Shown here one piece after another: positions 1-64,000 of a stretch of 64,000 bases of DNA. Where the stretch lies: assembly GCF_003945385.1 (NCBI RefSeq), contig NZ_AP018920.1:5828001-5892000 (forward strand). The letters run 5' to 3'. Within the stretch, counting starts at the first letter, position 1, and each line of letters begins with the position of its first letter. The notes beneath the pieces are model-generated. The model made no database searches. It was given only the letters and a program-made list of their open reading frames with translations, and was not told the origin of the DNA. A program made the position numbers and the translations under genes. This stretch comes from Pseudonocardia autotrophica (GTDB taxonomy: Bacteria; Actinomycetota; Actinomycetes; Mycobacteriales; Pseudonocardiaceae).

Positions 1-1551
1 GGTGACGTCCTCGTCGCCCTGGGGCAGGACGCGGCAGGAGTCGTAGAACTTGTGGTACGCCCCGGCGAGCTGCTCCAGGTAGCGCGCGACCCGGTGCGGC
101 TCGCGCAGCTCCGCGGCGGAGCGGACGACCTCGCCGAACTCGCCGAGGGTGCGGATCAGGTCGCCCTCGCGGGGGTGTTCGAGCAGGCCGTAGTCGTCAC
201 CGGCGACGATGCCGAGATCAGCGGCGCCGCGGGCCAGCGACGCCAACCGGGCGTGCGCGTACTGCACGTAGAACACGGGGTTCTCGTTGGTGCGGCTGGA
301 GACCAGGTCGAGATCGATGTCCAGGGTGGAGTCCACTGATGACCGGACGAGCGAGTAGCGGGCCGCGTCGACACCGACCGCGTCGACGAAGTCCTCCAGG
401 GTGACGATCGTCCCGGCCCGCTTGCTCATCCGCACCGGCTCGCCGCCGCGGATAAGGTTCACCATCTGCCCGATCAGGACCTCGACGACCGACGGGTCGT
501 CACCGAACGCGGCGGCGACCGCCTTCAGCCGGACCGTGTAGCCGTGGTGGTCGGCGCCGAGCATGTAGATGCAGCGGTCGAACCCGCGGGCCCGCTTGTC
601 GCGCAGGTAGGCGATGTCACCGGCGACATAGGCCGGGGACCCGTCGGACTTGATGACGACCCGGTCCTTGTCGTCGCCCTGCTCGGTCGAACGCAGCCAC
701 CACGCGCCGTCGGACTCGTAGAGGCTGCCGTTGTCCTTCAGCTGCCGGACCGAGTCCTCGACCGCGCCCGCCTCGTGCAGCGACAGCTCGCTGAACCACA
801 CGTCGAAGTCGGTGCCGAACTCGTGCAGTGAGCTGCGCATCTCCTCCAGCATCAGGGCCACGCCGGCCCGGCGGAACGCCTGGTGCCGCTCGGCGTCGGA
901 CAGGTCGAGGATGCCCGGCTCCGCGTCGACGACCCGCTTCGCGATCTCCCCGATGTAGGCGCCGCCGTAGCCGTTCTCCGGAGTCGGCCCGCCGGTCGCG
1001 GCGGCGATCAGGGACGCGGCGAAGTGGTCGATCTGCGCGCCGGCGTCGTTGATGTAGTACTCCCGCGTCACCTCCGCGCCACGGGCTTCGAGGACCCGGC
1101 CCAGTGCGTCGCCGACCGCTGCCCAGCGGGTCCCGCCGAGATGGATGGGCCCGGTCGGGTTCGCCGAGACGAATTCCAGGTTCATCCGTGTCCCGGCGAG
1201 CTCGTCGCCGGTGCCGTAGGACGCCCCCGCGGCGAGCACCTCGCCGACGATCGCGCCCTGCGCGTCGGCGGCCAGCTGCAGGTTGATGAACCCCGGCCCG
1301 GCGATCTCGGCGCTCGCGATGCCCTCGCGGGTCGCCAGCTCCTCGGCCAGCCAGGTGCCGAGCTCGCGCGGGTTCACCCCGGCCTTCTTGGCGGTGCGCA
1401 GCGCGATGTTGGTGGCGTAGTCGCCGTGCTCGGGATTACGGGGCCGCTCGACGACGCCGTCGGCGGGCAGCGCAGAGACGTCCAGGCCGCGTCGGGTCAG
1501 CACGTCCTGCGCGACGTCACGGACCAGGTCGGCGAGCACGTCGGGATTCAC
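1..1551 (-). CDS. argS: Arginyl-tRNA synthetase, C-terminus cut by window edge
   Basis: Class I aminoacyl-tRNA synthetase that charges tRNA-Arg in the cytoplasm. The first 517 codons are present. The N-terminal Add1-type domain (about residues 1-110) leads into a [12 protein letters not shown] segment near residue 130, which is the HIGH-type signature. The KMSKS-type loop reads MSKRAG near residue 370. Both catalytic signatures are intact. The anticodon-binding C-terminus lies beyond position 1. The start is GTG at 1551 ([10 protein letters not shown]); no stronger in-frame start is visible before the upstream gene. It follows the ParA-like gene by 67 bases on the same strand and could be cotranscribed with it, but ArgS is a housekeeping enzyme and need not share a function with its neighbours. 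Identification is firm. Confidence 0.95.
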
Positions 1552-1618
1552 CGTCAGGATTCTAGGAGGTGCACGCGACCGACTTCCGGGCCGGTGGTGC
1601 ACCGGTCCCGGGGGCGCC

Positions 1619-2554
1619 TCAGCGCGCCGGGAAGTCGTCGGCGATGGTGGCCGCGATCCGCAGGAACGCCTCCCGGGTGGACTCGCGCAACAGATCCAGG
1701 TCGATCCGCCCACCGGCCGCCAGGTGCGGATCGGCCGGCACCGAGAGCACCGCCCGGCAACGCTGCGCGAAGTGATCATGGATCTTCTCCGCGTCGACCT
1801 CCTCACTGCTGCGATCGTGCGAGAGCACCACCACCGCGTTCTCCGCGTGCTCGCGATGACCGTGCGCGGCCAGCCAGTCCAGCGTCTTGCCCGCCCGGCT
1901 CGCCCCGTCCACCGTCGGCGCACCCACCACCACCATCGAATCGGCCAACTCCAGCGTCCCCTCCATCGCCGAATGCACCAGCCCCGTCCCCGAGTCGGTC
2001 AGCAGGATGTTGCAGAAACGCGAGAGCACCGTGGTGATCCGCGTGTACTCGTCCCGGTTGAACGCCTCGCTCATCGCCGGATCCTGATCACTGGCCAGCA
2101 CCTGCAGCCGACCCGCCAGACTGGTGAACCGGCTCATCTCGGTCAGCGAGTCGATGTCGTCGATCTTCTCCAACATCTGCCGGACGGTGATCGAAGTCTC
2201 CCCCGTCAGCCGGTCGGCCAGCGTCCCGGCGTCCGGATTCGCATCCAGCGCCACCACCCGGTCACCACGGTGCTCGGCCAGGGTCAGCCCCAGACAGGCG
2301 GTCACCGTCGTCTTCCCCACCCCACCCTTGATCGAGGTGACCGCGATCCGGTGCGCACCGGGCAACTGCCGGCGGATCCGGCGCAACAGCGCGTTGCGCT
2401 CGGCCTCCGCCTCACTGATACCGGGGTTGTAACGGCCACCGGTCGCCTCGTAGAGCGCCTTGCGCCAGCCCCGCCGGGGCCGCTCCGCGCTACGCCGCAT
2501 CAGGTTGTCGTGGGTGATCTCGTCGGCCGGTGCGGCCTGGTCCTGCTCGGTCAT
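1619..2554 (-). CDS. ParA/MinD-like ATPase (second of two)
   Basis: A 311-residue P-loop ATPase of the SIMIBI ParA/MinD family. A charged N-terminal region (1-68) contains an [10 protein letters not shown] motif. The deviant Walker A KGGVGKTT is at 76-83, followed by an ALDANPDAG switch-like segment and a LLTDSGTG Walker-B-like strand. The C-terminal stretch, with [15 protein letters not shown] then a helical end, resembles MinD-like proteins found beside actinobacterial type VII secretion (ESX) genes. No ESX gene is in the window, so that link is only a family resemblance. The start is ATG at 2554, with an AGGAG-type ribosome site just upstream. It lies 45 bases after the small membrane-protein gene and is the last gene before argS in this same-strand series. 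It shares the I-(T/N)-H-D-x-L-x-R motif with the ParA-like protein at 2791-4008, so the two are probably paralogues. Its cargo is unknown; the membrane protein or the giant protein upstream are natural candidates. Confidence 0.82.
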
Positions 2555-2599
2555 CAGGACTCTCCTCGGGTGCGCGCTGTGGATGGTGAGCAGGGACGG

Positions 2600-2791
2600 T
2601 CAGGACGTGCCCGGAACCGGCAGCGGCTCCAGGTCGGGCACCGGCACCATGTCCGGTGTGGTGATCAGCAGCGACGCGATCAGCGCCAGGATCATCACCA
2701 GCATCACGGTGATGATCAGCGCCTTGCCCCGCCTGCTGCGGCGGGTGGGTGACCGGCCGCGGGCCACCCGGGTCCGGCGGCGGCGGGCCAT
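2600..2791 (-). CDS. Small single-pass membrane protein between two ParA-like ATPases
   Basis: A 63-residue protein. A very basic N-terminus (about 12 Arg/Lys in the first 26 residues) is followed by one hydrophobic segment near residues 26-46 (ALIITVMLVMILALIASLLI) and a short Pro-rich tail. The charge pattern predicts a cytoplasmic N-terminus and an outside C-terminus. Its ATG overlaps the stop codon of the upstream ParA-like gene (TGATG), which implies translational coupling and supports it being a real gene. I do not recognise a family. By position it could be a membrane anchor or partner for the flanking ATPases (inference). Confidence 0.6.
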   Translation of the reverse strand: MARRRRTRVARGRSPTRRSRRGKALIITVMLVMILALIASLLITTPDMVPVPDLEPLPVPGTS

Positions 2792-4008
2792 CAGGGCACC
2801 CCGCAGGCGGTGGGCCGGTCCACCGCCCGGCGCGGCGACGGCAGGCCGTCGACGACGAGCGCGGCGAGCTCCAGGAACCGCTCCCGGGACTCCTCCCGCA
2901 ACCGGTCCGGGTCGATCGGCCCGCCCGAGCGCAGGTGCGGATCGAAGGGCAGCTCGACGAGCGCCCGCGCCCGCCCCCGGAAGTACGCCCGGATCCGGTC
3001 GGCGGGCACCTCGGGTGTGTGCCGGTCGCCGGTGAGTACCACCAGCGCGTTACGGGCCCCGGTCGCTCCGAGCCAGCTCAGGGTCGCCGCGGCCCGGCTC
3101 GCGTCGTCCACGGCGAACGCGCCGACCACGATCAGCACGTCGGCCGCACGGACCGCCGCACGGACCGCGGAATGCCGCAGCCCCGGGCCGCAGTCGGCGA
3201 TCGTGACGTCGGAGAACCGGGTGAGGTGCCGGTCCACCCCGGCGAAGTGCTCGGCGCCGAACCCGGGGGGCTCGTTCCATGGGGACCCGCTGCCGGGAGA
3301 CCCGTTCCCGGCGGACTCGCCGTCGAGGGACACGCTGTCGGCGGAGTCGCCGCCCGGGGACTCGCCGCCCGGGGGTTCGCTGCCGGCGAACTCGCTGCAG
3401 GGGGGTTCGCTGCCGGGAGCCGCGCCGAGCACCGTGAGCCGGCCGGCGAGCGCCGCATAATCCAGCAGCTCGCCCAGCGTCTCGATCCGCTCCCTCGCGG
3501 CGAGCCGGAAGCGGCCGCCTCCCGGTGGCGGCGGGGCCAGCCGCTCGGCCAGCGTCCCGGGGTCGGGGGCGACATCGGCCACCGCGATCCGATCGCCCCT
3601 CAGCTCCGCCAGCGTCAGGCCGAGCCCGGCCGCCACCGTCGTCTTGCCCACGCCACCCTTGAGCGAGAACACCGCCACCCGGGTCGGCCCGGCGAGCGGC
3701 GAGCGGATCCGCTGCAGCAGGTCCGGTCTGCCCGAGCCGGTCCGGGCCGCGCCGCCGGGCCGCCCGCGGCGTGCGACGGGCCGGATCAGCGCGTCGTGGT
3801 TGATCTCCGCCGAGGTGCGGTCCGGTGCGGGGACCCGCTGCTCCGGCGTGCGGCGCTCCGGCTCCGGTGCGAGCGAGTGCTCGGCACGTATCCGGCGGGC
3901 GGCTCGCCGGTGCTCGGCACCGCAGTAGAGCCGGACCGGCCGGTCGGCGAACTGCTCGATGGTCTCACCGCACCCCGGCAGAGCGCAGTTCCGCCGTCGC
4001 GTCTCCAT
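2791..4008 (-). CDS. ParA/MinD-like ATPase with N-terminal Cys/His zinc-knuckle-like motif
   Basis: A 405-residue ParA/MinD-type ATPase. The N-terminus carries C8-x4-C13, then C29-x3-H33, a spacing that could bind zinc. An INHDALIR motif and a Pro/Arg-rich linker follow. The deviant Walker A KGGVGKTT is at 117-124, with a later IADCGPG Walker-B-like strand and a DPHLRSGGPIDPDRL segment, as in the paralogue at 1619-2554. Residues about 195-247 are a Ser/Gly/Glu/Pro-rich insertion built from roughly 15-base repeats and absent from the paralogue. I chose ATG 4008, preceded by a GGGGGGA stretch about nine bases upstream; a TTG start at 4053 would add 15 residues. It is coupled to the 63-residue membrane protein through TGATG. 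The gene lies 318 bases downstream of the giant gene's stop, and an AT-rich patch in that gap may hold its own promoter. The substrate or cargo is unknown. Confidence 0.8.
   Translation of the reverse strand: METRRRNCALPGCGETIEQFADRPVRLYCGAEHRRAARRIRAEHSLAPEPERRTPEQRVPAPDRTSAEINHDALIRPVARRGRPGGAARTGSGRPDLLQRIRSPLAGPTRVAVFSLKGGVGKTTVAAGLGLTLAELRGDRIAVADVAPDPGTLAERLAPPPPGGGRFRLAARERIETLGELLDYAALAGRLTVLGAAPGSEPPCSEFAGSEPPGGESPGGDSADSVSLDGESAGNGSPGSGSPWNEPPGFGAEHFAGVDRHLTRFSDVTIADCGPGLRHSAVRAAVRAADVLIVVGAFAVDDASRAAATLSWLGATGARNALVVLTGDRHTPEVPADRIRAYFRGRARALVELPFDPHLRSGGPIDPDRLREESRERFLELAALVVDGLPSPRRAVDRPTACGVP
3266..3424 (-). repeat. Intragenic ~15-bp repeats in the ParA-like gene
   Basis: Degenerate tandem repeats with units like gggggttcgctgccg encode a flexible Ser/Gly/Glu/Pro-rich insertion (about residues 195-247) inside the ATPase fold. 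The paralogous ATPase at 1619-2554 has no such insertion. Confidence 0.65.
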
Positions 4009-4326
4009 GTCGGCGTATCCCCCCAGATCGCGCCTGTACCGGCTCTCCCCCAACGGATGGCCCGCTCTTGCGCACCAACGCTTCGGAGATCATCGATGGG
4101 ATGTTTGTACGATATTCGCGCCGTGCGTGTCCACCATTCGTCGGCTCGGACCGCGGCCCGACGGTCCAACCCGGAGCACGCCGTCGTGACCGGGTCGACC
4201 GGTGCTCCACCGGCCCGGCCGGGCCCGCCGGGCCGTCCACCCCGGCCACCCGCGCACAGACCCCCGCGCGGGCGCCGGTCGACGCCCGCCCCGGACGGTC
4301 ACCGATCGACTCCGAAGTGGTGAGCA
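4009..4326 (-). other. Gap between giant gene and ParA-like gene; possible promoter
   Basis: No convincing gene. A GTGATG start overlapping the giant gene's stop opens a 121-codon frame (3965-4330), but its product is low-complexity and unlike any family I know. The stretch about 4085-4127 is unusually AT-rich for this genome. On the minus strand it contains TATCGT and TACAAACAT, so it is a plausible promoter for the ParA-like genes. Confidence 0.4.
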
Positions 4327-7300
4327 TCACAGTTCCTCCGAGCCCTGTCGCCGCTGCTGCGCCGGGGTCGTGACGCCCGCGCCGGGATCGCCGGGCAGTG
4401 TCACCAGCGCGGCCGTGGCGTCGTCACGGCGGCCCGCGTCGCGGGCCGCGGCGATGAGCGCGGAGACCGAGCCCGCCGGGTCGTCGTGCCGGATCAGGTC
4501 GGCCACCGGCGTCCCGCGACGCTCGATCGCCGACCAGGCGCCGTCGGTGAGCAGCACCAGCGTCCCCGGGCCGGAGACCTCGTGGGTCGAGGTGACCGCC
4601 CCGGACCGGCGGTCGGCGCCCAGCCAGCGGGTCAGGATCCCGCCCCGCAGGTGCGGGGCGTTCAGCGCCTGCGCGGCTCCGCCCCGCGGGACCCAGTAGG
4701 CCTGGACGTCTCCCACCCAGGACACGGAGATCGTGGCGGCGGCCGCACCGCTGTGCGGCGCCACCCGGGCGACGCCGAGCGTGGTCGCCGGCGCCCGACG
4801 CCCGCGGGTGCCCGCGCCGAGCCTGCGGACCTGGACGTCGGCGGCGGCCACCGCGGCAGCGGTGTCGGCCCCGGCACGCAGCGTGCCGGCCGCTGCGGTC
4901 ACCGCGACCCGGGCGGCCTCCTCGGAGCGGGGGGTCGAGGAGAGACCGTCGGCGAGCACCGCGATCCCGTCACCGGCGACGGTCGCGGCGTCCTGGTTGG
5001 GCCGGTGGGTGAGCCCGCCGCTGGTGCGGGCGGCCGCCGGCAGCGGCCCGGCCACCTCGACCAACCCGCCCCCGCGACGATCGGGCAGCACGGTGGCGCG
5101 GCCGTCGGCGGGGTCCGGGCGGCTGCCCGGGCCGAGCTCGGTACCCAGCCGCTCGTGCGCGACGAGCGCCATCGCCACCCGGCGTGTCCCGCCGAGCGTG
5201 CGGTCCAGCTGAGCGGCCCGCGCATGCCGCACGGCGGCGCTCAGCACCCGCAGCGCGGCCACGGCGTCGGCCACCACCGGCTCCGAGCGGTCCCGTGTGA
5301 GCGCGGCGGTCACCGTGCGTGCCCGGGCGACGGCCTCGGCCAGCTCGTCGGCGGCCGGCGGGTGCACCGGATCGGCGCCGGGGCGACGGGCCAGCGCGGC
5401 CCGCGCCGGAGCGAGCAGTCGCAGCTGGTGGTGCGCGACGATCTCGGCATGCCGGCCGGCCCGCTTCGCCTCGGCGAACCGGGCATGCGCGGCGCCGATC
5501 GCCTCGGCGAGTGCGACGTGCGCGTCGACCGCGGCGTCGACCGCGGCGGACCGGGCCGCCGCCGTGATGGCGGCCTGCGAGCCGAGCGGGCCGTGCCGGT
5601 CGGCGGCAGCGGTGTGCCGGGCGCCGGCCCGATCGGCCCGCCGGTTCGCCGCGAGCGCCGCGGCGACGGCCGGGGCCAGCTCGGCACGCACCGAGCGGAC
5701 GCTGGGGACGGTGCGCGCCGAGCGCTCCCGGTGCCGCGGCCCCGCGGTCGGGGCCGGTGCGCCGGCATCCGCGCCGGTCGGGGCGGGGCCGGCGGACTCC
5801 GGATCGGTCGGGTCCGGGACGGCGGCCGCGCCGGGATCGGCCGGCGGGCGGCGGACGGCGCCCAGTGGGGTCGCCCCGGACCGCCACCACTCGCCGGCCA
5901 GTGCCGGGCCCCGGCCGACGATGTTGCGCAGCCCGTCGAGCGGGTGGCGCACCACCAGTGCTCCGGCGCGCAGGACCTCCACGAGCTCGCGGCGGGTCCG
6001 CTCCCCCGCCGGACCGGCCGACCACGCCCCGGATGCTCCCCGGTCCGGACCGGGCGCAGCGAGAGCCTGGTCGGGGGCCGTCCGCAGCGCGTGCCGCAGC
6101 TCCCGCGGAGCCCGCTGCCACCAGGCCCGCAGCTCGGCGTCCGCGCGGTAGCCCGCTACGGCGTCACCGGTCACCAGCCCGTCGCGGGCCAGTCCGGCCA
6201 GCGCCGTCCGCACCGCGGGGTGCCGTCCGCCGTAGCGGTCCAGATAGCCCCGCACGGTCAGCGCCGCAGGCTCCCCGGCCAGCGTCAGCAACACCTCGGC
6301 CGCGTACGGATCCACCGTGGACAGCTCTGCTGCGGACCGCTCTGTTGTCGACGGCCCCCTGTCACCCGAGCCCCGTGCGGCGATCCACGCCCAGCGTCCG
6401 CGCTCGTCGCGCCGGTCCCGCAGCCGCTCGGTCCACCGGCTGCGCCGGGCCACCACCAGCTCACCGGCCCGGCCGAGCAGCCCGAACACCGCGACCACGC
6501 CGGCCCGGTCGGCGTCGGCGAGCCCCGGTCGCGGCACCCCGTCGAGCAGCGCGTGCCGCCGGTCGTCGACGAACCGGACGACATCGTGCAGCGGGTCCGG
6601 ATCGGCCTTGCGGCTCTTCTCCCGGGCGCGCCGTTCGTCCAGGTCGGTACGGGCGTTCAGCAATGCCCGCTGGTCGCCCCGTCCGTACCGGGTGAAGTCC
6701 TCGACCAACGCGTGCACCAGGTCGCTCTGCGCGTCCAGGTGCGTGCGGCGCAGCGACCGCCTGCGGTCGGCCTCGGCGACGAACCGCGCGACCGCACGGG
6801 CGGAGCCGGGACGCTCACCGCCGCGGCGGTCCGCCACCGTCTCGGCGACCTCGACGACGATCGACACCGCGGCCCCGAGTCCGGGGTGCCCGTCGAGCCC
6901 GTCGATCGCGCGCAGCCGGTCCGCCAGCACCGGCAGCGCGGCCTCGGCGCTCAGCACCTGGTGCTCCTCGCGGGCCGCGGCCGCGGCCCGCTCGGCATCG
7001 CGCAGGCCGCCGATCGGTGCGACGTCGCTCGGCTCCGCCGGGCGCAGCGCCACCCCGTGCCGGTGCGCCCGGGCGGGCAGCACGGCGAGTCGCCAGTCGA
7101 CCTCGGTGACCAGGCGGCCGACCAGGGTGGCGCGCTCCATCGCCGACAGCGTGTGCAGCGACCGGCCGGGCACCGGGTCGCCGATCGCTCCGAGCATCCG
7201 GCGCAGGTCGTCGTGCAGCAACCGGGCGGCGTCCACGGTGCGCCACGGCCCGGGCAGCAGCGCCCGGACCCGATTCCATCCGGTCGGGCCGCGCGCCGGG

Positions 7301-9250
7301 TCCACCCCGCGGGCCGGCTTCTTGTCGGCGTCCGCGTAGTTGATGTTGGTCCGGTCCCGCAACGCGTTCCCCGCGAGCACCACGCCGAGCGCGGTCACGG
7401 CCTGTGCCGCCGTCACGATCCAGGACCGGCCGGTGATCCAGGGCCGGACGACCAGGTAGAGACCGGTCGCGCCGAGCATGCCGTCGAACTTGCGGAACTC
7501 GTTGTGGGTCACGTCCGGGCGCTGCAGGCCGGCCAGATTGCGGCGCAGCCACCACGCCCACTGGACTCCGGCGGGGGTGTCGGCCGTCTGCAGCCGCCGG
7601 GCGGCCCATGGGGCGAGCCGCTGCGCCACCCAGCCCGTCCCGGCCAGCACCACCGGGCCGTTCAGGTAGCCGAGCAGTGTCGTCAGGGCGAGCCCGGCGC
7701 TCCAGCTCACCGGGCCGGACGCCGCGGAGGAGGTCCCCAGCGTCAACGCGAGCAGCGCGGCGGGCAGCGCCCACAGGCCGGCGCTGATCGACTCGTAGAC
7801 CCGGTTCAGGCCGACCGACTTGGTCTGCACACCGGACGCGGTCGCCGCCGACACCGAGAGGACGAGCAGATACCCGGCGTCGAACGCGGGCCCCGCCGGG
7901 AACCACGCCGCGGCGGCCAGCCCGCCCAACCCGGCCACCGACGCCGCCAGCACCGCCGAGCGCACCGCCTGCAGGCGCACCGCGACCTCGGTGCCGCCGA
8001 CGCCGGCCTTCGCCGAACGCTGCAGCACGACCCGGTAGACGATCGCGGCGACCAACGCCGCCCCGAACACGCGTGGCTGCGCCCGCTCCCAGACCGCGGT
8101 GGCGCCGCCCGCAGCGGCCATCCCGGTCACCAGCAGCACACCGGCGAGGGCCCCGGTGGCCCCGGCGAGCAGTGCACCGCGCAGCGGCGGGGCCCGGCCG
8201 TGGCGCACCCACCGCAGCATCCGCAGCGCCAGCGTCGCCGACGTCACCAGTGACGCGCCGGCCGCGACCGCGCCGACGGCGGGCCAGCCGACGAGCACTG
8301 CTGCCACCGCGGCCCCACCGGTCGTCCCGGCCAGCCCGGCCAGCGTCCGAGCCGCCCGCGCCCGGTGCGCCACGACGTCGACGATCACCGGCCTGCGGTC
8401 CCGCCACCCGGCCACCCGGTCGGCCGCCCACAGCGCCGCCACCGCCGCTCCGGCCACCGGGCCGCGGCCGCGGGCCGCCGCGACGACGGGCCCGGCCCGG
8501 CCGTCGGCCGCCGCCGCACGCACGATCGCGTGCAGCGCCGCCCTGGCGGTGTCCACCGCGGCGGCCGCCGTGGGCACCGTGGACTGCCTGGGCGCGATGG
8601 GCGCGGTGCTGTGGCCGGCCCCGGTGAGGTCGCGTGGGCTGTCCGCGGCCCGCTGTGCGGCCCGCAGGTCGTACGCCGCAGCCGCCACGGCGAGTCCGTC
8701 GATCGTGTCGCGCACCGGACGCCGCGGCGGGTCGGGCAGCACCCGGTCACGGACACCGCCCGCGAACCTCTCGAGCGCATCGAGCCACCGCTCGACGGGC
8801 GTCCGGGTGCCCAGCAGCCGGGCGGTCCGCGGGTCGAGCCCGCGCAGCGCGGCCACCGCCGCCCGGGTGGTCCCGGTGTCCCAGCGCTCGCCGGTCCGGC
8901 CGCTCCAGTCGCGCACCGCGGCCGTCGCACCGGCCCCGGTGCGTCCCGCCCGGACCAGCGCCCGGACCGTCTCGTCGGTCCGGCCGGGCCCACCCGGTCC
9001 GGCCCGGACCGCAGCCGCCGTCAGCTCGGCGAGCCGCACCGTCACCGGCGACGGCGGCGTCCCGGGCTCCGGCCACATCGCGTTGATCAGGGCGAGCGCG
9101 CGGGCCCGAGCCGCGGAGTCACGGCCACCGCGACCGGTCCCGAGCTCGACCGGCCTCGGCATCTGCGGCAGTGCCAGCCAGGCCCGTGCGGCCTGCGCCG
9201 CCGGGCGGGCAGCCGCGGCCGCCGCCCGCAGCTCGGCCCCCGTGGCCGCG
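4327..9250 (-). repeat. Giant protein, module copy 2 (PP2C motifs retained)
   Basis: Residues about 6900-8540. In order: RALALINAMWP helical unit (near 6956), membrane block (about 7200-7520), NEFRKFDG (near 7485), RDRTNINYADA, LAGEPAALTVRGY (near 7900), HPLDGLRNIVGRG (near 8010) and a PP2C-like domain (about 8306-8516) with Asp-bearing motifs at RPNQDA, ADGLSS, WVGD, LLTDGAW and RRDDAT. It matches copy 1 in the same order at a distance of about 1,830-1,960 residues. Confidence 0.7.
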
Positions 9251-12200
9251 CCCCGAGCGGCCTCGGCCCGCCAGCTCACCCGGCTGCCCCGTGCTCCGTC
9301 GGCGGGGCGGCCGGCCCGGCTGAACAGTGCCGCGTTGTCGTGCGCGTGCCTGCGCACCGCCCGCTCGGACTCCTGACCCCGGGCGGCACTCCGCCGGGCC
9401 CGCTCGCGCGGCGGGCCGTCCCCGATCGGCAGCGCCGCCTCCGCCTCCTGCCGCAGGTAGCGGCCGGCGGCACGGTCACGCAACGATCGGTACATCGTGT
9501 CCCGCAGCGTGTAGCGGGCCAGCTCCCGCCCCGACGCGGGGCGCCCGAACAGGCTCAGCCCGCTCCGGTCGATGGCCGCCCGCAGCGGCCCTGCCGGCGC
9601 GGCACCGAACCCACCGGTACCGGCCGCGGCACGGCTCGCTTCCCCGGAACCACCTGTGGCCCGGCCTGCGTCGCCGGAGCCACCCGCGACCCGACTCGCG
9701 TCACCGGGACCACCCGCAGCCCGACCTGCGTCGCCGGAATCGCCCGGGCCGCTCGCACCATCGGGATCGGGTGCCGCCGGGGTGGCGCCCGGTGTACCCG
9801 GACCGCGACCGCCCGGGCCACCGCCACCCGGCCCGGCGGGTGCGCCGGACGACGGCTCGTCCCCCGGCCCGTCATCGCGGCGGCCCGCACCGTGCACGGT
9901 CAACGCGGCCGCCACCCCCGGCCGGACGGACGCCCCGAGCAACGTCGCCACCGTCGCCCCCGCGTTCCCGGACTCCACGAGCGGGGCGAGCGACAGGCCG
10001 AGATCCTCGATCGCCGCGGCGGTCCATCCGCTCAGCACGAGCACCGTGCCCCGGCCGGTCACGTCCTGCTCGACGGTGCGGGCCCTGGCCGCGCCGTCGG
10101 GGAGTGCCGGTGCGTCGACGCCCAGCCAGCCGGTCAGCACGCCGGAGTGGCCGTGGCCCGCTTCGAGCAGCGTCGCGTCGCCGCGCTCGGGCACCCAGTA
10201 GACCCGCAGGTCACCGACGACGGCGGCCGTCACCGTCGCTCCGCCGCGGCGCGGGATCACCCGCACGGCCGCGATCATCGCGCGCGGGACCACCGACGCG
10301 GGCCTCGACCGGCCCGGATCGGCGGGCACGATGCCACCGCTGACCGCGGCCTCGGCCGCCGCCACCGCGGCAGCGAGGCCGCCCGCCGGATCGCGGGTCG
10401 TCCCGCTCGGGGCGGCGGCAGCAAGCCCCGAGCCCCGGCCCAGCACCGCGCGGGCCGCCTCCGCGGCCGCCGACACAGCAGGCGAGGAGTCCCCGGCCCC
10501 CGGCAGCCCGGTCACGACGACCAGCCCGTCGCGGGCCGTCGACACACGGGCGGTGATCTCCCGTCCGAGCAGGCCCGACCCGACCAGCGACGACGTGCGC
10601 AGCCGGCCGTCGCCGTCGACCGGGGCCGCGGTGGGCAGCAGCGACGGCGCCCCGGCGGCGTGCAGTCGTGTGACCAGGCGGTCCCCGAGGAGGATCGCGA
10701 CGCGCAGCTGCGCCGACCCGACGAAGGTCTGCCGGTGCGCCACCTCATCGGCGCGGGCCCTGATCTCGTGCAGATCGCGCAGCACGCGGGCGCCCTCGCC
10801 GACCGCGCCGGGCCGGTCGGCGTCGAGATCGGCCAGCACCGCCCTGGCCCTCGCGATCGTGTCCGGCAGCAGCTCGCGGACCGGGACCTCCCGCGGCGTC
10901 GCGCCGACCCGGCGGGCCAGCACCGCCTCCGCCGCGTCGACGGCCTCCTGCCGGTGGTGGCTGCGGACCTCGCCGCGGGGTTCGCCGAGCGCGGCGAGCC
11001 GCGCGACCTCGGTGCGGACCCGCGCCAGCTCGGACCGGAGCACGGTCATCGCCGCGACCTCGGCGGCCGAGGCGGCCCGGGCCTCGGTGGTGGTCCGCAG
11101 CGGTGGTCCGCGTGGGCCGCCGGCCATGGACGTGAGCAGCCGGCGGATCACGTCGTCGCGGAGCCGGTCGGCGTACCGCTGTGCCAGGAGCGCGGCCTCG
11201 GTGGCCGCGGTGAGCCGGGCCAGCACCGTCCGTGCGTCGGCGGGTGCCGGGGCTGCCGCACGTCCCGTCGTCGCGGAGCCCGGCGGCACCGACACGGTCG
11301 TCCCCCGGCCGGCCGTACCCGGGTCGGCGGCACCCGGCTCGGCGGACGACCGGGCCGGGGGCCCGGCGCGGACCGCGCCCGGGCCGCGGTGCGCCGGCCA
11401 CCACCGGACGGCCCGGGTCGGCGCCTGGAAGATCACGTTGCGCAGCCCGTCGACCGGGTACCGGCCGGCGAGCGCCGCGCCCCGGGCCAGCTCGACCAGA
11501 ATCCGGTGCCCCCGCTCGGCGACCGGCAACGACGTCCAGCCGTCCTGCTCGATCGTCGGGGCCGGAGCCGGTGCGGGATCCGGGCCGGACCGCTCGCCCA
11601 GCAGCTCGATCCCCGACGAACCGGCGGCTCCGAGCAGGCCGGCCCGCAGCGCCGCGCGGAAGACCGGCGGCGCCTTCCGCCACCAGGTCCGCAGCTCGGG
11701 GAGCACGCGGTATCCGGCCTGCGGGTCCCCGACCAGCAGCCCCCGGTCCCGCATGCTCTCGAACAGCTCCTGCGCCGTCGCGCCGAAGCGCTCCGTATAG
11801 GCCTCCGCGGTGAGCCGGGCCGGCTCACCCGCCAGGTTCGCCAGGACCTGCAGCTCGGGCGGGGCAGCAGGCGTCCCGGCCCGGCCGCCCTCGGTCCACC
11901 GGAGATGCTCGGCACGCTGGTCGCCCCGCCGGGCGGCGATACCGTGCCGCCGGATCCGGACGGCCTCACCCGCCCGGCTCAGCACCGTCAGCGCCCGGGC
12001 CGTCCGATCCCGCTGCTCGTCGTTCCAGCGCCGTCCATCGGCGTCGGCGCGCGGGCCCGACCGCCGACCGCCGACCGCGGTCAGCCGGTCGGCCAGCAGC
12101 TGGAGCGCGTTGTGCAGCGGATCGGGATCGAGCTTGCGCAGCGCCTCCATCGCGGCGCGGCCACGCGCACTCTCCAGCGCTGCGTCGACATCGCGGTACC

Positions 12201-15200
12201 GGTGCGCGTCCGGGGCGCCGGTATGCCCGCCGGCGCGGCGCAGGAGTTCGCCGAGCAGCCGCTGCTGGATCCGCCGGTGCTCGGTCCGCAGCAGGTTGCG
12301 GTGCTCCAGCACCGCCCGGAACCGGGCCGCCGCCTGCGGCGTCCCGGCCTGCGCTCCGTCCACCCGGGCCAGCGCGTCGCGCAGGATCCCGGCCGCTGCG
12401 CGGTGTTCGGGATCGGTGGCCCCGGGCCGGTCGCGCCGCTCGGAGTCCGTGGCCAGGAGCCGGTCGAGGTGCCCGGCGAGCACCGGCAACGCCGCCCGGA
12501 GCACGGTGGCTTGGTACTCCTCCCGGGCCAGGGCGTAGCGCCGCTCGGCCGCCCGGAGCGCGGCCGGTACCGGGTCCGCCATCTCCGCCCGGGTCAGCCG
12601 GATCCCCTCGACGTCGGTGCGCGCCGGCAGCGCCGCGACACCGGCCGCCAGCTCGTCGGCGAGGATGCGGACCAGGTTCTCCCGGCTCTGCCCGGTCGAT
12701 CGGGACAACGGCCCCGCCCTGCCGGGCAGCACCGCCTGCACAGCGGTGTGCAGCTGCTCCAGCGCGGCCGGTCCGCGGGTGCCGGGCAGTACCGCCCGCA
12801 GCCACCCGAGAGCACCGAGCGGGGCACGGGCCGGGCGGATCGTCCGGACCGGCTGCGACCGGGCGTCGCCGTAGTTGAAGTTCACCCGGTCCCGCCAGCG
12901 CGTGACCAGCACGAAGCCCACCCCGGTCGCGGCGATCCGCAGCCCCGTCTCGACCGGGGAGCTCGCATCGAGCATCGGCCTGGTGAGGACGTAGATCGCG
13001 GTCATGAACACGACGGCGTCGAGCTTGCGGAACTCGTTGACCAGGTCCGCCCCGTGCAGGCCACGGATCGACAGCCGCCATCCCCACGCCCGCTCCCGCT
13101 CGGCGGCGGTCCCGGCGTGCTGCACCCGCGCGGCGCCCCGCGGACCGAAGCGTTCGACGATCCGGTCGTGCGCCCACACCAGCACCGGGCCGGACAGGAC
13201 ACCGAAGGCCGCGATCGCGGCCCCGTCGAGCAGCCAGATCCACGGCCCCGGCGCCGGGGTGCCGCTGCCCAGCACGACACCGAGCCCCAGTGAGCCCGCC
13301 ACCATCAGCGCGGTGACCACCACGTCGGAGATCCGCAGTGCCCCGGCCCACCGGGTCTGCACCGCCGAGACCAGCGTCGGCACCAGTGCCGCGGCCGCGT
13401 AGTACAGGATCCCCGTGGTCGAGCCCGGCGGGAAGACGACGTTCAGGCCGAGCACGCCGAACGCGGAGACCGTCGCGGCACGCGCCGCCGAGCGGCGGGC
13501 CTCCGTCCGCGCCGAGCCCTCGGCCCCGCCGTCGCGTACGAGGGACTGCCACTGGACGGTGATCCGGTAGACGTGCCACGCCTGGATCGGCACGGCGAGC
13601 AGCCGGGGCACGGCGTTGGCCGCGGCGCCCGACGCGCCGAGAAGGATCTCGGCGAGCCCGATCGGCGCCAGCCCGGCGACGGCCGCGTACAGGGTCGCGA
13701 CCACGACGGCCCGGCTCGGAGGACCCCGCGCCTGCCGGCTCCCGATCCACATCCGTACCGCCGCCACCCCGACGACCACCGACACCAGCGCGCCGGCCGT
13801 CGGGAGCGCATCGAGGATCCCGGCCCGCACCAGCTCGGCGCCGCCGATCCCGAGGAGCAACCCGAGCGCACCGGCCCGCCAGGCCGCCAGGCGTCCCTGC
13901 CGGGTCGGGCCGTCGGCGGTCGGCGGGCTGATTCCCCAGCGTGCGTGGATCCGCTGCCCGAGTACGACACCCTGCGCCGACAGCCGGGCGATCCCACCGG
14001 CCACCGCAGCCGATCCCCGGCCGAGCGGCGACCGCTGCACGCCGATGTGTCGTGCCGCCTCCGCGTCGGCCTCCCGCAGGCTGTCGGCGGCAGTCCGCAG
14101 CGCCGTGAACTCGGGCAGCGGCTCGAGGAACTCGGTCACCTTCTCGGTGAAGGTCGCTGCGGCCGACCGGTCCGCGGGGCCCGGCACCCGGGCGCCGTCG
14201 AGCAGGCCGGTCACCTGCGTCCGATCGAGCCCGGTCGACTCGACGAGCACGCCGACCGGATCGTGGGCTCCGTGCTGCTCGACCAGGTCCCACAGCGCGG
14301 CGCGCTCGGCGTCCAGCCGGGAGGCGAGCACCTCCTGCTGCCGGCCGTGGATCCCGGCGGCGACGGCCCGGCGGAACTGGGCCCGCGAATGTGTGAGCAG
14401 GATCCCGGCCTGCCGGGATCCCTCCCGGACCGCCGTGGTCGCGGCGGTGACCGGCCGGGTGGCCGCGGCCCGGCGGCCGGTCTCGGCGAGACCGGCCGAG
14501 GCGCCGTCCACCAGCGGGCGGACGACCCGGTCCGGTGCCGCACGCAGCCACCCGTGCACGGCCCCGGTGCCGCGACGAAGACCCGAACCCGCCGCTCCCG
14601 CACCGCGGCGCAGGTCGGCGCGGGCCGCCCCGGCCCACCGGTACCCCGCCGCCGTGGCCCGGTCGGCCGGGTCCGCCCAGCGCTCCCCCGGCGGCGCGAG
14701 CCGCAGCCCGCGGATCGTGTCCCGGTCGAGCTCGCGTACGGCGGCGACCAGGTCTCCGAGCATGTGTCCGGTCCAGTCGAGACCGTGTTCGGTGGCCCAT
14801 TCCCGCGCCGCGCGGCGCGCCGTGCCGACGTCTCCCGCACGGACCGTGCCGACCAGGGTCCGCAGCTCCGTGTGGAGCCGCCGGAACACCGGGGCCCCGT
14901 GCCCGGGGGCGATCGCCCCGAGCAGCGCCGGCACCGCGGGCCGGGGTGCCTCCGACGCCGGCCACAGTGCGTTCACCAGGCCGAGCACGCGGGCGGCGGC
15001 AACCGCCTCGCTGCCGGTGAGCCCCGCCGTGACCGGTCCGGGGCGGGGGATCTCCGGCAGCTCCAGCCACACGCGGGCGGCCCGCGCCGCCGGCTCCACC
15101 CGGGCGTACTCGGCCCGCAGGCGGGCGCTGCGGGCCAGCGGGCCCGCCACCTCCGCCCGCCAGCTCACCCGGGCGCCCCGCTCGGCCGGACGCCCGGCCC

Positions 15201-18200
15201 GGCTCCGGATCCGGGCGGACTCCCGGTCGTCGAGGGACAGCGCGGCCCGCAGCTCCGCCTGCCGGGCGACCAGCTGCCGTGCCCGTACCGGCATTGCGGC
15301 CGATCCGGAGCCGCCGGGTACATCGGCGAAGAGTGCCTGCAGCGCATCCCGCTCGCGACGGGCCCGCATCCCGCGGATGCCGAGCGCCGCCCGTTCCCGC
15401 GTCAGGTCCGGATGGCCGCCACGCCGGGGGCCACCGTCGCGGAGCGGGCCACGGTCGCCGCCGGGCCCGCGCTGCGTGGCGACCGCCGCACGACGGGCCG
15501 ACCGGTCGGGATTGCCGCCCCGGCTCACGACGTCCGTGCTCCGGAGCCTCGACCCGGTCCCGGTCGGCAGGGCGGCCAGCTGCGCGGCCACCGCGGTCGC
15601 CGTGGCGCCGCCCCAGCCGAGGTCGTGCCGGTCGGCCCAACGCTGAACGGCCCGCGCCGGGTCGACGCCCCGTGCGGTGGTGAGCAGGCCCCGCACCTGC
15701 GCCTCCAGCCGGCGTACCGGCCGGAGCCCCCCGTCGTGCAACGCGCGGTCGAGCAACCCGGCCAGCTCACGTGTGCTCGCCGGGGCAGCCGTGCCGGGTG
15801 CCCGGTCCCAGGCCTGGTTGATCACGCGGAGCACCCGGAGCGCGGCGGCGGCCTCGGCCGGGGCCCGCTCCACCAGGCGGCTGGTCCGGGTACCCGGCTG
15901 CACGCGCCGATGCCCGCGGATCGTCGACAGGGCCGGCGGGATCGCGGCCGGCTCCACGGCCGCAGCATCGGCCGCGGCGCGGGCGGTCACCCGCACGGAG
16001 CGGTCGGCCCGGCGTGCCCGGTGGAACGACGCGATCTCCGCGTTCAGCGCGTGGACGGCCTCCAGCCGGCGTGCCGCCCACCCGTGTGCACGGTCGTAGT
16101 GGGCGACGCCGTCGGCGGTCACCCGGGTCGGCTGGTGCTGCCCGATCCACTGCCACTCCTGGTCGGAGAGGCCCTCGGGCCGCTCCCGCACCACGATCCG
16201 CCCGGTGCGTTCGAGCCTGCCGGACACGGGATCGCGGAACTGCTCCCGATCCTGCTCGCGCAGCACGATCGTCACCGGCGAGCTGCGCTCCAGCATGGTC
16301 AGCACGTCGTAGCCCGCTCCGGCCCCCAACGGCCGGGACGGCCGAGCGCCCCCGGTCGGGCCGATCCTGGGCCGGAACGACTCCCGGATGTTCTCCGTCC
16401 ACAGCACTCCCCGCAGTGGTGGCTGCAGCGGCGTGGGCCGCTCCGGATCCCCCGTCGAACGCCCGGTGGCCGCATGCCCGGCGTCGGTGGCCGCGGCCGC
16501 CGGCCGCTGTCCGGTCGACGCCGCGGTGTCCGCCGCGGCCGCCGCCCGATCGACGACCGCCGAACGGCCGGGGCCCGGGGCCGGGTCCGCGGCGCTCACC
16601 GTGGCCGTCGACAGGCTCTGCCGGCCGGTCACCCCGGCCGTCGGTGCGATGTCGGCGGGACCGACCATCAGGCTGCCGGTCAGGAACATCGTCGCCAGCG
16701 CGCCGCGCGCGGCGGGCGCCATCCGCGCGAGGCCGCCAGGGGTGCCCGGATCGGCGGCGGCTCCGGGCGCGGGCCGGCCGGCGTCGACGTCCCCGGGGCG
16801 CCCGAGCTGCCTGGCGCCCTCGGAGTGTCCGAGCCGATCGAGGATCACGGCGTGGTGTGCGTCCTGCGCCCGCTGGTAGGCGGCCGCCGCCGCATCGAGC
16901 CGGCGCTCCCCACCCGGTGTGTGCCGGCCCTGCTGGGCCGCCGTGAGATCCGCCGAGGCCTGCCTGACGAGCGCGCCCGGTGTCGGTGGGGCGGCGGTCG
17001 CCCTGGAAACGCCGGAGCCGCCGGTCACACCGGAGGCGCCCGGAGCACCGGCCACCCTGCTCACCCCGGAGACACTCCGAGCTCCGGCCGCCCCGCTCGT
17101 GCGGGGGATGGCCGTGGCCGTGGCCGTGGCCGTGGCCGTGGCCGTGACGGGACGCCGGAGAGCCGCCGGATCCGGCAGCGACGGCATCGCCCGGGGTGCA
17201 CGGCCGGTCGTCGCCATGTGCTCGAGCGCGATCCGGGACCGCCCGGCCTGTTCGGTCTGCAGCCGGCCCTGCGGTGTCATTCCGTGCGTGCGCGCGATGG
17301 CCGCCGGCGCCCCCAACGACGCCACGCCGGTGAGCAGGTCGTCGGTCCCCTGAGCCCGCTGGACCGGCCCCATGTGGTCCCAGTTCTGATGCAGGCCCAG
17401 CGCCTGCTCGGTGACCAGGTACCCGGACGTCGCCAGCGCGGCGTTGTTCATCCGCTGCCCGGTCGTCTGCGCGGCCAGCGCCGTGCTCGCCGACCGCTGG
17501 ACCTGCGCGGTCGAGCCCGGCAGCGTCGCCGCCGTCGCGGCGTGCCTGCTGTGCATCCCCGCCCGGACGAACGATCCCGCGGCCCCGCCGGCGAGGGCGG
17601 TGCTGCCGATCGACAGCCAGCTCGCCCGGGCCGCGGCGGACTCGCGTGGGTCGATGCTCTGCCGGTTCCCGTGGCGGCGCATCAGGTTCCGGCCCTCGTC
17701 GGCGAACCCGACGACCGCGGTGCCGGTGAGGACGGCGACGCCGCCGCCCTTCGCCACCGCCGCCAGGGTGGTGGCACCCACCCCCTGTAGTCCCGGTGCC
17801 GCCATGAGCGCCCCTGCACCGATGACCGCGCCCCCGAGGTAGACCTTGCCGCGGTGACGCTCCCACGCGCTCAGGTGACGCCCGGCGGTGGAACGGACCC
17901 CGGTGGCCGCGTCGTCGCTCCAGTCGTCGTGCAGCAGGACCCGGGTGTCCGGGGAGAAGATCTCGTTGCGAGCCAGGAACTCGTTGGAGTTCGCCCAGGT
18001 CGCGCCGGTGCTGTCGACGTAGCGGGTGGGGTTGCCGTCGCTGCGCACGCGGTAGACGTACTCCGTGCCGAACAGCTGGCCGTGCTGGAACTGGATCGGT
18101 ATCCGGGTGACCGAGGCGTCGCCGCCGCCGACCTCGTCGACCGCGTCCCGGATCGTGCCGGGGAGGTCGGCGACCTCGCCGGCGGCGAGCACCTCTCTCG

Positions 18201-21200
18201 TCCCCTGCGCCTCGTCGAGCATCTCCTCGGCGGTACCCATCACGGCCAGGGCGGCCAGCTGGTCCTCGCGGCTCCCCGTGATCCCGAGATCGGCGGCGTA
18301 CCTGCCGAGTCTCGCCGACTCCGTGGCATCGAGCCCGTCGTACCCGGCCTGCCTGCCCGCCGACCGGGCCGCGAGGTAGATGTCCTTCCGTCCGGTCGAG
18401 GGGAGCTGATAGGCCGGATCGCCGAGCGCGGTCCCGGGGGTACGCGCCCAGCCGTCGCCGACGAGGATCGCGTACTCGACACCGAGCGCGTCGGCGAGCT
18501 CGGCGTAGCGTCCGGCGAGCCGTTCCTGCCGGGGGTCACCCGAGTCCGCCAGCATGGTGGCGAGATCCTCCGCCTCGCCCTGCAGCGCGTTCCTCGCCTC
18601 CAGCCGGTCGGCCAGGTCGGCGTCCCCGGCCGTGCGGAGGGCCTCGATGTCGGCAGGACGGAACTCACGCAGGTCCCCGCCCGACGCGGCTGCCCCGGCC
18701 GCGCCGAGGCGTTCCCGGGTCGCGTCGATCCGGTCGGCGGTCGCCGTGATCGAGCGCACCTCGGCCTCGATCGCCGCGCCGCGCCGGTCCAGGGCCGCGC
18801 TCGCGGCGTGGCCCGCGGCGCCGTCGCCCCCGATCGACTCCGCCCTGTTGTCGTAGGCGACCACCGCGCGTTCCAGGGCCCGCTCCCGACCGGCCAGGTG
18901 CACGGTGCTGATCCGCGCCGCATGCGCGGCGGCGCGGTCCTCGGGGGACAGTGCGACGGCTCCGGCGGCCGGTGCCGACGCCGCGTCCATCGCCCTCATC
19001 GCGGTCTCGGCGTCCGCCGGGTCGAACTCGTTCCCGAAACCCTGGGCCGAGCTGTCCACGTCGCCGATCTGTGGCGCACGAGCCGAGTTCACGATGGTGT
19101 TCGCCCGGGCGAGGTCCGGATCCGACGCGGCGACGATCCGCTCCTCGATCACCGCAAGGTGCGGTGCGAGCTGCCGCTCGTCGGCTGCGGTGAGGTGTCG
19201 TCCGTCGGTGAGGCGCCGGGACTCGGTCAGCGCCGCTGCGAGCTCGGGATCCCGCTCGGACTCGGTGGCAAGGTACTCGTGGCGCACGCTCAGCGCGCCC
19301 GCCATGGTGAGGACCGCCCGGGTCCGCTGGCGCCCGGTCGGCTGCGGCAGCGCCGCCTCGTACGCTGCGGCGGCCTGCGGATCCTCGGCGTAGAGATCAG
19401 CCAGTGCCGCGGCGTCCAGCATCGGGAGCGGAGCGCCGGGCTCGAGACCCAGTTCCTCGGCCAGCGCGGCGTCCACCGCGGAGTCCGTCGCCGGCCGGGT
19501 GAAGGTCGGATCGGCGCCGAGCTGCCACTCGACCGACGGTTCCTCCCAGCCCAGGTCATCGCCGGCGTTCCGCGCGCCGCACCGGTCGAGCCCGGCAACA
19601 CAGGCGTGGCCGAGGTTGTGGACCGTGCCGTCCTCGTCGATGTAGGGGTGCAGGGCCAGCCCCTCGCCGTGGAAGGTGCCACCGTAGGCGGTGTCGATCC
19701 GGCACTCGTCCCCGAAGCAGGTCGATCCGCGATCCGCACCGGGGCCGTAGTCCTGCCCGATGGCGCACCCGCGCGCCATCGGCTCGCAGTACACGGTGTT
19801 GCCCCACGGATCGGTCCAGCGGACATTGTCCTGGGCACCGCTCGCGGTCAGGTGGGCCGGCCACATCGGCTGGTAGCTCCCGTCGACCGTCACCGGGATG
19901 TCCATCGACGACCAGACGTCACCCTCCCCCGGGCCGCCGTACCAGTCCGGGACGTCCACCCGGCAGGCTCCGACACACTCGATGCGGCCCTCGAATCCCG
20001 CCCCGTCGGGGGTGGTCACGACCAGTCGGTTGCCGGCGTTGGCGGCGTGCCATGTCGCGACGTCGTGCGCGCCGCCCGGCGTGTCGATGGTCTCGCGCCC
20101 GTGGTTCCACCGCTGCGCATTGCTGCCCAGGTCGACCCGGTAGCCCTCGTGCAGCTCCACGAAGCCGGTGTCGCCGTGGCCGATCGCGTAGCGGCCGGGC
20201 AGCCCGTTCGCGCCCCGGGTGGTGATCGTCGAGACGTCCCGGCCCGGGAGGGCGAACCCGTCGGCGTGAACGACGTCGCCCTCGGCGGAGGTGAAGGTCC
20301 CCTGCCCCTGGAAGGCGATCCGGGCCGGGCTCCCGTCCGGTCCGCGGCCGGTGATGTCGGCCCAGCCGCCGTTCGCGACCAGGAGGTCCCGCGGGGCATC
20401 CGATCCGGCCCCCTGTGGCGCGCCGGCCCACACGCACGGGCCGGTGCACCGGGTCCGCATCCCACGGTCCGGCGTGCTCAGCCGGTAGTCGTGAACGGCA
20501 CCCGCCTGCTGCTGCGCCCCGGTCGGCCGGTAGACGACGGTCTCCCCCGTCCGCCCGTCGATCACCCGGCCGGCACCGGCCACCCGGCCGCCGCCGTTCC
20601 CGTCGGCGTCGCGGTAGAGGGTGACGCCGTTGCTGCCCCGGACCCGATCGCGGTCGTCCGAGCCCCGCTCGACCGGCATCTCCCCGCTGAACCCGCCGTA
20701 GGGGTTGTAGCTGACCCGCTCCCCGCCGTCGGTCTCCAGCGTGGCCCCGCCCATGCACGGCGTCGGGCAGCTCTCCCGGACCGGGTCCTCGCCCTCCTCC
20801 TTGACTATGAGCACCGGGTTGCCGTCGTCGTCGAAGTAGCCCCCGACACCCCGCTCGGCATCGCCCAACTCGTCCAGCGGGATGCGGTCACCCGACTCGC
20901 CGCCGCCCTGGGCCGCGGCCTGCTCGCTCAGCGACGGCGTGGTCGCGGTGAAGCTGTTCGAGCCGCTCTGGGTGAAGTTCGCACAGTTGCCCCAGCAGGT
21001 CGCACCGCCACCGCCGCCGGGCCCGGCCTGCGCCCAGGCGGCGACACCGCAGCTGCCGTTGCCGGAGCCGGAGCAGGTGCCCTGGCCGTGTGCGTTCCAC
21101 ACCCCGCCCGGCTCGTCCCAGGTGGGGGCGGTCGCCAGACTGTCGGACGCCACCGCGTGCGCGGTGTAGCTGCTGGTGCAGTTCGCCGCACCGCTGCAGG

Positions 21201-24200
21201 ACGCGCCGGCCTCGGCCCAGCCCGGGCCGGCGGTGGCGAACGCGGTCACCGACACACCACCGGAGCCCTGACCACCGCCGCCGGAGCCCGAGGCGTGCGC
21301 CTGCGCCCAGCTGCCGCTCGGGTCCGAAGCCGACGCCGAGGCCGTCGCCGAGTACGAATGCCGGCAGTTCGCCGCACCCGAACACGACGCCGACGCCGAC
21401 GCGTACCCCGGCCCCGCATCAGCCGACGCCGACACCGACACACCACCCGAACCCTGACCACCACCACCCGAACCCGACGCGAACGCCGACGCCGAATTAC
21501 CCCCGAACGACGCCGCCGCCGACGCCGTCGCCGAGAACGAATACCGGCAGTTCGCCGCACCCGAACACGACGCCGACGCCGACGCGTACCCCGGCCCCGC
21601 ATCAGCCGACGCCGACACCGACACACCACCCGAACCCTGACCACCACCACCCGAACCCGACGCGAACGCCGACGCCGAATTACCCCCGAACGACGCCGCC
21701 GCCGACGCCGTCGCCGAGAACGAATACCGGCAGTTCGCCGCACCCGAACACGACGCCGACGCCGACGCGTACCCCGGCCCCGCGTCCGCGGTGGCCGTGG
21801 TCATGACCTGACCGGCGCCGGTGCCGCCGGAGCCGCTGCCGGCGGCGGAGGCGGTCGCGGCGCCGCCGCCGGCGGAGGCCGAGCTGGACGCCGAGTAGCT
21901 GTGCCGGCAGCCGGAGCCGGCGCTGCCCTCGCAGACGGCGGCGGCCATGGCGTAGTCGGGCGTCGCGTCGGCGACGGCGCTGGTGGCACACCAGCCGGAT
22001 CCGTCGCCGCCCTCGCTGCCGCAGCGGGCATTCGCCCGTGCGGTGTTGCCGGCCGCCGACGAGGACTCGGAGGACTCCGCCGAGTAGCGGTGGGTGCACT
22101 CCGCACCCGTGCAGCTCGCCGAGACCTCGGCGCCGTGCGGTCCGGCTCCGGCCCGGCTCACCCCGACGCACGAGTCCTCACCGCCGGTGCAGTCGGTCTG
22201 TGCTCGGGCGGCGTTCGCGCCGTGCACCGCGCGGGCATCGGTGCGGGTGGTGCACCCCTCGCCGGTGCAGGACGCCGTCACCTCCGCGGTGTCGTCGGCC
22301 GCGAACCCGGCGCTGCCGCTGAGGCAGCCGCCGTCGTCGGAGGTACAGGCGGCGGTGGCGACACCGTGTGCGACGCCGTCGCGGGCCGGCACGGCGCCCC
22401 GCTCCATCGCCTCGGTGAGTGTGTCGGCCGGGTCGTCGCGCCCGGCGGTGCCCGACGGGTCGTCGCTGGTGAAGGTGGCACTGCGGGTCCGGGTCGCGCA
22501 GCCGGCGTCGCCGCTCGTGCAGTCCGCGGTCGCCGTGGCGGCGGTGGTCACGGCCGGGATGTCGCCCGTTGCGGCGGTGATGCTGCCCTCGGTGCCCACC
22601 GACGCCCGGCAGCCGTCGGTCCGGCCGGTGCAGGACACCTCGCCGTCGGCCAGCGAGAGGCTGGTCGGGGCCGTGCCGGGCCGGACGGTGTCGGCACCGT
22701 CGGCACTGTCGGCACTGTCGGCACCGTCCGGTCCGCTCCGGCCGCCCCGGCTGTCAGCCCCGTCCGCGCCCTCCGCGCTGCTCGCGCTGTCCGCCGCATC
22801 CGGGCGGGCGGGATCGGACGCGTCGTAGGCGGTGCGGGCGGCCTCGAGCAGCCGCTGCGCCGCGGATCCGCCGTCGGTGTCGGCGGCGACCGCGGTGTCG
22901 GCGACGGCGGTACCGCGGCAGGAGGCGTCCGGGCAGTCGAGTTCGGCGCCGGCCTCGGTGGAGGAGGTGTGTGCGACCGCCCCGTCGTCGGCGGTCACGA
23001 TCTCCAGGCCGGTGGAGGCGTCGGCACCGACCGCGCAGCCGCCGTCGCCGGCGGTGCAGACGGCCTGCGCCGCGGACTCGGAGCGCCCGCCCGGTCCGGC
23101 ACCGACGGCCGGCACGCTGACGGCCTCTCCGGTGACCTCCACGGTGCAACCAGGGCCCTCGCAACGCCCGGTCGCGCGGGACCTGCTCCAGGCGGCGGGG
23201 GCGTCGGTGACAGGGCTCTCGGCCAGCTCCCCGGCCTGGTCGGCGGCCTCGGTCGCCGCGTCGGCGTCGGCACGGGCGGCCGCCGCGTCGGCCGCTGCAT
23301 CGGCCGCGTCGGACGCAGCCGCGTGGGCGTCGGCCCGGGCACCGGCCGCAGCCTCCGTCGTACGCCCCGCCGCACCGGACCCACCCGGCCGGACCGCAGC
23401 CCGCTCGGCAGTGTCCTCGGCCCGCTCGGCAGCGACCTGAGCCGCCTCGGCGGCCCGCTCGGCCCGCTCGGCATCCTGCTCTGCTCGTTCGGCCAGCTCG
23501 GCGGTCTGCTCGGCGAGCGCCTCGCGCTCCAGCGCAAGCACGTCCGCGACGACCTGGCCACTACCCGCGCCCGAGGTGCTCGCACCGGCGCACGCGGCAT
23601 CACCGCTCCGACAGACGGAGCTCGACGATGATCCACCCGCCGGGGGACCGCGCCCCCCGTAGGCGTCCCCGACGACGTCCGGCCCGTCGGTGCCCTCCGC
23701 CGCCGTCCGCGCGGTCCCGGTGCACCGGCCCGCGCCACCGGAGCAGTCCAGCGTCGCCGACACGGTCGACCACGCCGAGGCACCCGCCACCGTCGGTGCC
23801 GCGGTCGATCCGGCGCCCGGCGACCCGCCCGCCGGCAGCGCGGGCTGCTGCTCACCCGGACCGGGCTCGGTGCGCTCGTTCTCGGCGGGTCCGCCGGTCT
23901 CCCCCTCCGACAGCACGGCCGACCCGGTGGAGTAGCCCTCCGCCAGCGGCGCGATCAGCGAGGCGTCCGGCCCGGCCGAGCCACCCGAGTTGGTCACCGC
24001 CCGGCAACCACCGGACACGCCGTCGCAGGCACCCGAGCCGTACGAGCCACGCGGATCCGGCGACACCGACATGTCGGTGCCCGACGCCGCGCTGTCCACC
24101 CGGCCGTCGCAGTACCCCTCGCCGCACTCCAGCGCCGCACCGGCGGCCGACGCCGCGGACGCGCCGCCCAGCAAGGAGTTGCCGTCCTCGCCGGCCGCGG

Positions 24201-27200
24201 CCGCACCGTCAGCCGGGGGCTGCTCACCGGACAGGCTGCGTGCCGCGCCCTCGCCGGTCGAGGCGACCGACACCGTCCGCGGGGCGCACGTCCCGCCACC
24301 GGCCACGCACGACGCCTGTGCCGACGACTCCCGCACCCCACCCGAGGCCGGGTCGTGGCCGGCCGCCGAGCTCGATGCCGCCCCGGCGCACCGAGCCGCG
24401 CCGGTGCAGTCGACCTGCGCCGAGGACCGCGACACCGCGGACGGCCCCGCGCCGGGCTGCTCCCCGTCGAGCACCACGTCCGGCCCGGACGACGACCGCG
24501 ACGACGACTGCGCCCCGCATCCGCCTTCGGTCACCCGGCACTCACCGGATCCGCTGCTGGTCCGCGCCCGCCCGTCGTCGAACCCGGCGTCCGAGGCCGA
24601 CACGCTCGTCCGCACCGAACCCGAGCATTCCACCGCACCGGCCACGCAGTCCAACGAGGAGTCCGCACGCGCCGTGCTGACCGGACCGCCCACCGTTGCG
24701 GCCGGGTCGGTGTCCCACCAGCGGACGACGGCCGGGGCAGCACCGGTCGTCGACTCCGAGCGCGCCGAACACCCACCGGCGCGGGTGTCGCACTCCGACG
24801 ACCCCGACGCCCGAGTCCGCTCCCCCGCGCCCAGCTCACCGGACTCCACGTCCAACACCGGGTCCCCGGCACCGCTGCTCACCGTCCGGGTCGTCCCCGC
24901 GCCGTCACACCCGTCCGCACCGTCGCAGTCGACGGTCACCAGCGCGCGGCTCGTCGTGTCGGTCGCCGGGCCGGCGGACCCGCCCCGGCCCGGCCACCCG
25001 GCCTGCGCCACGCGCGGCGCCGAGTCCGACGAGACCTCCGCGCCGCACCGGCCGTCGGTCACCTCGCAGTCGGCGTCGCCCGTGGTCGAACGCTGCACCG
25101 GCTCCGCGCCGTCGACGGCCACCGAGCCGGACGCCCGCGTCTGCGACTCGCCCGACCCCGAGCAGCCCGCGAGCCCGGCACAGTCCACTCCGGTCCGTGC
25201 CTGGGCGCGACCGTCGAGATCGTCCGCCGCGATCTCCCTCGCCAGGAAGGCCGGCACTGGGGCGGCGGCCGGCGGCTCACCGGTCTCCGCGGCGGCGGCG
25301 ACGTCGCACCCGCCGGCGGTGACCGTGCACTCGGCCGTTCCCGACGACGACGCGCGGCGGGCGTCCGGCGTGCTCGACGCCTCGGCGCCGGGGGCCGTGG
25401 ATCGGGAGTCGCCGTCGGCCTCGACGCTCGCGTTGCCCGTGCACTCGTCGGCCCCACCGCAGTCGACGGTGGCGGCACCGGCCGCCGGGGTGTGGCGGTC
25501 GCCCGCCGTGGCCTCCGCGGTGACGCTGCACCACGGGCCCTCGCACTCCGCCGATGCCTCGGCCTCGCCGGTCCGGCGGTCCGCCTCGGCGACCCCGGTG
25601 AGCGACCGGTCACCACCGGCGGTGACCTCGCATCCGGGGCCGGTGCAGTCCGCGCGGGCGTCGGAACCCGACGCCGCGGCGGTCAGCCGGCAGTCACCGT
25701 CGGTCGGGTCACACACGGCGGACGCCGCACCGGACGTCTCGGTGGTCGATCCGGCGGTCGTCCCGGTCCCGGTCCCGGCCCCGGTGTCCTCGCCGGACGA
25801 GCCGGCGTTCCCGGCACACCGCCGCGAGTTCCCGTCGAGGGTGCAGGAGGCCGACGCCCGGTCGGTGCCGGAACCGACCGATACCCCGCAGGACGACACC
25901 CCGGCCAGTGCCCGGCAGTCGTCCTGCTCGATCGCCGGCTCTGCGCCCGGGCGTCCGCCGGCCGCGTGCTGCCACACGTTCCGGTCGCCGGTCCCCTCGC
26001 CGCTGTTCGCCCTCGGCGCGTCCGTGCCGGTTCGCTCGCCTGCGTTCTCGCCCGACGCATCCGTGCCGGATCCCTCGCCTGCGTTCTCGCTCGTCGCATC
26101 CGTGCCGGATCCCTCGCCGGGCGCCCGGCCGGCGCAGGACGCGAACGCCCCGCTGGTGGTGCAGCCCGCCGCCGTCTCGCCGTCGAGGTGCACGCCGGTG
26201 TCGTGCCCGGTCGCCGCGGCGAGCCGGTCGGTGTCGTCGTAGACCTCTCGGGCCCGCTCGGCGTGCGCGGCCTCCTGCTCGGCGACGACGTCCTCGTCGA
26301 GGGTTCCGGCCTCGACCCGCTCGCGCTGCGTCTCCAGACGCGCGGCGTCACGGTCGAGCTCCCGGTGTCCTTCGATCACGCCGTCGACCAGCTCGGCGCG
26401 CTCCGGCGACAGCCGGGCCTCGTCGTCGGCGACCTGCTGTTCCAGACGGCGCTGGGCCGCCCGCTGCTCGTCGTACTCGTCCTGGGTGGCCTCGCCTGCG
26501 CGCACCTCGTCGCGCAGCTCGGCCAGCTCCTCGCGGCCGTGGTCGGCCGCGATCCGCCCCTCCAGAACCCGCTCCGTCCGTGCCGCGGAGTCGTCGTAGA
26601 AGTAGTGGTTCCCGTCCTCGTCGAACGCGATCCCGAAACCACCGTACCCATGTGGGGGGCCGCGTTCGGACACCGACCGGTCACGCCCGGCGCACCCCTC
26701 GGCCCGGTCCGCGCACGCCGTTCCGCGCGCCCACCGGTCGCCCAGCAGCTCCGTGCCAGGGGCGTAGTCGGCGATCGGCTCGCCGTCGCCGGGGTCGGCC
26801 GGTCCGTCCCGCTCGTCCGGTCGGGGCGCCGGCACGGCGTTCGGCAGCTCCGGTGCCCCGGTCGCGCCACCCGCACGCTGCGGATCGATGTCGGCGGCCC
26901 GGTCGAGCGCATGCAGTGCGATGCGGAACCCGGCGTCGACCGCGCCGGCAGCCAGCTCCACGACCGCGCCGGCGTTCGGCAGCCCGCTGCGCGCTGCCCA
27001 GTCGCCGGCTCGTTCCAGTGCCTCCCCGGTGGACGCACGGACCGACTCGACCGCCTCCGCGGCGCGTGCCACGTCGCGCGACGTCACCGCCGAACGGTCC
27101 GCGCCCTGGTGCGCCGGGTCCACGACGTGGGCCCGCTCCATCGGCGGTGCGGACGGGTTCGGCGGGTCGACGACCGTGTTCTCGCCCGGCGACCGGAAGT

Positions 27201-29949
27201 CGGCGTCGGGGAACCGTTCCTGCCATGCGTCTGCTGTGTCCCGCGCCTCGCGGACCCGGTGCCACCATCCGTCCCGCGCCTCGCCGGCCCGGTCCATCGC
27301 CTCAGCGGCCCGGTCCATCGCCTCGCCGGTCCGATCGGTCACCTGTCCGGCCTGATCGGTCGCCTCGCCGGCCCGGTCGATCATCCGCCCGGTCCGGTCC
27401 AGCAGCTGGCCGGTTCGGTCCATCACCTGGCCGGTCCGGTCGGTCTGCTCACCGGCGCGATCCACGAGGCCGCGGGCCGCGGGGGCAGGATCCGTGCCGG
27501 TGGACACCCACCGCGCCACGTCCCGGATCATGTCCTCCGGCACGGCTCCGTCGCGGATCTCCTCGACCAGGGTGCTCGGCCACCGAGCGTCCCCCAGTAC
27601 CGCGTTCCAGACCTCGGCCGGGACGGCCCCGGAGTCCCACATCGCGGTGCCACGCAGGATCTCGTCGACGACCTGCCCGACCTGCCCGACCTGCCTCGTC
27701 AGCTCGCCGTCGCGCAGGAGCAGAGCGGCTGCCTCCATCCGGGCCTGGGGCTGCGCCTGGGCCTGGGTCCCCCGGCCGGGCCCCTCTGCTACCGCCAGGT
27801 CGGTGACCGCGCGCAGTGTCTCGCCGATCCCGGCAGGCAGCGCCTGCGCGTCGGTGGCGTGTGCCCCGTCGTACAGCTCCCGGACCGCGTCGAACAGTTC
27901 CCGGTGCTCGGACGCACCGGCCAGACGCTCCGGGTCGCGCACCACCGTATCGAGCAGCGGCCGCACCGCGGCGGAGCCCGCATCGTGGAGCCTCTCGTCG
28001 GCGACGGTCCGCCACGTCGGCGCGGTGACGTCCGTGGACAACTGCCGCGCACGATCGGCCACCTGTGCTCGGGTCTCGTCGACGGCCGCATTCGCCTGTG
28101 CGTGGGCCTCGTCGACGGCCGCGCTCACCTGGCCGAGCAACTCGTCGACGCGGTCGGTGTCGATCCGGGTGCCGTCCCGCAACAGCTCGCCGAGCTCTGA
28201 GCGGATGTCGTCGTGCGGCAGCCCCGCACCGGCTGCCCCGTCGGCGAACGTCTCGATCGTTCCCGGGTCCAGGTCGCGGATCAGCTCACCGGCCCGTTCC
28301 GCGGTCGCCGGATCCCATCCGACGGGCTTGCCGGACTCTGCCGCAGCAGGCTCCGACCGCTCAACGGCATCCTCGACGACGTCGCGGATCGCGTCGGCGT
28401 CGACCTGGCCACGGTCCGCGTCCACAGCGGCACGGATCCGCTCGGTGAGGTCCTCGCCCCGGGCGGTCGCCGCACCGGCGATCCGGTGCTGCTGCTCCTC
28501 GGTCCATTCGACCGTGCGGTCCGCGGCGGAAGCCGCGATCTCCGCACCGGCCGCGCCGTTGCTCCCGCCCTGCCCGACCCGCTCGACGGCGGCGGAGGCC
28601 CGACGGAGAGCGGACTCCACCCGTTCCCCTACGAGGTGGCCGGCCCGCTCGACGCCGCCCTCCGCGCGCTGCTGAGCCTGCTCCGACAACTCCGCGGCGC
28701 GCTGCGCTGCCGAGGCCGCGTGCTCCTCTGCTCGCTGCCGTGTCTGCTCCTCGGCGCTCGCCGCCTGCTCCACCGCGCGCTCTGTCCGCTCTTCCGCACG
28801 CTGCACGGCCGAGGCCGCCCGCTCAGCGGCGGACTCGACCCGCTCGGCGGCGCGGCGCTCGGCGGCCTCGGCCCGCTCGGCGGCCCGGCGCTCCGCGGAC
28901 TCGGCAGCCTCCGTCACGCGCCGCTCGATCTCCGTGCGGTCGACGGCAGCCGCGGTGACGTCGTCGACGACGTGCTCCACCCGGGACGAGATCCGCTCGG
29001 CGATCCCGTCGAGCTCCGGCGCCGCGTCACGGACCGCCGTCTCGACGGCCCGCTCTGCGTCGTCCCGAATCGCGCCGACGTCCACCGGCTCCGCGGAGCG
29101 GTCCGACGCGTGCAGCTCGTTCGAACCGTCCGGTCCCGGGGCGGCGTCGGAGGTCTCCGACCGGTCGGAGGTGGTGACCGACGACGTGTCGGTGGAGTCG
29201 TCACGAGCCTGACGCTCGTCGCGAACGGGCTGGGTCGTGGGCGGCTCCCGGTCCGCGGTCGCCTCGGACCCGTCCGGGGATCCGGTGCGCGATTCCGGAG
29301 TCGTGGCGGAACTGCGCTCCGACGCGGAACCGTCCGACTCGTCCGAGTCACGGAAACCGCGATCGGCGCCGGAGCCCTCTTCCGGATCCGACTTCGCGCT
29401 ACCGCTGGAGTCACCACCGCGAGGCGGAGCATCCCGTTTTCCGGAATCGCGCTCCTGGTCGGCCGACTCACCCGAGTCACCATCTTGGTCGCCTGAATCG
29501 TCTTGCCACTCATTCGAGTCGTCGGAGCCGGCATTCCACCCACCCGAATCACCGGACGCTTCGGTCCAGTCATTCGAGCCGCCGTTCCACTCGCTCGAAC
29601 CGTGCGAGTTCTCCTCGTCGTTCTCCGATTCGCCACCCCGGCCGTCCGAGTCACCGGAATCACTCCACTCACCGGAGTCATCGCTCCAGTCACCCGAATC
29701 ACCGGAGTCATCGCTCCAATCACCCGAATCACCGGAGTCCTCGGAATCCCCACCGTCGGAGTCCTCGTCGCCCGAGTCGCCCGCTGTCACGTGGGCAACC
29801 GGCTGGACGACCGCCGCACTCGACTCGGACCCGGTGGACCAGGCTGCCGCGGCCACCCCCAGCACGAAGCCGACCAGCACGACCGCACGCAGCAGGACCG
29901 CCAGGACGGTGCGGCTGCACCGTCCTGCGATCTGCACCATGCCGGTCAT
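4327..29949 (-). CDS. Giant (~8,540-aa) envelope protein with Cys-pair ladder and tandem membrane/PP2C-like modules
   Basis: One uninterrupted frame. I chose ATG 29949 (MTGMVQIAG), with GGAG seven bases upstream; an upstream TTG would only add non-protein-like residues. Layout by residue: 14-42 signal peptide or anchor; 60-180 Ser/Asp/Trp-rich acidic repeats; about 280-560 Ala/Glu/Arg heptad-like helix; further helical and Asp/Arg/Thr/Gly repeats to about 930; about 1075-3470 with more than 40 CX3-9C pairs; about 3930-4110 a segment resembling DUF4781, with a glycine-rich membrane hairpin near 4040-4090; about 4960-6700 and 6900-8540 two copies of a large module. Each module has a Trp-rich helical unit, several membrane segments (about 5350-5680 and 7200-7520), NEFRK and RDR(V/T)N(F/I)NY motifs, an LAGEPA…W segment, a PxDGLRN motif and a PP2C-like end. 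The last PP2C keeps RPNQDA, ADGLSS, VGD, TDGAW and RRDDAT; the earlier copy does not. I see no cysteine after about 3470. The function is unknown; a secreted or anchored surface scaffold with cytoplasmic phosphatase-like domains is an inference. Confidence 0.85.
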   Translation of the reverse strand: MTGMVQIAGRCSRTVLAVLLRAVVLVGFVLGVAAAAWSTGSESSAAVVQPVAHVTAGDSGDEDSDGGDSEDSGDSGDWSDDSGDSGDWSDDSGEWSDSGDSDGRGGESENDEENSHGSSEWNGGSNDWTEASGDSGGWNAGSDDSNEWQDDSGDQDGDSGESADQERDSGKRDAPPRGGDSSGSAKSDPEEGSGADRGFRDSDESDGSASERSSATTPESRTGSPDGSEATADREPPTTQPVRDERQARDDSTDTSSVTTSDRSETSDAAPGPDGSNELHASDRSAEPVDVGAIRDDAERAVETAVRDAAPELDGIAERISSRVEHVVDDVTAAAVDRTEIERRVTEAAESAERRAAERAEAAERRAAERVESAAERAASAVQRAEERTERAVEQAASAEEQTRQRAEEHAASAAQRAAELSEQAQQRAEGGVERAGHLVGERVESALRRASAAVERVGQGGSNGAAGAEIAASAADRTVEWTEEQQHRIAGAATARGEDLTERIRAAVDADRGQVDADAIRDVVEDAVERSEPAAAESGKPVGWDPATAERAGELIRDLDPGTIETFADGAAGAGLPHDDIRSELGELLRDGTRIDTDRVDELLGQVSAAVDEAHAQANAAVDETRAQVADRARQLSTDVTAPTWRTVADERLHDAGSAAVRPLLDTVVRDPERLAGASEHRELFDAVRELYDGAHATDAQALPAGIGETLRAVTDLAVAEGPGRGTQAQAQPQARMEAAALLLRDGELTRQVGQVGQVVDEILRGTAMWDSGAVPAEVWNAVLGDARWPSTLVEEIRDGAVPEDMIRDVARWVSTGTDPAPAARGLVDRAGEQTDRTGQVMDRTGQLLDRTGRMIDRAGEATDQAGQVTDRTGEAMDRAAEAMDRAGEARDGWWHRVREARDTADAWQERFPDADFRSPGENTVVDPPNPSAPPMERAHVVDPAHQGADRSAVTSRDVARAAEAVESVRASTGEALERAGDWAARSGLPNAGAVVELAAGAVDAGFRIALHALDRAADIDPQRAGGATGAPELPNAVPAPRPDERDGPADPGDGEPIADYAPGTELLGDRWARGTACADRAEGCAGRDRSVSERGPPHGYGGFGIAFDEDGNHYFYDDSAARTERVLEGRIAADHGREELAELRDEVRAGEATQDEYDEQRAAQRRLEQQVADDEARLSPERAELVDGVIEGHRELDRDAARLETQRERVEAGTLDEDVVAEQEAAHAERAREVYDDTDRLAAATGHDTGVHLDGETAAGCTTSGAFASCAGRAPGEGSGTDATSENAGEGSGTDASGENAGERTGTDAPRANSGEGTGDRNVWQHAAGGRPGAEPAIEQDDCRALAGVSSCGVSVGSGTDRASASCTLDGNSRRCAGNAGSSGEDTGAGTGTGTTAGSTTETSGAASAVCDPTDGDCRLTAAASGSDARADCTGPGCEVTAGGDRSLTGVAEADRRTGEAEASAECEGPWCSVTAEATAGDRHTPAAGAATVDCGGADECTGNASVEADGDSRSTAPGAEASSTPDARRASSSGTAECTVTAGGCDVAAAAETGEPPAAAPVPAFLAREIAADDLDGRAQARTGVDCAGLAGCSGSGESQTRASGSVAVDGAEPVQRSTTGDADCEVTDGRCGAEVSSDSAPRVAQAGWPGRGGSAGPATDTTSRALVTVDCDGADGCDGAGTTRTVSSGAGDPVLDVESGELGAGERTRASGSSECDTRAGGCSARSESTTGAAPAVVRWWDTDPAATVGGPVSTARADSSLDCVAGAVECSGSVRTSVSASDAGFDDGRARTSSGSGECRVTEGGCGAQSSSRSSSGPDVVLDGEQPGAGPSAVSRSSAQVDCTGAARCAGAASSSAAGHDPASGGVRESSAQASCVAGGGTCAPRTVSVASTGEGAARSLSGEQPPADGAAAAGEDGNSLLGGASAASAAGAALECGEGYCDGRVDSAASGTDMSVSPDPRGSYGSGACDGVSGGCRAVTNSGGSAGPDASLIAPLAEGYSTGSAVLSEGETGGPAENERTEPGPGEQQPALPAGGSPGAGSTAAPTVAGASAWSTVSATLDCSGGAGRCTGTARTAAEGTDGPDVVGDAYGGRGPPAGGSSSSSVCRSGDAACAGASTSGAGSGQVVADVLALEREALAEQTAELAERAEQDAERAERAAEAAQVAAERAEDTAERAAVRPGGSGAAGRTTEAAAGARADAHAAASDAADAAADAAAARADADAATEAADQAGELAESPVTDAPAAWSRSRATGRCEGPGCTVEVTGEAVSVPAVGAGPGGRSESAAQAVCTAGDGGCAVGADASTGLEIVTADDGAVAHTSSTEAGAELDCPDASCRGTAVADTAVAADTDGGSAAQRLLEAARTAYDASDPARPDAADSASSAEGADGADSRGGRSGPDGADSADSADGADTVRPGTAPTSLSLADGEVSCTGRTDGCRASVGTEGSITAATGDIPAVTTAATATADCTSGDAGCATRTRSATFTSDDPSGTAGRDDPADTLTEAMERGAVPARDGVAHGVATAACTSDDGGCLSGSAGFAADDTAEVTASCTGEGCTTRTDARAVHGANAARAQTDCTGGEDSCVGVSRAGAGPHGAEVSASCTGAECTHRYSAESSESSSAAGNTARANARCGSEGGDGSGWCATSAVADATPDYAMAAAVCEGSAGSGCRHSYSASSSASAGGGAATASAAGSGSGGTGAGQVMTTATADAGPGYASASASCSGAANCRYSFSATASAAASFGGNSASAFASGSGGGGQGSGGVSVSASADAGPGYASASASCSGAANCRYSFSATASAAASFGGNSASAFASGSGGGGQGSGGVSVSASADAGPGYASASASCSGAANCRHSYSATASASASDPSGSWAQAHASGSGGGGQGSGGVSVTAFATAGPGWAEAGASCSGAANCTSSYTAHAVASDSLATAPTWDEPGGVWNAHGQGTCSGSGNGSCGVAAWAQAGPGGGGGATCWGNCANFTQSGSNSFTATTPSLSEQAAAQGGGESGDRIPLDELGDAERGVGGYFDDDGNPVLIVKEEGEDPVRESCPTPCMGGATLETDGGERVSYNPYGGFSGEMPVERGSDDRDRVRGSNGVTLYRDADGNGGGRVAGAGRVIDGRTGETVVYRPTGAQQQAGAVHDYRLSTPDRGMRTRCTGPCVWAGAPQGAGSDAPRDLLVANGGWADITGRGPDGSPARIAFQGQGTFTSAEGDVVHADGFALPGRDVSTITTRGANGLPGRYAIGHGDTGFVELHEGYRVDLGSNAQRWNHGRETIDTPGGAHDVATWHAANAGNRLVVTTPDGAGFEGRIECVGACRVDVPDWYGGPGEGDVWSSMDIPVTVDGSYQPMWPAHLTASGAQDNVRWTDPWGNTVYCEPMARGCAIGQDYGPGADRGSTCFGDECRIDTAYGGTFHGEGLALHPYIDEDGTVHNLGHACVAGLDRCGARNAGDDLGWEEPSVEWQLGADPTFTRPATDSAVDAALAEELGLEPGAPLPMLDAAALADLYAEDPQAAAAYEAALPQPTGRQRTRAVLTMAGALSVRHEYLATESERDPELAAALTESRRLTDGRHLTAADERQLAPHLAVIEERIVAASDPDLARANTIVNSARAPQIGDVDSSAQGFGNEFDPADAETAMRAMDAASAPAAGAVALSPEDRAAAHAARISTVHLAGRERALERAVVAYDNRAESIGGDGAAGHAASAALDRRGAAIEAEVRSITATADRIDATRERLGAAGAAASGGDLREFRPADIEALRTAGDADLADRLEARNALQGEAEDLATMLADSGDPRQERLAGRYAELADALGVEYAILVGDGWARTPGTALGDPAYQLPSTGRKDIYLAARSAGRQAGYDGLDATESARLGRYAADLGITGSREDQLAALAVMGTAEEMLDEAQGTREVLAAGEVADLPGTIRDAVDEVGGGDASVTRIPIQFQHGQLFGTEYVYRVRSDGNPTRYVDSTGATWANSNEFLARNEIFSPDTRVLLHDDWSDDAATGVRSTAGRHLSAWERHRGKVYLGGAVIGAGALMAAPGLQGVGATTLAAVAKGGGVAVLTGTAVVGFADEGRNLMRRHGNRQSIDPRESAAARASWLSIGSTALAGGAAGSFVRAGMHSRHAATAATLPGSTAQVQRSASTALAAQTTGQRMNNAALATSGYLVTEQALGLHQNWDHMGPVQRAQGTDDLLTGVASLGAPAAIARTHGMTPQGRLQTEQAGRSRIALEHMATTGRAPRAMPSLPDPAALRRPVTATATATATATAIPRTSGAAGARSVSGVSRVAGAPGASGVTGGSGVSRATAAPPTPGALVRQASADLTAAQQGRHTPGGERRLDAAAAAYQRAQDAHHAVILDRLGHSEGARQLGRPGDVDAGRPAPGAAADPGTPGGLARMAPAARGALATMFLTGSLMVGPADIAPTAGVTGRQSLSTATVSAADPAPGPGRSAVVDRAAAAADTAASTGQRPAAAATDAGHAATGRSTGDPERPTPLQPPLRGVLWTENIRESFRPRIGPTGGARPSRPLGAGAGYDVLTMLERSSPVTIVLREQDREQFRDPVSGRLERTGRIVVRERPEGLSDQEWQWIGQHQPTRVTADGVAHYDRAHGWAARRLEAVHALNAEIASFHRARRADRSVRVTARAAADAAAVEPAAIPPALSTIRGHRRVQPGTRTSRLVERAPAEAAAALRVLRVINQAWDRAPGTAAPASTRELAGLLDRALHDGGLRPVRRLEAQVRGLLTTARGVDPARAVQRWADRHDLGWGGATATAVAAQLAALPTGTGSRLRSTDVVSRGGNPDRSARRAAVATQRGPGGDRGPLRDGGPRRGGHPDLTRERAALGIRGMRARRERDALQALFADVPGGSGSAAMPVRARQLVARQAELRAALSLDDRESARIRSRAGRPAERGARVSWRAEVAGPLARSARLRAEYARVEPAARAARVWLELPEIPRPGPVTAGLTGSEAVAAARVLGLVNALWPASEAPRPAVPALLGAIAPGHGAPVFRRLHTELRTLVGTVRAGDVGTARRAAREWATEHGLDWTGHMLGDLVAAVRELDRDTIRGLRLAPPGERWADPADRATAAGYRWAGAARADLRRGAGAAGSGLRRGTGAVHGWLRAAPDRVVRPLVDGASAGLAETGRRAAATRPVTAATTAVREGSRQAGILLTHSRAQFRRAVAAGIHGRQQEVLASRLDAERAALWDLVEQHGAHDPVGVLVESTGLDRTQVTGLLDGARVPGPADRSAAATFTEKVTEFLEPLPEFTALRTAADSLREADAEAARHIGVQRSPLGRGSAAVAGGIARLSAQGVVLGQRIHARWGISPPTADGPTRQGRLAAWRAGALGLLLGIGGAELVRAGILDALPTAGALVSVVVGVAAVRMWIGSRQARGPPSRAVVVATLYAAVAGLAPIGLAEILLGASGAAANAVPRLLAVPIQAWHVYRITVQWQSLVRDGGAEGSARTEARRSAARAATVSAFGVLGLNVVFPPGSTTGILYYAAAALVPTLVSAVQTRWAGALRISDVVVTALMVAGSLGLGVVLGSGTPAPGPWIWLLDGAAIAAFGVLSGPVLVWAHDRIVERFGPRGAARVQHAGTAAERERAWGWRLSIRGLHGADLVNEFRKLDAVVFMTAIYVLTRPMLDASSPVETGLRIAATGVGFVLVTRWRDRVNFNYGDARSQPVRTIRPARAPLGALGWLRAVLPGTRGPAALEQLHTAVQAVLPGRAGPLSRSTGQSRENLVRILADELAAGVAALPARTDVEGIRLTRAEMADPVPAALRAAERRYALAREEYQATVLRAALPVLAGHLDRLLATDSERRDRPGATDPEHRAAAGILRDALARVDGAQAGTPQAAARFRAVLEHRNLLRTEHRRIQQRLLGELLRRAGGHTGAPDAHRYRDVDAALESARGRAAMEALRKLDPDPLHNALQLLADRLTAVGGRRSGPRADADGRRWNDEQRDRTARALTVLSRAGEAVRIRRHGIAARRGDQRAEHLRWTEGGRAGTPAAPPELQVLANLAGEPARLTAEAYTERFGATAQELFESMRDRGLLVGDPQAGYRVLPELRTWWRKAPPVFRAALRAGLLGAAGSSGIELLGERSGPDPAPAPAPTIEQDGWTSLPVAERGHRILVELARGAALAGRYPVDGLRNVIFQAPTRAVRWWPAHRGPGAVRAGPPARSSAEPGAADPGTAGRGTTVSVPPGSATTGRAAAPAPADARTVLARLTAATEAALLAQRYADRLRDDVIRRLLTSMAGGPRGPPLRTTTEARAASAAEVAAMTVLRSELARVRTEVARLAALGEPRGEVRSHHRQEAVDAAEAVLARRVGATPREVPVRELLPDTIARARAVLADLDADRPGAVGEGARVLRDLHEIRARADEVAHRQTFVGSAQLRVAILLGDRLVTRLHAAGAPSLLPTAAPVDGDGRLRTSSLVGSGLLGREITARVSTARDGLVVVTGLPGAGDSSPAVSAAAEAARAVLGRGSGLAAAAPSGTTRDPAGGLAAAVAAAEAAVSGGIVPADPGRSRPASVVPRAMIAAVRVIPRRGGATVTAAVVGDLRVYWVPERGDATLLEAGHGHSGVLTGWLGVDAPALPDGAARARTVEQDVTGRGTVLVLSGWTAAAIEDLGLSLAPLVESGNAGATVATLLGASVRPGVAAALTVHGAGRRDDGPGDEPSSGAPAGPGGGGPGGRGPGTPGATPAAPDPDGASGPGDSGDAGRAAGGPGDASRVAGGSGDAGRATGGSGEASRAAAGTGGFGAAPAGPLRAAIDRSGLSLFGRPASGRELARYTLRDTMYRSLRDRAAGRYLRQEAEAALPIGDGPPRERARRSAARGQESERAVRRHAHDNAALFSRAGRPADGARGSRVSWRAEAARGAATGAELRAAAAAARPAAQAARAWLALPQMPRPVELGTGRGGRDSAARARALALINAMWPEPGTPPSPVTVRLAELTAAAVRAGPGGPGRTDETVRALVRAGRTGAGATAAVRDWSGRTGERWDTGTTRAAVAALRGLDPRTARLLGTRTPVERWLDALERFAGGVRDRVLPDPPRRPVRDTIDGLAVAAAAYDLRAAQRAADSPRDLTGAGHSTAPIAPRQSTVPTAAAAVDTARAALHAIVRAAAADGRAGPVVAAARGRGPVAGAAVAALWAADRVAGWRDRRPVIVDVVAHRARAARTLAGLAGTTGGAAVAAVLVGWPAVGAVAAGASLVTSATLALRMLRWVRHGRAPPLRGALLAGATGALAGVLLVTGMAAAGGATAVWERAQPRVFGAALVAAIVYRVVLQRSAKAGVGGTEVAVRLQAVRSAVLAASVAGLGGLAAAAWFPAGPAFDAGYLLVLSVSAATASGVQTKSVGLNRVYESISAGLWALPAALLALTLGTSSAASGPVSWSAGLALTTLLGYLNGPVVLAGTGWVAQRLAPWAARRLQTADTPAGVQWAWWLRRNLAGLQRPDVTHNEFRKFDGMLGATGLYLVVRPWITGRSWIVTAAQAVTALGVVLAGNALRDRTNINYADADKKPARGVDPARGPTGWNRVRALLPGPWRTVDAARLLHDDLRRMLGAIGDPVPGRSLHTLSAMERATLVGRLVTEVDWRLAVLPARAHRHGVALRPAEPSDVAPIGGLRDAERAAAAAREEHQVLSAEAALPVLADRLRAIDGLDGHPGLGAAVSIVVEVAETVADRRGGERPGSARAVARFVAEADRRRSLRRTHLDAQSDLVHALVEDFTRYGRGDQRALLNARTDLDERRAREKSRKADPDPLHDVVRFVDDRRHALLDGVPRPGLADADRAGVVAVFGLLGRAGELVVARRSRWTERLRDRRDERGRWAWIAARGSGDRGPSTTERSAAELSTVDPYAAEVLLTLAGEPAALTVRGYLDRYGGRHPAVRTALAGLARDGLVTGDAVAGYRADAELRAWWQRAPRELRHALRTAPDQALAAPGPDRGASGAWSAGPAGERTRRELVEVLRAGALVVRHPLDGLRNIVGRGPALAGEWWRSGATPLGAVRRPPADPGAAAVPDPTDPESAGPAPTGADAGAPAPTAGPRHRERSARTVPSVRSVRAELAPAVAAALAANRRADRAGARHTAAADRHGPLGSQAAITAAARSAAVDAAVDAHVALAEAIGAAHARFAEAKRAGRHAEIVAHHQLRLLAPARAALARRPGADPVHPPAADELAEAVARARTVTAALTRDRSEPVVADAVAALRVLSAAVRHARAAQLDRTLGGTRRVAMALVAHERLGTELGPGSRPDPADGRATVLPDRRGGGLVEVAGPLPAAARTSGGLTHRPNQDAATVAGDGIAVLADGLSSTPRSEEAARVAVTAAAGTLRAGADTAAAVAAADVQVRRLGAGTRGRRAPATTLGVARVAPHSGAAAATISVSWVGDVQAYWVPRGGAAQALNAPHLRGGILTRWLGADRRSGAVTSTHEVSGPGTLVLLTDGAWSAIERRGTPVADLIRHDDPAGSVSALIAAARDAGRRDDATAALVTLPGDPGAGVTTPAQQRRQGSEEL
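9850..15070 (-). repeat. Giant protein, module copy 1 (degenerate PP2C)
   Basis: Residues about 4960-6700. It has the same motif order as copy 2: ARVLGLVNALWP (near 4996), membrane block (about 5350-5680), NEFRKLDA (near 5640), RDRVNFNYGDA, LAGEPARLTAEAY (near 6040), YPVDGLRNVIF (near 6173) and a PP2C-like end (about 6450-6690). In that end the DGxGG site reads VTGLPG and the TDG site reads LSGWTA, so metal-binding Asp residues appear lost, while VVGDLRVYWV remains. A Gly/Pro/Ala-rich linker (9560-9900) separates it from copy 2. Confidence 0.7.
21361..21782 (-). repeat. Perfect 183-bp in-frame tandem duplication in the giant gene
   Basis: Positions 21361-21543 and 21544-21726 are identical by eye over 183 bases (61 codons). 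A third partial copy runs from 21727 until it diverges at about 21783. Each unit encodes one CSGAANC cysteine pair plus a Ser/Ala/Gly-rich spacer. More diverged units lie on both sides. Confidence 0.9.
29640..29765 (-). repeat. ~30-bp repeats encoding Ser/Asp/Trp acidic segment
   Basis: Near-identical units of the type caccggagtcatcgctccag encode repeated SGDSGDWSDD in the region just after the signal peptide of the giant protein. The repeats are in frame and look prone to copy-number change. Confidence 0.75.
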
Positions 29950-30439
29950 GGGAGGACTCCGCTCGTCAGGAGGAGGCCCGGTACCCCACCGCCACCCGTT
30001 GCCGGGGACAGCTCGCACCAGGGAGAAATCGAAAGAGGAATCGCACTCGGAACGGGCGCTACCAACCGCGGTTGTCGTCACGCAGAGGCCACGTGCCCTC
30101 AGAGGGGCAGGCATCAACGCCCTGTCACACGTCGTCGGATCGAGCGCGGGGCTTCAGCGCAGCGTTCCGAACGCGGTGCTCACCGTAACCAGATCGGGCG
30201 AAGCCTGTCCAGACCGACCACCGACCACCCCGCCACGAAGATCGTTCCACGACGCACGAAAGCTGGTGGACGCACCGGGCGATGGCCACCGACCTGCGGA
30301 TCGGCACGGCGTCGCCCACCCCTCGACTCCGCAGGTACCCACGTCCGGCGACACCGACCGCCCGGCGGCACTGTCCTCCGACCCGGTGGTCCGCCCGCGA
30401 ACACGGCCGGGCCCCCACCCGAGGGCGCCGCCGACCACC
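29950..30439. other. Gene-free upstream region of the giant gene
   Basis: About 490 bases between the giant gene's start and the glyoxalase-fold pseudogene. No protein-like frame or RNA gene is recognised. The only clear signal is the GGAG ribosome site next to ATG 29949. The promoter of the giant gene should lie here, but I cannot place it. Confidence 0.4.
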
Positions 30440-30887
30440 TCAGTCCTGCGCATCCCGGGAACCCGGCGTCTCCGGAGGGTTCCGACCGAGCAGCTCGAGA
30501 TAGTGCGGGCTGTACATCAGGCCGAGCACGTTTCCGAAGGGGGCGGCCATCGAAGCGGTCACCCAGCCCTCGGTGCCACGAGACGTCGGGGGTCGAGCTG
30601 GGTCGCGCCGAGCCCCTGAGGCGTTCGACGGCGGCGGACACGTCGTCAACGTGCCCGTACATCACCGCGCCGGCGGGACGACCGGCGCCGTGACCGGCGG
30701 GACGATAACGGCTGCTGATCAACCCGAGTTCGGCGTCGTGATCGCCGACCCGGAACTCCACGTATGCCGGTTCATCGATCGAGGGCTGCGCGAAGTAGGG
30801 CTTGAGACCGAGCACCTCGCCATACCATTCGACGGCTTCGAGTGCGTCGTCGACGTAGAAATTGATCGTCGTGAACCCGCGCGACAT
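30440..30887 (-). pseudogene. Frameshifted VOC/glyoxalase-fold protein
   Basis: Reading starts at ATG 30887 behind an AGAGGA site and gives a normal VOC-family N-terminus (MSRGFTTINFYVDD, then an AELGLISSRY strand and HVDDVSAAVERL). The frame then shifts twice near 30565-30615: the expected GLGATQLD segment is in a second frame, and the typical VOC ending (EGWVTASMAAPFGNVLGLMY, SPHYLELL) is in a third, stopping at 30440. The pattern fits two small deletions in a once-functional gene of about 140 residues. Sequencing error in a G/C run is the alternative. The original reaction is unknown; VOC proteins include glyoxalases, dioxygenases and resistance proteins. Confidence 0.75.
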
Positions 30888-31012
30888 GATTCGTCCTCTC
30901 CATGGCTGATCGCTTCCGACACGCACGCGCTGATACCCGAAGCCATCGACCGCGCAGCGGCGACAGGGGCATCGCCGACTGCCGATCCGGCCGGGCAAGA
31001 TCGGCGATTCGG

Positions 31013-32266
31013 TCATTCTCGACCGCCTCGCACCTCCCGCAGCTGCTTGCCGCCGAGCGCGTTCGAACCCGATCCGGCGGTCGGGCGACGCCAGTTGGTG
31101 AACCACCGGAGCAGATACTCAGCCGGGCCGTAGCGATGCCTCCCGAGCCACCAGTCGCTGACGACGACGAGTCCGGCGAACACACCGAATGCCGTCAGCA
31201 GCAGAACCGGCGGTGAGACTCGACCGGCGAGTCCGAATCCGATCCCGGTGAACAGCACGAACCCGACCACCGACTGCGCCAGGTAGTTGGTCAGCGCGAT
31301 ACGTCCGACCGGTGCGAGGACGTTCCGGAGCCGGGAGAGCCGACCCCGGTGCATCAGTTGCACCAGGGCGGCGACGTAGGCAGCGGTCAGGAACGGTGCG
31401 GTCACCACACCGACGGCGACCGCGCCGGTGTTGGTGTCGGCTCCGAGCAACGCGTAGACGACGCCGCCGCCGATACCCACCGGGAAACCGACGATCTGGA
31501 TCCACCGCAGGAGTCGGGGACGGCTCGGCAGCGCCGAGAACAGACGCCGACGGGCGGCGAGCATCCCCAGGAGGAACATCGCGAGAGCTGTCGGACCTTG
31601 GAGGGAAACGGCCTGGAGAACCAGAAGACCGAGCCCGTCGATGTGCTGCCGCACGATGTCGACGGGTCCGCCGAGCATCAACTGCGTCTGCCCGGCGGCG
31701 TTCGTGAGCGCTTCTCCATGCGTGGGCATGAAGGTCGCGCGGTCGATGAAGACCGCGCTGACGACGAGGGAGACCACGACGAACGCATAGATCGCAACGG
31801 CCGTGCGGAGCGCCACGACGTCACGCACACGATGCATCGCCAGCAGGATCAGACAGACGACCGCGTACGTCGTCAGGACATCGCCGCCGTAGAGAAGCAC
31901 GATGTGCGCGACTCCGATGAGGAACAGGCCGAGAGTTCTCCGGAGCATGCGCGGCACGAAGGCCTGGGAGGCTCGCCGTGCGGCCTCCGCCTGGAGCACG
32001 AAGCTGTAGCCGAAGAGGAAGGAGAACAGCAGGTAGAACTTCATCGAGAACAGGGCAGCGACCGCGAAGCGGGCGGCGTCGTCGAGCGGCGAGGCGAACG
32101 AGGGGTCGTCGACCAGATTCCCCGGGTAGGCCGAGGCCATGAAGGTGATGTTGACGACGAAGATGCCCAGGAGGGCGAACCCGCGCAGGGCATCCACGTC
32201 GTGCACTCGTCCGTCCGATCCGACGGACGACCTGGGCCGAGAGTGGTGAGATGAGGACACGCCCAT
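31013..32266 (-). CDS. DUF418 family multi-pass membrane protein
   Basis: A 417-residue integral membrane protein of the DUF418/YeiB type. The N-terminus reads VDALRGFALLGIFVVNI, as in this family. About ten hydrophobic segments follow, including FYLLFSFLFGYSF, and the C-terminus has the family-like GPAEYLLRWFTNWRRP. The biochemical role is not established. ATG 32266 has no ribosome-binding site, and a TATAGT-like -10 lies about 15 bases upstream, so the transcript leader may be very short. The gene is divergent from the TetR regulator at 32365, with 98 bases between the starts. This arrangement commonly means the regulator represses its neighbour (inference). Confidence 0.85.
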   Translation of the reverse strand: MGVSSSHHSRPRSSVGSDGRVHDVDALRGFALLGIFVVNITFMASAYPGNLVDDPSFASPLDDAARFAVAALFSMKFYLLFSFLFGYSFVLQAEAARRASQAFVPRMLRRTLGLFLIGVAHIVLLYGGDVLTTYAVVCLILLAMHRVRDVVALRTAVAIYAFVVVSLVVSAVFIDRATFMPTHGEALTNAAGQTQLMLGGPVDIVRQHIDGLGLLVLQAVSLQGPTALAMFLLGMLAARRRLFSALPSRPRLLRWIQIVGFPVGIGGGVVYALLGADTNTGAVAVGVVTAPFLTAAYVAALVQLMHRGRLSRLRNVLAPVGRIALTNYLAQSVVGFVLFTGIGFGLAGRVSPPVLLLTAFGVFAGLVVVSDWWLGRHRYGPAEYLLRWFTNWRRPTAGSGSNALGGKQLREVRGGRE

Positions 32267-32364
32267 AGTTTAACAACGAAACTATATAGAGTAAACTTAG
32301 TTACCTCGGTAACCTGACTCCGCCCGAGCGCACTGGGTCGCCGAGCATCCACCGGAACGAGAGC
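32267..32364. promoter_or_regulatory. AT-rich divergent promoter/operator between DUF418 and TetR genes
   Basis: The AT-rich segment (about 32267-32315) stands out in this genome. It contains AGTTTA (32267-32272) inverted against TAAACT (32292-32297), a ctatatag core, and a perfect palindrome GTTACC-TC-GGTAAC (32300-32313). Either inverted repeat could be the TetR operator. Confidence 0.6.
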
Positions 32365-33120
32365 ATGAACAACGACGCCATACCTGATCTCGTTCGTCGG
32401 CAGTGGCGACTCCCGACGAGTCCGACCCGACTGGGACGCAAGCCGACGTTGGACCTCGAGACGGTGATCACGGCGGCCGTCCGACTGGCGGACGGCGACG
32501 GACTGGAAGCCGCGACGCTCCCGAAGGTCTCCGACGAGCTCGGAGTGACAGCCATGTCGCTGTACCGCCACATCGGCTCCAAGGAGGACCTGCTCCAGCT
32601 GATGCTGGACGCGGCGAGCGAGCCGCCCAGCACTGCGGTGCCGGCCACCGGATGGCGCCAAGGGGTGCGGCGGTGGGCACTCGACCTGTGGGAGCTGTAC
32701 CGACGCAGGCCGTGGATTCCTCACATACCTCTGCACCGAGCACCGTCGGGCCCGAACCAGATCGCCTGGCTCGAGCGCGGCCTCGAGCCACTGGCATCCA
32801 CCCGCCTCACATGGGGTGAGAAGATCCAGGCGATCACGCTGCTGAGCGGCTTCGTGCGCCAGTCCAGCCTGCTTGCTCAGGACCTCCACGACGGTCGGCC
32901 CGCGGACCAGGCGCAGGCTCAGGCCGAGCACGAGTACGCGCTCGCGCTGAGTCGGCTCGTCACCGCGGAGCGCTTCCCGAACGTGGCGGCGATGTTCTCG
33001 TCGGACGTCTTCGCCGACTCCGACGAGCCCACCCACGTCACGGTGGACGACGACTTCACCGCCGGACTCGAGCTCGTGCTCGACGGGCTACGGGTACGAA
33101 TCGGAGAAGGCGATCCGTGA
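32365..33120 (+). CDS. TetR/AcrR family transcriptional regulator
   Basis: A 251-residue regulator. The N-terminal helix-turn-helix occupies about residues 25-75 (LGRKPTLDLETVITAAVRLA; then LGVTAMSLYRHIGSKEDLL), the classic TetR recognition-helix pattern. A C-terminal ligand/dimer domain with Trp-rich helices (WALDLWELYRRRPWI) follows. The ATG at 32365 is preceded by GGAACGAG. It is transcribed away from the DUF418 gene, and the shared region holds palindromes that could be its operators, so autoregulation plus control of DUF418 is likely. The ligand is unknown. Confidence 0.88.
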   Translation: MNNDAIPDLVRRQWRLPTSPTRLGRKPTLDLETVITAAVRLADGDGLEAATLPKVSDELGVTAMSLYRHIGSKEDLLQLMLDAASEPPSTAVPATGWRQGVRRWALDLWELYRRRPWIPHIPLHRAPSGPNQIAWLERGLEPLASTRLTWGEKIQAITLLSGFVRQSSLLAQDLHDGRPADQAQAQAEHEYALALSRLVTAERFPNVAAMFSSDVFADSDEPTHVTVDDDFTAGLELVLDGLRVRIGEGDP

Positions 33121-33321
33121 AGAGGTCGCTGCACACATCGTCACGTGCCGACGTCGTGTTCGCCGTGCTCCGCGCCGGACGATCGCGCCCGGCACTCCGC
33201 GGCCGGCCACGGGCCGGCGAGCCCCGGGCAGAGCGGAAACGCCCGGTCCGCGCCAGAGGTTCCTCTCACCCACCCCCGGCGCGACGCCCCACAGGCGTGC
33301 GGTAACGTTCCAGTCGTTGTC

Positions 33322-33393
33322 GCCCCCGTAGCTCAGGGGATAGAGCACCGCCCTCCGGAGGCGGGAGCGCAGGTTCGAATCCTGCCGGGGGCA
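33322..33393 (+). tRNA. tRNA-Arg (anticodon CCG)
   Basis: A full cloverleaf can be read: acceptor GCCCCCG pairs with CGGGGGC, D-arm GCTC/GAGC, anticodon stem CCGCC/GGCGG with loop CTCCGGA (anticodon CCG, reading CGG codons), T-arm GCAGG-TTCGAAT-CCTGC, discriminator A. CCA is not encoded. A strong terminator follows 27 bases later. Confidence 0.96.
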
Positions 33394-33420
33394 CACAGTG
33401 ATGTCTCGGCACATCGCCAT

Positions 33421-33454
33421 AGGGCCGAACCCAAGGGTTCGGCCCTTTTTCTTT
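33421..33454 (+). terminator. Rho-independent terminator of tRNA-Arg
   Basis: A perfect 12-bp stem AGGGCCGAACCC / GGGTTCGGCCCT around AA is followed by TTTTCTTT. This is a textbook intrinsic terminator. Confidence 0.93.
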
Positions 33455-33907
33455 GCCCCGCGAGCGGCGGGTTGGTAGCCGCGGGTGGGGTCATCGCCGA
33501 CCCGCCCGGCGGCAGGTGCGGTTCCGGCTCCCCGTCCGGCACCACGTCAGCGACGATTGCGGCCGGCCGCGGCCCGGTCGGGAGCCCGCAGCATCGACTT
33601 CGGTGAACGCGCTGCCGTCACCGGCCCACATTCGGCCGCAGCGACCCGGTCACACTGCTGGGCACGGGAGCACCCCGACAGCGGCGACCGCCCCGAAATG
33701 CTTCCGCACTGCGATCGGCATCGCCCTTCACCGGTCGCCATCCAACGTCGCCCGACCCGCGGGTCACTGGGTGGGACTGTCCCCAGAGCCACTTACCGTC
33801 GCGGCCGGCCGCGACTGAGACGCCTGGAGCCCACGAGGACCGACAGTCCTCCTTCGGGGCGGACACCCGCTCGGTGACCATGAGAGCGGGGCCGCCGGAT
33901 GCCATGC
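33455..33907. other. Gene-free stretch after tRNA-Arg
   Basis: About 450 bases with only short, non-protein-like frames. It lies between the tRNA terminator and an ABC-exporter remnant and looks like eroded sequence. No attachment-site direct repeat of the tRNA 3' end was seen. Confidence 0.45.
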
Positions 33908-34491
33908 CTACGTCCCGCTTTCCGGGTTCGTGTAGGCACGGGCCTGTAGATCGAACAGTTCGGCACAGTTGCCCGGATCGGCCATGCGCTCGTCGTGGGT
34001 GCCGCGTTCGGTGACACGCCCATCATGCAGGACGAGGTTCGCGGTGACCCCGAGGCGTCGGACCCGTGAGCTGGTCTTGAAGAACGACGCGTACTGGATC
34101 TTCGCCGAGCGGATCGTGGCCCATCCCTGCGGTATCGCGGAGAACAGCACTACCGGAGCCAGCAGCGGTTGCAGGACCGCCGCGGTGACGACCGCGGCCG
34201 CCATCGACACCAACGAGGCGAGCAGGTCCCGGCGACGGTGGTGGCCATGCGCAGATGCGACAGGCCCATGCTCGTGGCGCGCTGGGTGAGCTCGACGAAG
34301 TCGGCGTCGTCGAACGAAACCAGGTCCACCTCGATCACCGCGGCGTACAGGTCGTCCTGCGCGCGCATCTCCACCCGCGGGGCCGGGGTGGACTGCACGA
34401 GCCCGGTCGCGGCGTCGCGCAACCCACCCGAGCCCGAGTCATTGTCCAGCATCGACAGAGACCAGGTCAGGTCACACTCCGCGCCCGACAC
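33908..34491 (-). pseudogene. Remnant of an ABC exporter (membrane domain + C-terminal tip of ATPase)
   Basis: Minus-strand pieces of a fused ABC exporter. The first (to about 34250) carries a transmembrane-domain segment (DDLYAAVIEVDLVSFDDADF, then ELTQRATSMGLSHLR). After a frame change at about 34213-34250 the next piece gives a membrane helix pair (AAAVVTAAVLQPLLAPVVLF) and SSRVRRLGVTANL. This joins directly to VLHDGRVTERGTHDERMA, the extreme C-terminus of an ABC ATPase. The Walker A, signature and Walker B region, several hundred residues, is therefore deleted, and the N-terminus is also missing. It cannot be functional. Confidence 0.8.
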
Positions 34492-34532
34492 GATCGGCTC
34501 CTCACCTGTGGGAACAGAGCGAGGAGCCGATC
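34492..34532. repeat. Perfect 12-bp inverted repeat
   Basis: GATCGGCTCCTC (34492-34503) is inverted against GAGGAGCCGATC (34521-34532) with a 17-base spacer, just beyond the exporter remnant and 84 bases downstream of the catabolic operon's last stop. It could act as a transcription terminator for that operon, although no T-run follows on the minus strand. Confidence 0.6.
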
Positions 34533-34615
34533 TTGTTGAGCCCCGACCTCACCGCGAGTACATGGTCGACGACGAGTGTCCACCCCGAACACGCGCCGAA
34601 GCTCGACGCCAAGGC

Positions 34616-36976
34616 CTACTCACTCGGCCGCCAGCGGACGTGGGCAGACTGTCGCTCCCCACCGCGCAGCAGCGACAGACGCGGGGCGACCTTGTCCGTG
34701 CGCGCGGTGGGCGGCTTGCGCCGCCCGGCCCGGAACTGTGCGGGCCAGGTCGCCCCCGCGCCGCGGTAGTCCTGCTCGACGGCGGCGTGCAGCGTCCACT
34801 GGGGGTCGTAGAGGTGGGGACGACCGAGCGCGCAGAGATCGGCGCGGCCGGCGAGCAGGATCGAGTTGACGTCGTCGTGCGAGGAGATGGCCCCGACGGC
34901 GATGACCTTTGCCCCGGCCGGGCCCGCGACGGTCTGCCGGATCCGGTCGGCGAACGGGGTCTGGTAGGAGCGGCCGAAGGCGGGCGTCTCCTCCTTGACC
35001 ACCTGCCCGGTCGAGACGTCGACGGCCGCGGCGCCGTGCTCGACGAAGGCCCGGGCGATGTCCACGGCGTCGTGCTCGGTGTTCCCGTCGGGCGCCCAGT
35101 CGGTGGCGGAGATCCGGACGGTCACCGGGACGGTGTCCGGCACGGCGGCACGCACGGCGTCGAACACCTCCAGCGGGAACCGCAGCCGGTTCGCCGTGGA
35201 TCCGCCGTACTCGTCGGTGCGCACGTTCGCGAGCGGGGACAGGAAGGAGGACAGCAGGTAGCCGTGCGCGGCGTGGACCTCGACGAGATCGAACCCCGCC
35301 TCGACCCCGCGCCGGGCGGCGGCCACGAAGTCCGCCACGACGGCGGTCATTCCCGCCCGATCGATCTCCCGGGGCCGGTGGCACCCCTCGCCGTACGGCA
35401 GTGCGGAGGGGGCGAGCACCTCCCAGTTGTCCTCGACGAGAGGCTGGTCGATGCCCTCCCACATCAGCCGGGTGGAGCCCTTGCGCCCCGAGTGGCCCAG
35501 CTGCAGCCCGATCTTCGCGGGCGTCCGCTCGTGCACGAAGTCGGTGACCCGGCGGTAGGCGTCGCGCTGCTCGTCGTTCCACAACCCGGTGCAGCCCGGG
35601 GTGATCCGGCCCTGCGGCGACACGCAGACCATCTCGGTCATCACCAGGCCCGCGCCACCCAGCGCCTTCGAGCCGAGGTGGACGAGGTGGAAGTCGTTCG
35701 GCACGCCGTCGACCGCGGAGTACATGTCCATCGGCGACACCACGACCCGGTTGGGCAGGCGCAGCGGACCGATCTCGACCGGCTGGAACATCGGCGGGGC
35801 ATCCCGCTCGGTACCGGAACGGGCGGCGAAGTCCTCCTCGACCCGACCGGCGAAGTCCGGGTCGCGTTCGCGCAGCCCTTCAGCGGTGATCCGGCGGGAC
35901 CGGGTCAGCAGGTTGAAGCAGAACTGCAGTGGCTCCTGGTCGGCGTACATGCCGATGTTCTCGAACCACTCCAGCGAGGCCTGCGCGGCGCGCTGGGTCG
36001 ACTCGACGACCGGCTTGCGCTCGGCCTCGTACGCCGTGAGCGCCTCGGGCACCGACGGCTGTTCGTGCAGGCAGGCGGCCAGCGCCAGGGCGTCCTCCAT
36101 GGCCAGCTTGGTGCCGGAGCCGATGGAGAAGTGCGCGGTGTGCGCGGCGTCGCCGAGCAGCACGACGTTCTCGTGGGACCAGGTCTCGTTGCGGACCGTC
36201 GTGAAGCCGAGCCACTTCGAGTTGTTGGTCTGCACCTCGTGGCCGCGCAACTCGTCGGCGAAGATCTCGCGGATCCGGTCGACCGCGGCCTCGTCGGAGG
36301 CACCGGGCGGGAACACCTGGCCCTCGGTGGCGTCGAACCCGGCCCGCCGCCACACGTCCTCGTGCATCTCCACGATGAAGGTGGAGCCGTGCTCGGAGTA
36401 GGGGTAGCCGTGGATCTGCATGGTCCCCCACTCCGTCTGCTTGACGAAGAACTGGAAGGCCTCGAAGACCAGGTCGGTTCCCAGCCAGATGTACTTGTTG
36501 CAGCGGTGATCCAGCGACGGCCGGAAGCTGTCGGCGAACTTGGTGCGGACCCGGGAGTTCAGCCCGTCGGCCGCCACGACGAGGTCGTGGGTGGCGCGCA
36601 GCTCGTCCACATCGGGTGCCTCGGTCTCGTAGTGGACGGTCACGCCGACCTCGGCGACCCGGCGCTGGAGCAGCCGCAGCAGGTCCTTGCGTCCCATCGC
36701 GGCGAAGCCCTGGCCCCCGACGGTGAAGGAGCGGCCGCCGACCTCGATGTCGATGTCGGTCCACCGGGCGAACCGGCGTGACATCTCCTCGTGCACCGTG
36801 GCGTCGGCGTTCTCGATGCCGCCCAGCGTCTCGTCGGAGAACACGACACCGAAGCCGAAGGTGTCATCGGGGGCGTTGCGCTCCCACACCGTGATCTCGT
36901 GGCTCGGGTCGAGCTGCTTGGTCAGGACGGCGAGGTAGAGCCCTCCCGGACCCCCGCCGACGATCGCGATCCTCAC
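34616..36976 (-). CDS. Fused FAD monooxygenase / Old-Yellow-Enzyme reductase acting on an aryl-CoA
   Basis: A 786-residue two-domain flavoenzyme. The N-terminal half is a class A FAD monooxygenase: GGGPGG dinucleotide fold at about 7-12, GRKDLLRLL segment, and GDAAHTAHFSIGSG near 273. The C-terminal half (about 395-760) is an NADH:flavin oxidoreductase of the Old Yellow Enzyme type, with NRVVVSPMDMYS, HSGRKG and HAAHGYLLSSFLSP near 570. This exact fusion is the family of 2-aminobenzoyl-CoA monooxygenase/reductase and proteins annotated as bifunctional salicylyl-CoA 5-hydroxylase/oxidoreductase. The ring of a CoA-bound aromatic acid is hydroxylated and, in the 2-aminobenzoyl-CoA case, also reduced. 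The GTG start overlaps the ligase stop (GTGA) with AGGAG upstream, showing translational coupling. Exact substrate (anthraniloyl- or salicylyl-CoA) is not settled by sequence alone. Confidence 0.85.
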   Translation of the reverse strand: MRIAIVGGGPGGLYLAVLTKQLDPSHEITVWERNAPDDTFGFGVVFSDETLGGIENADATVHEEMSRRFARWTDIDIEVGGRSFTVGGQGFAAMGRKDLLRLLQRRVAEVGVTVHYETEAPDVDELRATHDLVVAADGLNSRVRTKFADSFRPSLDHRCNKYIWLGTDLVFEAFQFFVKQTEWGTMQIHGYPYSEHGSTFIVEMHEDVWRRAGFDATEGQVFPPGASDEAAVDRIREIFADELRGHEVQTNNSKWLGFTTVRNETWSHENVVLLGDAAHTAHFSIGSGTKLAMEDALALAACLHEQPSVPEALTAYEAERKPVVESTQRAAQASLEWFENIGMYADQEPLQFCFNLLTRSRRITAEGLRERDPDFAGRVEEDFAARSGTERDAPPMFQPVEIGPLRLPNRVVVSPMDMYSAVDGVPNDFHLVHLGSKALGGAGLVMTEMVCVSPQGRITPGCTGLWNDEQRDAYRRVTDFVHERTPAKIGLQLGHSGRKGSTRLMWEGIDQPLVEDNWEVLAPSALPYGEGCHRPREIDRAGMTAVVADFVAAARRGVEAGFDLVEVHAAHGYLLSSFLSPLANVRTDEYGGSTANRLRFPLEVFDAVRAAVPDTVPVTVRISATDWAPDGNTEHDAVDIARAFVEHGAAAVDVSTGQVVKEETPAFGRSYQTPFADRIRQTVAGPAGAKVIAVGAISSHDDVNSILLAGRADLCALGRPHLYDPQWTLHAAVEQDYRGAGATWPAQFRAGRRKPPTARTDKVAPRLSLLRGGERQSAHVRWRPSE

Positions 36977-38607
36977 GCGATCTCCTCTCGGTCTGCGGTG
37001 CTCCCTGCTGTGACGTGCTCGCGGAGCACGAAGTGCTGGATCTTCCCGCTGGGGTTGCGCGGCAGGGATTCGCGGAACCGCACGCTGCGGGGGTACTTGT
37101 AGGGAGCCAGCTGCTGCTTCACGTGATCCTGGATCTCCCGGGCCTTCTCCGGGGTTCCGTCGAGCCCGTCCCGCAGGACGACGAAGGCCGAGACGATGGC
37201 ACCACGCTCGGGACTCGGCTCGGCGACGACGGCCGACTCCACGACGTCGGGATGGCTGTCGATGGCGGCCTCGACCTCGGGGCCGCCGATGTTGTATCCC
37301 GAGGAGACGATCATGTTGTCGGTCCGGGATCGGTAGTGGAAGTAGCCGTCGGCGTCCTGGACGAAGGTGTCGCCGGTGACGTTCCAACCGTTCTGGACGT
37401 AGTGGCGCTGGCGGTCGTCATCGAGGTAGCGACAACCGACCGGGCCGATCACGGCCAGCCTGCCTTCGGCCCCCGCCGGCAGCTCCTCGCCGTCCGGCCC
37501 GAGGATCGTGGCGCGGTAACCGGGCACCGCCCGGCCGGTCGCCCCGGGACGGGTGTCCGCCTCGGGCGCGGACACGAAGATGTGCAGGAGCTCCGTGGCG
37601 CCGATCCCGTCGACGATCCGCAGGCCCAGCTCGTCACGAACCTGCTCCCAGACCGCCTGCGGAATGTGTTCCCCCGCGCTGACGGCGGCCCGCAGGCCCG
37701 CGAGCCGCCCGATCTCTCCCGCCTTCAGGATCTGCCGGTAGGCGGTGGGGGCGGTGGCCAGCACGGACACCCCGTGCTGCTCGATCAGGTCGGCGAGCCG
37801 GGTCGGGGTCGCCGACTCGGTGAGGAACATGCAGGCGCCCGCACGCAGCGGGAACACCACGAGCATGCCCAGTCCGAAGGTGAAGGCGAACGGCGCGGTG
37901 CACGCCACGAGATCGTCGGGGCGGAGCCCGAGGACGCCGCGCCCGAAGGTGGCGTCGATGGCGAGCAGGTCGCGGTGGAAGTGCGCGCACAACTTCGGCA
38001 CCCCGGTCGATCCCGACGTCGGGGCGAGCAGCACGACGTCGTCGGCCGCGGTGTCGACGGCGCGGAACTCACCCGGCCGTGCGGTGCATCGCACGGTCAG
38101 GTCAACGGTGGTGGCGCCACCGACCGGTACCACCGACACGCCGAGGCCCTCGACCTCGTCGAGGAAGCGGTGGTCGACCAGCGCGAGCGAGATCCGGGCC
38201 TTGTCGAGGATCGGCGCGACCTCTCGCGCCCGTAGGGCGGCCATCGTCGTGACGACCACGCCGCCCGCGAGGACGACCCCCAGCCAGGCTGCGACGGCCC
38301 ACGGGGTGTTCGGGGACCGCAGCAGCACCCGGTTGCCCGGGACCAGGCCGAGATCGGTCGTGAGCACCTCGGCGACCTGATGTGCCCGCTTCCGCAGGTC
38401 GCCGTAGGACCATGTCTCCCCGGCGGGGGTGCGGATCGCCGGTCGCTCCGCTCCGTGGACCGCGATCGCGTCGTCGAGCAGGGCGGCGGCCGCGTTCAAC
38501 CGCTCCGGGAAGCGCAGCTCCGGGGTGGTGAACTCGACCGTCGGCCACAGCTCCGGCGGCGGAAGATGGTCGCGGGCGAACGTGTCGAGGTGTGCGGTCG
38601 GCTGCAC
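36973..38607 (-). CDS. Aryl-CoA ligase (benzoate/2-aminobenzoate-CoA ligase type)
   Basis: A 544-residue ANL-superfamily adenylating enzyme that makes an acyl-AMP and then the CoA thioester of an aromatic acid. The P-loop motif TSGSTGVPK is near residue 193. The A5-like GIGATELLH, A7-like TGDTF, A8-like YNIGGPEVE near 440 and the C-terminal catalytic lysine motif NPSGKIQHF near 518 are all present. The start is GTG 38607 (VQPTAHLDTF) behind AAGGA; the much longer open frame upstream overlaps the thioesterase gene and is not real. Its stop overlaps the start of the fused oxygenase, which would act on its CoA product. The best guess for the acid is anthranilate or salicylate. Confidence 0.85.
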   Translation of the reverse strand: MQPTAHLDTFARDHLPPPELWPTVEFTTPELRFPERLNAAAALLDDAIAVHGAERPAIRTPAGETWSYGDLRKRAHQVAEVLTTDLGLVPGNRVLLRSPNTPWAVAAWLGVVLAGGVVVTTMAALRAREVAPILDKARISLALVDHRFLDEVEGLGVSVVPVGGATTVDLTVRCTARPGEFRAVDTAADDVVLLAPTSGSTGVPKLCAHFHRDLLAIDATFGRGVLGLRPDDLVACTAPFAFTFGLGMLVVFPLRAGACMFLTESATPTRLADLIEQHGVSVLATAPTAYRQILKAGEIGRLAGLRAAVSAGEHIPQAVWEQVRDELGLRIVDGIGATELLHIFVSAPEADTRPGATGRAVPGYRATILGPDGEELPAGAEGRLAVIGPVGCRYLDDDRQRHYVQNGWNVTGDTFVQDADGYFHYRSRTDNMIVSSGYNIGGPEVEAAIDSHPDVVESAVVAEPSPERGAIVSAFVVLRDGLDGTPEKAREIQDHVKQQLAPYKYPRSVRFRESLPRNPSGKIQHFVLREHVTAGSTADREEIA

Positions 38608-38636
38608 GGTGGGTCCTTCCACGGGACGGGGGCGCG

Positions 38637-39560
38637 TCAGGACGCCCGGATCATGCCTTCCTGGGCGACGGTCGCGAGGTGCGCGCCGTCGCGGGTGAAG
38701 AACCGGCCGTGGCCCAGACCCCGGCCGCCGTGCACGTGCCCGGCCTCCTGCGCGTAGAGCAGCCACCCGTCGAGCACCCCCGGGTCGGGGACCCGGTGCA
38801 GCCACATCGCGTGGTCCAGGCTGGCGGTCACGACTCCGGGCCGGGCCCATGGCAGGCCCAGCACGCGCAGCAGCGGCTCCAGGATCGTGTAGTCGCACAG
38901 GTAGGTCAGCGCGGCGAGGTCGCGCTGGGCAGGCGACAGACCCTCGACCGGGCGGAGCGCGTCGAACGGCCGGACCCAGACGGCCTGGTGCGATGCCCGG
39001 CCCCCGTCGACCTCCAGGTAGACCGGGCCGGGGACGTGGCGCATGTCCACCCCGCGACCGCCGCTCCAGTAGGCCCGCGACTCGTCGGTCATGGTGCCGC
39101 CCGCGCGGCCGGCGAGGTACTCGGCGGCGGTCGGGAGGGTCTCCGGCCCGACGACCTCGGGGGCGGTCGCCGCGAACGAGGCGCCCTCCTCCCCCGCGGC
39201 GAACGACAGCAGGCCGACGAGGATGGGCTTGCCGTTCTGGAAGGCACGGACCTGACGGCTGGCGTAGCCACGCCCGTCGCGCAGCAGCTCCACCTCGTAG
39301 CGGACCTCGGCACCGATGTCGGCGGGCCGCAGGAACGACGAGTGCATCGACTGCAGCGACTTGCCGCCGGGCCCGTCGGGGACCGTGCGCATCGCCGCGG
39401 CGGCCGCCGCGGCGACCAGGTCGCCGCCGTAGGCCTTGGGCCACGGACACGGTCCCGTGACGGCGGTGTAGGCCACGTCGAGGTGCTCGGCCGCGGCCTC
39501 GGTGAGGGTCAGCGCCGAGGTGAGCACCTCGGAGGTCGGGGTCCTGACCGTGGCGCTCAC
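38637..39560 (-). CDS. TesB-like acyl-CoA thioesterase
   Basis: A 307-residue double-hotdog thioesterase of the TesB/acyl-CoA thioesterase II family, which hydrolyses acyl-CoA to free acid and CoA. It shows the first hotdog (WPKAYGGDLVAAA; then MHSSFLRPADIGAEV) and the second (SLDHAMWLHR, with the likely catalytic Asp, and GHGRFFTRDGAHLATVAQEG). The start is GTG 39560, overlapping the cupin stop (GTGA). The gap to the ligase start is 29 bases. In an aryl-CoA pathway it may release CoA from dead-end or later intermediates (inference). Confidence 0.83.
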   Translation of the reverse strand: MSATVRTPTSEVLTSALTLTEAAAEHLDVAYTAVTGPCPWPKAYGGDLVAAAAAAAMRTVPDGPGGKSLQSMHSSFLRPADIGAEVRYEVELLRDGRGYASRQVRAFQNGKPILVGLLSFAAGEEGASFAATAPEVVGPETLPTAAEYLAGRAGGTMTDESRAYWSGGRGVDMRHVPGPVYLEVDGGRASHQAVWVRPFDALRPVEGLSPAQRDLAALTYLCDYTILEPLLRVLGLPWARPGVVTASLDHAMWLHRVPDPGVLDGWLLYAQEAGHVHGGRGLGHGRFFTRDGAHLATVAQEGMIRAS

Positions 39561-39994
39561 GAGCGCCGGTACCCGGCGAGGGTGGAGTCCTCCACCTCGG
39601 GCAGGTTGATGACGATGTTGTCCGGTGTCCGGCAGGTCAGCCACACCAGCTCCTCGGTGGTGGACATGTTGCCCTCCACGTGCGGCATGAACGGCGGCAC
39701 GAACACGAAGTCACCCTCGGTCATGTCGACGTACTCGCCGTAGCCCTCCCCGAACCAGATCCGCCCGTGGCCGCGCAGCACGTAGCCGCCGGTCTCGGCC
39801 TCGCCGTGGTGATGGGGAAGTGACCGGTAGCCCGGCTCGTTGCTGACCTGCCCGAACCAGATCCGGGTGGCAGGCGTGTGCTGAGGCGAGACCCCGGAGA
39901 TGCGCACGGCCCCTCCGGACTGCCCGGTGTCGCCGTGTTCCTCGCCGCGGCGGGTGACCACGGGCACGGCGGTGGTGTCGAGCTCGACGCTCAT
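39557..39994 (-). CDS. Single-domain cupin protein of the aryl-CoA operon
   Basis: A 145-residue single cupin. The first cupin motif reads LPHHHGEAETGGYVLRGHG, with the His/Glu metal ligands in place, and the second reads GDFVFVPPFMPHVEGN. It is far shorter than bicupin gentisate dioxygenases (about 350 residues), so a ring-cleavage role is not assumed; an accessory hydrolase/isomerase or metal-binding role is possible. ATG 39994 has an ideal AGGAGG site. It is the first gene of the coupled operon, and its promoter faces the divergent RidA gene. Confidence 0.78.
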   Translation of the reverse strand: MSVELDTTAVPVVTRRGEEHGDTGQSGGAVRISGVSPQHTPATRIWFGQVSNEPGYRSLPHHHGEAETGGYVLRGHGRIWFGEGYGEYVDMTEGDFVFVPPFMPHVEGNMSTTEELVWLTCRTPDNIVINLPEVEDSTLAGYRRS

Positions 39995-40313
39995 CGGTGT
40001 CCTCCTCGAAGGTCCGGGGTGATCGACCGGGCCGGTGCGGCCCGGATCGCGGTAGGCAGTGCGCCGATGCCCTGCACCCGGCTCCCGACGACGGAGCCGT
40101 CGGCCGAGGAGCGGGTCGGGTCGGTGGAGGACGAGCCCCCGTCCGGCCTCAGGACCGGGGCTGCGGTTCGGCCCCGCACCAGGCGGACCGTCGGCAGCCT
40201 CATGTCCGAGTCTCCAGGGGGTTGGCAATCTATAGCGTGTTTCTTATCCTCGTCACGAATACACGTTAGCCGATGGCCGATCGGCTGAGAAGCCCCGAGA
40301 ACGGAGACCACCG
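39995..40313. promoter_or_regulatory. Divergent promoter region of the aryl-CoA operon and RidA gene
   Basis: A 319-base region without a gene. An AT-rich patch (about 40222-40268) includes CGTGT (40236-40240) inverted against ACACG (40261-40265), spanning 30 bases, and a perfect palindrome GCCGATCGGC (40276-40285). These are candidate PaaX operator sites controlling both directions. Confidence 0.5.
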
Positions 40314-40724
40314 ATGACCCCGCTGCAGAGCCCTGTCGAGCGCGTCAACCCGCCGGAGCTGGCAGGCCCCTCCGGGTTCACCTACGCCGTGCGCCACGGC
40401 GGGGTGGTCCACCTGGCAGGCCAGACGGCACTCACCCGGGACGGCACGATCGTCGAGGGCGACATCGTCGACCAGTTCCGCCAGGCCCTCGGCAACCTGA
40501 TCGCCGCGCTGCGCGCGGCCGGGGGCGAGCCATCCGACCTGCTGTCGGTGCGCATCTATCTGCTCGACATCCCCGGCTACCAGGCGCGCGGCAAGGAGAT
40601 CGGGCAGGTCTGGCGCGAACTCGCCGGTACCGACTACCCGGCCATGACCGGCGTGGGAGTCACCGCCCTGTGGCAGCGGGAGGCGCTGATCGAGATCGAG
40701 GCGGTCGCGGCCGCGCGCAGCTGA
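40314..40724 (+). CDS. RidA family enamine/imine deaminase
   Basis: A 136-residue RidA/YjgF/UK114-family protein. It shows VVHLAGQTAL near residue 38, FRQALGNLIAALRAAGG, a VRIYLLDIPGY strand with the conserved Arg, and the C-terminal LIEIEAVA. RidA trimers hydrolyse reactive enamines or imines to ketones and ammonia. The ATG at 40314 is preceded by GGAG. It is divergent from the aryl-CoA operon and ends 24 bases before the stop of the convergent PaaX gene. If the fused oxygenase acts on 2-aminobenzoyl-CoA, its reduced product is an enamine, which would explain RidA here (inference). Confidence 0.87.
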   Translation: MTPLQSPVERVNPPELAGPSGFTYAVRHGGVVHLAGQTALTRDGTIVEGDIVDQFRQALGNLIAALRAAGGEPSDLLSVRIYLLDIPGYQARGKEIGQVWRELAGTDYPAMTGVGVTALWQREALIEIEAVAAARS

Positions 40725-40748
40725 ACCGCGTCGACGCCTCGGCGCCCC

Positions 40749-41594
40749 TCAGCGTGCCGAGGCGTCGACCAGACTCATCGCGTGCCGACGGGCAGGCGCG
40801 GCCAAGGCGTCGCCGAGCGCCTCGAACAGGCTCTCGGCGGCAACGCCCTCCCAGCCGGCGGGCAGCGCCGCCAGCGGCAGGCCGGGATCGAGATAGGGCA
40901 GCCGCCGCCACACGGTCACCGCCTCGACGAAGTCCGCGAACGCCGTCCGGTCCGAACCCGTCTCGGCGCGGGCCAGCGCGGGCCGGAACCGGTCGAGGAA
41001 CTCCGTGTACTGCAGGCGCAGGACCTCCAGGTCCCACCACTTCGGCACACTCTCCCGAAGCGGCCTGCCGTCCACCTGCGTGCTGCGGAACATCTCGGTG
41101 AACCCCCGCAGCCCGGCCCGATCCACGGTCGCGGTCACAGCGGACTCGAGGTGAGCGGGGGCGATCCACACCCCGGGCGCGACGGTACCCAGTCCCAGCC
41201 TGGTCAAGGCCGCACGCAGCTGATGCCGCTTCTCACGCTCCGCCTCGGGAACCGAGAAGACGACGATCAGCCAGCCGTCGACGGGATCGGCCCGTCGACG
41301 GTCGAAGATCCGCACATCCCCCTCGGCCAGGATGAGACCGCCGGCCTCGGACAGCCGGTACCCGGCGCTCCCGTCGCGGCGCTCGGGCTCCAGCAGGCCC
41401 CGGCGCTTGAGCCGCGACACCGCCGACCGCACGGCCTGACCGTCCACGCCGAGGTCGGCCATCAACCGCACCAGGGCGGCGACGGACAGCCATCCGCCTC
41501 GCTCCCTGGCGTACAACCCGTACAGGGAGACGATCAGCCGCCGGGGCTGGGCACCGAGGAGCCCGTCGGGCCGCTTCTCTCCGACGACGGTCAC
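40749..41594 (-). CDS. PaaX family transcriptional repressor
   Basis: A 281-residue PaaX-type regulator. The N-terminal winged helix (LIVSLYGLYARERGGWLSVA; then VDGQAVRSAVSRLKRRGLLE) is followed by the PaaX central domain (WLIVVFSVPEAEREKRHQLR; GLGTVAPGVWIAP) and C-terminal domain (YTEFLDRFRPAL; WRRLPYLDPGLP). PaaX proteins repress aryl-CoA catabolic genes and are released by a CoA thioester, which fits the neighbouring ligase and oxygenase. The start is GTG 41594. TATGAT lies seven bases upstream and no ribosome site is visible, so a leaderless transcript is likely. The gene is convergent with ridA. Confidence 0.88.
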   Translation of the reverse strand: MTVVGEKRPDGLLGAQPRRLIVSLYGLYARERGGWLSVAALVRLMADLGVDGQAVRSAVSRLKRRGLLEPERRDGSAGYRLSEAGGLILAEGDVRIFDRRRADPVDGWLIVVFSVPEAEREKRHQLRAALTRLGLGTVAPGVWIAPAHLESAVTATVDRAGLRGFTEMFRSTQVDGRPLRESVPKWWDLEVLRLQYTEFLDRFRPALARAETGSDRTAFADFVEAVTVWRRLPYLDPGLPLAALPAGWEGVAAESLFEALGDALAAPARRHAMSLVDASAR

Positions 41595-41600
41595 GGAGTC

Positions 41601-41606
41601 ATCATA
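41601..41606 (-). promoter_or_regulatory. -10 element of a leaderless PaaX transcript
   Basis: Minus-strand TATGAT ends seven bases before GTG 41594, the spacing expected if transcription starts at the first base of the start codon. No Shine-Dalgarno sequence is seen. Confidence 0.55.
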
Positions 41607-41855
41607 CGAAGACGCCTGCACGGTCCACCCGGCCCCACATTCGGCGGACACTACCCGGCGGCCGGTGCCGCGAGGACCACGTGGCAGCCGCAGCGCGACC
41701 GGGGCCGGCCCTGCGGCCCGCGCCCACGCGGCGGCTCCCGGGGCTCCTCGATCTCCGGTGGAGCGGGGAGCCGGCCGCGCGACCACCAGCTGTGTCGTCT
41801 CCGTCCCGGATCGCGGCGACGGCAGCACGGCAACCACTGGGCGTACCACTCGGTT

Positions 41856-41917
41856 CACACCCCTTGACCCCGCTTCACACCTGCTGCGACGGGTGCGAAG
41901 CGGGGTCAAGGGGTGTG
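41856..41917. repeat. Long inverted repeat (about 26-nt arms)
   Basis: The arm at 41856-41881 (cacaccccttgaccccgctt…) is inverted against 41892-41917 with about one mismatch and a 10-base spacer. It lies in the 361-base gap between the PaaX start and the GNAT stop, and could terminate the GNAT gene. A GC-rich echo of the right arm follows to about 41952. No T-tract is present. The rest of this gap shows nothing else. Confidence 0.7.
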
Positions 41918-41955
41918 GAGCGGGGCCGGGGGGGTGTGCGGCGGGGCCGGGGCGA

Positions 41956-42495
41956 TCACGTCCGGTACAGGGCGAACGGGGCGTCGTCGTGGACGCCGGT
42001 CCGGCCCTCGACGAGCCCGCGGCGACGGATCTCCCGGTCGTAGCGCATCCCCAGACGTTCCATCACTGCGCGAGAACGCAGGTTGTGCCGCTCGGTGAAG
42101 GCCACCACCGCATGGCCCGGCAGGATCTCCCGAGCCAGTGCGATACCGGCCCGGCCGAGCTCCGTCGCGTAGCCGCGGCCCCAGAGACGTTCGCGGACCG
42201 CCCAGCCGATCTCGACGGCGGCCTCGTCGACGACGCCGGTCACGGACGGTCCGCCACGGCCGACGAGCAGGCCGGTGCGGGCGTCGTGCGCGAGCCACCG
42301 GCCCACCCCGTCGGCGCGCCACCGTTCGGCCGCCCAGCGCGCGGAGCGGCGCGCGTCCGCCGGGGTCCAGCGGCCGCCGTACCAGGTGGCGATCCCCGGA
42401 TCCCGGTGCAGGTCGAGCAGCTCGTCGACCGCCGCCTCGGTGACGGGGGTCAGCACCAGCCGGGCGGTTCGGCGCGAGCCGCGGTGCGGCGTCAC
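41956..42495 (-). CDS. GNAT acetyltransferase (RimJ/RimL-like)
   Basis: A 179-residue GNAT-fold N-acetyltransferase. The N-terminal RTARLVLTPVTEAAVDELL resembles the RimJ/RimL group. EIGWAVRERLWGRGYATELG holds the acetyl-CoA pyrophosphate-binding loop (R-x-x-G-x-G/A-type), and NLRSRAVMERLGMRYDRE is the typical C-terminal motif. The substrate is unknown (protein N-terminus or small amine). The start is GTG 42495. It is on the same strand as, and 95 bases downstream of, the YdeP-like gene. A short direct repeat (gagccgcggtgcg) flanks its start region. Confidence 0.82.
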   Translation of the reverse strand: MTPHRGSRRTARLVLTPVTEAAVDELLDLHRDPGIATWYGGRWTPADARRSARWAAERWRADGVGRWLAHDARTGLLVGRGGPSVTGVVDEAAVEIGWAVRERLWGRGYATELGRAGIALAREILPGHAVVAFTERHNLRSRAVMERLGMRYDREIRRRGLVEGRTGVHDDAPFALYRT

Positions 42496-42590
42496 GCACG
42501 CTCCGCGGCGCGAGCCGCGGTGCGACTCACGCGGGCTCCGAGCGGTCCCCGGCGTTCATCGTGGGCGACGGTACCGCGACTCCGCGCCGC

Positions 42591-44954
42591 TCAGGACAGG
42601 TGCGCCACCTCCGGACGGGACTTGTGCAGCCAGTCCCCGCCGACCGCTCCCTGGACTCCCGCGGGATCGCAGTCGACCTCCCCGGCGACGGTCAGCCGGA
42701 CCACCACCGACTTCGACGCCGGCTGATTGCTCTTGCGCGCGGTCGCGTCCAGCGGGACCAGCGGGTTCGTCTCGGGGTAGTAGGCGGCGGCGGTGCCCCG
42801 GGGGACGTCGTAGGCGACGAGCCGGAACCCCTGGGCGCAGCGGACGTGCTCGTCGCCGTCCCAGCGGGTGACCAGGTCGACGTGATCACCGTCGGCGAAG
42901 CCGAGTGCGGCGATGTCCTCGCGGTGGGCGAACACGACGTGCCGGCCGCCCTCGATGCCGCGGTAGCGGTCCGAGTAGCCGTAGATGGTGGTGTTGAACT
43001 GGTCGTGGCTGCGCAGGGTCTGCAGCAGCAGGTGCCCCTCGGGGACCTGCACCACCTCGATCGGCGACACCTCGAACTCGCCGCGGCCGGAAGCCGTGTC
43101 GAAGGTGCGGGAGTCGCGCGGCGGGTGCGGCAGGATGAAGCCGCCCGGGCGGCGGGCGTTGACCTCGTAGCTCTCGCACCCGGGGACGACCCGGGAGATG
43201 TGGTCCCGGATGCGCCGGTAGTCCGCGCGCATGCCGGACCAGTCGATGCCGTAGCGGTCGCCGAGGGTGGCCTCCGCCATCCCGGTGATGATCGAGACCT
43301 CGGAGCGCAGGTGCGGGCTCGCCGGCTGGAGCGGGCCGCGGGAGCTGTGCACCGAGCAGGTGGAGTCCTCGACGGTGATCGCCTGCGGCCCGGACTCCTG
43401 CACGTCGCGTTCGGTGCGTCCGAGGGTCGGCAGGATGAGCGCGGTCCGCCCCCCGACCAGGTGCGAGCGGTTGAGCTTGGTCGAGATCTGCACGCTGAGC
43501 AGGGTGTTGCGCAGTGCCGCGGCGGTGACGTCGGTGTCCGGCGCGGCCTGCACGAAGTTCCCGCCGAGACCGACGAACACCCGCACCTTCCCGTCGCGCA
43601 TCGCGCGGATGCTGTCGACGGTGTCGAAGCCGTGCTCGCGGGGCGGGTCGAAGCCGAACTCGCGCTGCAGCGAGTCCAGGAAGCTCTGCGGGACGCGCTC
43701 CCAGATGCCCATCGTGCGGTCGCCCTGCACGTTGGAGTGGCCGCGGACCGGGAACAGGCCGGCGCCCGGCTTGCCGATGTTGCCCTGGGCCAGCGCCAGG
43801 TTCACCAGTTCCTTGATCGTGGCGACACCGTTGCGGTGCTGGGTCAGGCCCATCGCCCAGCAGAACACGGTGCTGCGGGAGTCCCGCAGCAGCGCCGCGG
43901 CGTCGGTGATCTGCCCGCGGGTCAATCCGGTCGCCTCGGTGACGACGTCCCAGTCGACGTCGGCGACGTGGTCGCGCCACTCGGCGAACCCGTGCGTGTA
44001 GCGCTCCAGGAAGGGATGGTCCAACGCGTCCCACTCGACGAGCAGCGAGCCGATCGCCTGGAACAGGGCGATGTCGCCGTTGACCCGGATCGGCAGGTGC
44101 ATGTCGGAGAGCCGGGTGCCGTTGCCGACGACGCCGCGGGGCGTCTGCGGGTTCTTGAAGCGGTTCAGGCCCGCCTCCCGCAGCGGGTTGATCGTGAGGA
44201 TCGTCGCGCCGTTCTGCTTCGCGTGCTCGAGCTGGGTCAGCATCCGCGGATGGTTGGTGCCGGGGTTCTGCCCGGCGATCACGATGAGCTCGGCGCCGAG
44301 GAGGTCCGGGAGCGTGACGCTCGCCTTGCCGATGCCGATGGACTCCTGCAGCGCGATCGACGTCGACTCGTGGCACATGTTCGAGCAGTCCGGGAGATTG
44401 TTCGTCCCGAACGCCCGCACGAAGAGCTGATAGGCGAACGCGGCCTCGTTCGAGGCACGGCCCGAGGTGTAGAACGTGGCGTCGTCCGGCGACTCCAGGC
44501 CGTCGAGCTCGCTCGCGATCAGCCGGAACGCCTCGTCCCACCCGATCGGCTCGTAGTGGGTGGCGTCGGGCCTGCGCACCATCGGATGCGTGATCCGGCC
44601 CTGCTGCCCGAGCCACCACTCGGAGTGCGCGTCGAGCTCGGCGACGCTGTGCCGGGCGAAGAACTCCGGGGTCGCGCGGGCCTTCGTGGCCTCCTCCGCG
44701 ACGGCCTTCGCGCCGTTCTCGCAGAACTCCGCGGTCGCCCGTTCACCCGGGTCCGGGTCCGGCCAGGCACAGCTCATGCAGTCGAACCCGTCGGCCTGGT
44801 TCAGCTTCAGCAGGGTCCGTGCGGTCCGGATCGGACCCATGTGCTCCAGCGAGCGCCGCATCGACACCGCGACGGCGGTCGGCCCGCCGGCCGTGTCCTT
44901 CGCCGGGCCGCGGTGCAGATCGTCCTCGGTGAACTCGTGGGTCCGTTTACTCAT
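42591..44954 (-). CDS. FdhF/YdeP family molybdopterin oxidoreductase
   Basis: A 787-residue member of the molybdopterin bis-MGD oxidoreductase superfamily, close to the FdhF/YdeP group. The N-terminal GFDCMSCAWPDP is a YdeP-type Cys motif. TFYTSGRASNEAAFAYQLF and CSNMCHESTSIALQ then follow, with GQNPGTNHPRML, TINPLREAGL and a C-terminal molydopterin-binding region (GRGEFEVSPIE; LRSHDQFNTTIYGYSDRYRG). Members are annotated as formate-dehydrogenase-like or acid-resistance oxidoreductases; the physiological substrate is not known. No Tat signal is visible, so it is probably cytoplasmic. ATG 44954 has GGAGG seven bases upstream. No partner electron-transfer subunit or FdhD is in the window. Confidence 0.88.
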   Translation of the reverse strand: MSKRTHEFTEDDLHRGPAKDTAGGPTAVAVSMRRSLEHMGPIRTARTLLKLNQADGFDCMSCAWPDPDPGERATAEFCENGAKAVAEEATKARATPEFFARHSVAELDAHSEWWLGQQGRITHPMVRRPDATHYEPIGWDEAFRLIASELDGLESPDDATFYTSGRASNEAAFAYQLFVRAFGTNNLPDCSNMCHESTSIALQESIGIGKASVTLPDLLGAELIVIAGQNPGTNHPRMLTQLEHAKQNGATILTINPLREAGLNRFKNPQTPRGVVGNGTRLSDMHLPIRVNGDIALFQAIGSLLVEWDALDHPFLERYTHGFAEWRDHVADVDWDVVTEATGLTRGQITDAAALLRDSRSTVFCWAMGLTQHRNGVATIKELVNLALAQGNIGKPGAGLFPVRGHSNVQGDRTMGIWERVPQSFLDSLQREFGFDPPREHGFDTVDSIRAMRDGKVRVFVGLGGNFVQAAPDTDVTAAALRNTLLSVQISTKLNRSHLVGGRTALILPTLGRTERDVQESGPQAITVEDSTCSVHSSRGPLQPASPHLRSEVSIITGMAEATLGDRYGIDWSGMRADYRRIRDHISRVVPGCESYEVNARRPGGFILPHPPRDSRTFDTASGRGEFEVSPIEVVQVPEGHLLLQTLRSHDQFNTTIYGYSDRYRGIEGGRHVVFAHREDIAALGFADGDHVDLVTRWDGDEHVRCAQGFRLVAYDVPRGTAAAYYPETNPLVPLDATARKSNQPASKSVVVRLTVAGEVDCDPAGVQGAVGGDWLHKSRPEVAHLS

Positions 44955-45071
44955 CGGTGCACCTCCGGGCCCCGGTCGGCACCACCACGGGGCGGCTCGT
45001 CGTGACGGTCGAGCTCGGCCTACCCGCCGGACGAGATCCGAATCCCACGGGCTCGACGATCGGATCCGGAC

Positions 45072-45090
45072 ATAGGTTGGGCTAACCTCA
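45072..45090. promoter_or_regulatory. Iron box (IdeR/DmdR1-type) upstream of siderophore acyltransferase
   Basis: ATAGGTTGGGCTAACCTCA matches the actinobacterial iron-box consensus TTAGGTTAGGCTAACCTAA at 16 of 19 positions. It sits just upstream of the plus-strand acyltransferase gene. Confidence 0.82.
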
Positions 45091-45130
45091 CCTTCGTGGC
45101 GTGCAGGATCTTCGGTGGACCGGCCCGGAC

Positions 45131-46336
45131 ATGAGCGATCCGGTCGACCGGGAGCGGCACCGGCTCATCAGCGACCTGTTGCTCGACACCGGCGCCAGGC
45201 CGGTGGCGGGCCCGCTGCTGGTCCCGCTGCCCGCGGTGGGGTTGTCCCTGCTGTGCGAGGTGACGCACGCGTCGCCCGCGGGGTTCCCGCACCTGGCGCG
45301 GGTCGCCGTCGGCGACACCATGGGCCACCTGGACCGATCCCCCGATCCCGGTGAGCTGGCCGCGGCGCTGCGCACCGAGCTGGCCGACCGCTGGGCCGGC
45401 GGGGTGCCGGTGACCGGCGGCTCCCCCGTCCCGTGCTCCGCTGCGGGTCCCGTCGGGGATCCGCCCACCTCCGTCGGAGCGGCACTCACCCGGCTGCGGG
45501 ACACGATCGGCGCGGCCGGCGATGCCGCTCTCACCGACGCCGTCCTGGTCCGCGGCCTGCTCCCGGCCGCGCTGACCGGCACCGACCCGGGGGACGAGGC
45601 GCAGGGCCTCGCCGGGCTGGGCCGGGAGCTCGCCGCCGCCCGGGACCGGGAGCCCGGCGGCCCGGTCCGCGAGCTGCTCGAGGGCTGGCTCACCGCCGCG
45701 CACCTGTGGCGCCGTCCGGCGCTGCACCCGATGCCCTGGCACCGGATCCCGAACCCGCTGCGGCCCGCCGCCGTCGTGCCGGTGACCGATCCGCCGGTGC
45801 CGGTCCGCTGCGACCCCTTCACGCTGCGCCCGGCGCTTCCGCACACCGACGACGTCGCGCTGGTGGCCGGCTGGATGCGCACGCCGTCGGTGTCCCGGTT
45901 CTTCGGCCAGCCGTGGCCGGACGGGCGGTGGGCCCGCGAGCTGGCCGGGCACACCCCCGGGAGCGGGACCGCGGCGCTGCTCGCCGAGCGCACCGGCGAC
46001 CCGGACTCCGAGCCGGTCGGCTACGTCGAGCTCTACCGCCCGGCGCGGCATCCGCTGGCGCGCTCGTTCCCGACCACATCGGACGACGTCGGTGTGCATG
46101 TGTCCGTCGCCCCGGCCGAGCACGGCCGGGGCGTGGGCAGCGCGCTGCTCGGAGCGGTCGCCGACGCAGTGCTCGCCGCCGCGGGTCCGGGTACTCGGGT
46201 ACTCGCCGAGCCGGACGCCCGGAACACCGCCGCGCAGCGGGCGTTCCGCAACGCCGGGTTCCGCCCGGCGGAGCAGATCGCGCTCCCGCACAAGGACTCG
46301 GTGGTGCTGGTGCGGGAGCCCGGTCAGTCCAGGTAG
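45131..46336 (+). CDS. GNAT acyltransferase of siderophore type with an unfamiliar N-terminal half
   Basis: A 401-residue protein. The C-terminal half (about 225-400) resembles IucB/RhbD/MbtK-type acyltransferases that acylate hydroxylamine side chains: TDDVALVAGWMRTPSVSRFF, then GYVELYRPARHPLARSF, then VGVHVSVAPAEHGRGVGSAL with the acyl-CoA loop, and a C-terminal PDARNTAAQRAFRNAGF. The first ~220 residues are Ala/Leu-rich and include HLWRRPALHPMPWHRIPN near residue 195; I do not recognise this part. ATG 45131 is given; GTG 45101, in frame and closer to the iron box, would add 10 residues. The iron box at 45072-45090 implies induction by iron starvation. Its 3' end overlaps the convergent formyltransferase by 13 bases. 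It may act on hydroxyornithine or as a late acyl transferase. Confidence 0.75.
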   Translation: MSDPVDRERHRLISDLLLDTGARPVAGPLLVPLPAVGLSLLCEVTHASPAGFPHLARVAVGDTMGHLDRSPDPGELAAALRTELADRWAGGVPVTGGSPVPCSAAGPVGDPPTSVGAALTRLRDTIGAAGDAALTDAVLVRGLLPAALTGTDPGDEAQGLAGLGRELAAARDREPGGPVRELLEGWLTAAHLWRRPALHPMPWHRIPNPLRPAAVVPVTDPPVPVRCDPFTLRPALPHTDDVALVAGWMRTPSVSRFFGQPWPDGRWARELAGHTPGSGTAALLAERTGDPDSEPVGYVELYRPARHPLARSFPTTSDDVGVHVSVAPAEHGRGVGSALLGAVADAVLAAAGPGTRVLAEPDARNTAAQRAFRNAGFRPAEQIALPHKDSVVLVREPGQSR

Positions 46337-47262
46337 CCGGTGGCCACCGGGAACAGATCGCGGCCGGTCAGCTCCCGGCCGTCCTCGGTGCGCAGCAGCT
46401 CCAGGCACAGCCCCGGGTTGCGGCCGCGACGGGCGTCCGGGCCGGTCACCACGACCACCCCGGTGCCCTCGTGCAGGGTGAGCCGGCCCGGCGTCCCGCC
46501 GTAGGCGATGTCGGTGACCCTGGCCCGCAGTACCCGGACCCGGCCGCCGTCGTGCTCGAACCAGGCGTTGGGGTAGGGATCGACCTGCGCCCGCACCAGG
46601 TTGAACAGGTCGCGCGCGGGCCACGTCCAGTCCAGCCGGTTCTCCCGGTCGGTGCGCCGGTGGAAGTACGACGCGGCGGCCCGATCCTGCGGGACCGGCC
46701 GCGCGGTACCGGTCCGCAGCTGCTCCAGCGCGTCGACCGTGATCGGGCCGAACATCGCCAGCGTACGGTCGAACAGCTCGACGACGGTGTCGTCGTCGGT
46801 GATCGGGGTGGACCGGCTGAGCACGACGTCGCCGGCGTCGAAGTCGGCGTCCATCATGTGCGCGGTGACCCCGACCTCGGCCTCGTCGTTGATCAGCGCC
46901 CAGTTCAGCGGCGCGAATCCGGCGTAGGCGGGCAGCAGCGCGTCGTGCACGTTCAGCGTGCCGAGCCGCGGGATCGTGAACAGCTCCGGGGCCAGCCTGG
47001 TCCGCCAGTTCGACACGACGGCGACATCCGGCTCGGCGGCCCGGACGGCCGCCCGGACCTCGTCGTCGTCGGCCCGGTGCCGGATCAGCAGCGGGATCCC
47101 GCGCTCCGCCGCGAGCTCCGCGACGGACTCGTTGAAGATCTTCTCGTACGGGTTGTCCCGGTCCGGGTGGGTCAGGATCAACGGGATCTCGTGACCGGCG
47201 TCGAGCACCGCCTCGATCGTCCGGCGCCCCCAGGTCATGTATCCGAACGCGACGACGCGCAC
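46324..47262 (-). CDS. N5-hydroxyornithine formyltransferase (siderophore)
   Basis: A 312-residue formyltransferase with the methionyl-tRNA formyltransferase fold, which transfers formyl from 10-formyl-tetrahydrofolate. The core reads RLGTLNVHDALLPAYAGFAP, where the Asn-x-His and later Asp (MMDADFDAGDVVLS) match the catalytic Asn/His/Asp set. A C-terminal OB-like domain follows (YPNAWFEHDGGRVRVLRA). Its place in an iron-regulated operon beside NRPS genes fits formation of N5-formyl-N5-hydroxyornithine, as by the coelichelin CchA type, and agrees with the DINYWGGIGK adenylation code in the NRPS. The start is GTG 47262 behind GGAGGAG. It overlaps the alpha/beta-hydrolase gene by 28 bases. The ornithine N-hydroxylase that should precede it is not in the window. 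Confidence 0.85.
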   Translation of the reverse strand: MRVVAFGYMTWGRRTIEAVLDAGHEIPLILTHPDRDNPYEKIFNESVAELAAERGIPLLIRHRADDDEVRAAVRAAEPDVAVVSNWRTRLAPELFTIPRLGTLNVHDALLPAYAGFAPLNWALINDEAEVGVTAHMMDADFDAGDVVLSRSTPITDDDTVVELFDRTLAMFGPITVDALEQLRTGTARPVPQDRAAASYFHRRTDRENRLDWTWPARDLFNLVRAQVDPYPNAWFEHDGGRVRVLRARVTDIAYGGTPGRLTLHEGTGVVVVTGPDARRGRNPGLCLELLRTEDGRELTGRDLFPVATGYLD

Positions 47263-48089
47263 TGCACTCTCCTCCGGTTCGACAGCAGGAAGTCCACGAT
47301 CAGCCGGTTCACCTGCTCGGGCTGCTCCAGATAGCCGTAGTGGCCCGCATCGGCGATCTCGGCGTGCACCGCCCCCGGCACGACGTCGGCGACCTCGCGG
47401 CTCAGGGCGGGCGGGATCACCCGGTCCTGCGCGAACCCGACCACCAGCAGCGGCACCCGGATGTCGCGATAGGCGTCGCGCCGGTCGCCGAGCGTCTCCG
47501 ACACCGCGAGCTGGGCCCGCAGCCCGGGCCCGGCGCGGCCGGCGGCGAACTCCAGGACGTCCAGCCAGTCGTTCGCGGTCCGCGCGTCGGCCAGGGTCGC
47601 CGGTGCCAGGTTCAGCACCGCCTCCACCGCGGCCCGGTACCGGGCCGGCAGCTCGACACCGGCGTCGATCAGTGCGATCTCACCCTCGGTGTGGGCGCGC
47701 TGGACCGGATCGAGCCGGGCGTGAGCGGCCAGTGCGACCGCCGAGCGGACCAGCTCCGGGCGGGTCAGCGCCAGTTCCTGGGTCACCCGGGCGCCGAGCG
47801 AGGTGCCGACCACGTGTGCCGATCCGGTGCCGAGCAGCCCGATCAGGCCCGCGACGTCGCCGACCAGGTCCTCGATCGTGATCCCGTCCGGGCACGGCGC
47901 CGTGCCCGCGACCCCGCGGGCGTCGAAGGTGATCGTCCGGAACCCGGCCGCCGCCAGCGCGGGGACCTGGTGCAGGTGCCAAGCACGCCCGGAGGCGCCG
48001 GTCCCCATCACCATGACGAGCGGTTCCCCGTCCGGCGGCCCGGTGATCTCGTAGGGCAGCGCGGCGCCGGGCAGCTCAGCGGTCGGCAC
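47235..48089 (-). CDS. Alpha/beta hydrolase in the iron-regulated operon
   Basis: A 284-residue alpha/beta-hydrolase. The oxyanion region MVMGTGASG, nucleophile elbow GTSLGAR (Ser near 96), acid GFAQDRVIPP and His in DAGHYGYLEQPEQVN complete a catalytic triad. The GTG start at 48089 lies six bases after the panD stop, and its 3' end overlaps the formyltransferase, so the three form one operon under the iron box at 48534-48552. A role in siderophore release, editing or breakdown of a ferri-siderophore is plausible but not shown. Confidence 0.8.
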   Translation of the reverse strand: MPTAELPGAALPYEITGPPDGEPLVMVMGTGASGRAWHLHQVPALAAAGFRTITFDARGVAGTAPCPDGITIEDLVGDVAGLIGLLGTGSAHVVGTSLGARVTQELALTRPELVRSAVALAAHARLDPVQRAHTEGEIALIDAGVELPARYRAAVEAVLNLAPATLADARTANDWLDVLEFAAGRAGPGLRAQLAVSETLGDRRDAYRDIRVPLLVVGFAQDRVIPPALSREVADVVPGAVHAEIADAGHYGYLEQPEQVNRLIVDFLLSNRRRVQCASSRSDT

Positions 48090-48095
48090 CGCGGC

Positions 48096-48518
48096 TCAGG
48101 CCTGCGCCAGCGAGCGGCCGGACTGCTGGCCGGGAGCACCCGGTACCGGGGCCGCCGGATCGGATCCGAGCTGGACCTGCCGGTTCCGCTCGTCCACGTG
48201 CACCACCGACGGCCGGTGGGCCGCGAGCTCGTCGGCGTCGAGCGCGACGTAGCTCATCAGGATGACCAGGTCGCCGGGGTGTACCAGGTGCGCTGCCGCA
48301 CCGTTGATGCCGATCACCCCGCTGCCGGCCTCGCCGGTGATCGCGTAGGTCTCCAGGCGCGCCCCGTTGGTGATGTCCACCACCTGGACGAGCTCGCCCT
48401 CGCGAAGATCCGCGGCGGCCATCAGGTCCGCATCTATCGTGATCGACCCCACGTAGTGCAGGTCGGCCTGGGTCACCGTGGCCCGGTGGATCTTGCCGTT
48501 CAGCATCGTGCGGCGCAC
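48096..48518 (-). CDS. panD: Aspartate 1-decarboxylase proenzyme under iron control
   Basis: A 140-residue pyruvoyl enzyme converting L-aspartate to beta-alanine. The N-terminus [18 protein letters not shown] leads to the self-cleavage site VGS (Gly-Ser), where Ser becomes the pyruvoyl group. [20 protein letters not shown] and [11 protein letters not shown] are the conserved core. I chose GTG 48518 (VRRTMLNGK), which matches the usual MLRTML start and has GGAG at the right distance; ATG 48530 or ATG 48506 are alternatives. It heads an operon with the hydrolase and formyltransferase, and an iron box lies 15 bases upstream. PanD normally supplies pantothenate synthesis. In this position it more likely supplies beta-alanine for the siderophore peptide (inference). 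Confidence 0.93.
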
Positions 48519-48533
48519 ACCCGTCTCCATTCT

Positions 48534-48552
48534 TTAGGCGTGCCTAACCTAA
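48534..48552. promoter_or_regulatory. Iron box upstream of the panD-hydrolase-formyltransferase operon
   Basis: TTAGGCGTGCCTAACCTAA agrees with TTAGGTTAGGCTAACCTAA at 15 of 19 positions, including both outer arms. It lies directly upstream of panD on the minus strand. Confidence 0.8.
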
Positions 48553-48619
48553 ATCGTCGGCGACCGCGGGACAACGTCGAAACCTCGGGTCCGTTGTGGC
48601 TTCAGCCTCGCCAACCCTA

Positions 48620-48634
48620 AAGTAAGCCTTACTT
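48620..48634. promoter_or_regulatory. Iron box upstream of siderophore-binding protein
   Basis: AAGTAAGCCTTACTT is a perfect 15-bp palindrome (single central C) of iron-box type, 38 bases before the ATG of the plus-strand lipoprotein gene. Confidence 0.75.
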
Positions 48635-48672
48635 CATCCTGCGGCCAGCGGCCGCCCAGACCGAGGTGTCCT

Positions 48673-49662
48673 ATGACTCCCCTCCCCGACTCCCACCGCC
48701 GGTCGCGCACGCCCGGCCGGGGGATCGCCGCCGCTCTGCTCACCGCAGCGGCACTCCTGCTCGTCTCCGCCTGTGGCAGCGCCCAGAACGACGAGCCCGC
48801 CGAGCCCGCCGCCGGGTCCGGCGACGGCACCCGGACCGTGCAGTCCGCCAAGGGGCCGGTCGAGATCCCCGAGACCCCGCAGCGGATCGTGGCCGTCGAC
48901 TACATCTCCCCGGAGATCCTGTTCGACCTCGAGGCTCCGCTGGTCGGCGCGCTCGACCTGTCCTCGGGCGCCTCCGGCGAGAAGTACTCGACGATCACCG
49001 CCGTCGGCAACGACTCCGGTGAGCTCAACTTCGAGCAGCTCGCCGGGCTGGATCCGGACGTGATCATCGGCAACGAGACCGAGAACGAGGCCGCCTACGA
49101 CAAGCTCGCCCAGATCGCCCCGACGGTGCTGTTCGCCGACGGCGGCACCGACTGGAAGGCGACCGTGAACACGGTCGCCGAGATCGCCGGCAAGACCGGC
49201 GACGTGCAGGCCCGCGAGCAGGCCTACCAGGCGAGCGTGCAGAAGCTGCGCGGCGAGTTCGGTGACGCGATCACCGCAGCCGGCACCTGGGCCGTCGCCG
49301 GCACCTACGACGGCGCGAGCTGGTACGTCTACGGCTCGGACACCGGCCCGAACACCGTGCTCACCGACCTCGGCGCGACGCTCGCCCCGGTCGCCGAGGA
49401 GGTCAAGGCCGACCCGAACACCTTCACCCGCACCCTGGAGCAGCTCGACGCGCTGCAGTCGGCGCAGGTCATCCTGTTCGACGACCTGGGCCCGCCGGTC
49501 ACCACCGAGGGCGCCGCCGCCACCCTGCAGGCCGACCCGCTGTTCTCCGGGCTGCCCGCCGCGCAGGCCGGGAAGGTCTACCCGGGCACCTACAACGTCG
49601 TGACCTACGGCCAGGCGGAGAGCGTCCTGGGGCAGCTGGAGCAGATCCTGCCCAAGCTGTAA
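48673..49662 (+). CDS. Ferric-siderophore ABC transporter substrate-binding lipoprotein
   Basis: A 329-residue FecB/FhuD-type periplasmic-binding-like protein. A signal peptide (about 15-34) ends in the lipobox LVSAC, giving a lipid-anchored Cys near residue 35. The mature protein begins with the helical-backbone class III pattern (PQRIVAVDYISPEILFDL; LAGLDPDVIIGNE; KLAQIAPTVLF) and ends with VTYGQAESVLGQLEQIL. ATG 48673 has GAGG six bases upstream. The iron box at 48620-48634 and the adjacent NRPS imply uptake of the cognate ferric siderophore. No permease or ATPase gene lies next to it; a strong terminator follows instead, so its transporter partners must be elsewhere. Confidence 0.9.
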   Translation: MTPLPDSHRRSRTPGRGIAAALLTAAALLLVSACGSAQNDEPAEPAAGSGDGTRTVQSAKGPVEIPETPQRIVAVDYISPEILFDLEAPLVGALDLSSGASGEKYSTITAVGNDSGELNFEQLAGLDPDVIIGNETENEAAYDKLAQIAPTVLFADGGTDWKATVNTVAEIAGKTGDVQAREQAYQASVQKLRGEFGDAITAAGTWAVAGTYDGASWYVYGSDTGPNTVLTDLGATLAPVAEEVKADPNTFTRTLEQLDALQSAQVILFDDLGPPVTTEGAAATLQADPLFSGLPAAQAGKVYPGTYNVVTYGQAESVLGQLEQILPKL

Positions 49663-49677
49663 TCCGCGCACGGCACG

Positions 49678-49710
49678 GAGAGGGGCCCCGCCACCGGCGG
49701 GGCCCCTCTC
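49678..49710. terminator. Bidirectional terminator hairpin between binding protein and NRPS
   Basis: A perfect 15-bp stem GAGAGGGGCCCCGCC / GGCGGGGCCCCTCTC with a three-base ACC loop lies between two convergent genes. There is no T-run, as is usual in this group; it can serve both strands. Confidence 0.75.
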
Positions 49711-49722
49711 GGCGTGTCCGGA

Positions 49723-52700
49723 TCAGTCCGCCGGTCGGTCCGCCGGTCGGTCCGCCGCCAGCCGTTCCGCGAGGAGCCGTCCGACGGTGTCCAGTGCGGC
49801 GCCGGACAGCACGCCGCCGTGCCGGCAGCCGACCGGGTACACCTCGGCCGGGCCGCCCAGGTGCCCGGCCCAGTCCGCCGAGGCGGGTCCGGGCGGCGCC
49901 GGCAGGTCCGGCTCCGGCACCGTCGCGTCCACGCACAGCGCCGGTGCCGCGACGACGCCGTAGCGGGCACCGGTCAGCAGCCGGCCGGCGAGCAGGTGGC
50001 TGCGCAGCATCGCCGTCACCCCGTCGGCGCCCAGCCCCGCCGGGTCGCCGCCCGCCTCGCGCAGCAGCACCGCGGCCCGCTGCACCGTGGGCACCTCGTC
50101 CGGCCCGGTCGGCCGGCCCAGGTCGGTGAGCAACTCGGCGAGCGCCGCCGGACCCTCGGGCCGGGACGACGCACCCGGGTAGTGCACCCGGGCGTCGAGC
50201 AGCACCAGCAGCTCGACCCGCTCCCCCGCCGCCTCCAGCAGCTCCGCCATCCGGTGCACGACGTTCCCGCCGAACGACCAGCCCAGCAGCCGGTACGGGC
50301 CGTGCGGCAGCCGTTCGCGCAGCCGGGCGAGGTAGTCGGCGGCGAGCGCACCGAGATCGGCGGGTTCGGCCGCCGCGGGATCGGCCAGCAACGGGGACTG
50401 CAGGCCCAGCACGCCGGTCCCGGCGGGCAGGTAGCGCTCCAACGCCCGGTACGGCCAGGCCGAGCCGCCCGCCGGGTGCACGCACACCAGTGGCGGGGCC
50501 GATCCGTCGGCCACCGGCCGCAGCTCGATCAGCGGTGCCAGCGCCGATCCGCTGCCGGACGCCCCCCGTTGCAGGACACGGGCCATCGCGGCCGGGGTGG
50601 GCGCGGCGAACAGCTCCGCCACGCCGGGCCGGACGCCGAGCCGCTCGGCGATCCGCTCGGCCAGCGCGACCAGCAGCATCGAGTGCCCGCCGAGCGCGAA
50701 GAAGTCCTCGTCGGCACCGACCGGCCCGCGGCCGAGCACCTCGCCGACCACCTCGGTCAGCGCCTGCTCGACCGGCCCCGCCGGGGCCCGCCCGGTCGCG
50801 CCTCCCGGCTCGTCGGGCAGCGGCAGCGCGCCCCGGTCGACCTTGCGGGTCGCGGTCTGCGGGAAGCGGTCGAGCACCATCAACGCCGACGGGACGACCG
50901 TCGCGGGCAGCCGGGCCGCCGCGTGCGCGCGGACCTCGCCGGGATCCGGCGGGGCCCCCGGGGCGGCCGCGGTCAGGTAGCCGACCAGGCGCGGCCCGGT
51001 GTCACCGGGCACCGCCAGCACGACGGCGCGGCCGACCGCCGGATGCGCGGTGAGCACCGACTCGATCTCGCCGAGCTCGATCCGCACGCCCCGGATCTTG
51101 ACCTGGTGATCGGCCCGGCCGAGGAACTCCAGCTCGCCGTCCCGGGTCATCCGGAGCAGGTCACCGGTCCGGTAGAGCCGCCCGCCGGGGACCTCCGGGT
51201 CGCCGGCGACGAACCGTTCGGCGGTCAGGCCGGGGCGGCCGTGGTATCCGCGGCGGACCCCTTCGCCGCCGACGTAGAGCTCCCCGGCGACACCGGGCGG
51301 GACCGGCCGCAGCCGGTCGTCGAGCAGGTACAACCGGACACCGGCGAGCGGTGACCCGACCGGCGGCGGCCCGGTGACCGGCGCGGTGACCGGGCCGGAC
51401 GTCGACCAGACGGTGCTCTCGGTCGGGCCGTAGAGATTGTGCACCCGGCCGGTGCGGGCGACCAGCTCCGCGGCGAGCGGGGCGCTCAGCGCCTCCCCAC
51501 CGACCAGCGCGGTCGCCCCGGGCAGGGCCAGCCCGGTGTGCTCCAGCAGGGACTGCCACACGGTCGGCGTGGCCTGCACCAGGGTCGGCGCGATCTCGGC
51601 GATCCGGGCGGCGAACCGGAGCGGGTCGCGCACGTCGTCGCGCTCCACCAGGTGCACCGAGGCGCCCCGGGTGAGCGGGGCGAGGATCTCCAGGATCGAC
51701 GGGTCGAACGACAGCGTGGTGTGCGCCAGCACCCGGTCGGCCGGGCCGATGCCGAGGTCCCGGACGGCCGCGGAGAGATAGCTCGCCAGCGAGCGGTGCG
51801 CGATCACCACGCCCTTGGGGCGCCCCGTGGAGCCGGAGGTGTGTACCAGGTAGGCGGCCTGCAGCGGGTGCACCGGCGCCGGATCGTCCGGTGCCGCGTC
51901 GGGCAGCCCGCCGGGCCACTCCCGCTCCCAGCGGAGCACCGGACCGCTCCCGGACGGCAGCCGCTCACCGGCGCCGTCGGCGGTCACCGTCAGCACCGGA
52001 TCGGCGTCGGCCAGCACCAGCTCCAGGCGCGCGGCGGGGAGATCCGGATCGAGTGGCAGATAGCCGGCGCCCACGTGCAGCACCCCGAGCAGCGCCACCA
52101 CCATCCGCAGGTCGCGGGGCAGGGCCAGCGCGACGAGCTGCTCGCCCGGCCCGGACCCGATGCCCCGCGCGCGCAGCTCGGCGGCGAACCCGGAGACCGC
52201 GCGGGCCAGCTCGTGATAGCTGAGTGCACCGTCCGGCCCGGTGACCGCGAGTGTGTCCGGCCGGTTCGCCGCCGTACGGGCGAACAGCACCGGGAACGGC
52301 GGGCCGGGATCGGCGGCCGGCCCGGTCCCGGCCCGGTCGGCGAGCGCGACCTCCGCGGGGGTGCGCAGCTCGATCGCGCCGATCGGGGCGTCCGGGGCGG
52401 CGGCGACGGCGTCGAGCAGCCGGGCCAACCGGTCCCCGATCCGCTCGGCCGTCTCCGCATCGAACAGGTCGGCGGCGAACTCCACCGATCCGGCCAGGCC
52501 GGCGTCGGGGCCCAGCTCGGACACCGTGACGGTCAGGTCGAACTTGACCGCTGTCACCTCGACGTCGTGCGCCTGCACCTCGACGCCCGGCAGGCCGCCG
52601 GCGCCGGTGTCGCGGGCGTTCTGGTAGACGAGCATCGTCTGGAACAGCGGATGCCGGGCAGCCGAGCGGGCCGGGTTCAGCTCCTCGACCAGCCGCTCGA

Positions 52701-55700
52701 AGCCGATGTCGGCGTGCGCGTAGGCGTCCAGGTCACCGGCCCGGACCCGGCCCAGCAGCTCCCGGAACGACGGGTCGCCCGCGGTGTCGGTGCGCAGCAC
52801 CAGGGTGTTGACGAAGAAGCCGACGAGCTCGTCGAGCGCGGTGTCGGTCCGCCCGGCCACCGGCGACCCGACGACGACGTCGGTGCCCGCCCCGAGCCGG
52901 GTGAGCAGAGCGGCGAGCGCCGCGTGCAGCACCATGAACCCGGTCGCGCCGGAGCCTGCGGCGAGCTCGTCGAGCCGGCGGGTGGTGTCCGCGCCGACCG
53001 CGAACCGCACCTCGCCGCCGCGCCCGGACGCCACCGCGGGGCGCGGCCGGTCCCGGGGCAGCTCCAGCTCCTCGGGCAGCCCGGCGAGCCGGTCCCGCCA
53101 GTAGCGGATCTGCTGCTCGGCCTCCGGGCCGGCGAACAGCTCGCGCTGCCAGAGCGCGTAGTCGGCGTACTGCACCGGCAGCGGCGTCCACGCCGGAGCG
53201 CGGCCGGCCAGCCGGGCCGCGTACGCCGTCGCGAGATCGCGCAGCAGCGGCTCGGTGGACCACTCGTCGGCGGCGACGTGGTGCAGCAGCGTCACCAGCA
53301 CGGCGGTGCCGGGCCCGGTGGGGCTCCCGTCCGCGGACCGGACCAGCCGGACCCGCAGCGGCTGCTCGGCCGCCAGGTCGAACCGGTGCGCGGCCTGCTC
53401 GGCGGCGACCGCGACGACCCGGTCCGGCGCGACGTCGAGCACCGCGAACGGTGCCGGCGTGCCGGCCGGGAGGATCCGCTGCACCGGCCGCGGCCCGTCC
53501 AGCGGCAGCAGGGTGCGCAGGCTCTCGTGCCGGTCGGTCAGGTCGCCGACCGCGGCCGCCAGTGCGTCCGCGTCGAGATCGCCGCGGATCCGCGCGGTCA
53601 GCGGGATCGTGTAGGCAGCGGCCGCGCCCTCCTCCAGCCGGTCCAGGAACCACAGCCGCTCCTGGGCGAACGACAGCGGGACCGCCGCCGGGCGGGGCCG
53701 CGGGCGCAGCGCCGGACGGGCCGACGCGGCACCGTCCAGCACCGCGGCGAGCCCGGCGACGGTCGGCGCGGTGAACACCTCGCGCACCGACAGCTCGGTG
53801 TCCAGGGTCGCCCGGATCCGGGAGACCAGCCGGGTGGCGAGCAGCGAGTGCCCGCCGAGTGCGAAGAAGTCGTCGTCCGCGCCGACCTCGTCGAGGCCGA
53901 GCACGTCGGAGAACACCCGGGCCAGTGCCGTCTCCCGGTCGCCGCGCGGGGCCCGGCCCACGCGGGCGTCCCAGGCGGGTTCGGGCAGTGCCGCCCGGTC
54001 GATCTTGCCGTTCACGGTGACCGGCAGCGCGTCCATCAGGACGACGGCGGTCGGCACCAGGTGCTCGGGCAACCGTTCCGCGGCCCAGGCCCGTAGCCCG
54101 GCGGCGTCCACCGGGCCCGGCCCGTGCTGCTCGTGCGGCCCGTCGCCGCGGCCCGGCTCGTGCGACCCGTGCTGCCCGTGCCGTCCCCCGTACGACCCGC
54201 CGCCGTCCGGCTCGTGCAGTACCGCGTGTGCGACCAGCGCCACCGAGCCGGCCGGGGTGCGGCGCAGGGTCACCACCACCCGGCGCACCCCGGGATGCCC
54301 GGCCAGCTCGGCCTCGACCTCCTCCGGGGCGACCCGCATGCCGCGGATCTTGACCTGGTGGTCGGCCCGGCCGACGAAGTCGAGGCTGCCGTCGCCCGCC
54401 CAGCGTGCGAGGTCACCGGTGCGGTAGAGCCGCTGCCCGGGCGGCCCGAACGGATCGGCCACGAACCGGCCCGCGGTCACCCCGGGGGCGCGCAGGTAGC
54501 CACGGCCGAGCAGGAACCCGGCCGCGTACAACTCGCCGGTCACCCCGGGCGGGACCGGGCGCAACCGGTCGTCGAGGACGTAGAGCCGGGTGTTCGGGTT
54601 CGGCCGCCCGATCGACGTGGCGATCCGGTCGGCCCCGTCGGTGTAGACGACGTGCGAGACCCCGATCGTCGCCTCGGCCGGGCCGTAACCGTGATAGAGC
54701 GTGGTGCTCAGGTGCGCCCGGAACCGGTCGAACAGGTCCGGGGTGAGCACCTCGCCGCCGCACCACACGTGCCGCAAGCCGGTGAGCAGCCCGGTCCCGC
54801 CGGCCCGGTCCAGCTCCAGCAGGGCGTCCAACATGGACGACACCAGGTACACGAAGGTGACCCGCTCGCGGGCGATCAGCTCCAGCAGCCGCTGCGGTTC
54901 GCGCTCGTCACCCGCGGCGGCGAGCACCAACCGGCCACCGGTGACCAGCGGCAGCAGGATCTCGTTGATCGAGATGTCGAAGGCCAGCGGTGCCTTGAAC
55001 AGCGACGCGTCCGACGGGCCACCGAACCCGAGCAGCCCGGCCTGCCAGCGCAGCCGGGCGCTGATCGCCTCGTGCCGGATCATCGCGCCCTTCGGCGTGC
55101 CGGTCGAGCCGGACGTGAAGATCACGTAGGCGAGCCCGGCCGGGTCCAGCTGGGGCACCGGCGGCGCGACGTCCGACGGTGGAGGTGTGTCCAGGTCGAC
55201 CACGACCTGCGCGACGCCGCAGTCGTCCGGCCACGGCTCGGTGACCAGCGTGGCGACCGCGCGCGCATCGGTGAGCACGGCGGCCCGCCGGGCGGCGGGC
55301 CAGCCCGGGTCGACCGGGACGAACGCGCCACCGGCGCGCAGCACGGCGAGCAGCCCGACCACCATCTCCGCCGAGCGGGGCATCCCGATCCCGACCACCC
55401 GTTCCGCGCCGACCCCGGCCGCGACCAGACGGTGCGCGAGCGCCGCGACGTGTGCGTCGAGCTCGCGGCGGGTGAACCGGCGCCCGCTGTCGACCAGGGC
55501 CACCTCGTCCGGGGCGACGGCGGCGCCGTCGTCGAGCAGCTGCAGCAGGGTCTCCGACACGACCGGTGCCGCGGTGTCGTTCCAGTGCTGCAGCACCCGT
55601 TCCCGCTCGTCGGCGCCGAGCATCTCGATCGCGCCGATCCGGGTCCCCGGGTCGGCGGCGACCGCGCTCAGCACCCGCTGCAGGCGCTCCGCCAGCGCCC

Positions 55701-58700
55701 GTGCGGTGGGCTCGTCGAACAGGTCGGTGGCGTACTCCAGCAGGCCCTCGAGTGCACCGTCCGGAGCGGCCTCGCCGACGGTGACCGACAGGTCGTACTT
55801 GGACGTGGTGGTGGGCACCGGGTGCGGCTCGGTGCGGGTCCCGGGCAACCCCAGGTCCTCGCCGAGCGCCGCCGCGACCGTGACCATCACCTGGAACAGC
55901 GGATGCCGGGCCGCCGAGCGCGGCGGGTTCAGCTCGGACACCAGCTGCTCGAACGGCACGTCGGCGTGCGCGAACGCGTCCAGGTCGGCCCGGCGCACCC
56001 GGTCCAGCAGGTCACCGAACGTGGGATCGCCGGAGGTGTCGGTGCGCAGCACCAGGGTGTTGACGAAGCAGCCGACGAGATCGTCGAGCCCGGTGTCCGA
56101 GCGGCCGGCCACCGGGGAGCCGACGACGACGTCGGTACCCGCACCGGAGCGGGTCAGCGTCACCGCGACGGCGGCGTGCACCAGCATGAACAGCGTGACC
56201 CGGTGCTCGGTGGCGACCGCGCGCAATCGTCGCGCGGTGCGCCGGTCGATCGTGAACCGCACCTCGTCGCCGCGCTGCGACGCGGTGCGGCCGCGCGGCC
56301 GGTCCCGCGGCAGGTCCAGCTCGTCGGGCAGGCCGGCGAGCGCGGTGCGCCAGTGCGCGAGATCGTCGCCGGCGCCGTGTTCGCGCAGCCAGAGCGCGTA
56401 GTCGGCGTACTGCACCGGCAGCGGAGCCCACCGTGGCGCCCGCCCGTCGCACCGGGCGGCGTAGGCCGTGCCCAGGTCGCGCAGCAGCGGCTCGGTGGAC
56501 CACTCGTCGGCCGCGACGTGGTGCACCAGCAGCACCAGCACCGAGCTGTCCGGTCCGGTGCGCAGCAGCCAGGCCCGGACCGGGATCTCCCGGGCCAGGT
56601 CGAAGGCGTACCCGACGGCGTCCTGCAGGGCCCTGTCGAACTCGGTCCCGTCGATCCCGGCCCTGTCGATCCCGGCGCTGTCGATCCCGGCGCTGTCGAT
56701 CCCGGCGCTGTCGATCCCGGCGCTGTCGACGGTGCGTTCCACCAGCTCCGGCTGACCTCGGTCGGCGGGCAGCACGACCTGGTACGGGTCGCCGTCGTGC
56801 TCGGCGTAGACGGTGCGCAGCACCTCGTGCCGCGCGGTCAGGTCGGCCAGCGCGGCGCGCAACGCACCCGCGTCGACCTCACCGGTGAGCCGGGCCACGA
56901 ACGGGACGTTGTCGGTCGCCGACGCGCCCTGGATCCGGTGCAGGAACCACAGCCGCTCCTGCGCCGGGGAGAGCGGCAGCCGCTCCGGCCGCGCCCGGCG
57001 GCGCAGCGCGGGACGCTGCGGGGCGCCGGTGCGCTCGGCGGCCAGCCGGGCCAGCCCGGCGACCGTCGGCGCGTCGAACACGTCCCGCACGGCCAGCTCC
57101 ACGCCGAGCGCCTCCCGGGCCCGTGACGCCAGCCGCACCGCGAGCAGCGAGTGCCCGCCGAGCGCGAAGAAGTCGTCGTCGGTGCCCACCCGGTCGAGGC
57201 CGAGGACGCCGGCGACCAGACCGGCCAGCGTCTGTTCGGCAGCGGTGCGCGGGCCGCGACCGGCACCGGCCGCCGGCAGCGGCAGCGCGGACCGGTCGAC
57301 CTTGCCGGTACCGGTGACCGGCAGCTCGTCGAGCACCAGCACCGCGGCCGGGACCAGGTGCGCCGGCAGCGACCGGCGCAGGTGCTCGCGCAGCTCCGCA
57401 CCGAGCGGGGCGGTGCCGCGGCGCGCAACCGCGTAGCCGATCAGCCGGGGCCCGGCCGGATCGGACGCCGGGTCGGTCACCAGTGCCTCGGCCTGGGCGA
57501 CGTCGGGATGAGCGGCCAGCACGGCCGCGACCTCGGCCGGCTCCACCCGGACCCCGCGGACCTGGACCTGGTCGTCGGTGCGGCCGAGGAACTCCAGCAC
57601 CGGCTCGGCGGCGCCGTCGCGGTGCACCAGGCGCACCCGGTCCCCGGTCCGGTAGCGGCGGGCACCGCCGGGCGCGGCGACGAAGCGTTCCGCCGTGCGC
57701 GCCGGATCCGCGTGGTAGCCGCGGGCCAGTCCGGCGCCGCCGATCACCAGCTCGCCGGGGGCGCCGTCCGCGGCCGGGCGCAGCAGCGGGTCCAGCACCT
57801 GCACCGACGCCCCGGCGACCGGGCCGCCGATGTGCGGCGTACCCGGCGCGATCCGGGCGACCGTGGCGTCGACGGTCGTCTCGGTCGGGCCGTAGAAGTT
57901 CAGTGCGGTGATCCCCGGCTCGGCGGCGAGCCGGTCCCACAGCGCGCCGCCGACCGCCTCGCCACCGGTGCCGACCAGCTGGGGGACCGGCCCGGCGGCC
58001 GGATCCAGCAGTCCGGCGTCGAGCAGCTCGCGCAGCAGGGTCGGGGCGGCGTCGACGTACCCGGCGGCGGCGGACCTGCTCTCGGCGACCAGCGCCGCCG
58101 GGTCGCGGGCGATCTCGGCGCCGACCAGCCGGCAGTGGTGCCCGGCGAGCATCCACAGCACCGGTTCGAGTGCGGCGTCGAACACCAGCGGGGCGGACGC
58201 GAGCACGGTGACCGGGCGCTGCGGCATCCGGTCGGCGCGGTGCGCCGCCCACAGCGCCAGCACCGCGGCGTGCGGCACCGTGACGCCCTTCGGTGTGCCT
58301 GTGGAGCCGGAGGTGAAGATCGTGTAGGCGGCGTTGCCGGGCTGCACGTCCGGTACGGGTCCGGGCGGCGGGGCACCGCCGGACGCGTCCGCAGCGACCG
58401 GGCCCGGGGCGGCCGGCGCCGCGGCAGCCGGGTCCGTCGCAGCCGGGTCCGGCCGCGCGCCGGGCGCCGGATCCAGCACGGCGGGCCGGGGACCGTCCGG
58501 CCCGAGCAGCCCGACCGCGTCGGTGAGACCGGTCGCGTCCGGTGCGGCCAGCACCGCGACCGGCCGGACCGCGGTGAGCAGCTCGGCCAGACGCGCCGCC
58601 GGGAAGCCCGGATCGGCCGGGACCAGCGCCGCGCCGGCCCGCCACACCGCGCACCAGGCGACGACGGCGTCCACCGTGCGCGGCAGCGCCACCAGTACCG

Positions 58701-60261
58701 CCCGCTCGGGCCCGGCGCCGGCCGCGACCAGCCGGGCGGCGAGTGAGTCGGCGGCGGCGAGCAGCCCGGCGAAGTCCAGCCGGTCGCCGTGCCCGCCGGC
58801 CGGGCCGCTCAGCGCGGTCGCGTCCGGGGTCCGGGCGGCCTGGCGGGCCAGCAGCTCGCCGAGGCTGCCGGCCGGGGCGGGCACCGGATCGGCGTGCAGC
58901 CCGCCGCGCTCCCCCGCCCGGCGCAGGTCCAGCGCCGCGACCGGAGTGTCCGGCCGCTCCGCGATCGCCGCGAGTGCCTGCTCGGTGCGCGCGGCGAGCC
59001 GGGCCGCCCACTCCGGGGTGACCGCGTCGGCACGGTGGTCCAGCCACACCGTCAGCGCGTCACCGGTGCCCTCCGCGGTCAGCGTGACCGGATAGTTGGT
59101 GTCGTCCACACCGGACACCCCGGTGACCGTCAGCCCGGCGCGGGCCTCCGCGGCCCGGACGGCGTCGAGATCGACCGGGTAGGTCTCGACGACGGTGAGC
59201 GTGTCGAACAGGTCCGTCCCGGGCATCGCCGCGGACCGGGCGATCTCGGCGAGGCCGAGGTGCTGGTGCTCCAGCAGCGCCGCCTGCTCGTCCTGCAGCC
59301 TGCGCAGCAGCCCGGCGAGGGTGTCCGCGGGCCGGATCCGGACCCGCACCGGGACGGTGTTGACGAACAGGCCGATCATCGATCCGGCGCCGGGCAGGTC
59401 CGCCGGGCGGCCGGACACCACCGCGCCGAACACCACGTCGGTGCGGCCCAGCTCGGTGGCCAGCACCAGCCCCCACGCGCACTGCAGCAGGGTGTTCACG
59501 GTGACCGCGAGCTCACGGGCCCGCAGCCGCAGCGCCGCCACCCGTTCCGGGCCGAGCTCCAGCGGCACCCGCGGGCCCGGCCTGCCGACCCGGGCGGCGC
59601 CGGGCGGGCCGAGCAGGGTCGGGCCGGGCAGTCCGTCCAGCGCATCTGCCCAGGCCCGGCCGGACGCGACACCGTCCTTCGCGGCCAGGTACGCGAGATG
59701 GTCCCGGTACGGGCGGACGGCGGGCAGCCCACCGGCGTCACCGCCCGCGGCGTAGGTCTCCAGCAGCTCGCGGACCAGCAGCGGGGTGGACCAGCCGTCG
59801 AGCAGCAGATGGTGGTTGGTGACCAGCAGCCGCCAGCGGCCGGGGGCGAGCCGGGCGAGCAGGCAGCGCAGCAGCGGCGGGCGGGCGAGGTCGAAACGCT
59901 CCGCGCGGTCGGCGGTGAGCAGTGTGGACCACTCGGCCTCCGGGTCGGCGGCCGAGGTGAGGTCCCGCTCGGTCCACGGCAGCTCCACCGCGCGCGGCAC
60001 CACCTGCACCGGCCGGTCCACCCCGTCGGTGACGAACCCGGCCCGCAGGTTCGGGTGCCGCTCCAGCAGCGCGGCCAGCGACCGGCGCAGCAGCGCCGGA
60101 TCCGCGTCGCCGTCGAGATCCACGGCCAGCTGCACCACGTAGACGTCGACGCCGTCGCGGGCGGTGTCCAGCCCGTCGAGTGCGAGCAGGCCCTCCTGCA
60201 GCGGGGACAGCGGGAGGATGTCCGCCAGCCCGGTGGTACGTGCGGCCGGGGTGGCGCTCAC
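49723..60261 (-). CDS. Siderophore NRPS, three modules plus thioesterase (C-A-PCP-C-A-PCP-C-A-PCP-TE)
   Basis: A 3,512-residue nonribosomal peptide synthetase. C1 (about 1-440, HHLLLDG near 147); A1 (about 460-990); PCP1 (LGGHSLLA near 1034); C2 (about 1090-1530, HHVAADEW); A2 (about 1575-2085); PCP2 (near 2135); C3 (about 2200-2640, HHVAADEW); A3 (about 2660-3140); PCP3 (LGGHSMLL near 3190); TE (about 3255-3510, GWSFGG near 3330, His in GCRHGG). Specificity codes read by eye: A1 DAEDGGFVDK (acidic pocket, perhaps a basic amino acid); A2 DINYWGGIGK, the formyl-hydroxyornithine code of coelichelin synthetase; A3 DPLQLGLVWK, near the glycine code. The start is GTG 60261 behind GGAGGG, overlapping the upstream NRPS stop (GTGA). 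It follows an epimerase-ended protein, so C1 should accept a D-configured donor. The C-terminus ends in a 12-bp-repeat DRPA tail. The TE releases the chain. Confidence 0.93.
56651..56725 (-). repeat. Five 15-bp tandem repeats inside the NRPS C2 domain
   Basis: Five units of tcgatcccggcgctg (the first has one change) encode IDSAG-type pentapeptides inside condensation domain C2, about 65 residues before the HHVAADEW active-site motif. The insertion keeps the frame. Confidence 0.9.
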
Positions 60262-63200
60262 GGAGCCCTCCAGAGGTTCTCGAGACGGTCGATCTGGTCC
60301 TGGTCGAGACCGGGGACGAGCAGGTCGGACGGGGTGAGACCGCCGGCGTCGCCGGCGTCGGCGTGCCGGGCCAGCCCGCGCAGCGCGTCGGTCCAGGCGT
60401 CGGCCAGCGCCTGCGCCTCGGCGGCGGTGAGCACGCTCGCGCAGTACCCCCAGCTCGCCCGCAACGCGCCGTCCGGTTCGACGGCGGTGTCCACGGTGAC
60501 GGTGTGCCGGGCCGGCAGCGCCGCGTCCGCGGCCCCGCCGAGCGCGCCCGCCTCGGGCGCACCGGACCAGGCGGAACCGGCGGCGCCGGGCGGGTCGAGC
60601 CTGCCCAGGTGGTTCACCAGCAGTTGCGGTGCGGGCAGCCCGGCGAGCGCCGGTCCGGACTCCGGATCGAGATGGCGGAGCAGCCCGTACCCGTCGACGG
60701 GGGCGGTGCGCAGCTGCTCCTTCACCCGCTTCAGCAGTGCGCCGGCGGCCTGCCCGCCGCCCGCCACCGCGGCCGGGTCGAGATCGCCGACGTCGAGCCG
60801 GACCGGGCGCAGCGTGGTGAACCAGCCGACCGTGCGGGACAGGTCCAGCCCGGCGGCGTCCCGGCCGTGTCCCTCCAGGTCGACCAGCACCGAGGTGTGG
60901 TCCTCGTCGAGCTCGTCGCGCCGCCAGCGGCGTACCGCGATCGCCGTCGCGGCGAGCAGCACCTCGTCCGGGCCGCAGCGGTAGAGCAGCGGCAGCCGTT
61001 CCAGCAACGCGGTGGTCGTCGCGGCGTCGACGGAGACGGTCAGCTCGCGCACCGTGGCGAGCGTGTCGGTGCCCGGATCCACCCGCCGGGTCCCCAGCGG
61101 CGGGTCCTCGCCGCCGAGCACGCCGAGCCACCCGGGCAGCCCGGCCCGGGCCGCCGGTACCGCGTCGGACTGCATCCGGGCCCACTCCCGCCAGGTCACC
61201 GGCTCGGGCGCGGGCTCGATGCCGTCGACGGCGGCGGCCAGGTCGGCGGCGAGCACCCGCCAGGACACCGCGTCGACGCCGGTGTGGTGGGCGACCATCA
61301 GCAGCCGTCCGGTGCCGCCGGTGCCGGGCAGGTACACCGCCCGCAGCAGCGGCTCGGTGAACGGATCCAGCGCGTCCAGCTCCGCGGTCGCGGCGGCCCG
61401 CAGCTCCTCGGCACCGACCGGTCCGGGTGCGACGGTCCGCAGGACGTCGTCGACGTCGGTCTCCGGATCGACGTGCAGCAGGCGCTCCGGGCCGGTCCCG
61501 GTGATCCGGGCACGCAGCACGTGGTGCACGGCGAGCAGCCGGGCGAACGCGCCGCGCAGCACGGCCGGGTCCAGCCCGGCCGGGGTGACGAGCACCCGGA
61601 TCTGCGCGTAGCGGGCCAGCCCGGCGGATCCTCCGGCCAGCAGTTCGGCCAGCATCGGGGTGTTCGGCACCGGCCCGACCGGGTCGACGACCGGGCGCGA
61701 CACCGGGGCGGCATCGGCGTGCGTCGCGGCGGCCCGGGCCAGCTCGGCCGGGGTGCGCCGGGTGAACACGTCGCGCGGGGAGAGCACCAGGCCGGCCGCA
61801 CGGGCCCTGCCGACCAGGCCGAGCGAGACGATGCTGTCCCCGCCGAGGGCGAAGAAGTCGTCGTCGGCACCGACCTCGGCGACCCCGAGCAGCTCGGCGA
61901 ACAGCGCGGCGAGAACCGCCTCCGGGCCCTGCTCCGCGGCCCGGCCGGCGGCGCCGGTGATCTCCGGTTCCGGCAGCGCGGCCCGGTCCAGCTTCCCGTG
62001 CCGGGTCAGCGGCAGCGCGTCGAGCAGCACCAGCGCGGCCGGGACCAGGTGCTCGGGCAGCGTCGCGCGGATCGCCTCCCGCACGGCGGCCGGATCAGGG
62101 ACCCGGCCGGGTGCCGCGACGAGGTACCCGACCAGCCTGCGCACGCCGGGGGTGTCCTCCCGGGCGACGACGGCGGCCTGCCCGACGTCCGGATGGGCGA
62201 GCAGCGCGGCCGCCACCTCGCCCGGCTCGATCCGGAAGCCCCGGATCTTCACCTGCTCGTCGACGCGGCCGGCGAACTCCAGCGCCCCGTCGGCGCGGCG
62301 GCGCACCAGGTCACCGGTCCGGTAGCGGCGGGCGCCGTCGGGTGCGGCGACGAACCGGGACGCGGTGAGCGCGGGCAGCCCCCGGTAGCCGCGGGCCACC
62401 CCGGGCCCGCCCAGGTACAACTCGCCGGTGACGCCGTCACCGAGCAGCTCCAGCCCGGGCCCGCGGACCTCGGCGACGGTCCCGGCCAGCGGGGTGCCGA
62501 TCACCGGGTCGCCCGGCAGCACCGGGGCGGTGACGGCGTCGACGGTGGCCTCGGTGGGGCCGTAGACGTTCACCGCGTCGGTACCGGCGGCGGCGAGATC
62601 GTCCCAGAGCCCGGACGGCACGGCCTCACCACCGGTGACGACCAGCGACGGCCGGTGCTCCCCGGTGAGCAGCCCGGCGTCCAGCGCCGCCCGCAGGAAC
62701 GACGGCGGCAGATCGACGTGGTCGATCCGGTCCCGTCGGACGGTGGCGACCACCGCGTCCGGGTCGCCGAGCACGTCACGCAGGTGCAGCTCGTGCCCGT
62801 CGAGCAGCCACAGCAGCGGATCGATCGCAGCGTCGAAGGAGAACGCGGCGCCGTGCAGCACCCGCAGTCGGCCACGGCCGGCGTGCAGCCCGGCCCGGTG
62901 CGCGGCGAGCAGGCCCAGTGTCGACGCGTGATCGACCACGACCCCCTTCGGCCGGCCGGTCGAACCCGAGGTGAAGATCAGGTACGCGGCGTTGCCCGGG
63001 TGCAGCGGGGCGGTGCGGTCGGCGTCGGTGAGCGGTGCCGGATCGGCCGCGGCGAGCCGGGCCCGCACGTCCGGGGTGTCCAGGACGAGCGCGGGCACCG
63101 TCGCCGGTACCCGATGCGCCAGGTCGGCGGTGGTCACGACGAGCACCGACTCGGACTCCTCGAGCAGCATCCGCAGTCGCTCGTCGGGCAGCGCCGGATC

Positions 63201-64000
63201 GACCGGCAGGTAGACCGCGCCGGCCGCCCAGCAGGCGAGCGGGGCGATCACGGCGTCGGCGCTGCGGGCCAGCAGCACCGCGACGGTGCGCTCCGGGCCG
63301 GCAGCACACTCCGAACCGGCTCCGCCGGTGGTGCCCCCCGAACCGGCTCCGCCGGCAGTGCCCCCCGAACCGGCTCCGCCGGCGAGCACCCGGGCCAGCC
63401 GGTGCACCTGCGCCGCCAGCTCGGCGGTGTTGTGGCTCCCGTCCTCGGCGACCAGCGCGGTCCGGTCGGGGGCGGCCGCGGCGAGCCCTGCCAAGAGCTC
63501 CCCGAGCAGCGACTCCGGCACCGGTTCCGGAGCGGGCCCACGGCCCGCCGCGACGATCCGGTCCCGGTCGGCGCCGAGCAGGTCGACGGTCGCGACCGGG
63601 GCCTGCGGGTCGGCGGTGAGCGCGGTCAGCGCGCCGCGCAGCCGGGCGGTCCACCGCGCGGCGGGGACCGGGCCGACCACGTCCGGCCGGTGCTCCAGCG
63701 ACAGCAGCAACCGGCCGTCCTGCACGGCAGCGGTGACGGTCAGCGGATGCTCGGTGGCGTCCCGGCCCTGCACCGCGGAGACCACCAGCCCGGCGTCGGC
63801 CTGGGCTCTGGCGAGCGCCTCGGTGTCCACCGGGTAGCTCTCGAACACGGTGAGCGTGTCGAACAGCTCCCGGCTCCCGGCGGCCCGCCCGATCGCGGCG
63901 AGCCCGAGGTGCTGGTGCTCCAGCAGTCCGGCCTGCTCGTCCTGCACCCGCCGGGTCAGCTCGGCGACGGTCTCGCCGGGACGCAGCCGGACCCGCACCG
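60258..64000 (-). CDS. NRPS, partial: (C)-A-PCP-epimerization
   Basis: The 3' part of a second NRPS; its 5' end lies beyond the right edge. Visible in order: the tail of a condensation domain ([32 protein letters not shown]), an adenylation domain (63500-61980) with [10 protein letters not shown], a carrier protein with [10 protein letters not shown], the GGDS form typical before an epimerase, and an epimerization domain (about 61650-60330) with [17 protein letters not shown] and [10 protein letters not shown], then NHLGRLD. The by-eye A code DADDVGVVDK has acidic residues and is Lys/Orn-like, with low certainty. The C-terminal [17 protein letters not shown] resembles a donor docking segment. 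It overlaps the next NRPS by four bases, so the order of assembly is this protein first. Confidence 0.9.
63311..63391 (-). repeat. Three 27-bp tandem repeats in an NRPS adenylation domain
   Basis: Units start at 63311, 63338 and 63365 (ccgaaccggctccgccgg plus nine variable bases). They encode a Gly/Ala/Ser/Thr-rich nine-residue repeat early in the adenylation domain, in an exposed-loop position. Confidence 0.85.

Follow-up and report, generated by a model that had tools for sequence, protein, structure and literature searches.

Ribosome-arrest motifs recur in series in giant, probably exported Pseudonocardia proteins and suggest that their synthesis and export are paced by built-in translation stops

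The window analyzed here, a 64,000-nucleotide stretch of the Pseudonocardia autotrophica genome, carries on its minus strand a stop-free frame (4327..30117) of 8,596 codons, counted from the first TTG. An ATG at 29949, with GGAG seven bases upstream, gives a protein of 8,540 aa, and the terminal stop is the sole stop between 29949 and 4327; residue numbers of the giant protein are counted from the TTG at 30117, not from the ATG. The initial annotation had proposed a single giant gene, giving no strand for it. GC-rich DNA does yield long spurious frames, and the opposite strand has others exceeding 1,000 codons, so that several genes or a mis-assembly could have been taken for one giant frame. 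However, 30 length-matched first-order Markov sequences had longest stop-free runs of 531-1,233 codons (both strands), GC3 along the frame is of coding type (0.80 in the first 500 codons, 0.87-0.94 in later blocks), and long open frames likewise occur in two paralogues in the same genome (par1 and par2) and in relatives in other species, with collinear homologues in several species being stop-free within the matched parts. The single gene is thus borne out, and an artefact appears extremely improbable. The features of the locus, listed along the protein and followed by the downstream genes, are:

4327..29949, minus: giant open reading frame, 8,540 aa (frame, GC3, homologous open frames)
29851..29907, minus: N-terminal hydrophobic segment, residues 71-89, signal peptide or signal anchor (hydropathy)
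26728..29820, minus: Ser/Asp/Gly-rich tract and Ala/Glu/Arg-rich coiled-coil-like tract, residues 100-1130 (sequence)
26653..26664, minus: RGPP site A, residues 1152-1155, 25 residues ahead of the first helix of the arm (anchored alignment of giants)
23698..26586, minus: helical hairpins and long-strand beta arm with Cys pairs, residues 1178-2140 (alignment, AlphaFold2)
23641..23652, minus: RGPP site B, residues 2156-2159, 31 residues ahead of GQVVAD (anchored alignment)
21240..21783, minus: three tandem 183-bp (61-aa) copies of a Cys-pair repeat, 92% matching
17569..20967, minus: conserved chassis core, residues 3051-4183, with a beta part and a helical part (alignment)
13183..13869, minus: membrane-like segments of module 1, residues 5417-5645 (hydropathy)
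13717..13728, minus: RGPP, residues 5464-5467, between two membrane-like segments (sequence, alignment)
11101..11112, minus: RGPP, residues 6336-6339 (sequence, alignment)
9838..10620, minus: degenerate PP2C copy, residues 6500-6760 (no PP2C profile match; alignment; blastp to the second copy)
7369..8343, minus: membrane-like segments of module 2, residues 7259-7583 (hydropathy)
8185..8196, minus: RAPP, residues 7308-7311, at the position equivalent to the RGPP of module 1 (alignment)
4330..5100, minus: PP2C domain, PF13672 (Pfam, E 2.9e-10 on the piece)
2791..4053, minus: MinD/ParA-like ATPase with KGGVGKTT, directly downstream
1619..2554, minus: second MinD/ParA-like ATPase

The repeats, cysteine pairs, membrane-like blocks and duplicated modules that had been described for this frame were all recovered, and a hydrophobic segment stands where a signal peptide had been proposed. 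The hydrophobic N-terminal segment, comparable to those of par1 and par2 by hydropathy, may be a signal peptide or a signal anchor; Cys pairs are spread over residues 1135-3513 in addition to the presence of the tandem repeat copies; and the C-terminal module is duplicated (residues 5502-6270 versus 7346-8110, 36% identity), with membrane segments having been called by a hydropathy threshold, not by a topology predictor. Together with the disulfide-type arrangement of the Cys pairs, these features agree with the suggested envelope character. The reported lack of NRPS/PKS, adhesin or WXG100 hallmarks is equally in line with our search of the whole protein against Pfam and NCBIfam, in which no profile of these classes matched at E 0.1. 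AlphaFold2 modeled the Cys-pair arm with a mean pLDDT of 71.0, and none of the 133 Foldseek matches to this arm reached E 0.001. For the chassis core, modeled with a mean pLDDT of 58.9, Foldseek returned OspA (E 9.6e-4, TM 0.09/0.22), and we take this resemblance of the predicted beta part as a hint only; a match to DUF4781 (PF16013) at 17569-18042 stayed below the gathering score (20.1 versus 27.9 bits).

The giant is a member of a Pseudonocardia protein family of modular build, in which a conserved chassis is combined with a variable payload and for which matches were found in 22-23 of 62 Pseudonocardia genomes. Relatives are labeled by genome (G082, G155, G162, G166, G183 and G200a), and open frames in the family reach 58,228 codons, another relative having 40,947 (lengths are stop-to-stop and slightly overlong). 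Members have in common an N-terminal chassis some 4,200 residues long, comprising the paired-Cys beta arm and helical parts, while the C-terminal payloads contain many membrane segments and vary from PP2C in the present protein to trypsin-like (G166 and par2), SecA-like, FHA, LysM, NUDIX, DUF3990 and amidoligase domains elsewhere. A candidate amidohydrolase in par2 was seen by eye only and was rejected, Pfam giving no match on that piece. Family proteins are probably exported and membrane-inserted, with a disulfide-bonded chassis. A protein-database search with chassis residues 3050-4150, in which 555 candidates of similar length were scored, gave no match at E 0.001, and the chassis core had no match in plasmid and phage collections. 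At the order level, the chassis was matched in 8 of 298 genomes including the source genome, with matches in the remaining 7 covering just 62-164 model positions, and at the class level the Cys arm was matched in 1 of 345 genomes, the source genome itself; since both searches scored two candidates per genome, weak relatives may be missed. G420, one of the 7 partial matches, provided a 20,756-codon frame that was taken as an unrelated control.

The phosphatase-like end proposed earlier was confirmed, as the C-terminal piece matches PF13672 with 40.5 bits (cut-off 24; E 2.9e-10) and retains, by eye in the alignment, RxxNxD (from residue 8372), ADG (8389), TDG and DD, which we take to be the metal-binding Asp motifs of PP2C. 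The plural of the proposed internal PP2C-like domains did not hold to the same extent: the first copy is degenerate, having no PF13672 match and lacking the Asp motifs in the alignment. The PP2C of G155, the nearest relative found, is degenerate too, and PP2C payloads are also present in G183 and G200a. The pair of MinD/ParA-like ATPase genes likewise follows the giant genes of par2, G155 and G183.

RGPP is the strongest published ribosome-arrest tetrapeptide. Across ten major bacterial groups it is also under-represented more than any other tetrapeptide, an avoidance ascribed to its ribosome-stopping power (PMC12992588). Passages of the same paper count RAPP, HGPP and RSPP among the arrest-type motifs, RAGP, RAPG and RDPP in certain contexts, and describe the motif by itself as insufficient for arrest, the adjoining N-terminal region being important (PMC12992588); furthermore, arrest at RGPP and RAPP is described in the literature as refractory to EF-P. 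The 8,540-aa protein contains RGPP at residues 1152, 2156, 5464 and 6336 and RAPP at residue 7308, a series on which the initial annotation was silent.

Across 22 giant frames (367,081 aa, several frames being cut at the ends of fetched stretches), RGPP was seen 184 times compared to 11.45 expected from amino-acid composition. RGPP is thus 16-fold over-represented in giants, while the sampled other genes avoid it: 534 genes called in the same genome (189,320 aa) contain 1 RGPP and 3 RAPP versus 8.18 and 10.95 expected (joint P 3e-5), with the calls following a simple codon-GC rule and some of these four matches looking by eye like wrong frames. The other genes of G162 (126 genes, 49,399 aa) have 1 RGPP versus 1.84 and no RAPP versus 2.38 expected. 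By flank clustering, the 184 RGPP fall into 103 unrelated contexts (P(>=103) ~1e-60). Giants fetched after the motif had been noticed gave 34 RGPP versus 1.67 expected in four cut frames, and 10 versus 1.65, 9 versus 0.90 and 7 versus 0.54 in three further, later-fetched ones. A second-order Markov model, into which the motif itself already enters, gave an expectation of 26.2 RGPP versus 127 seen. Individual giants carry 2-25 RGPP, the maximum being found in the 40,947-codon relative; the 58,228-codon frame is less dense (10 RGPP, 6-fold), and the control frame of G420 has neither RGPP nor RAPP. The first set comprised 18 frames, and the set of 22 omits two G082 frames with 3 RGPP and one cut G162 frame with 2.

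A lesser enrichment was found for HGPP (4.3-fold), RAPP (4.1-fold) and RSPP (2.5-fold). Since some other Pro-rich tetrapeptides in the first 18 frames also exceed their composition 3-5 fold (TPPP, 13 versus 2.8; GPPP, 18 versus 4.7; PAPP, 20 versus 6.6), the 2.5-4-fold excess of these three motifs is weaker evidence than the 16-fold excess of RGPP. No enrichment was seen for KGPP (observed/expected 1.07), RTPP (0.74), RVPP (0.63), RLPP (0.76), RAGP (1.04), RAPG (0.81), RDPP (0.97) or KAPP, and AGPP (0.43), EGPP (0.14), QGPP (0.22), SGPP and LGPP are depleted.

Where the respective anchors align, an arrest-type motif is present at site A in 19 of 21 giants (RGPP in 16, RAPP in 3, none in 2; 12-52 residues before the coil, aligned with E <1e-10) and at site B in 20 of 20 (RGPP in 17, HGPP in 3; 30-37 residues before the GQVVAD anchor). 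The membrane site at residue 5464 reads RGPP in module 1 and in G183 and RAPP in module 2 and in G155; the place of the RGPP at residue 6336 is occupied by RAPP in G155 and RGPP in G183 and is lost in module 2. Among aligned site pairs with flank identity below 40%, which are not independent of each other, R[GA]PP is retained in 80 of 105 and replaced by HGPP in 8 more. Within the variable region, 84 of 135 aligned pairs retain the motif and just 3 show an RGPP/RAPP swap, and single sites are therefore dispensable. Beyond residue 4300, 61 of the 136 RGPP have a membrane segment that ends at most about 30 aa before them, compared to 1,762 of 13,613 positions drawn at random and, for other xGPP/xAPP, 25 of 169; the remaining 75 do not lie right behind a predicted membrane segment. 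Moreover, the first Pro is encoded by the rare codons CCA or CCT in 54 of 158 RGPP versus 95 of 1,514 GP not followed by a second Pro; this excess is modest relative to other xGPP (p 0.0095) and not significant for RAPP (p 0.14). A DNA-level motif underlying RGPP was ruled out because the RGPP codons vary.

These patterns suggest that synthesis and export of the giants are paced by built-in translation stops. Our main reading, for which we estimate a probability of roughly two in three, is that serial arrest checkpoints couple translation of a giant to its export and folding. The ribosome would halt once RGPP or RAPP reaches the peptidyl-transferase centre and would resume when the Sec/YidC machinery, or folding of the newly made segment, pulls the nascent chain, so that export, oxidation and insertion of a very long chain could proceed in portions. 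We infer stalling at these sites in Pseudonocardia, release by pulling and service to biogenesis. Speaking against checkpoints, 25 strong unreleased stops in series would cripple synthesis; the 75 RGPP off membrane segments, the unenriched RAGP, RAPG and RDPP and the only 6-fold excess in the 58,228-codon frame point in the same direction. For the fuller version we see the balance as even: one giant coding sequence would carry a stop-and-go programme in which serial force-releasable arrest motifs, of a kind otherwise purged from the proteome, meter translation of envelope proteins of 8,000-58,000 residues, and each module would be exported, disulfide-bonded, inserted into the membrane and folded before synthesis of the next.

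Trypsin-like domains in the payloads of G166 and par2, the Arg in every RGPP and RAPP and the position of many sites between modules (by eye) would also fit a polyprotein that is cut after this Arg by trypsin-like proteases, some of them built-in, to give many envelope proteins per gene. However, 3 of 20 giants have HGPP in place of RGPP at site B, and HGPP is itself enriched; KGPP, KAPP, RTPP, RVPP and RLPP are not enriched, though a trypsin-like enzyme should accept them; a cleavage site does not demand avoidance of RGPP in the sampled other genes; and the rare-codon use points to translation, all of which makes a polyprotein improbable. We likewise see only a slim chance that selection acts on the finished protein, with RGPP serving structure or ligand binding as a turn or membrane-interface cap: the 103 context clusters are unrelated, some lying in Cys-rich or low-complexity sequence as at sites A and B, the substitutions by A, G and H match arrest motifs, and AGPP, EGPP, QGPP, SGPP and LGPP are depleted, although the 61 RGPP after a membrane segment, the nearly fixed distance from site B to GQVVAD and an Arg compatible with the positive-inside rule of membrane proteins would suit such a role.

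Two further readings concern the function of the finished protein. In the scaffold envisaged at the outset, a disulfide-rich arm on the outside would signal to PP2C domains on the inside by way of the membrane modules; the MinD-like ATPases could be its partners. The PP2C end with its retained Asp motifs, the PP2C payloads of G183 and G200a and the two downstream ATPase genes agree with it, and the finished protein perhaps performs envelope-anchored signalling with a PP2C output, an idea to which the data lend weak support. However, both the first PP2C copy and the one in G155 have degenerated, and paralogues bear other payloads; PP2C, being one among several payloads on a common chassis, is therefore not the essence of the family, and we hold the scaffold as a whole to be possible but doubtful. 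Polymorphic toxins combine a conserved N-terminus with variable C-terminal domains and have paralogues within one genome, as do the giants, whose payload domains include DUF3990, NUDIX, trypsin and amidoligase. A chassis that displays or delivers variable enzymes to neighbouring cells would be compatible with arrest; yet the payloads are far larger than a single small toxin domain, with thousands of residues and many membrane-like segments, and no known delivery module is among the Pfam and NCBIfam matches, with no Rhs, TcdB, WXG100 or HINT-type match in the whole protein (Pfam and NCBIfam) or in parts of the relatives (Pfam), which leads us to consider this rather unlikely.

The family accumulates and conserves RGPP in giants, contrary to its avoidance by bacteria. 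If the checkpoint reading is true, it would be, as far as literature searches show, the first in which a single protein uses arrest motifs serially. The coordination of synthesis and export in bacteria, for chains of thousands to tens of thousands of residues, becomes testable, and frames of 20,000-58,000 codons, in a genus with cultured species, join the known bacterial giants. In Velamenicoccus archaeovorus (Omnitrophota), 42 TM helices are predicted for a giant of 39,678 aa (PMC10066038); single giant frames and many membrane helices are common to both groups and a role as envelope coat is proposed there, but the phylum is different and the passages cited leave arrest motifs unmentioned (PMC10066038). 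In Apilactobacillus kunkeei, too, one genome encodes several giants of the cell surface, with 3,000-8,000 aa, although these lie in five consecutive genes (PMC12863079). Closest are the RAPP/RGPP arrest peptides, namely ApdA, ApdP and the products of S. lividans uORFs (Fujiwara et al. 2025; PMC12992588), seven S. lividans examples of which arrest ribosomes from both S. lividans and B. subtilis in vitro (PMC12992588). These share the tetrapeptides with the giants and, as far as described in the cited passages, are mostly exported or membrane proteins, but they are small, with the motif near the C-terminus and upstream of a gene thought to be regulated. The giant described here, in contrast, has 8,540 aa with motifs from residue 1152 to 7308, the last of which lies more than 1,200 codons before the stop and the two downstream MinD/ParA-like genes, and giants of this family carry 2-25 RGPP each, distributed through the protein.

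The 8,540-residue protein proposed in the initial annotation is encoded by a real gene. On the minus strand, 8,596 codons run from 30117 to 4327 without a stop, compared with a longest stop-free run of at most 1,233 codons from composition alone in 30 simulated sequences. The 8,540 aa are counted from an ATG at 29949, which has a GGAG 7 bases upstream; residue numbers used here start at the TTG at 30117, and ATG-based numbers are lower by 56. Third-position GC rises from 0.80 over the first 500 codons to 0.87-0.94 in later blocks. ARAGORN additionally predicted tRNAs inside large coding frames (22459-22546, plus strand; 50482-50572, minus strand), which are probably false positives of GC-rich DNA. 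Inspection by eye of the remaining window found NRPS-like coding at 49723-63998 (minus), adjoining a siderophore-type binding lipoprotein at 48673-49662 (plus). The region 34616-44954 was read in the same way as a flavin monooxygenase/old-yellow-enzyme-type fusion, an acyl-CoA ligase-like gene, a cupin, a PaaX-like regulator and a molybdopterin oxidoreductase, a set that by eye resembles an aromatic-acid degradation cluster.

The giant belongs to a family found within its genus. The P. autotrophica genome (7.54 Mb in two contigs) encodes two paralogues, with frames open over 8,635 and 9,368 codons; they are 41% and 37% identical to the window giant within the core of the chassis, the N-terminal ~4,200 residues common to the giants. 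Including the window's genome, matches to the chassis core were present in 22 of the genus's 62 genomes, and matches to the Cys arm in 23; named records matched by alignment were Pseudonocardia ammonioxydans, P. xinjiangensis and a Pseudonocardia MAG. Searches beyond the genus were shallow, and a family-level sample gave matches in 2 of 150 genomes, the window's own and one other of the same genus. Loci from other genera of the order (L029-L034) have frames of 156-473 codons, with matches to the chassis alignment over only 89-164 positions near the alignment's DUF4781-like end. One relative (G082:C1:1142117-1151029; L013, L014) is broken into several frames and therefore looks decayed or mis-sequenced. 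Frames of 58,228, 40,947, 28,592 and 26,771 codons (third-position GC 0.88-0.93) come from one species, G162, whose 1.05-Mb contig G162:C3 (L037-L045, L125-L134, L139-L153) carries many giant genes. The two largest, and a domain pair within the second, are located as follows:

G162:C3 815160-989843, minus strand, 58,228-codon frame
G162:C3 68607-191447, minus strand, 40,947-codon frame
L043:8598-10460, minus strand, SecA DEAD and P-loop pair, about residues 5330-5950 of the 40,947-codon frame

Genes longer still than that of the 39,678-aa Velamenicoccus giant occur in Omnitrophota. The Velamenicoccus length is that reported in PMC10066038, and the main text of a huge-protein survey (PMC11573180) carries no mention of Pseudonocardia. 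Among the titles and abstract openings listed, which include few subscription papers or bioRxiv preprints, there was no prior report of the Pseudonocardia giants or of serial arrest motifs, and no paper joining 'RGPP' with 'Pseudonocardia'.

Collinear segments of residues 1000-4100 of the window giant were found in 15 of 17 other frames (blastp with composition correction), the remaining two being a truncated frame of G162 and one of G082; seven later-fetched frames matched the chassis in the chassis-core or Cys-arm genus search. The chassis starts with a hydrophobic N-terminal segment (in the window giant), an acidic tract and an Ala/Glu-rich tract, contains three 61-residue copies, and has an arm that combines helical hairpins with long beta strands carrying Cys pairs (alignment A2), for which AlphaFold2 gave a mean pLDDT of 71 with several blocks above 90. 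The core was modeled as a weakly OspA-like beta part plus a helical part (mean pLDDT 58.9). The C-terminal payloads are unlike and partly shared, with two relatives, G155 and G183, having the membrane and PP2C module that is duplicated in the window giant, where PP2C motifs are kept in the second copy and the first is degenerate. Partial scans of relatives' payloads gave PP2C, trypsin-like, SecA DEAD, SecA P-loop, FHA, LysM, DUF3990, NUDIX and amidoligase domains above cut-off, and HTH-type matches below it; the SecA pair scored E 5.8e-27 and 3.1e-13. Predicted membrane segments range from 4 to 194 per giant (hydropathy, 22 frames). Two MinD/ParA-like ATPase genes lie directly downstream of the window giant, and such a pair also follows the second paralogue and the G155 and G183 giants, giving 4 of 15 loci within 10 kb, one of the 15 having a single base of downstream sequence.

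In the variable parts of the first 18 frames, RGPP was more over-represented than any other tetrapeptide occurring 25 times or more; TPPP, GPPP and PAPP also exceeded composition in those 18 frames, by 3-5 times, so that only RGPP is far out. Fujiwara et al. 2025 (PMC12992588) report that ribosomes stall at RGPP and RAPP across a wide range of contexts, refractory to EF-P, and that none of 160,000 tetrapeptides is more under-represented than RGPP in ten major bacterial groups; they also state that the motif alone is insufficient. Against composition-based expectation, 22 giant frames (367,081 aa) hold 184 RGPP (11.45 expected), 65 RAPP (15.9), 12 HGPP (2.8) and 14 RSPP (5.7); the remaining 24 tetrapeptides listed lie between 0 and 1.13, and RAGP, RAPG and RDPP are not enriched. 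Clustering by flanks left 103 RGPP contexts. Frames added after RGPP was first spotted behaved alike, four holding 34 RGPP (1.67 expected) and three more 10, 9 and 7 (1.65, 0.90 and 0.54). A 20,756-codon frame of another family contained no RGPP or RAPP. In 534 other called genes of the window's genome (189,320 aa sampled), RGPP occurred once (8.18 expected) and RAPP 3 times (10.95; combined P 3e-5), and in 126 other G162 genes once and never (1.84 and 2.38). On these counts, the genome avoids the motif, like other bacteria.

Within the chassis, an arrest-type motif (RGPP, RAPP or HGPP) recurs at two places. Site B lies 30-37 residues upstream of GQVVAD in all 20 of 22 frames readable at that anchor (RGPP in 17, HGPP in 3). 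Site A, 12-52 residues before the first arm helix and with barely alignable flanks, is RGPP in 16, RAPP in 3 and absent in 2 of the 21 of 22 frames aligned there (E below 1e-10). After site B, the next RGPP, RAPP or HGPP follows only 2,450-4,562 residues on, and the rest of the chassis is an arrest-motif-free stretch (20 frames). One aligned place in the membrane module reads RGPP in copy 1, RAPP in copy 2, RAPP in G155 and RGPP in G183; a second reads RGPP, lost, RAPP and RGPP, respectively. R[GA]PP was retained in 80 of 105 aligned pairs whose flanks were less than 40% identical (HGPP in 8), and in the variable region the motif was retained in 84 of 135 with 3 swaps, the pairs being non-independent in both counts.

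Beyond residue 4300, a membrane segment ends at most about 30 residues upstream of 61/136 RGPP and 22/61 RAPP, compared with 1,762/13,613 random positions and 25/169 other xGPP/xAPP. CCA or CCT encodes the first RGPP Pro in 54/158 cases, versus 95/1,514 where Pro follows Gly outside PP (p 1e-21) and 11/66 for other xGPP (p 0.0095); the RAPP excess was not significant (11/43 versus 104/637, p 0.14).

Because the motifs are avoided elsewhere, accumulated and conserved in the giants, exchanged for other arrest-type motifs at fixed places and written with rare codons, these sequence patterns point to selection acting during translation. Proteolytic processing after Arg would offer another explanation, against which stand the HGPP at site B and the lack of KGPP. 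The diverse contexts of RGPP speak against a structural role, with which the almost constant distance between site B and GQVVAD would agree. The motifs likely serve as a series of translation checkpoints, at which the ribosome would halt once a membrane segment or domain is made and would resume under the pull of export, insertion or folding on the nascent chain; in a variant, they would meter ribosome traffic on messages of 26-175 kb. Secretion or membrane insertion is described as releasing localisation-monitoring arrest peptides (PMC10987492), and pulling force is discussed in PMC12992588.
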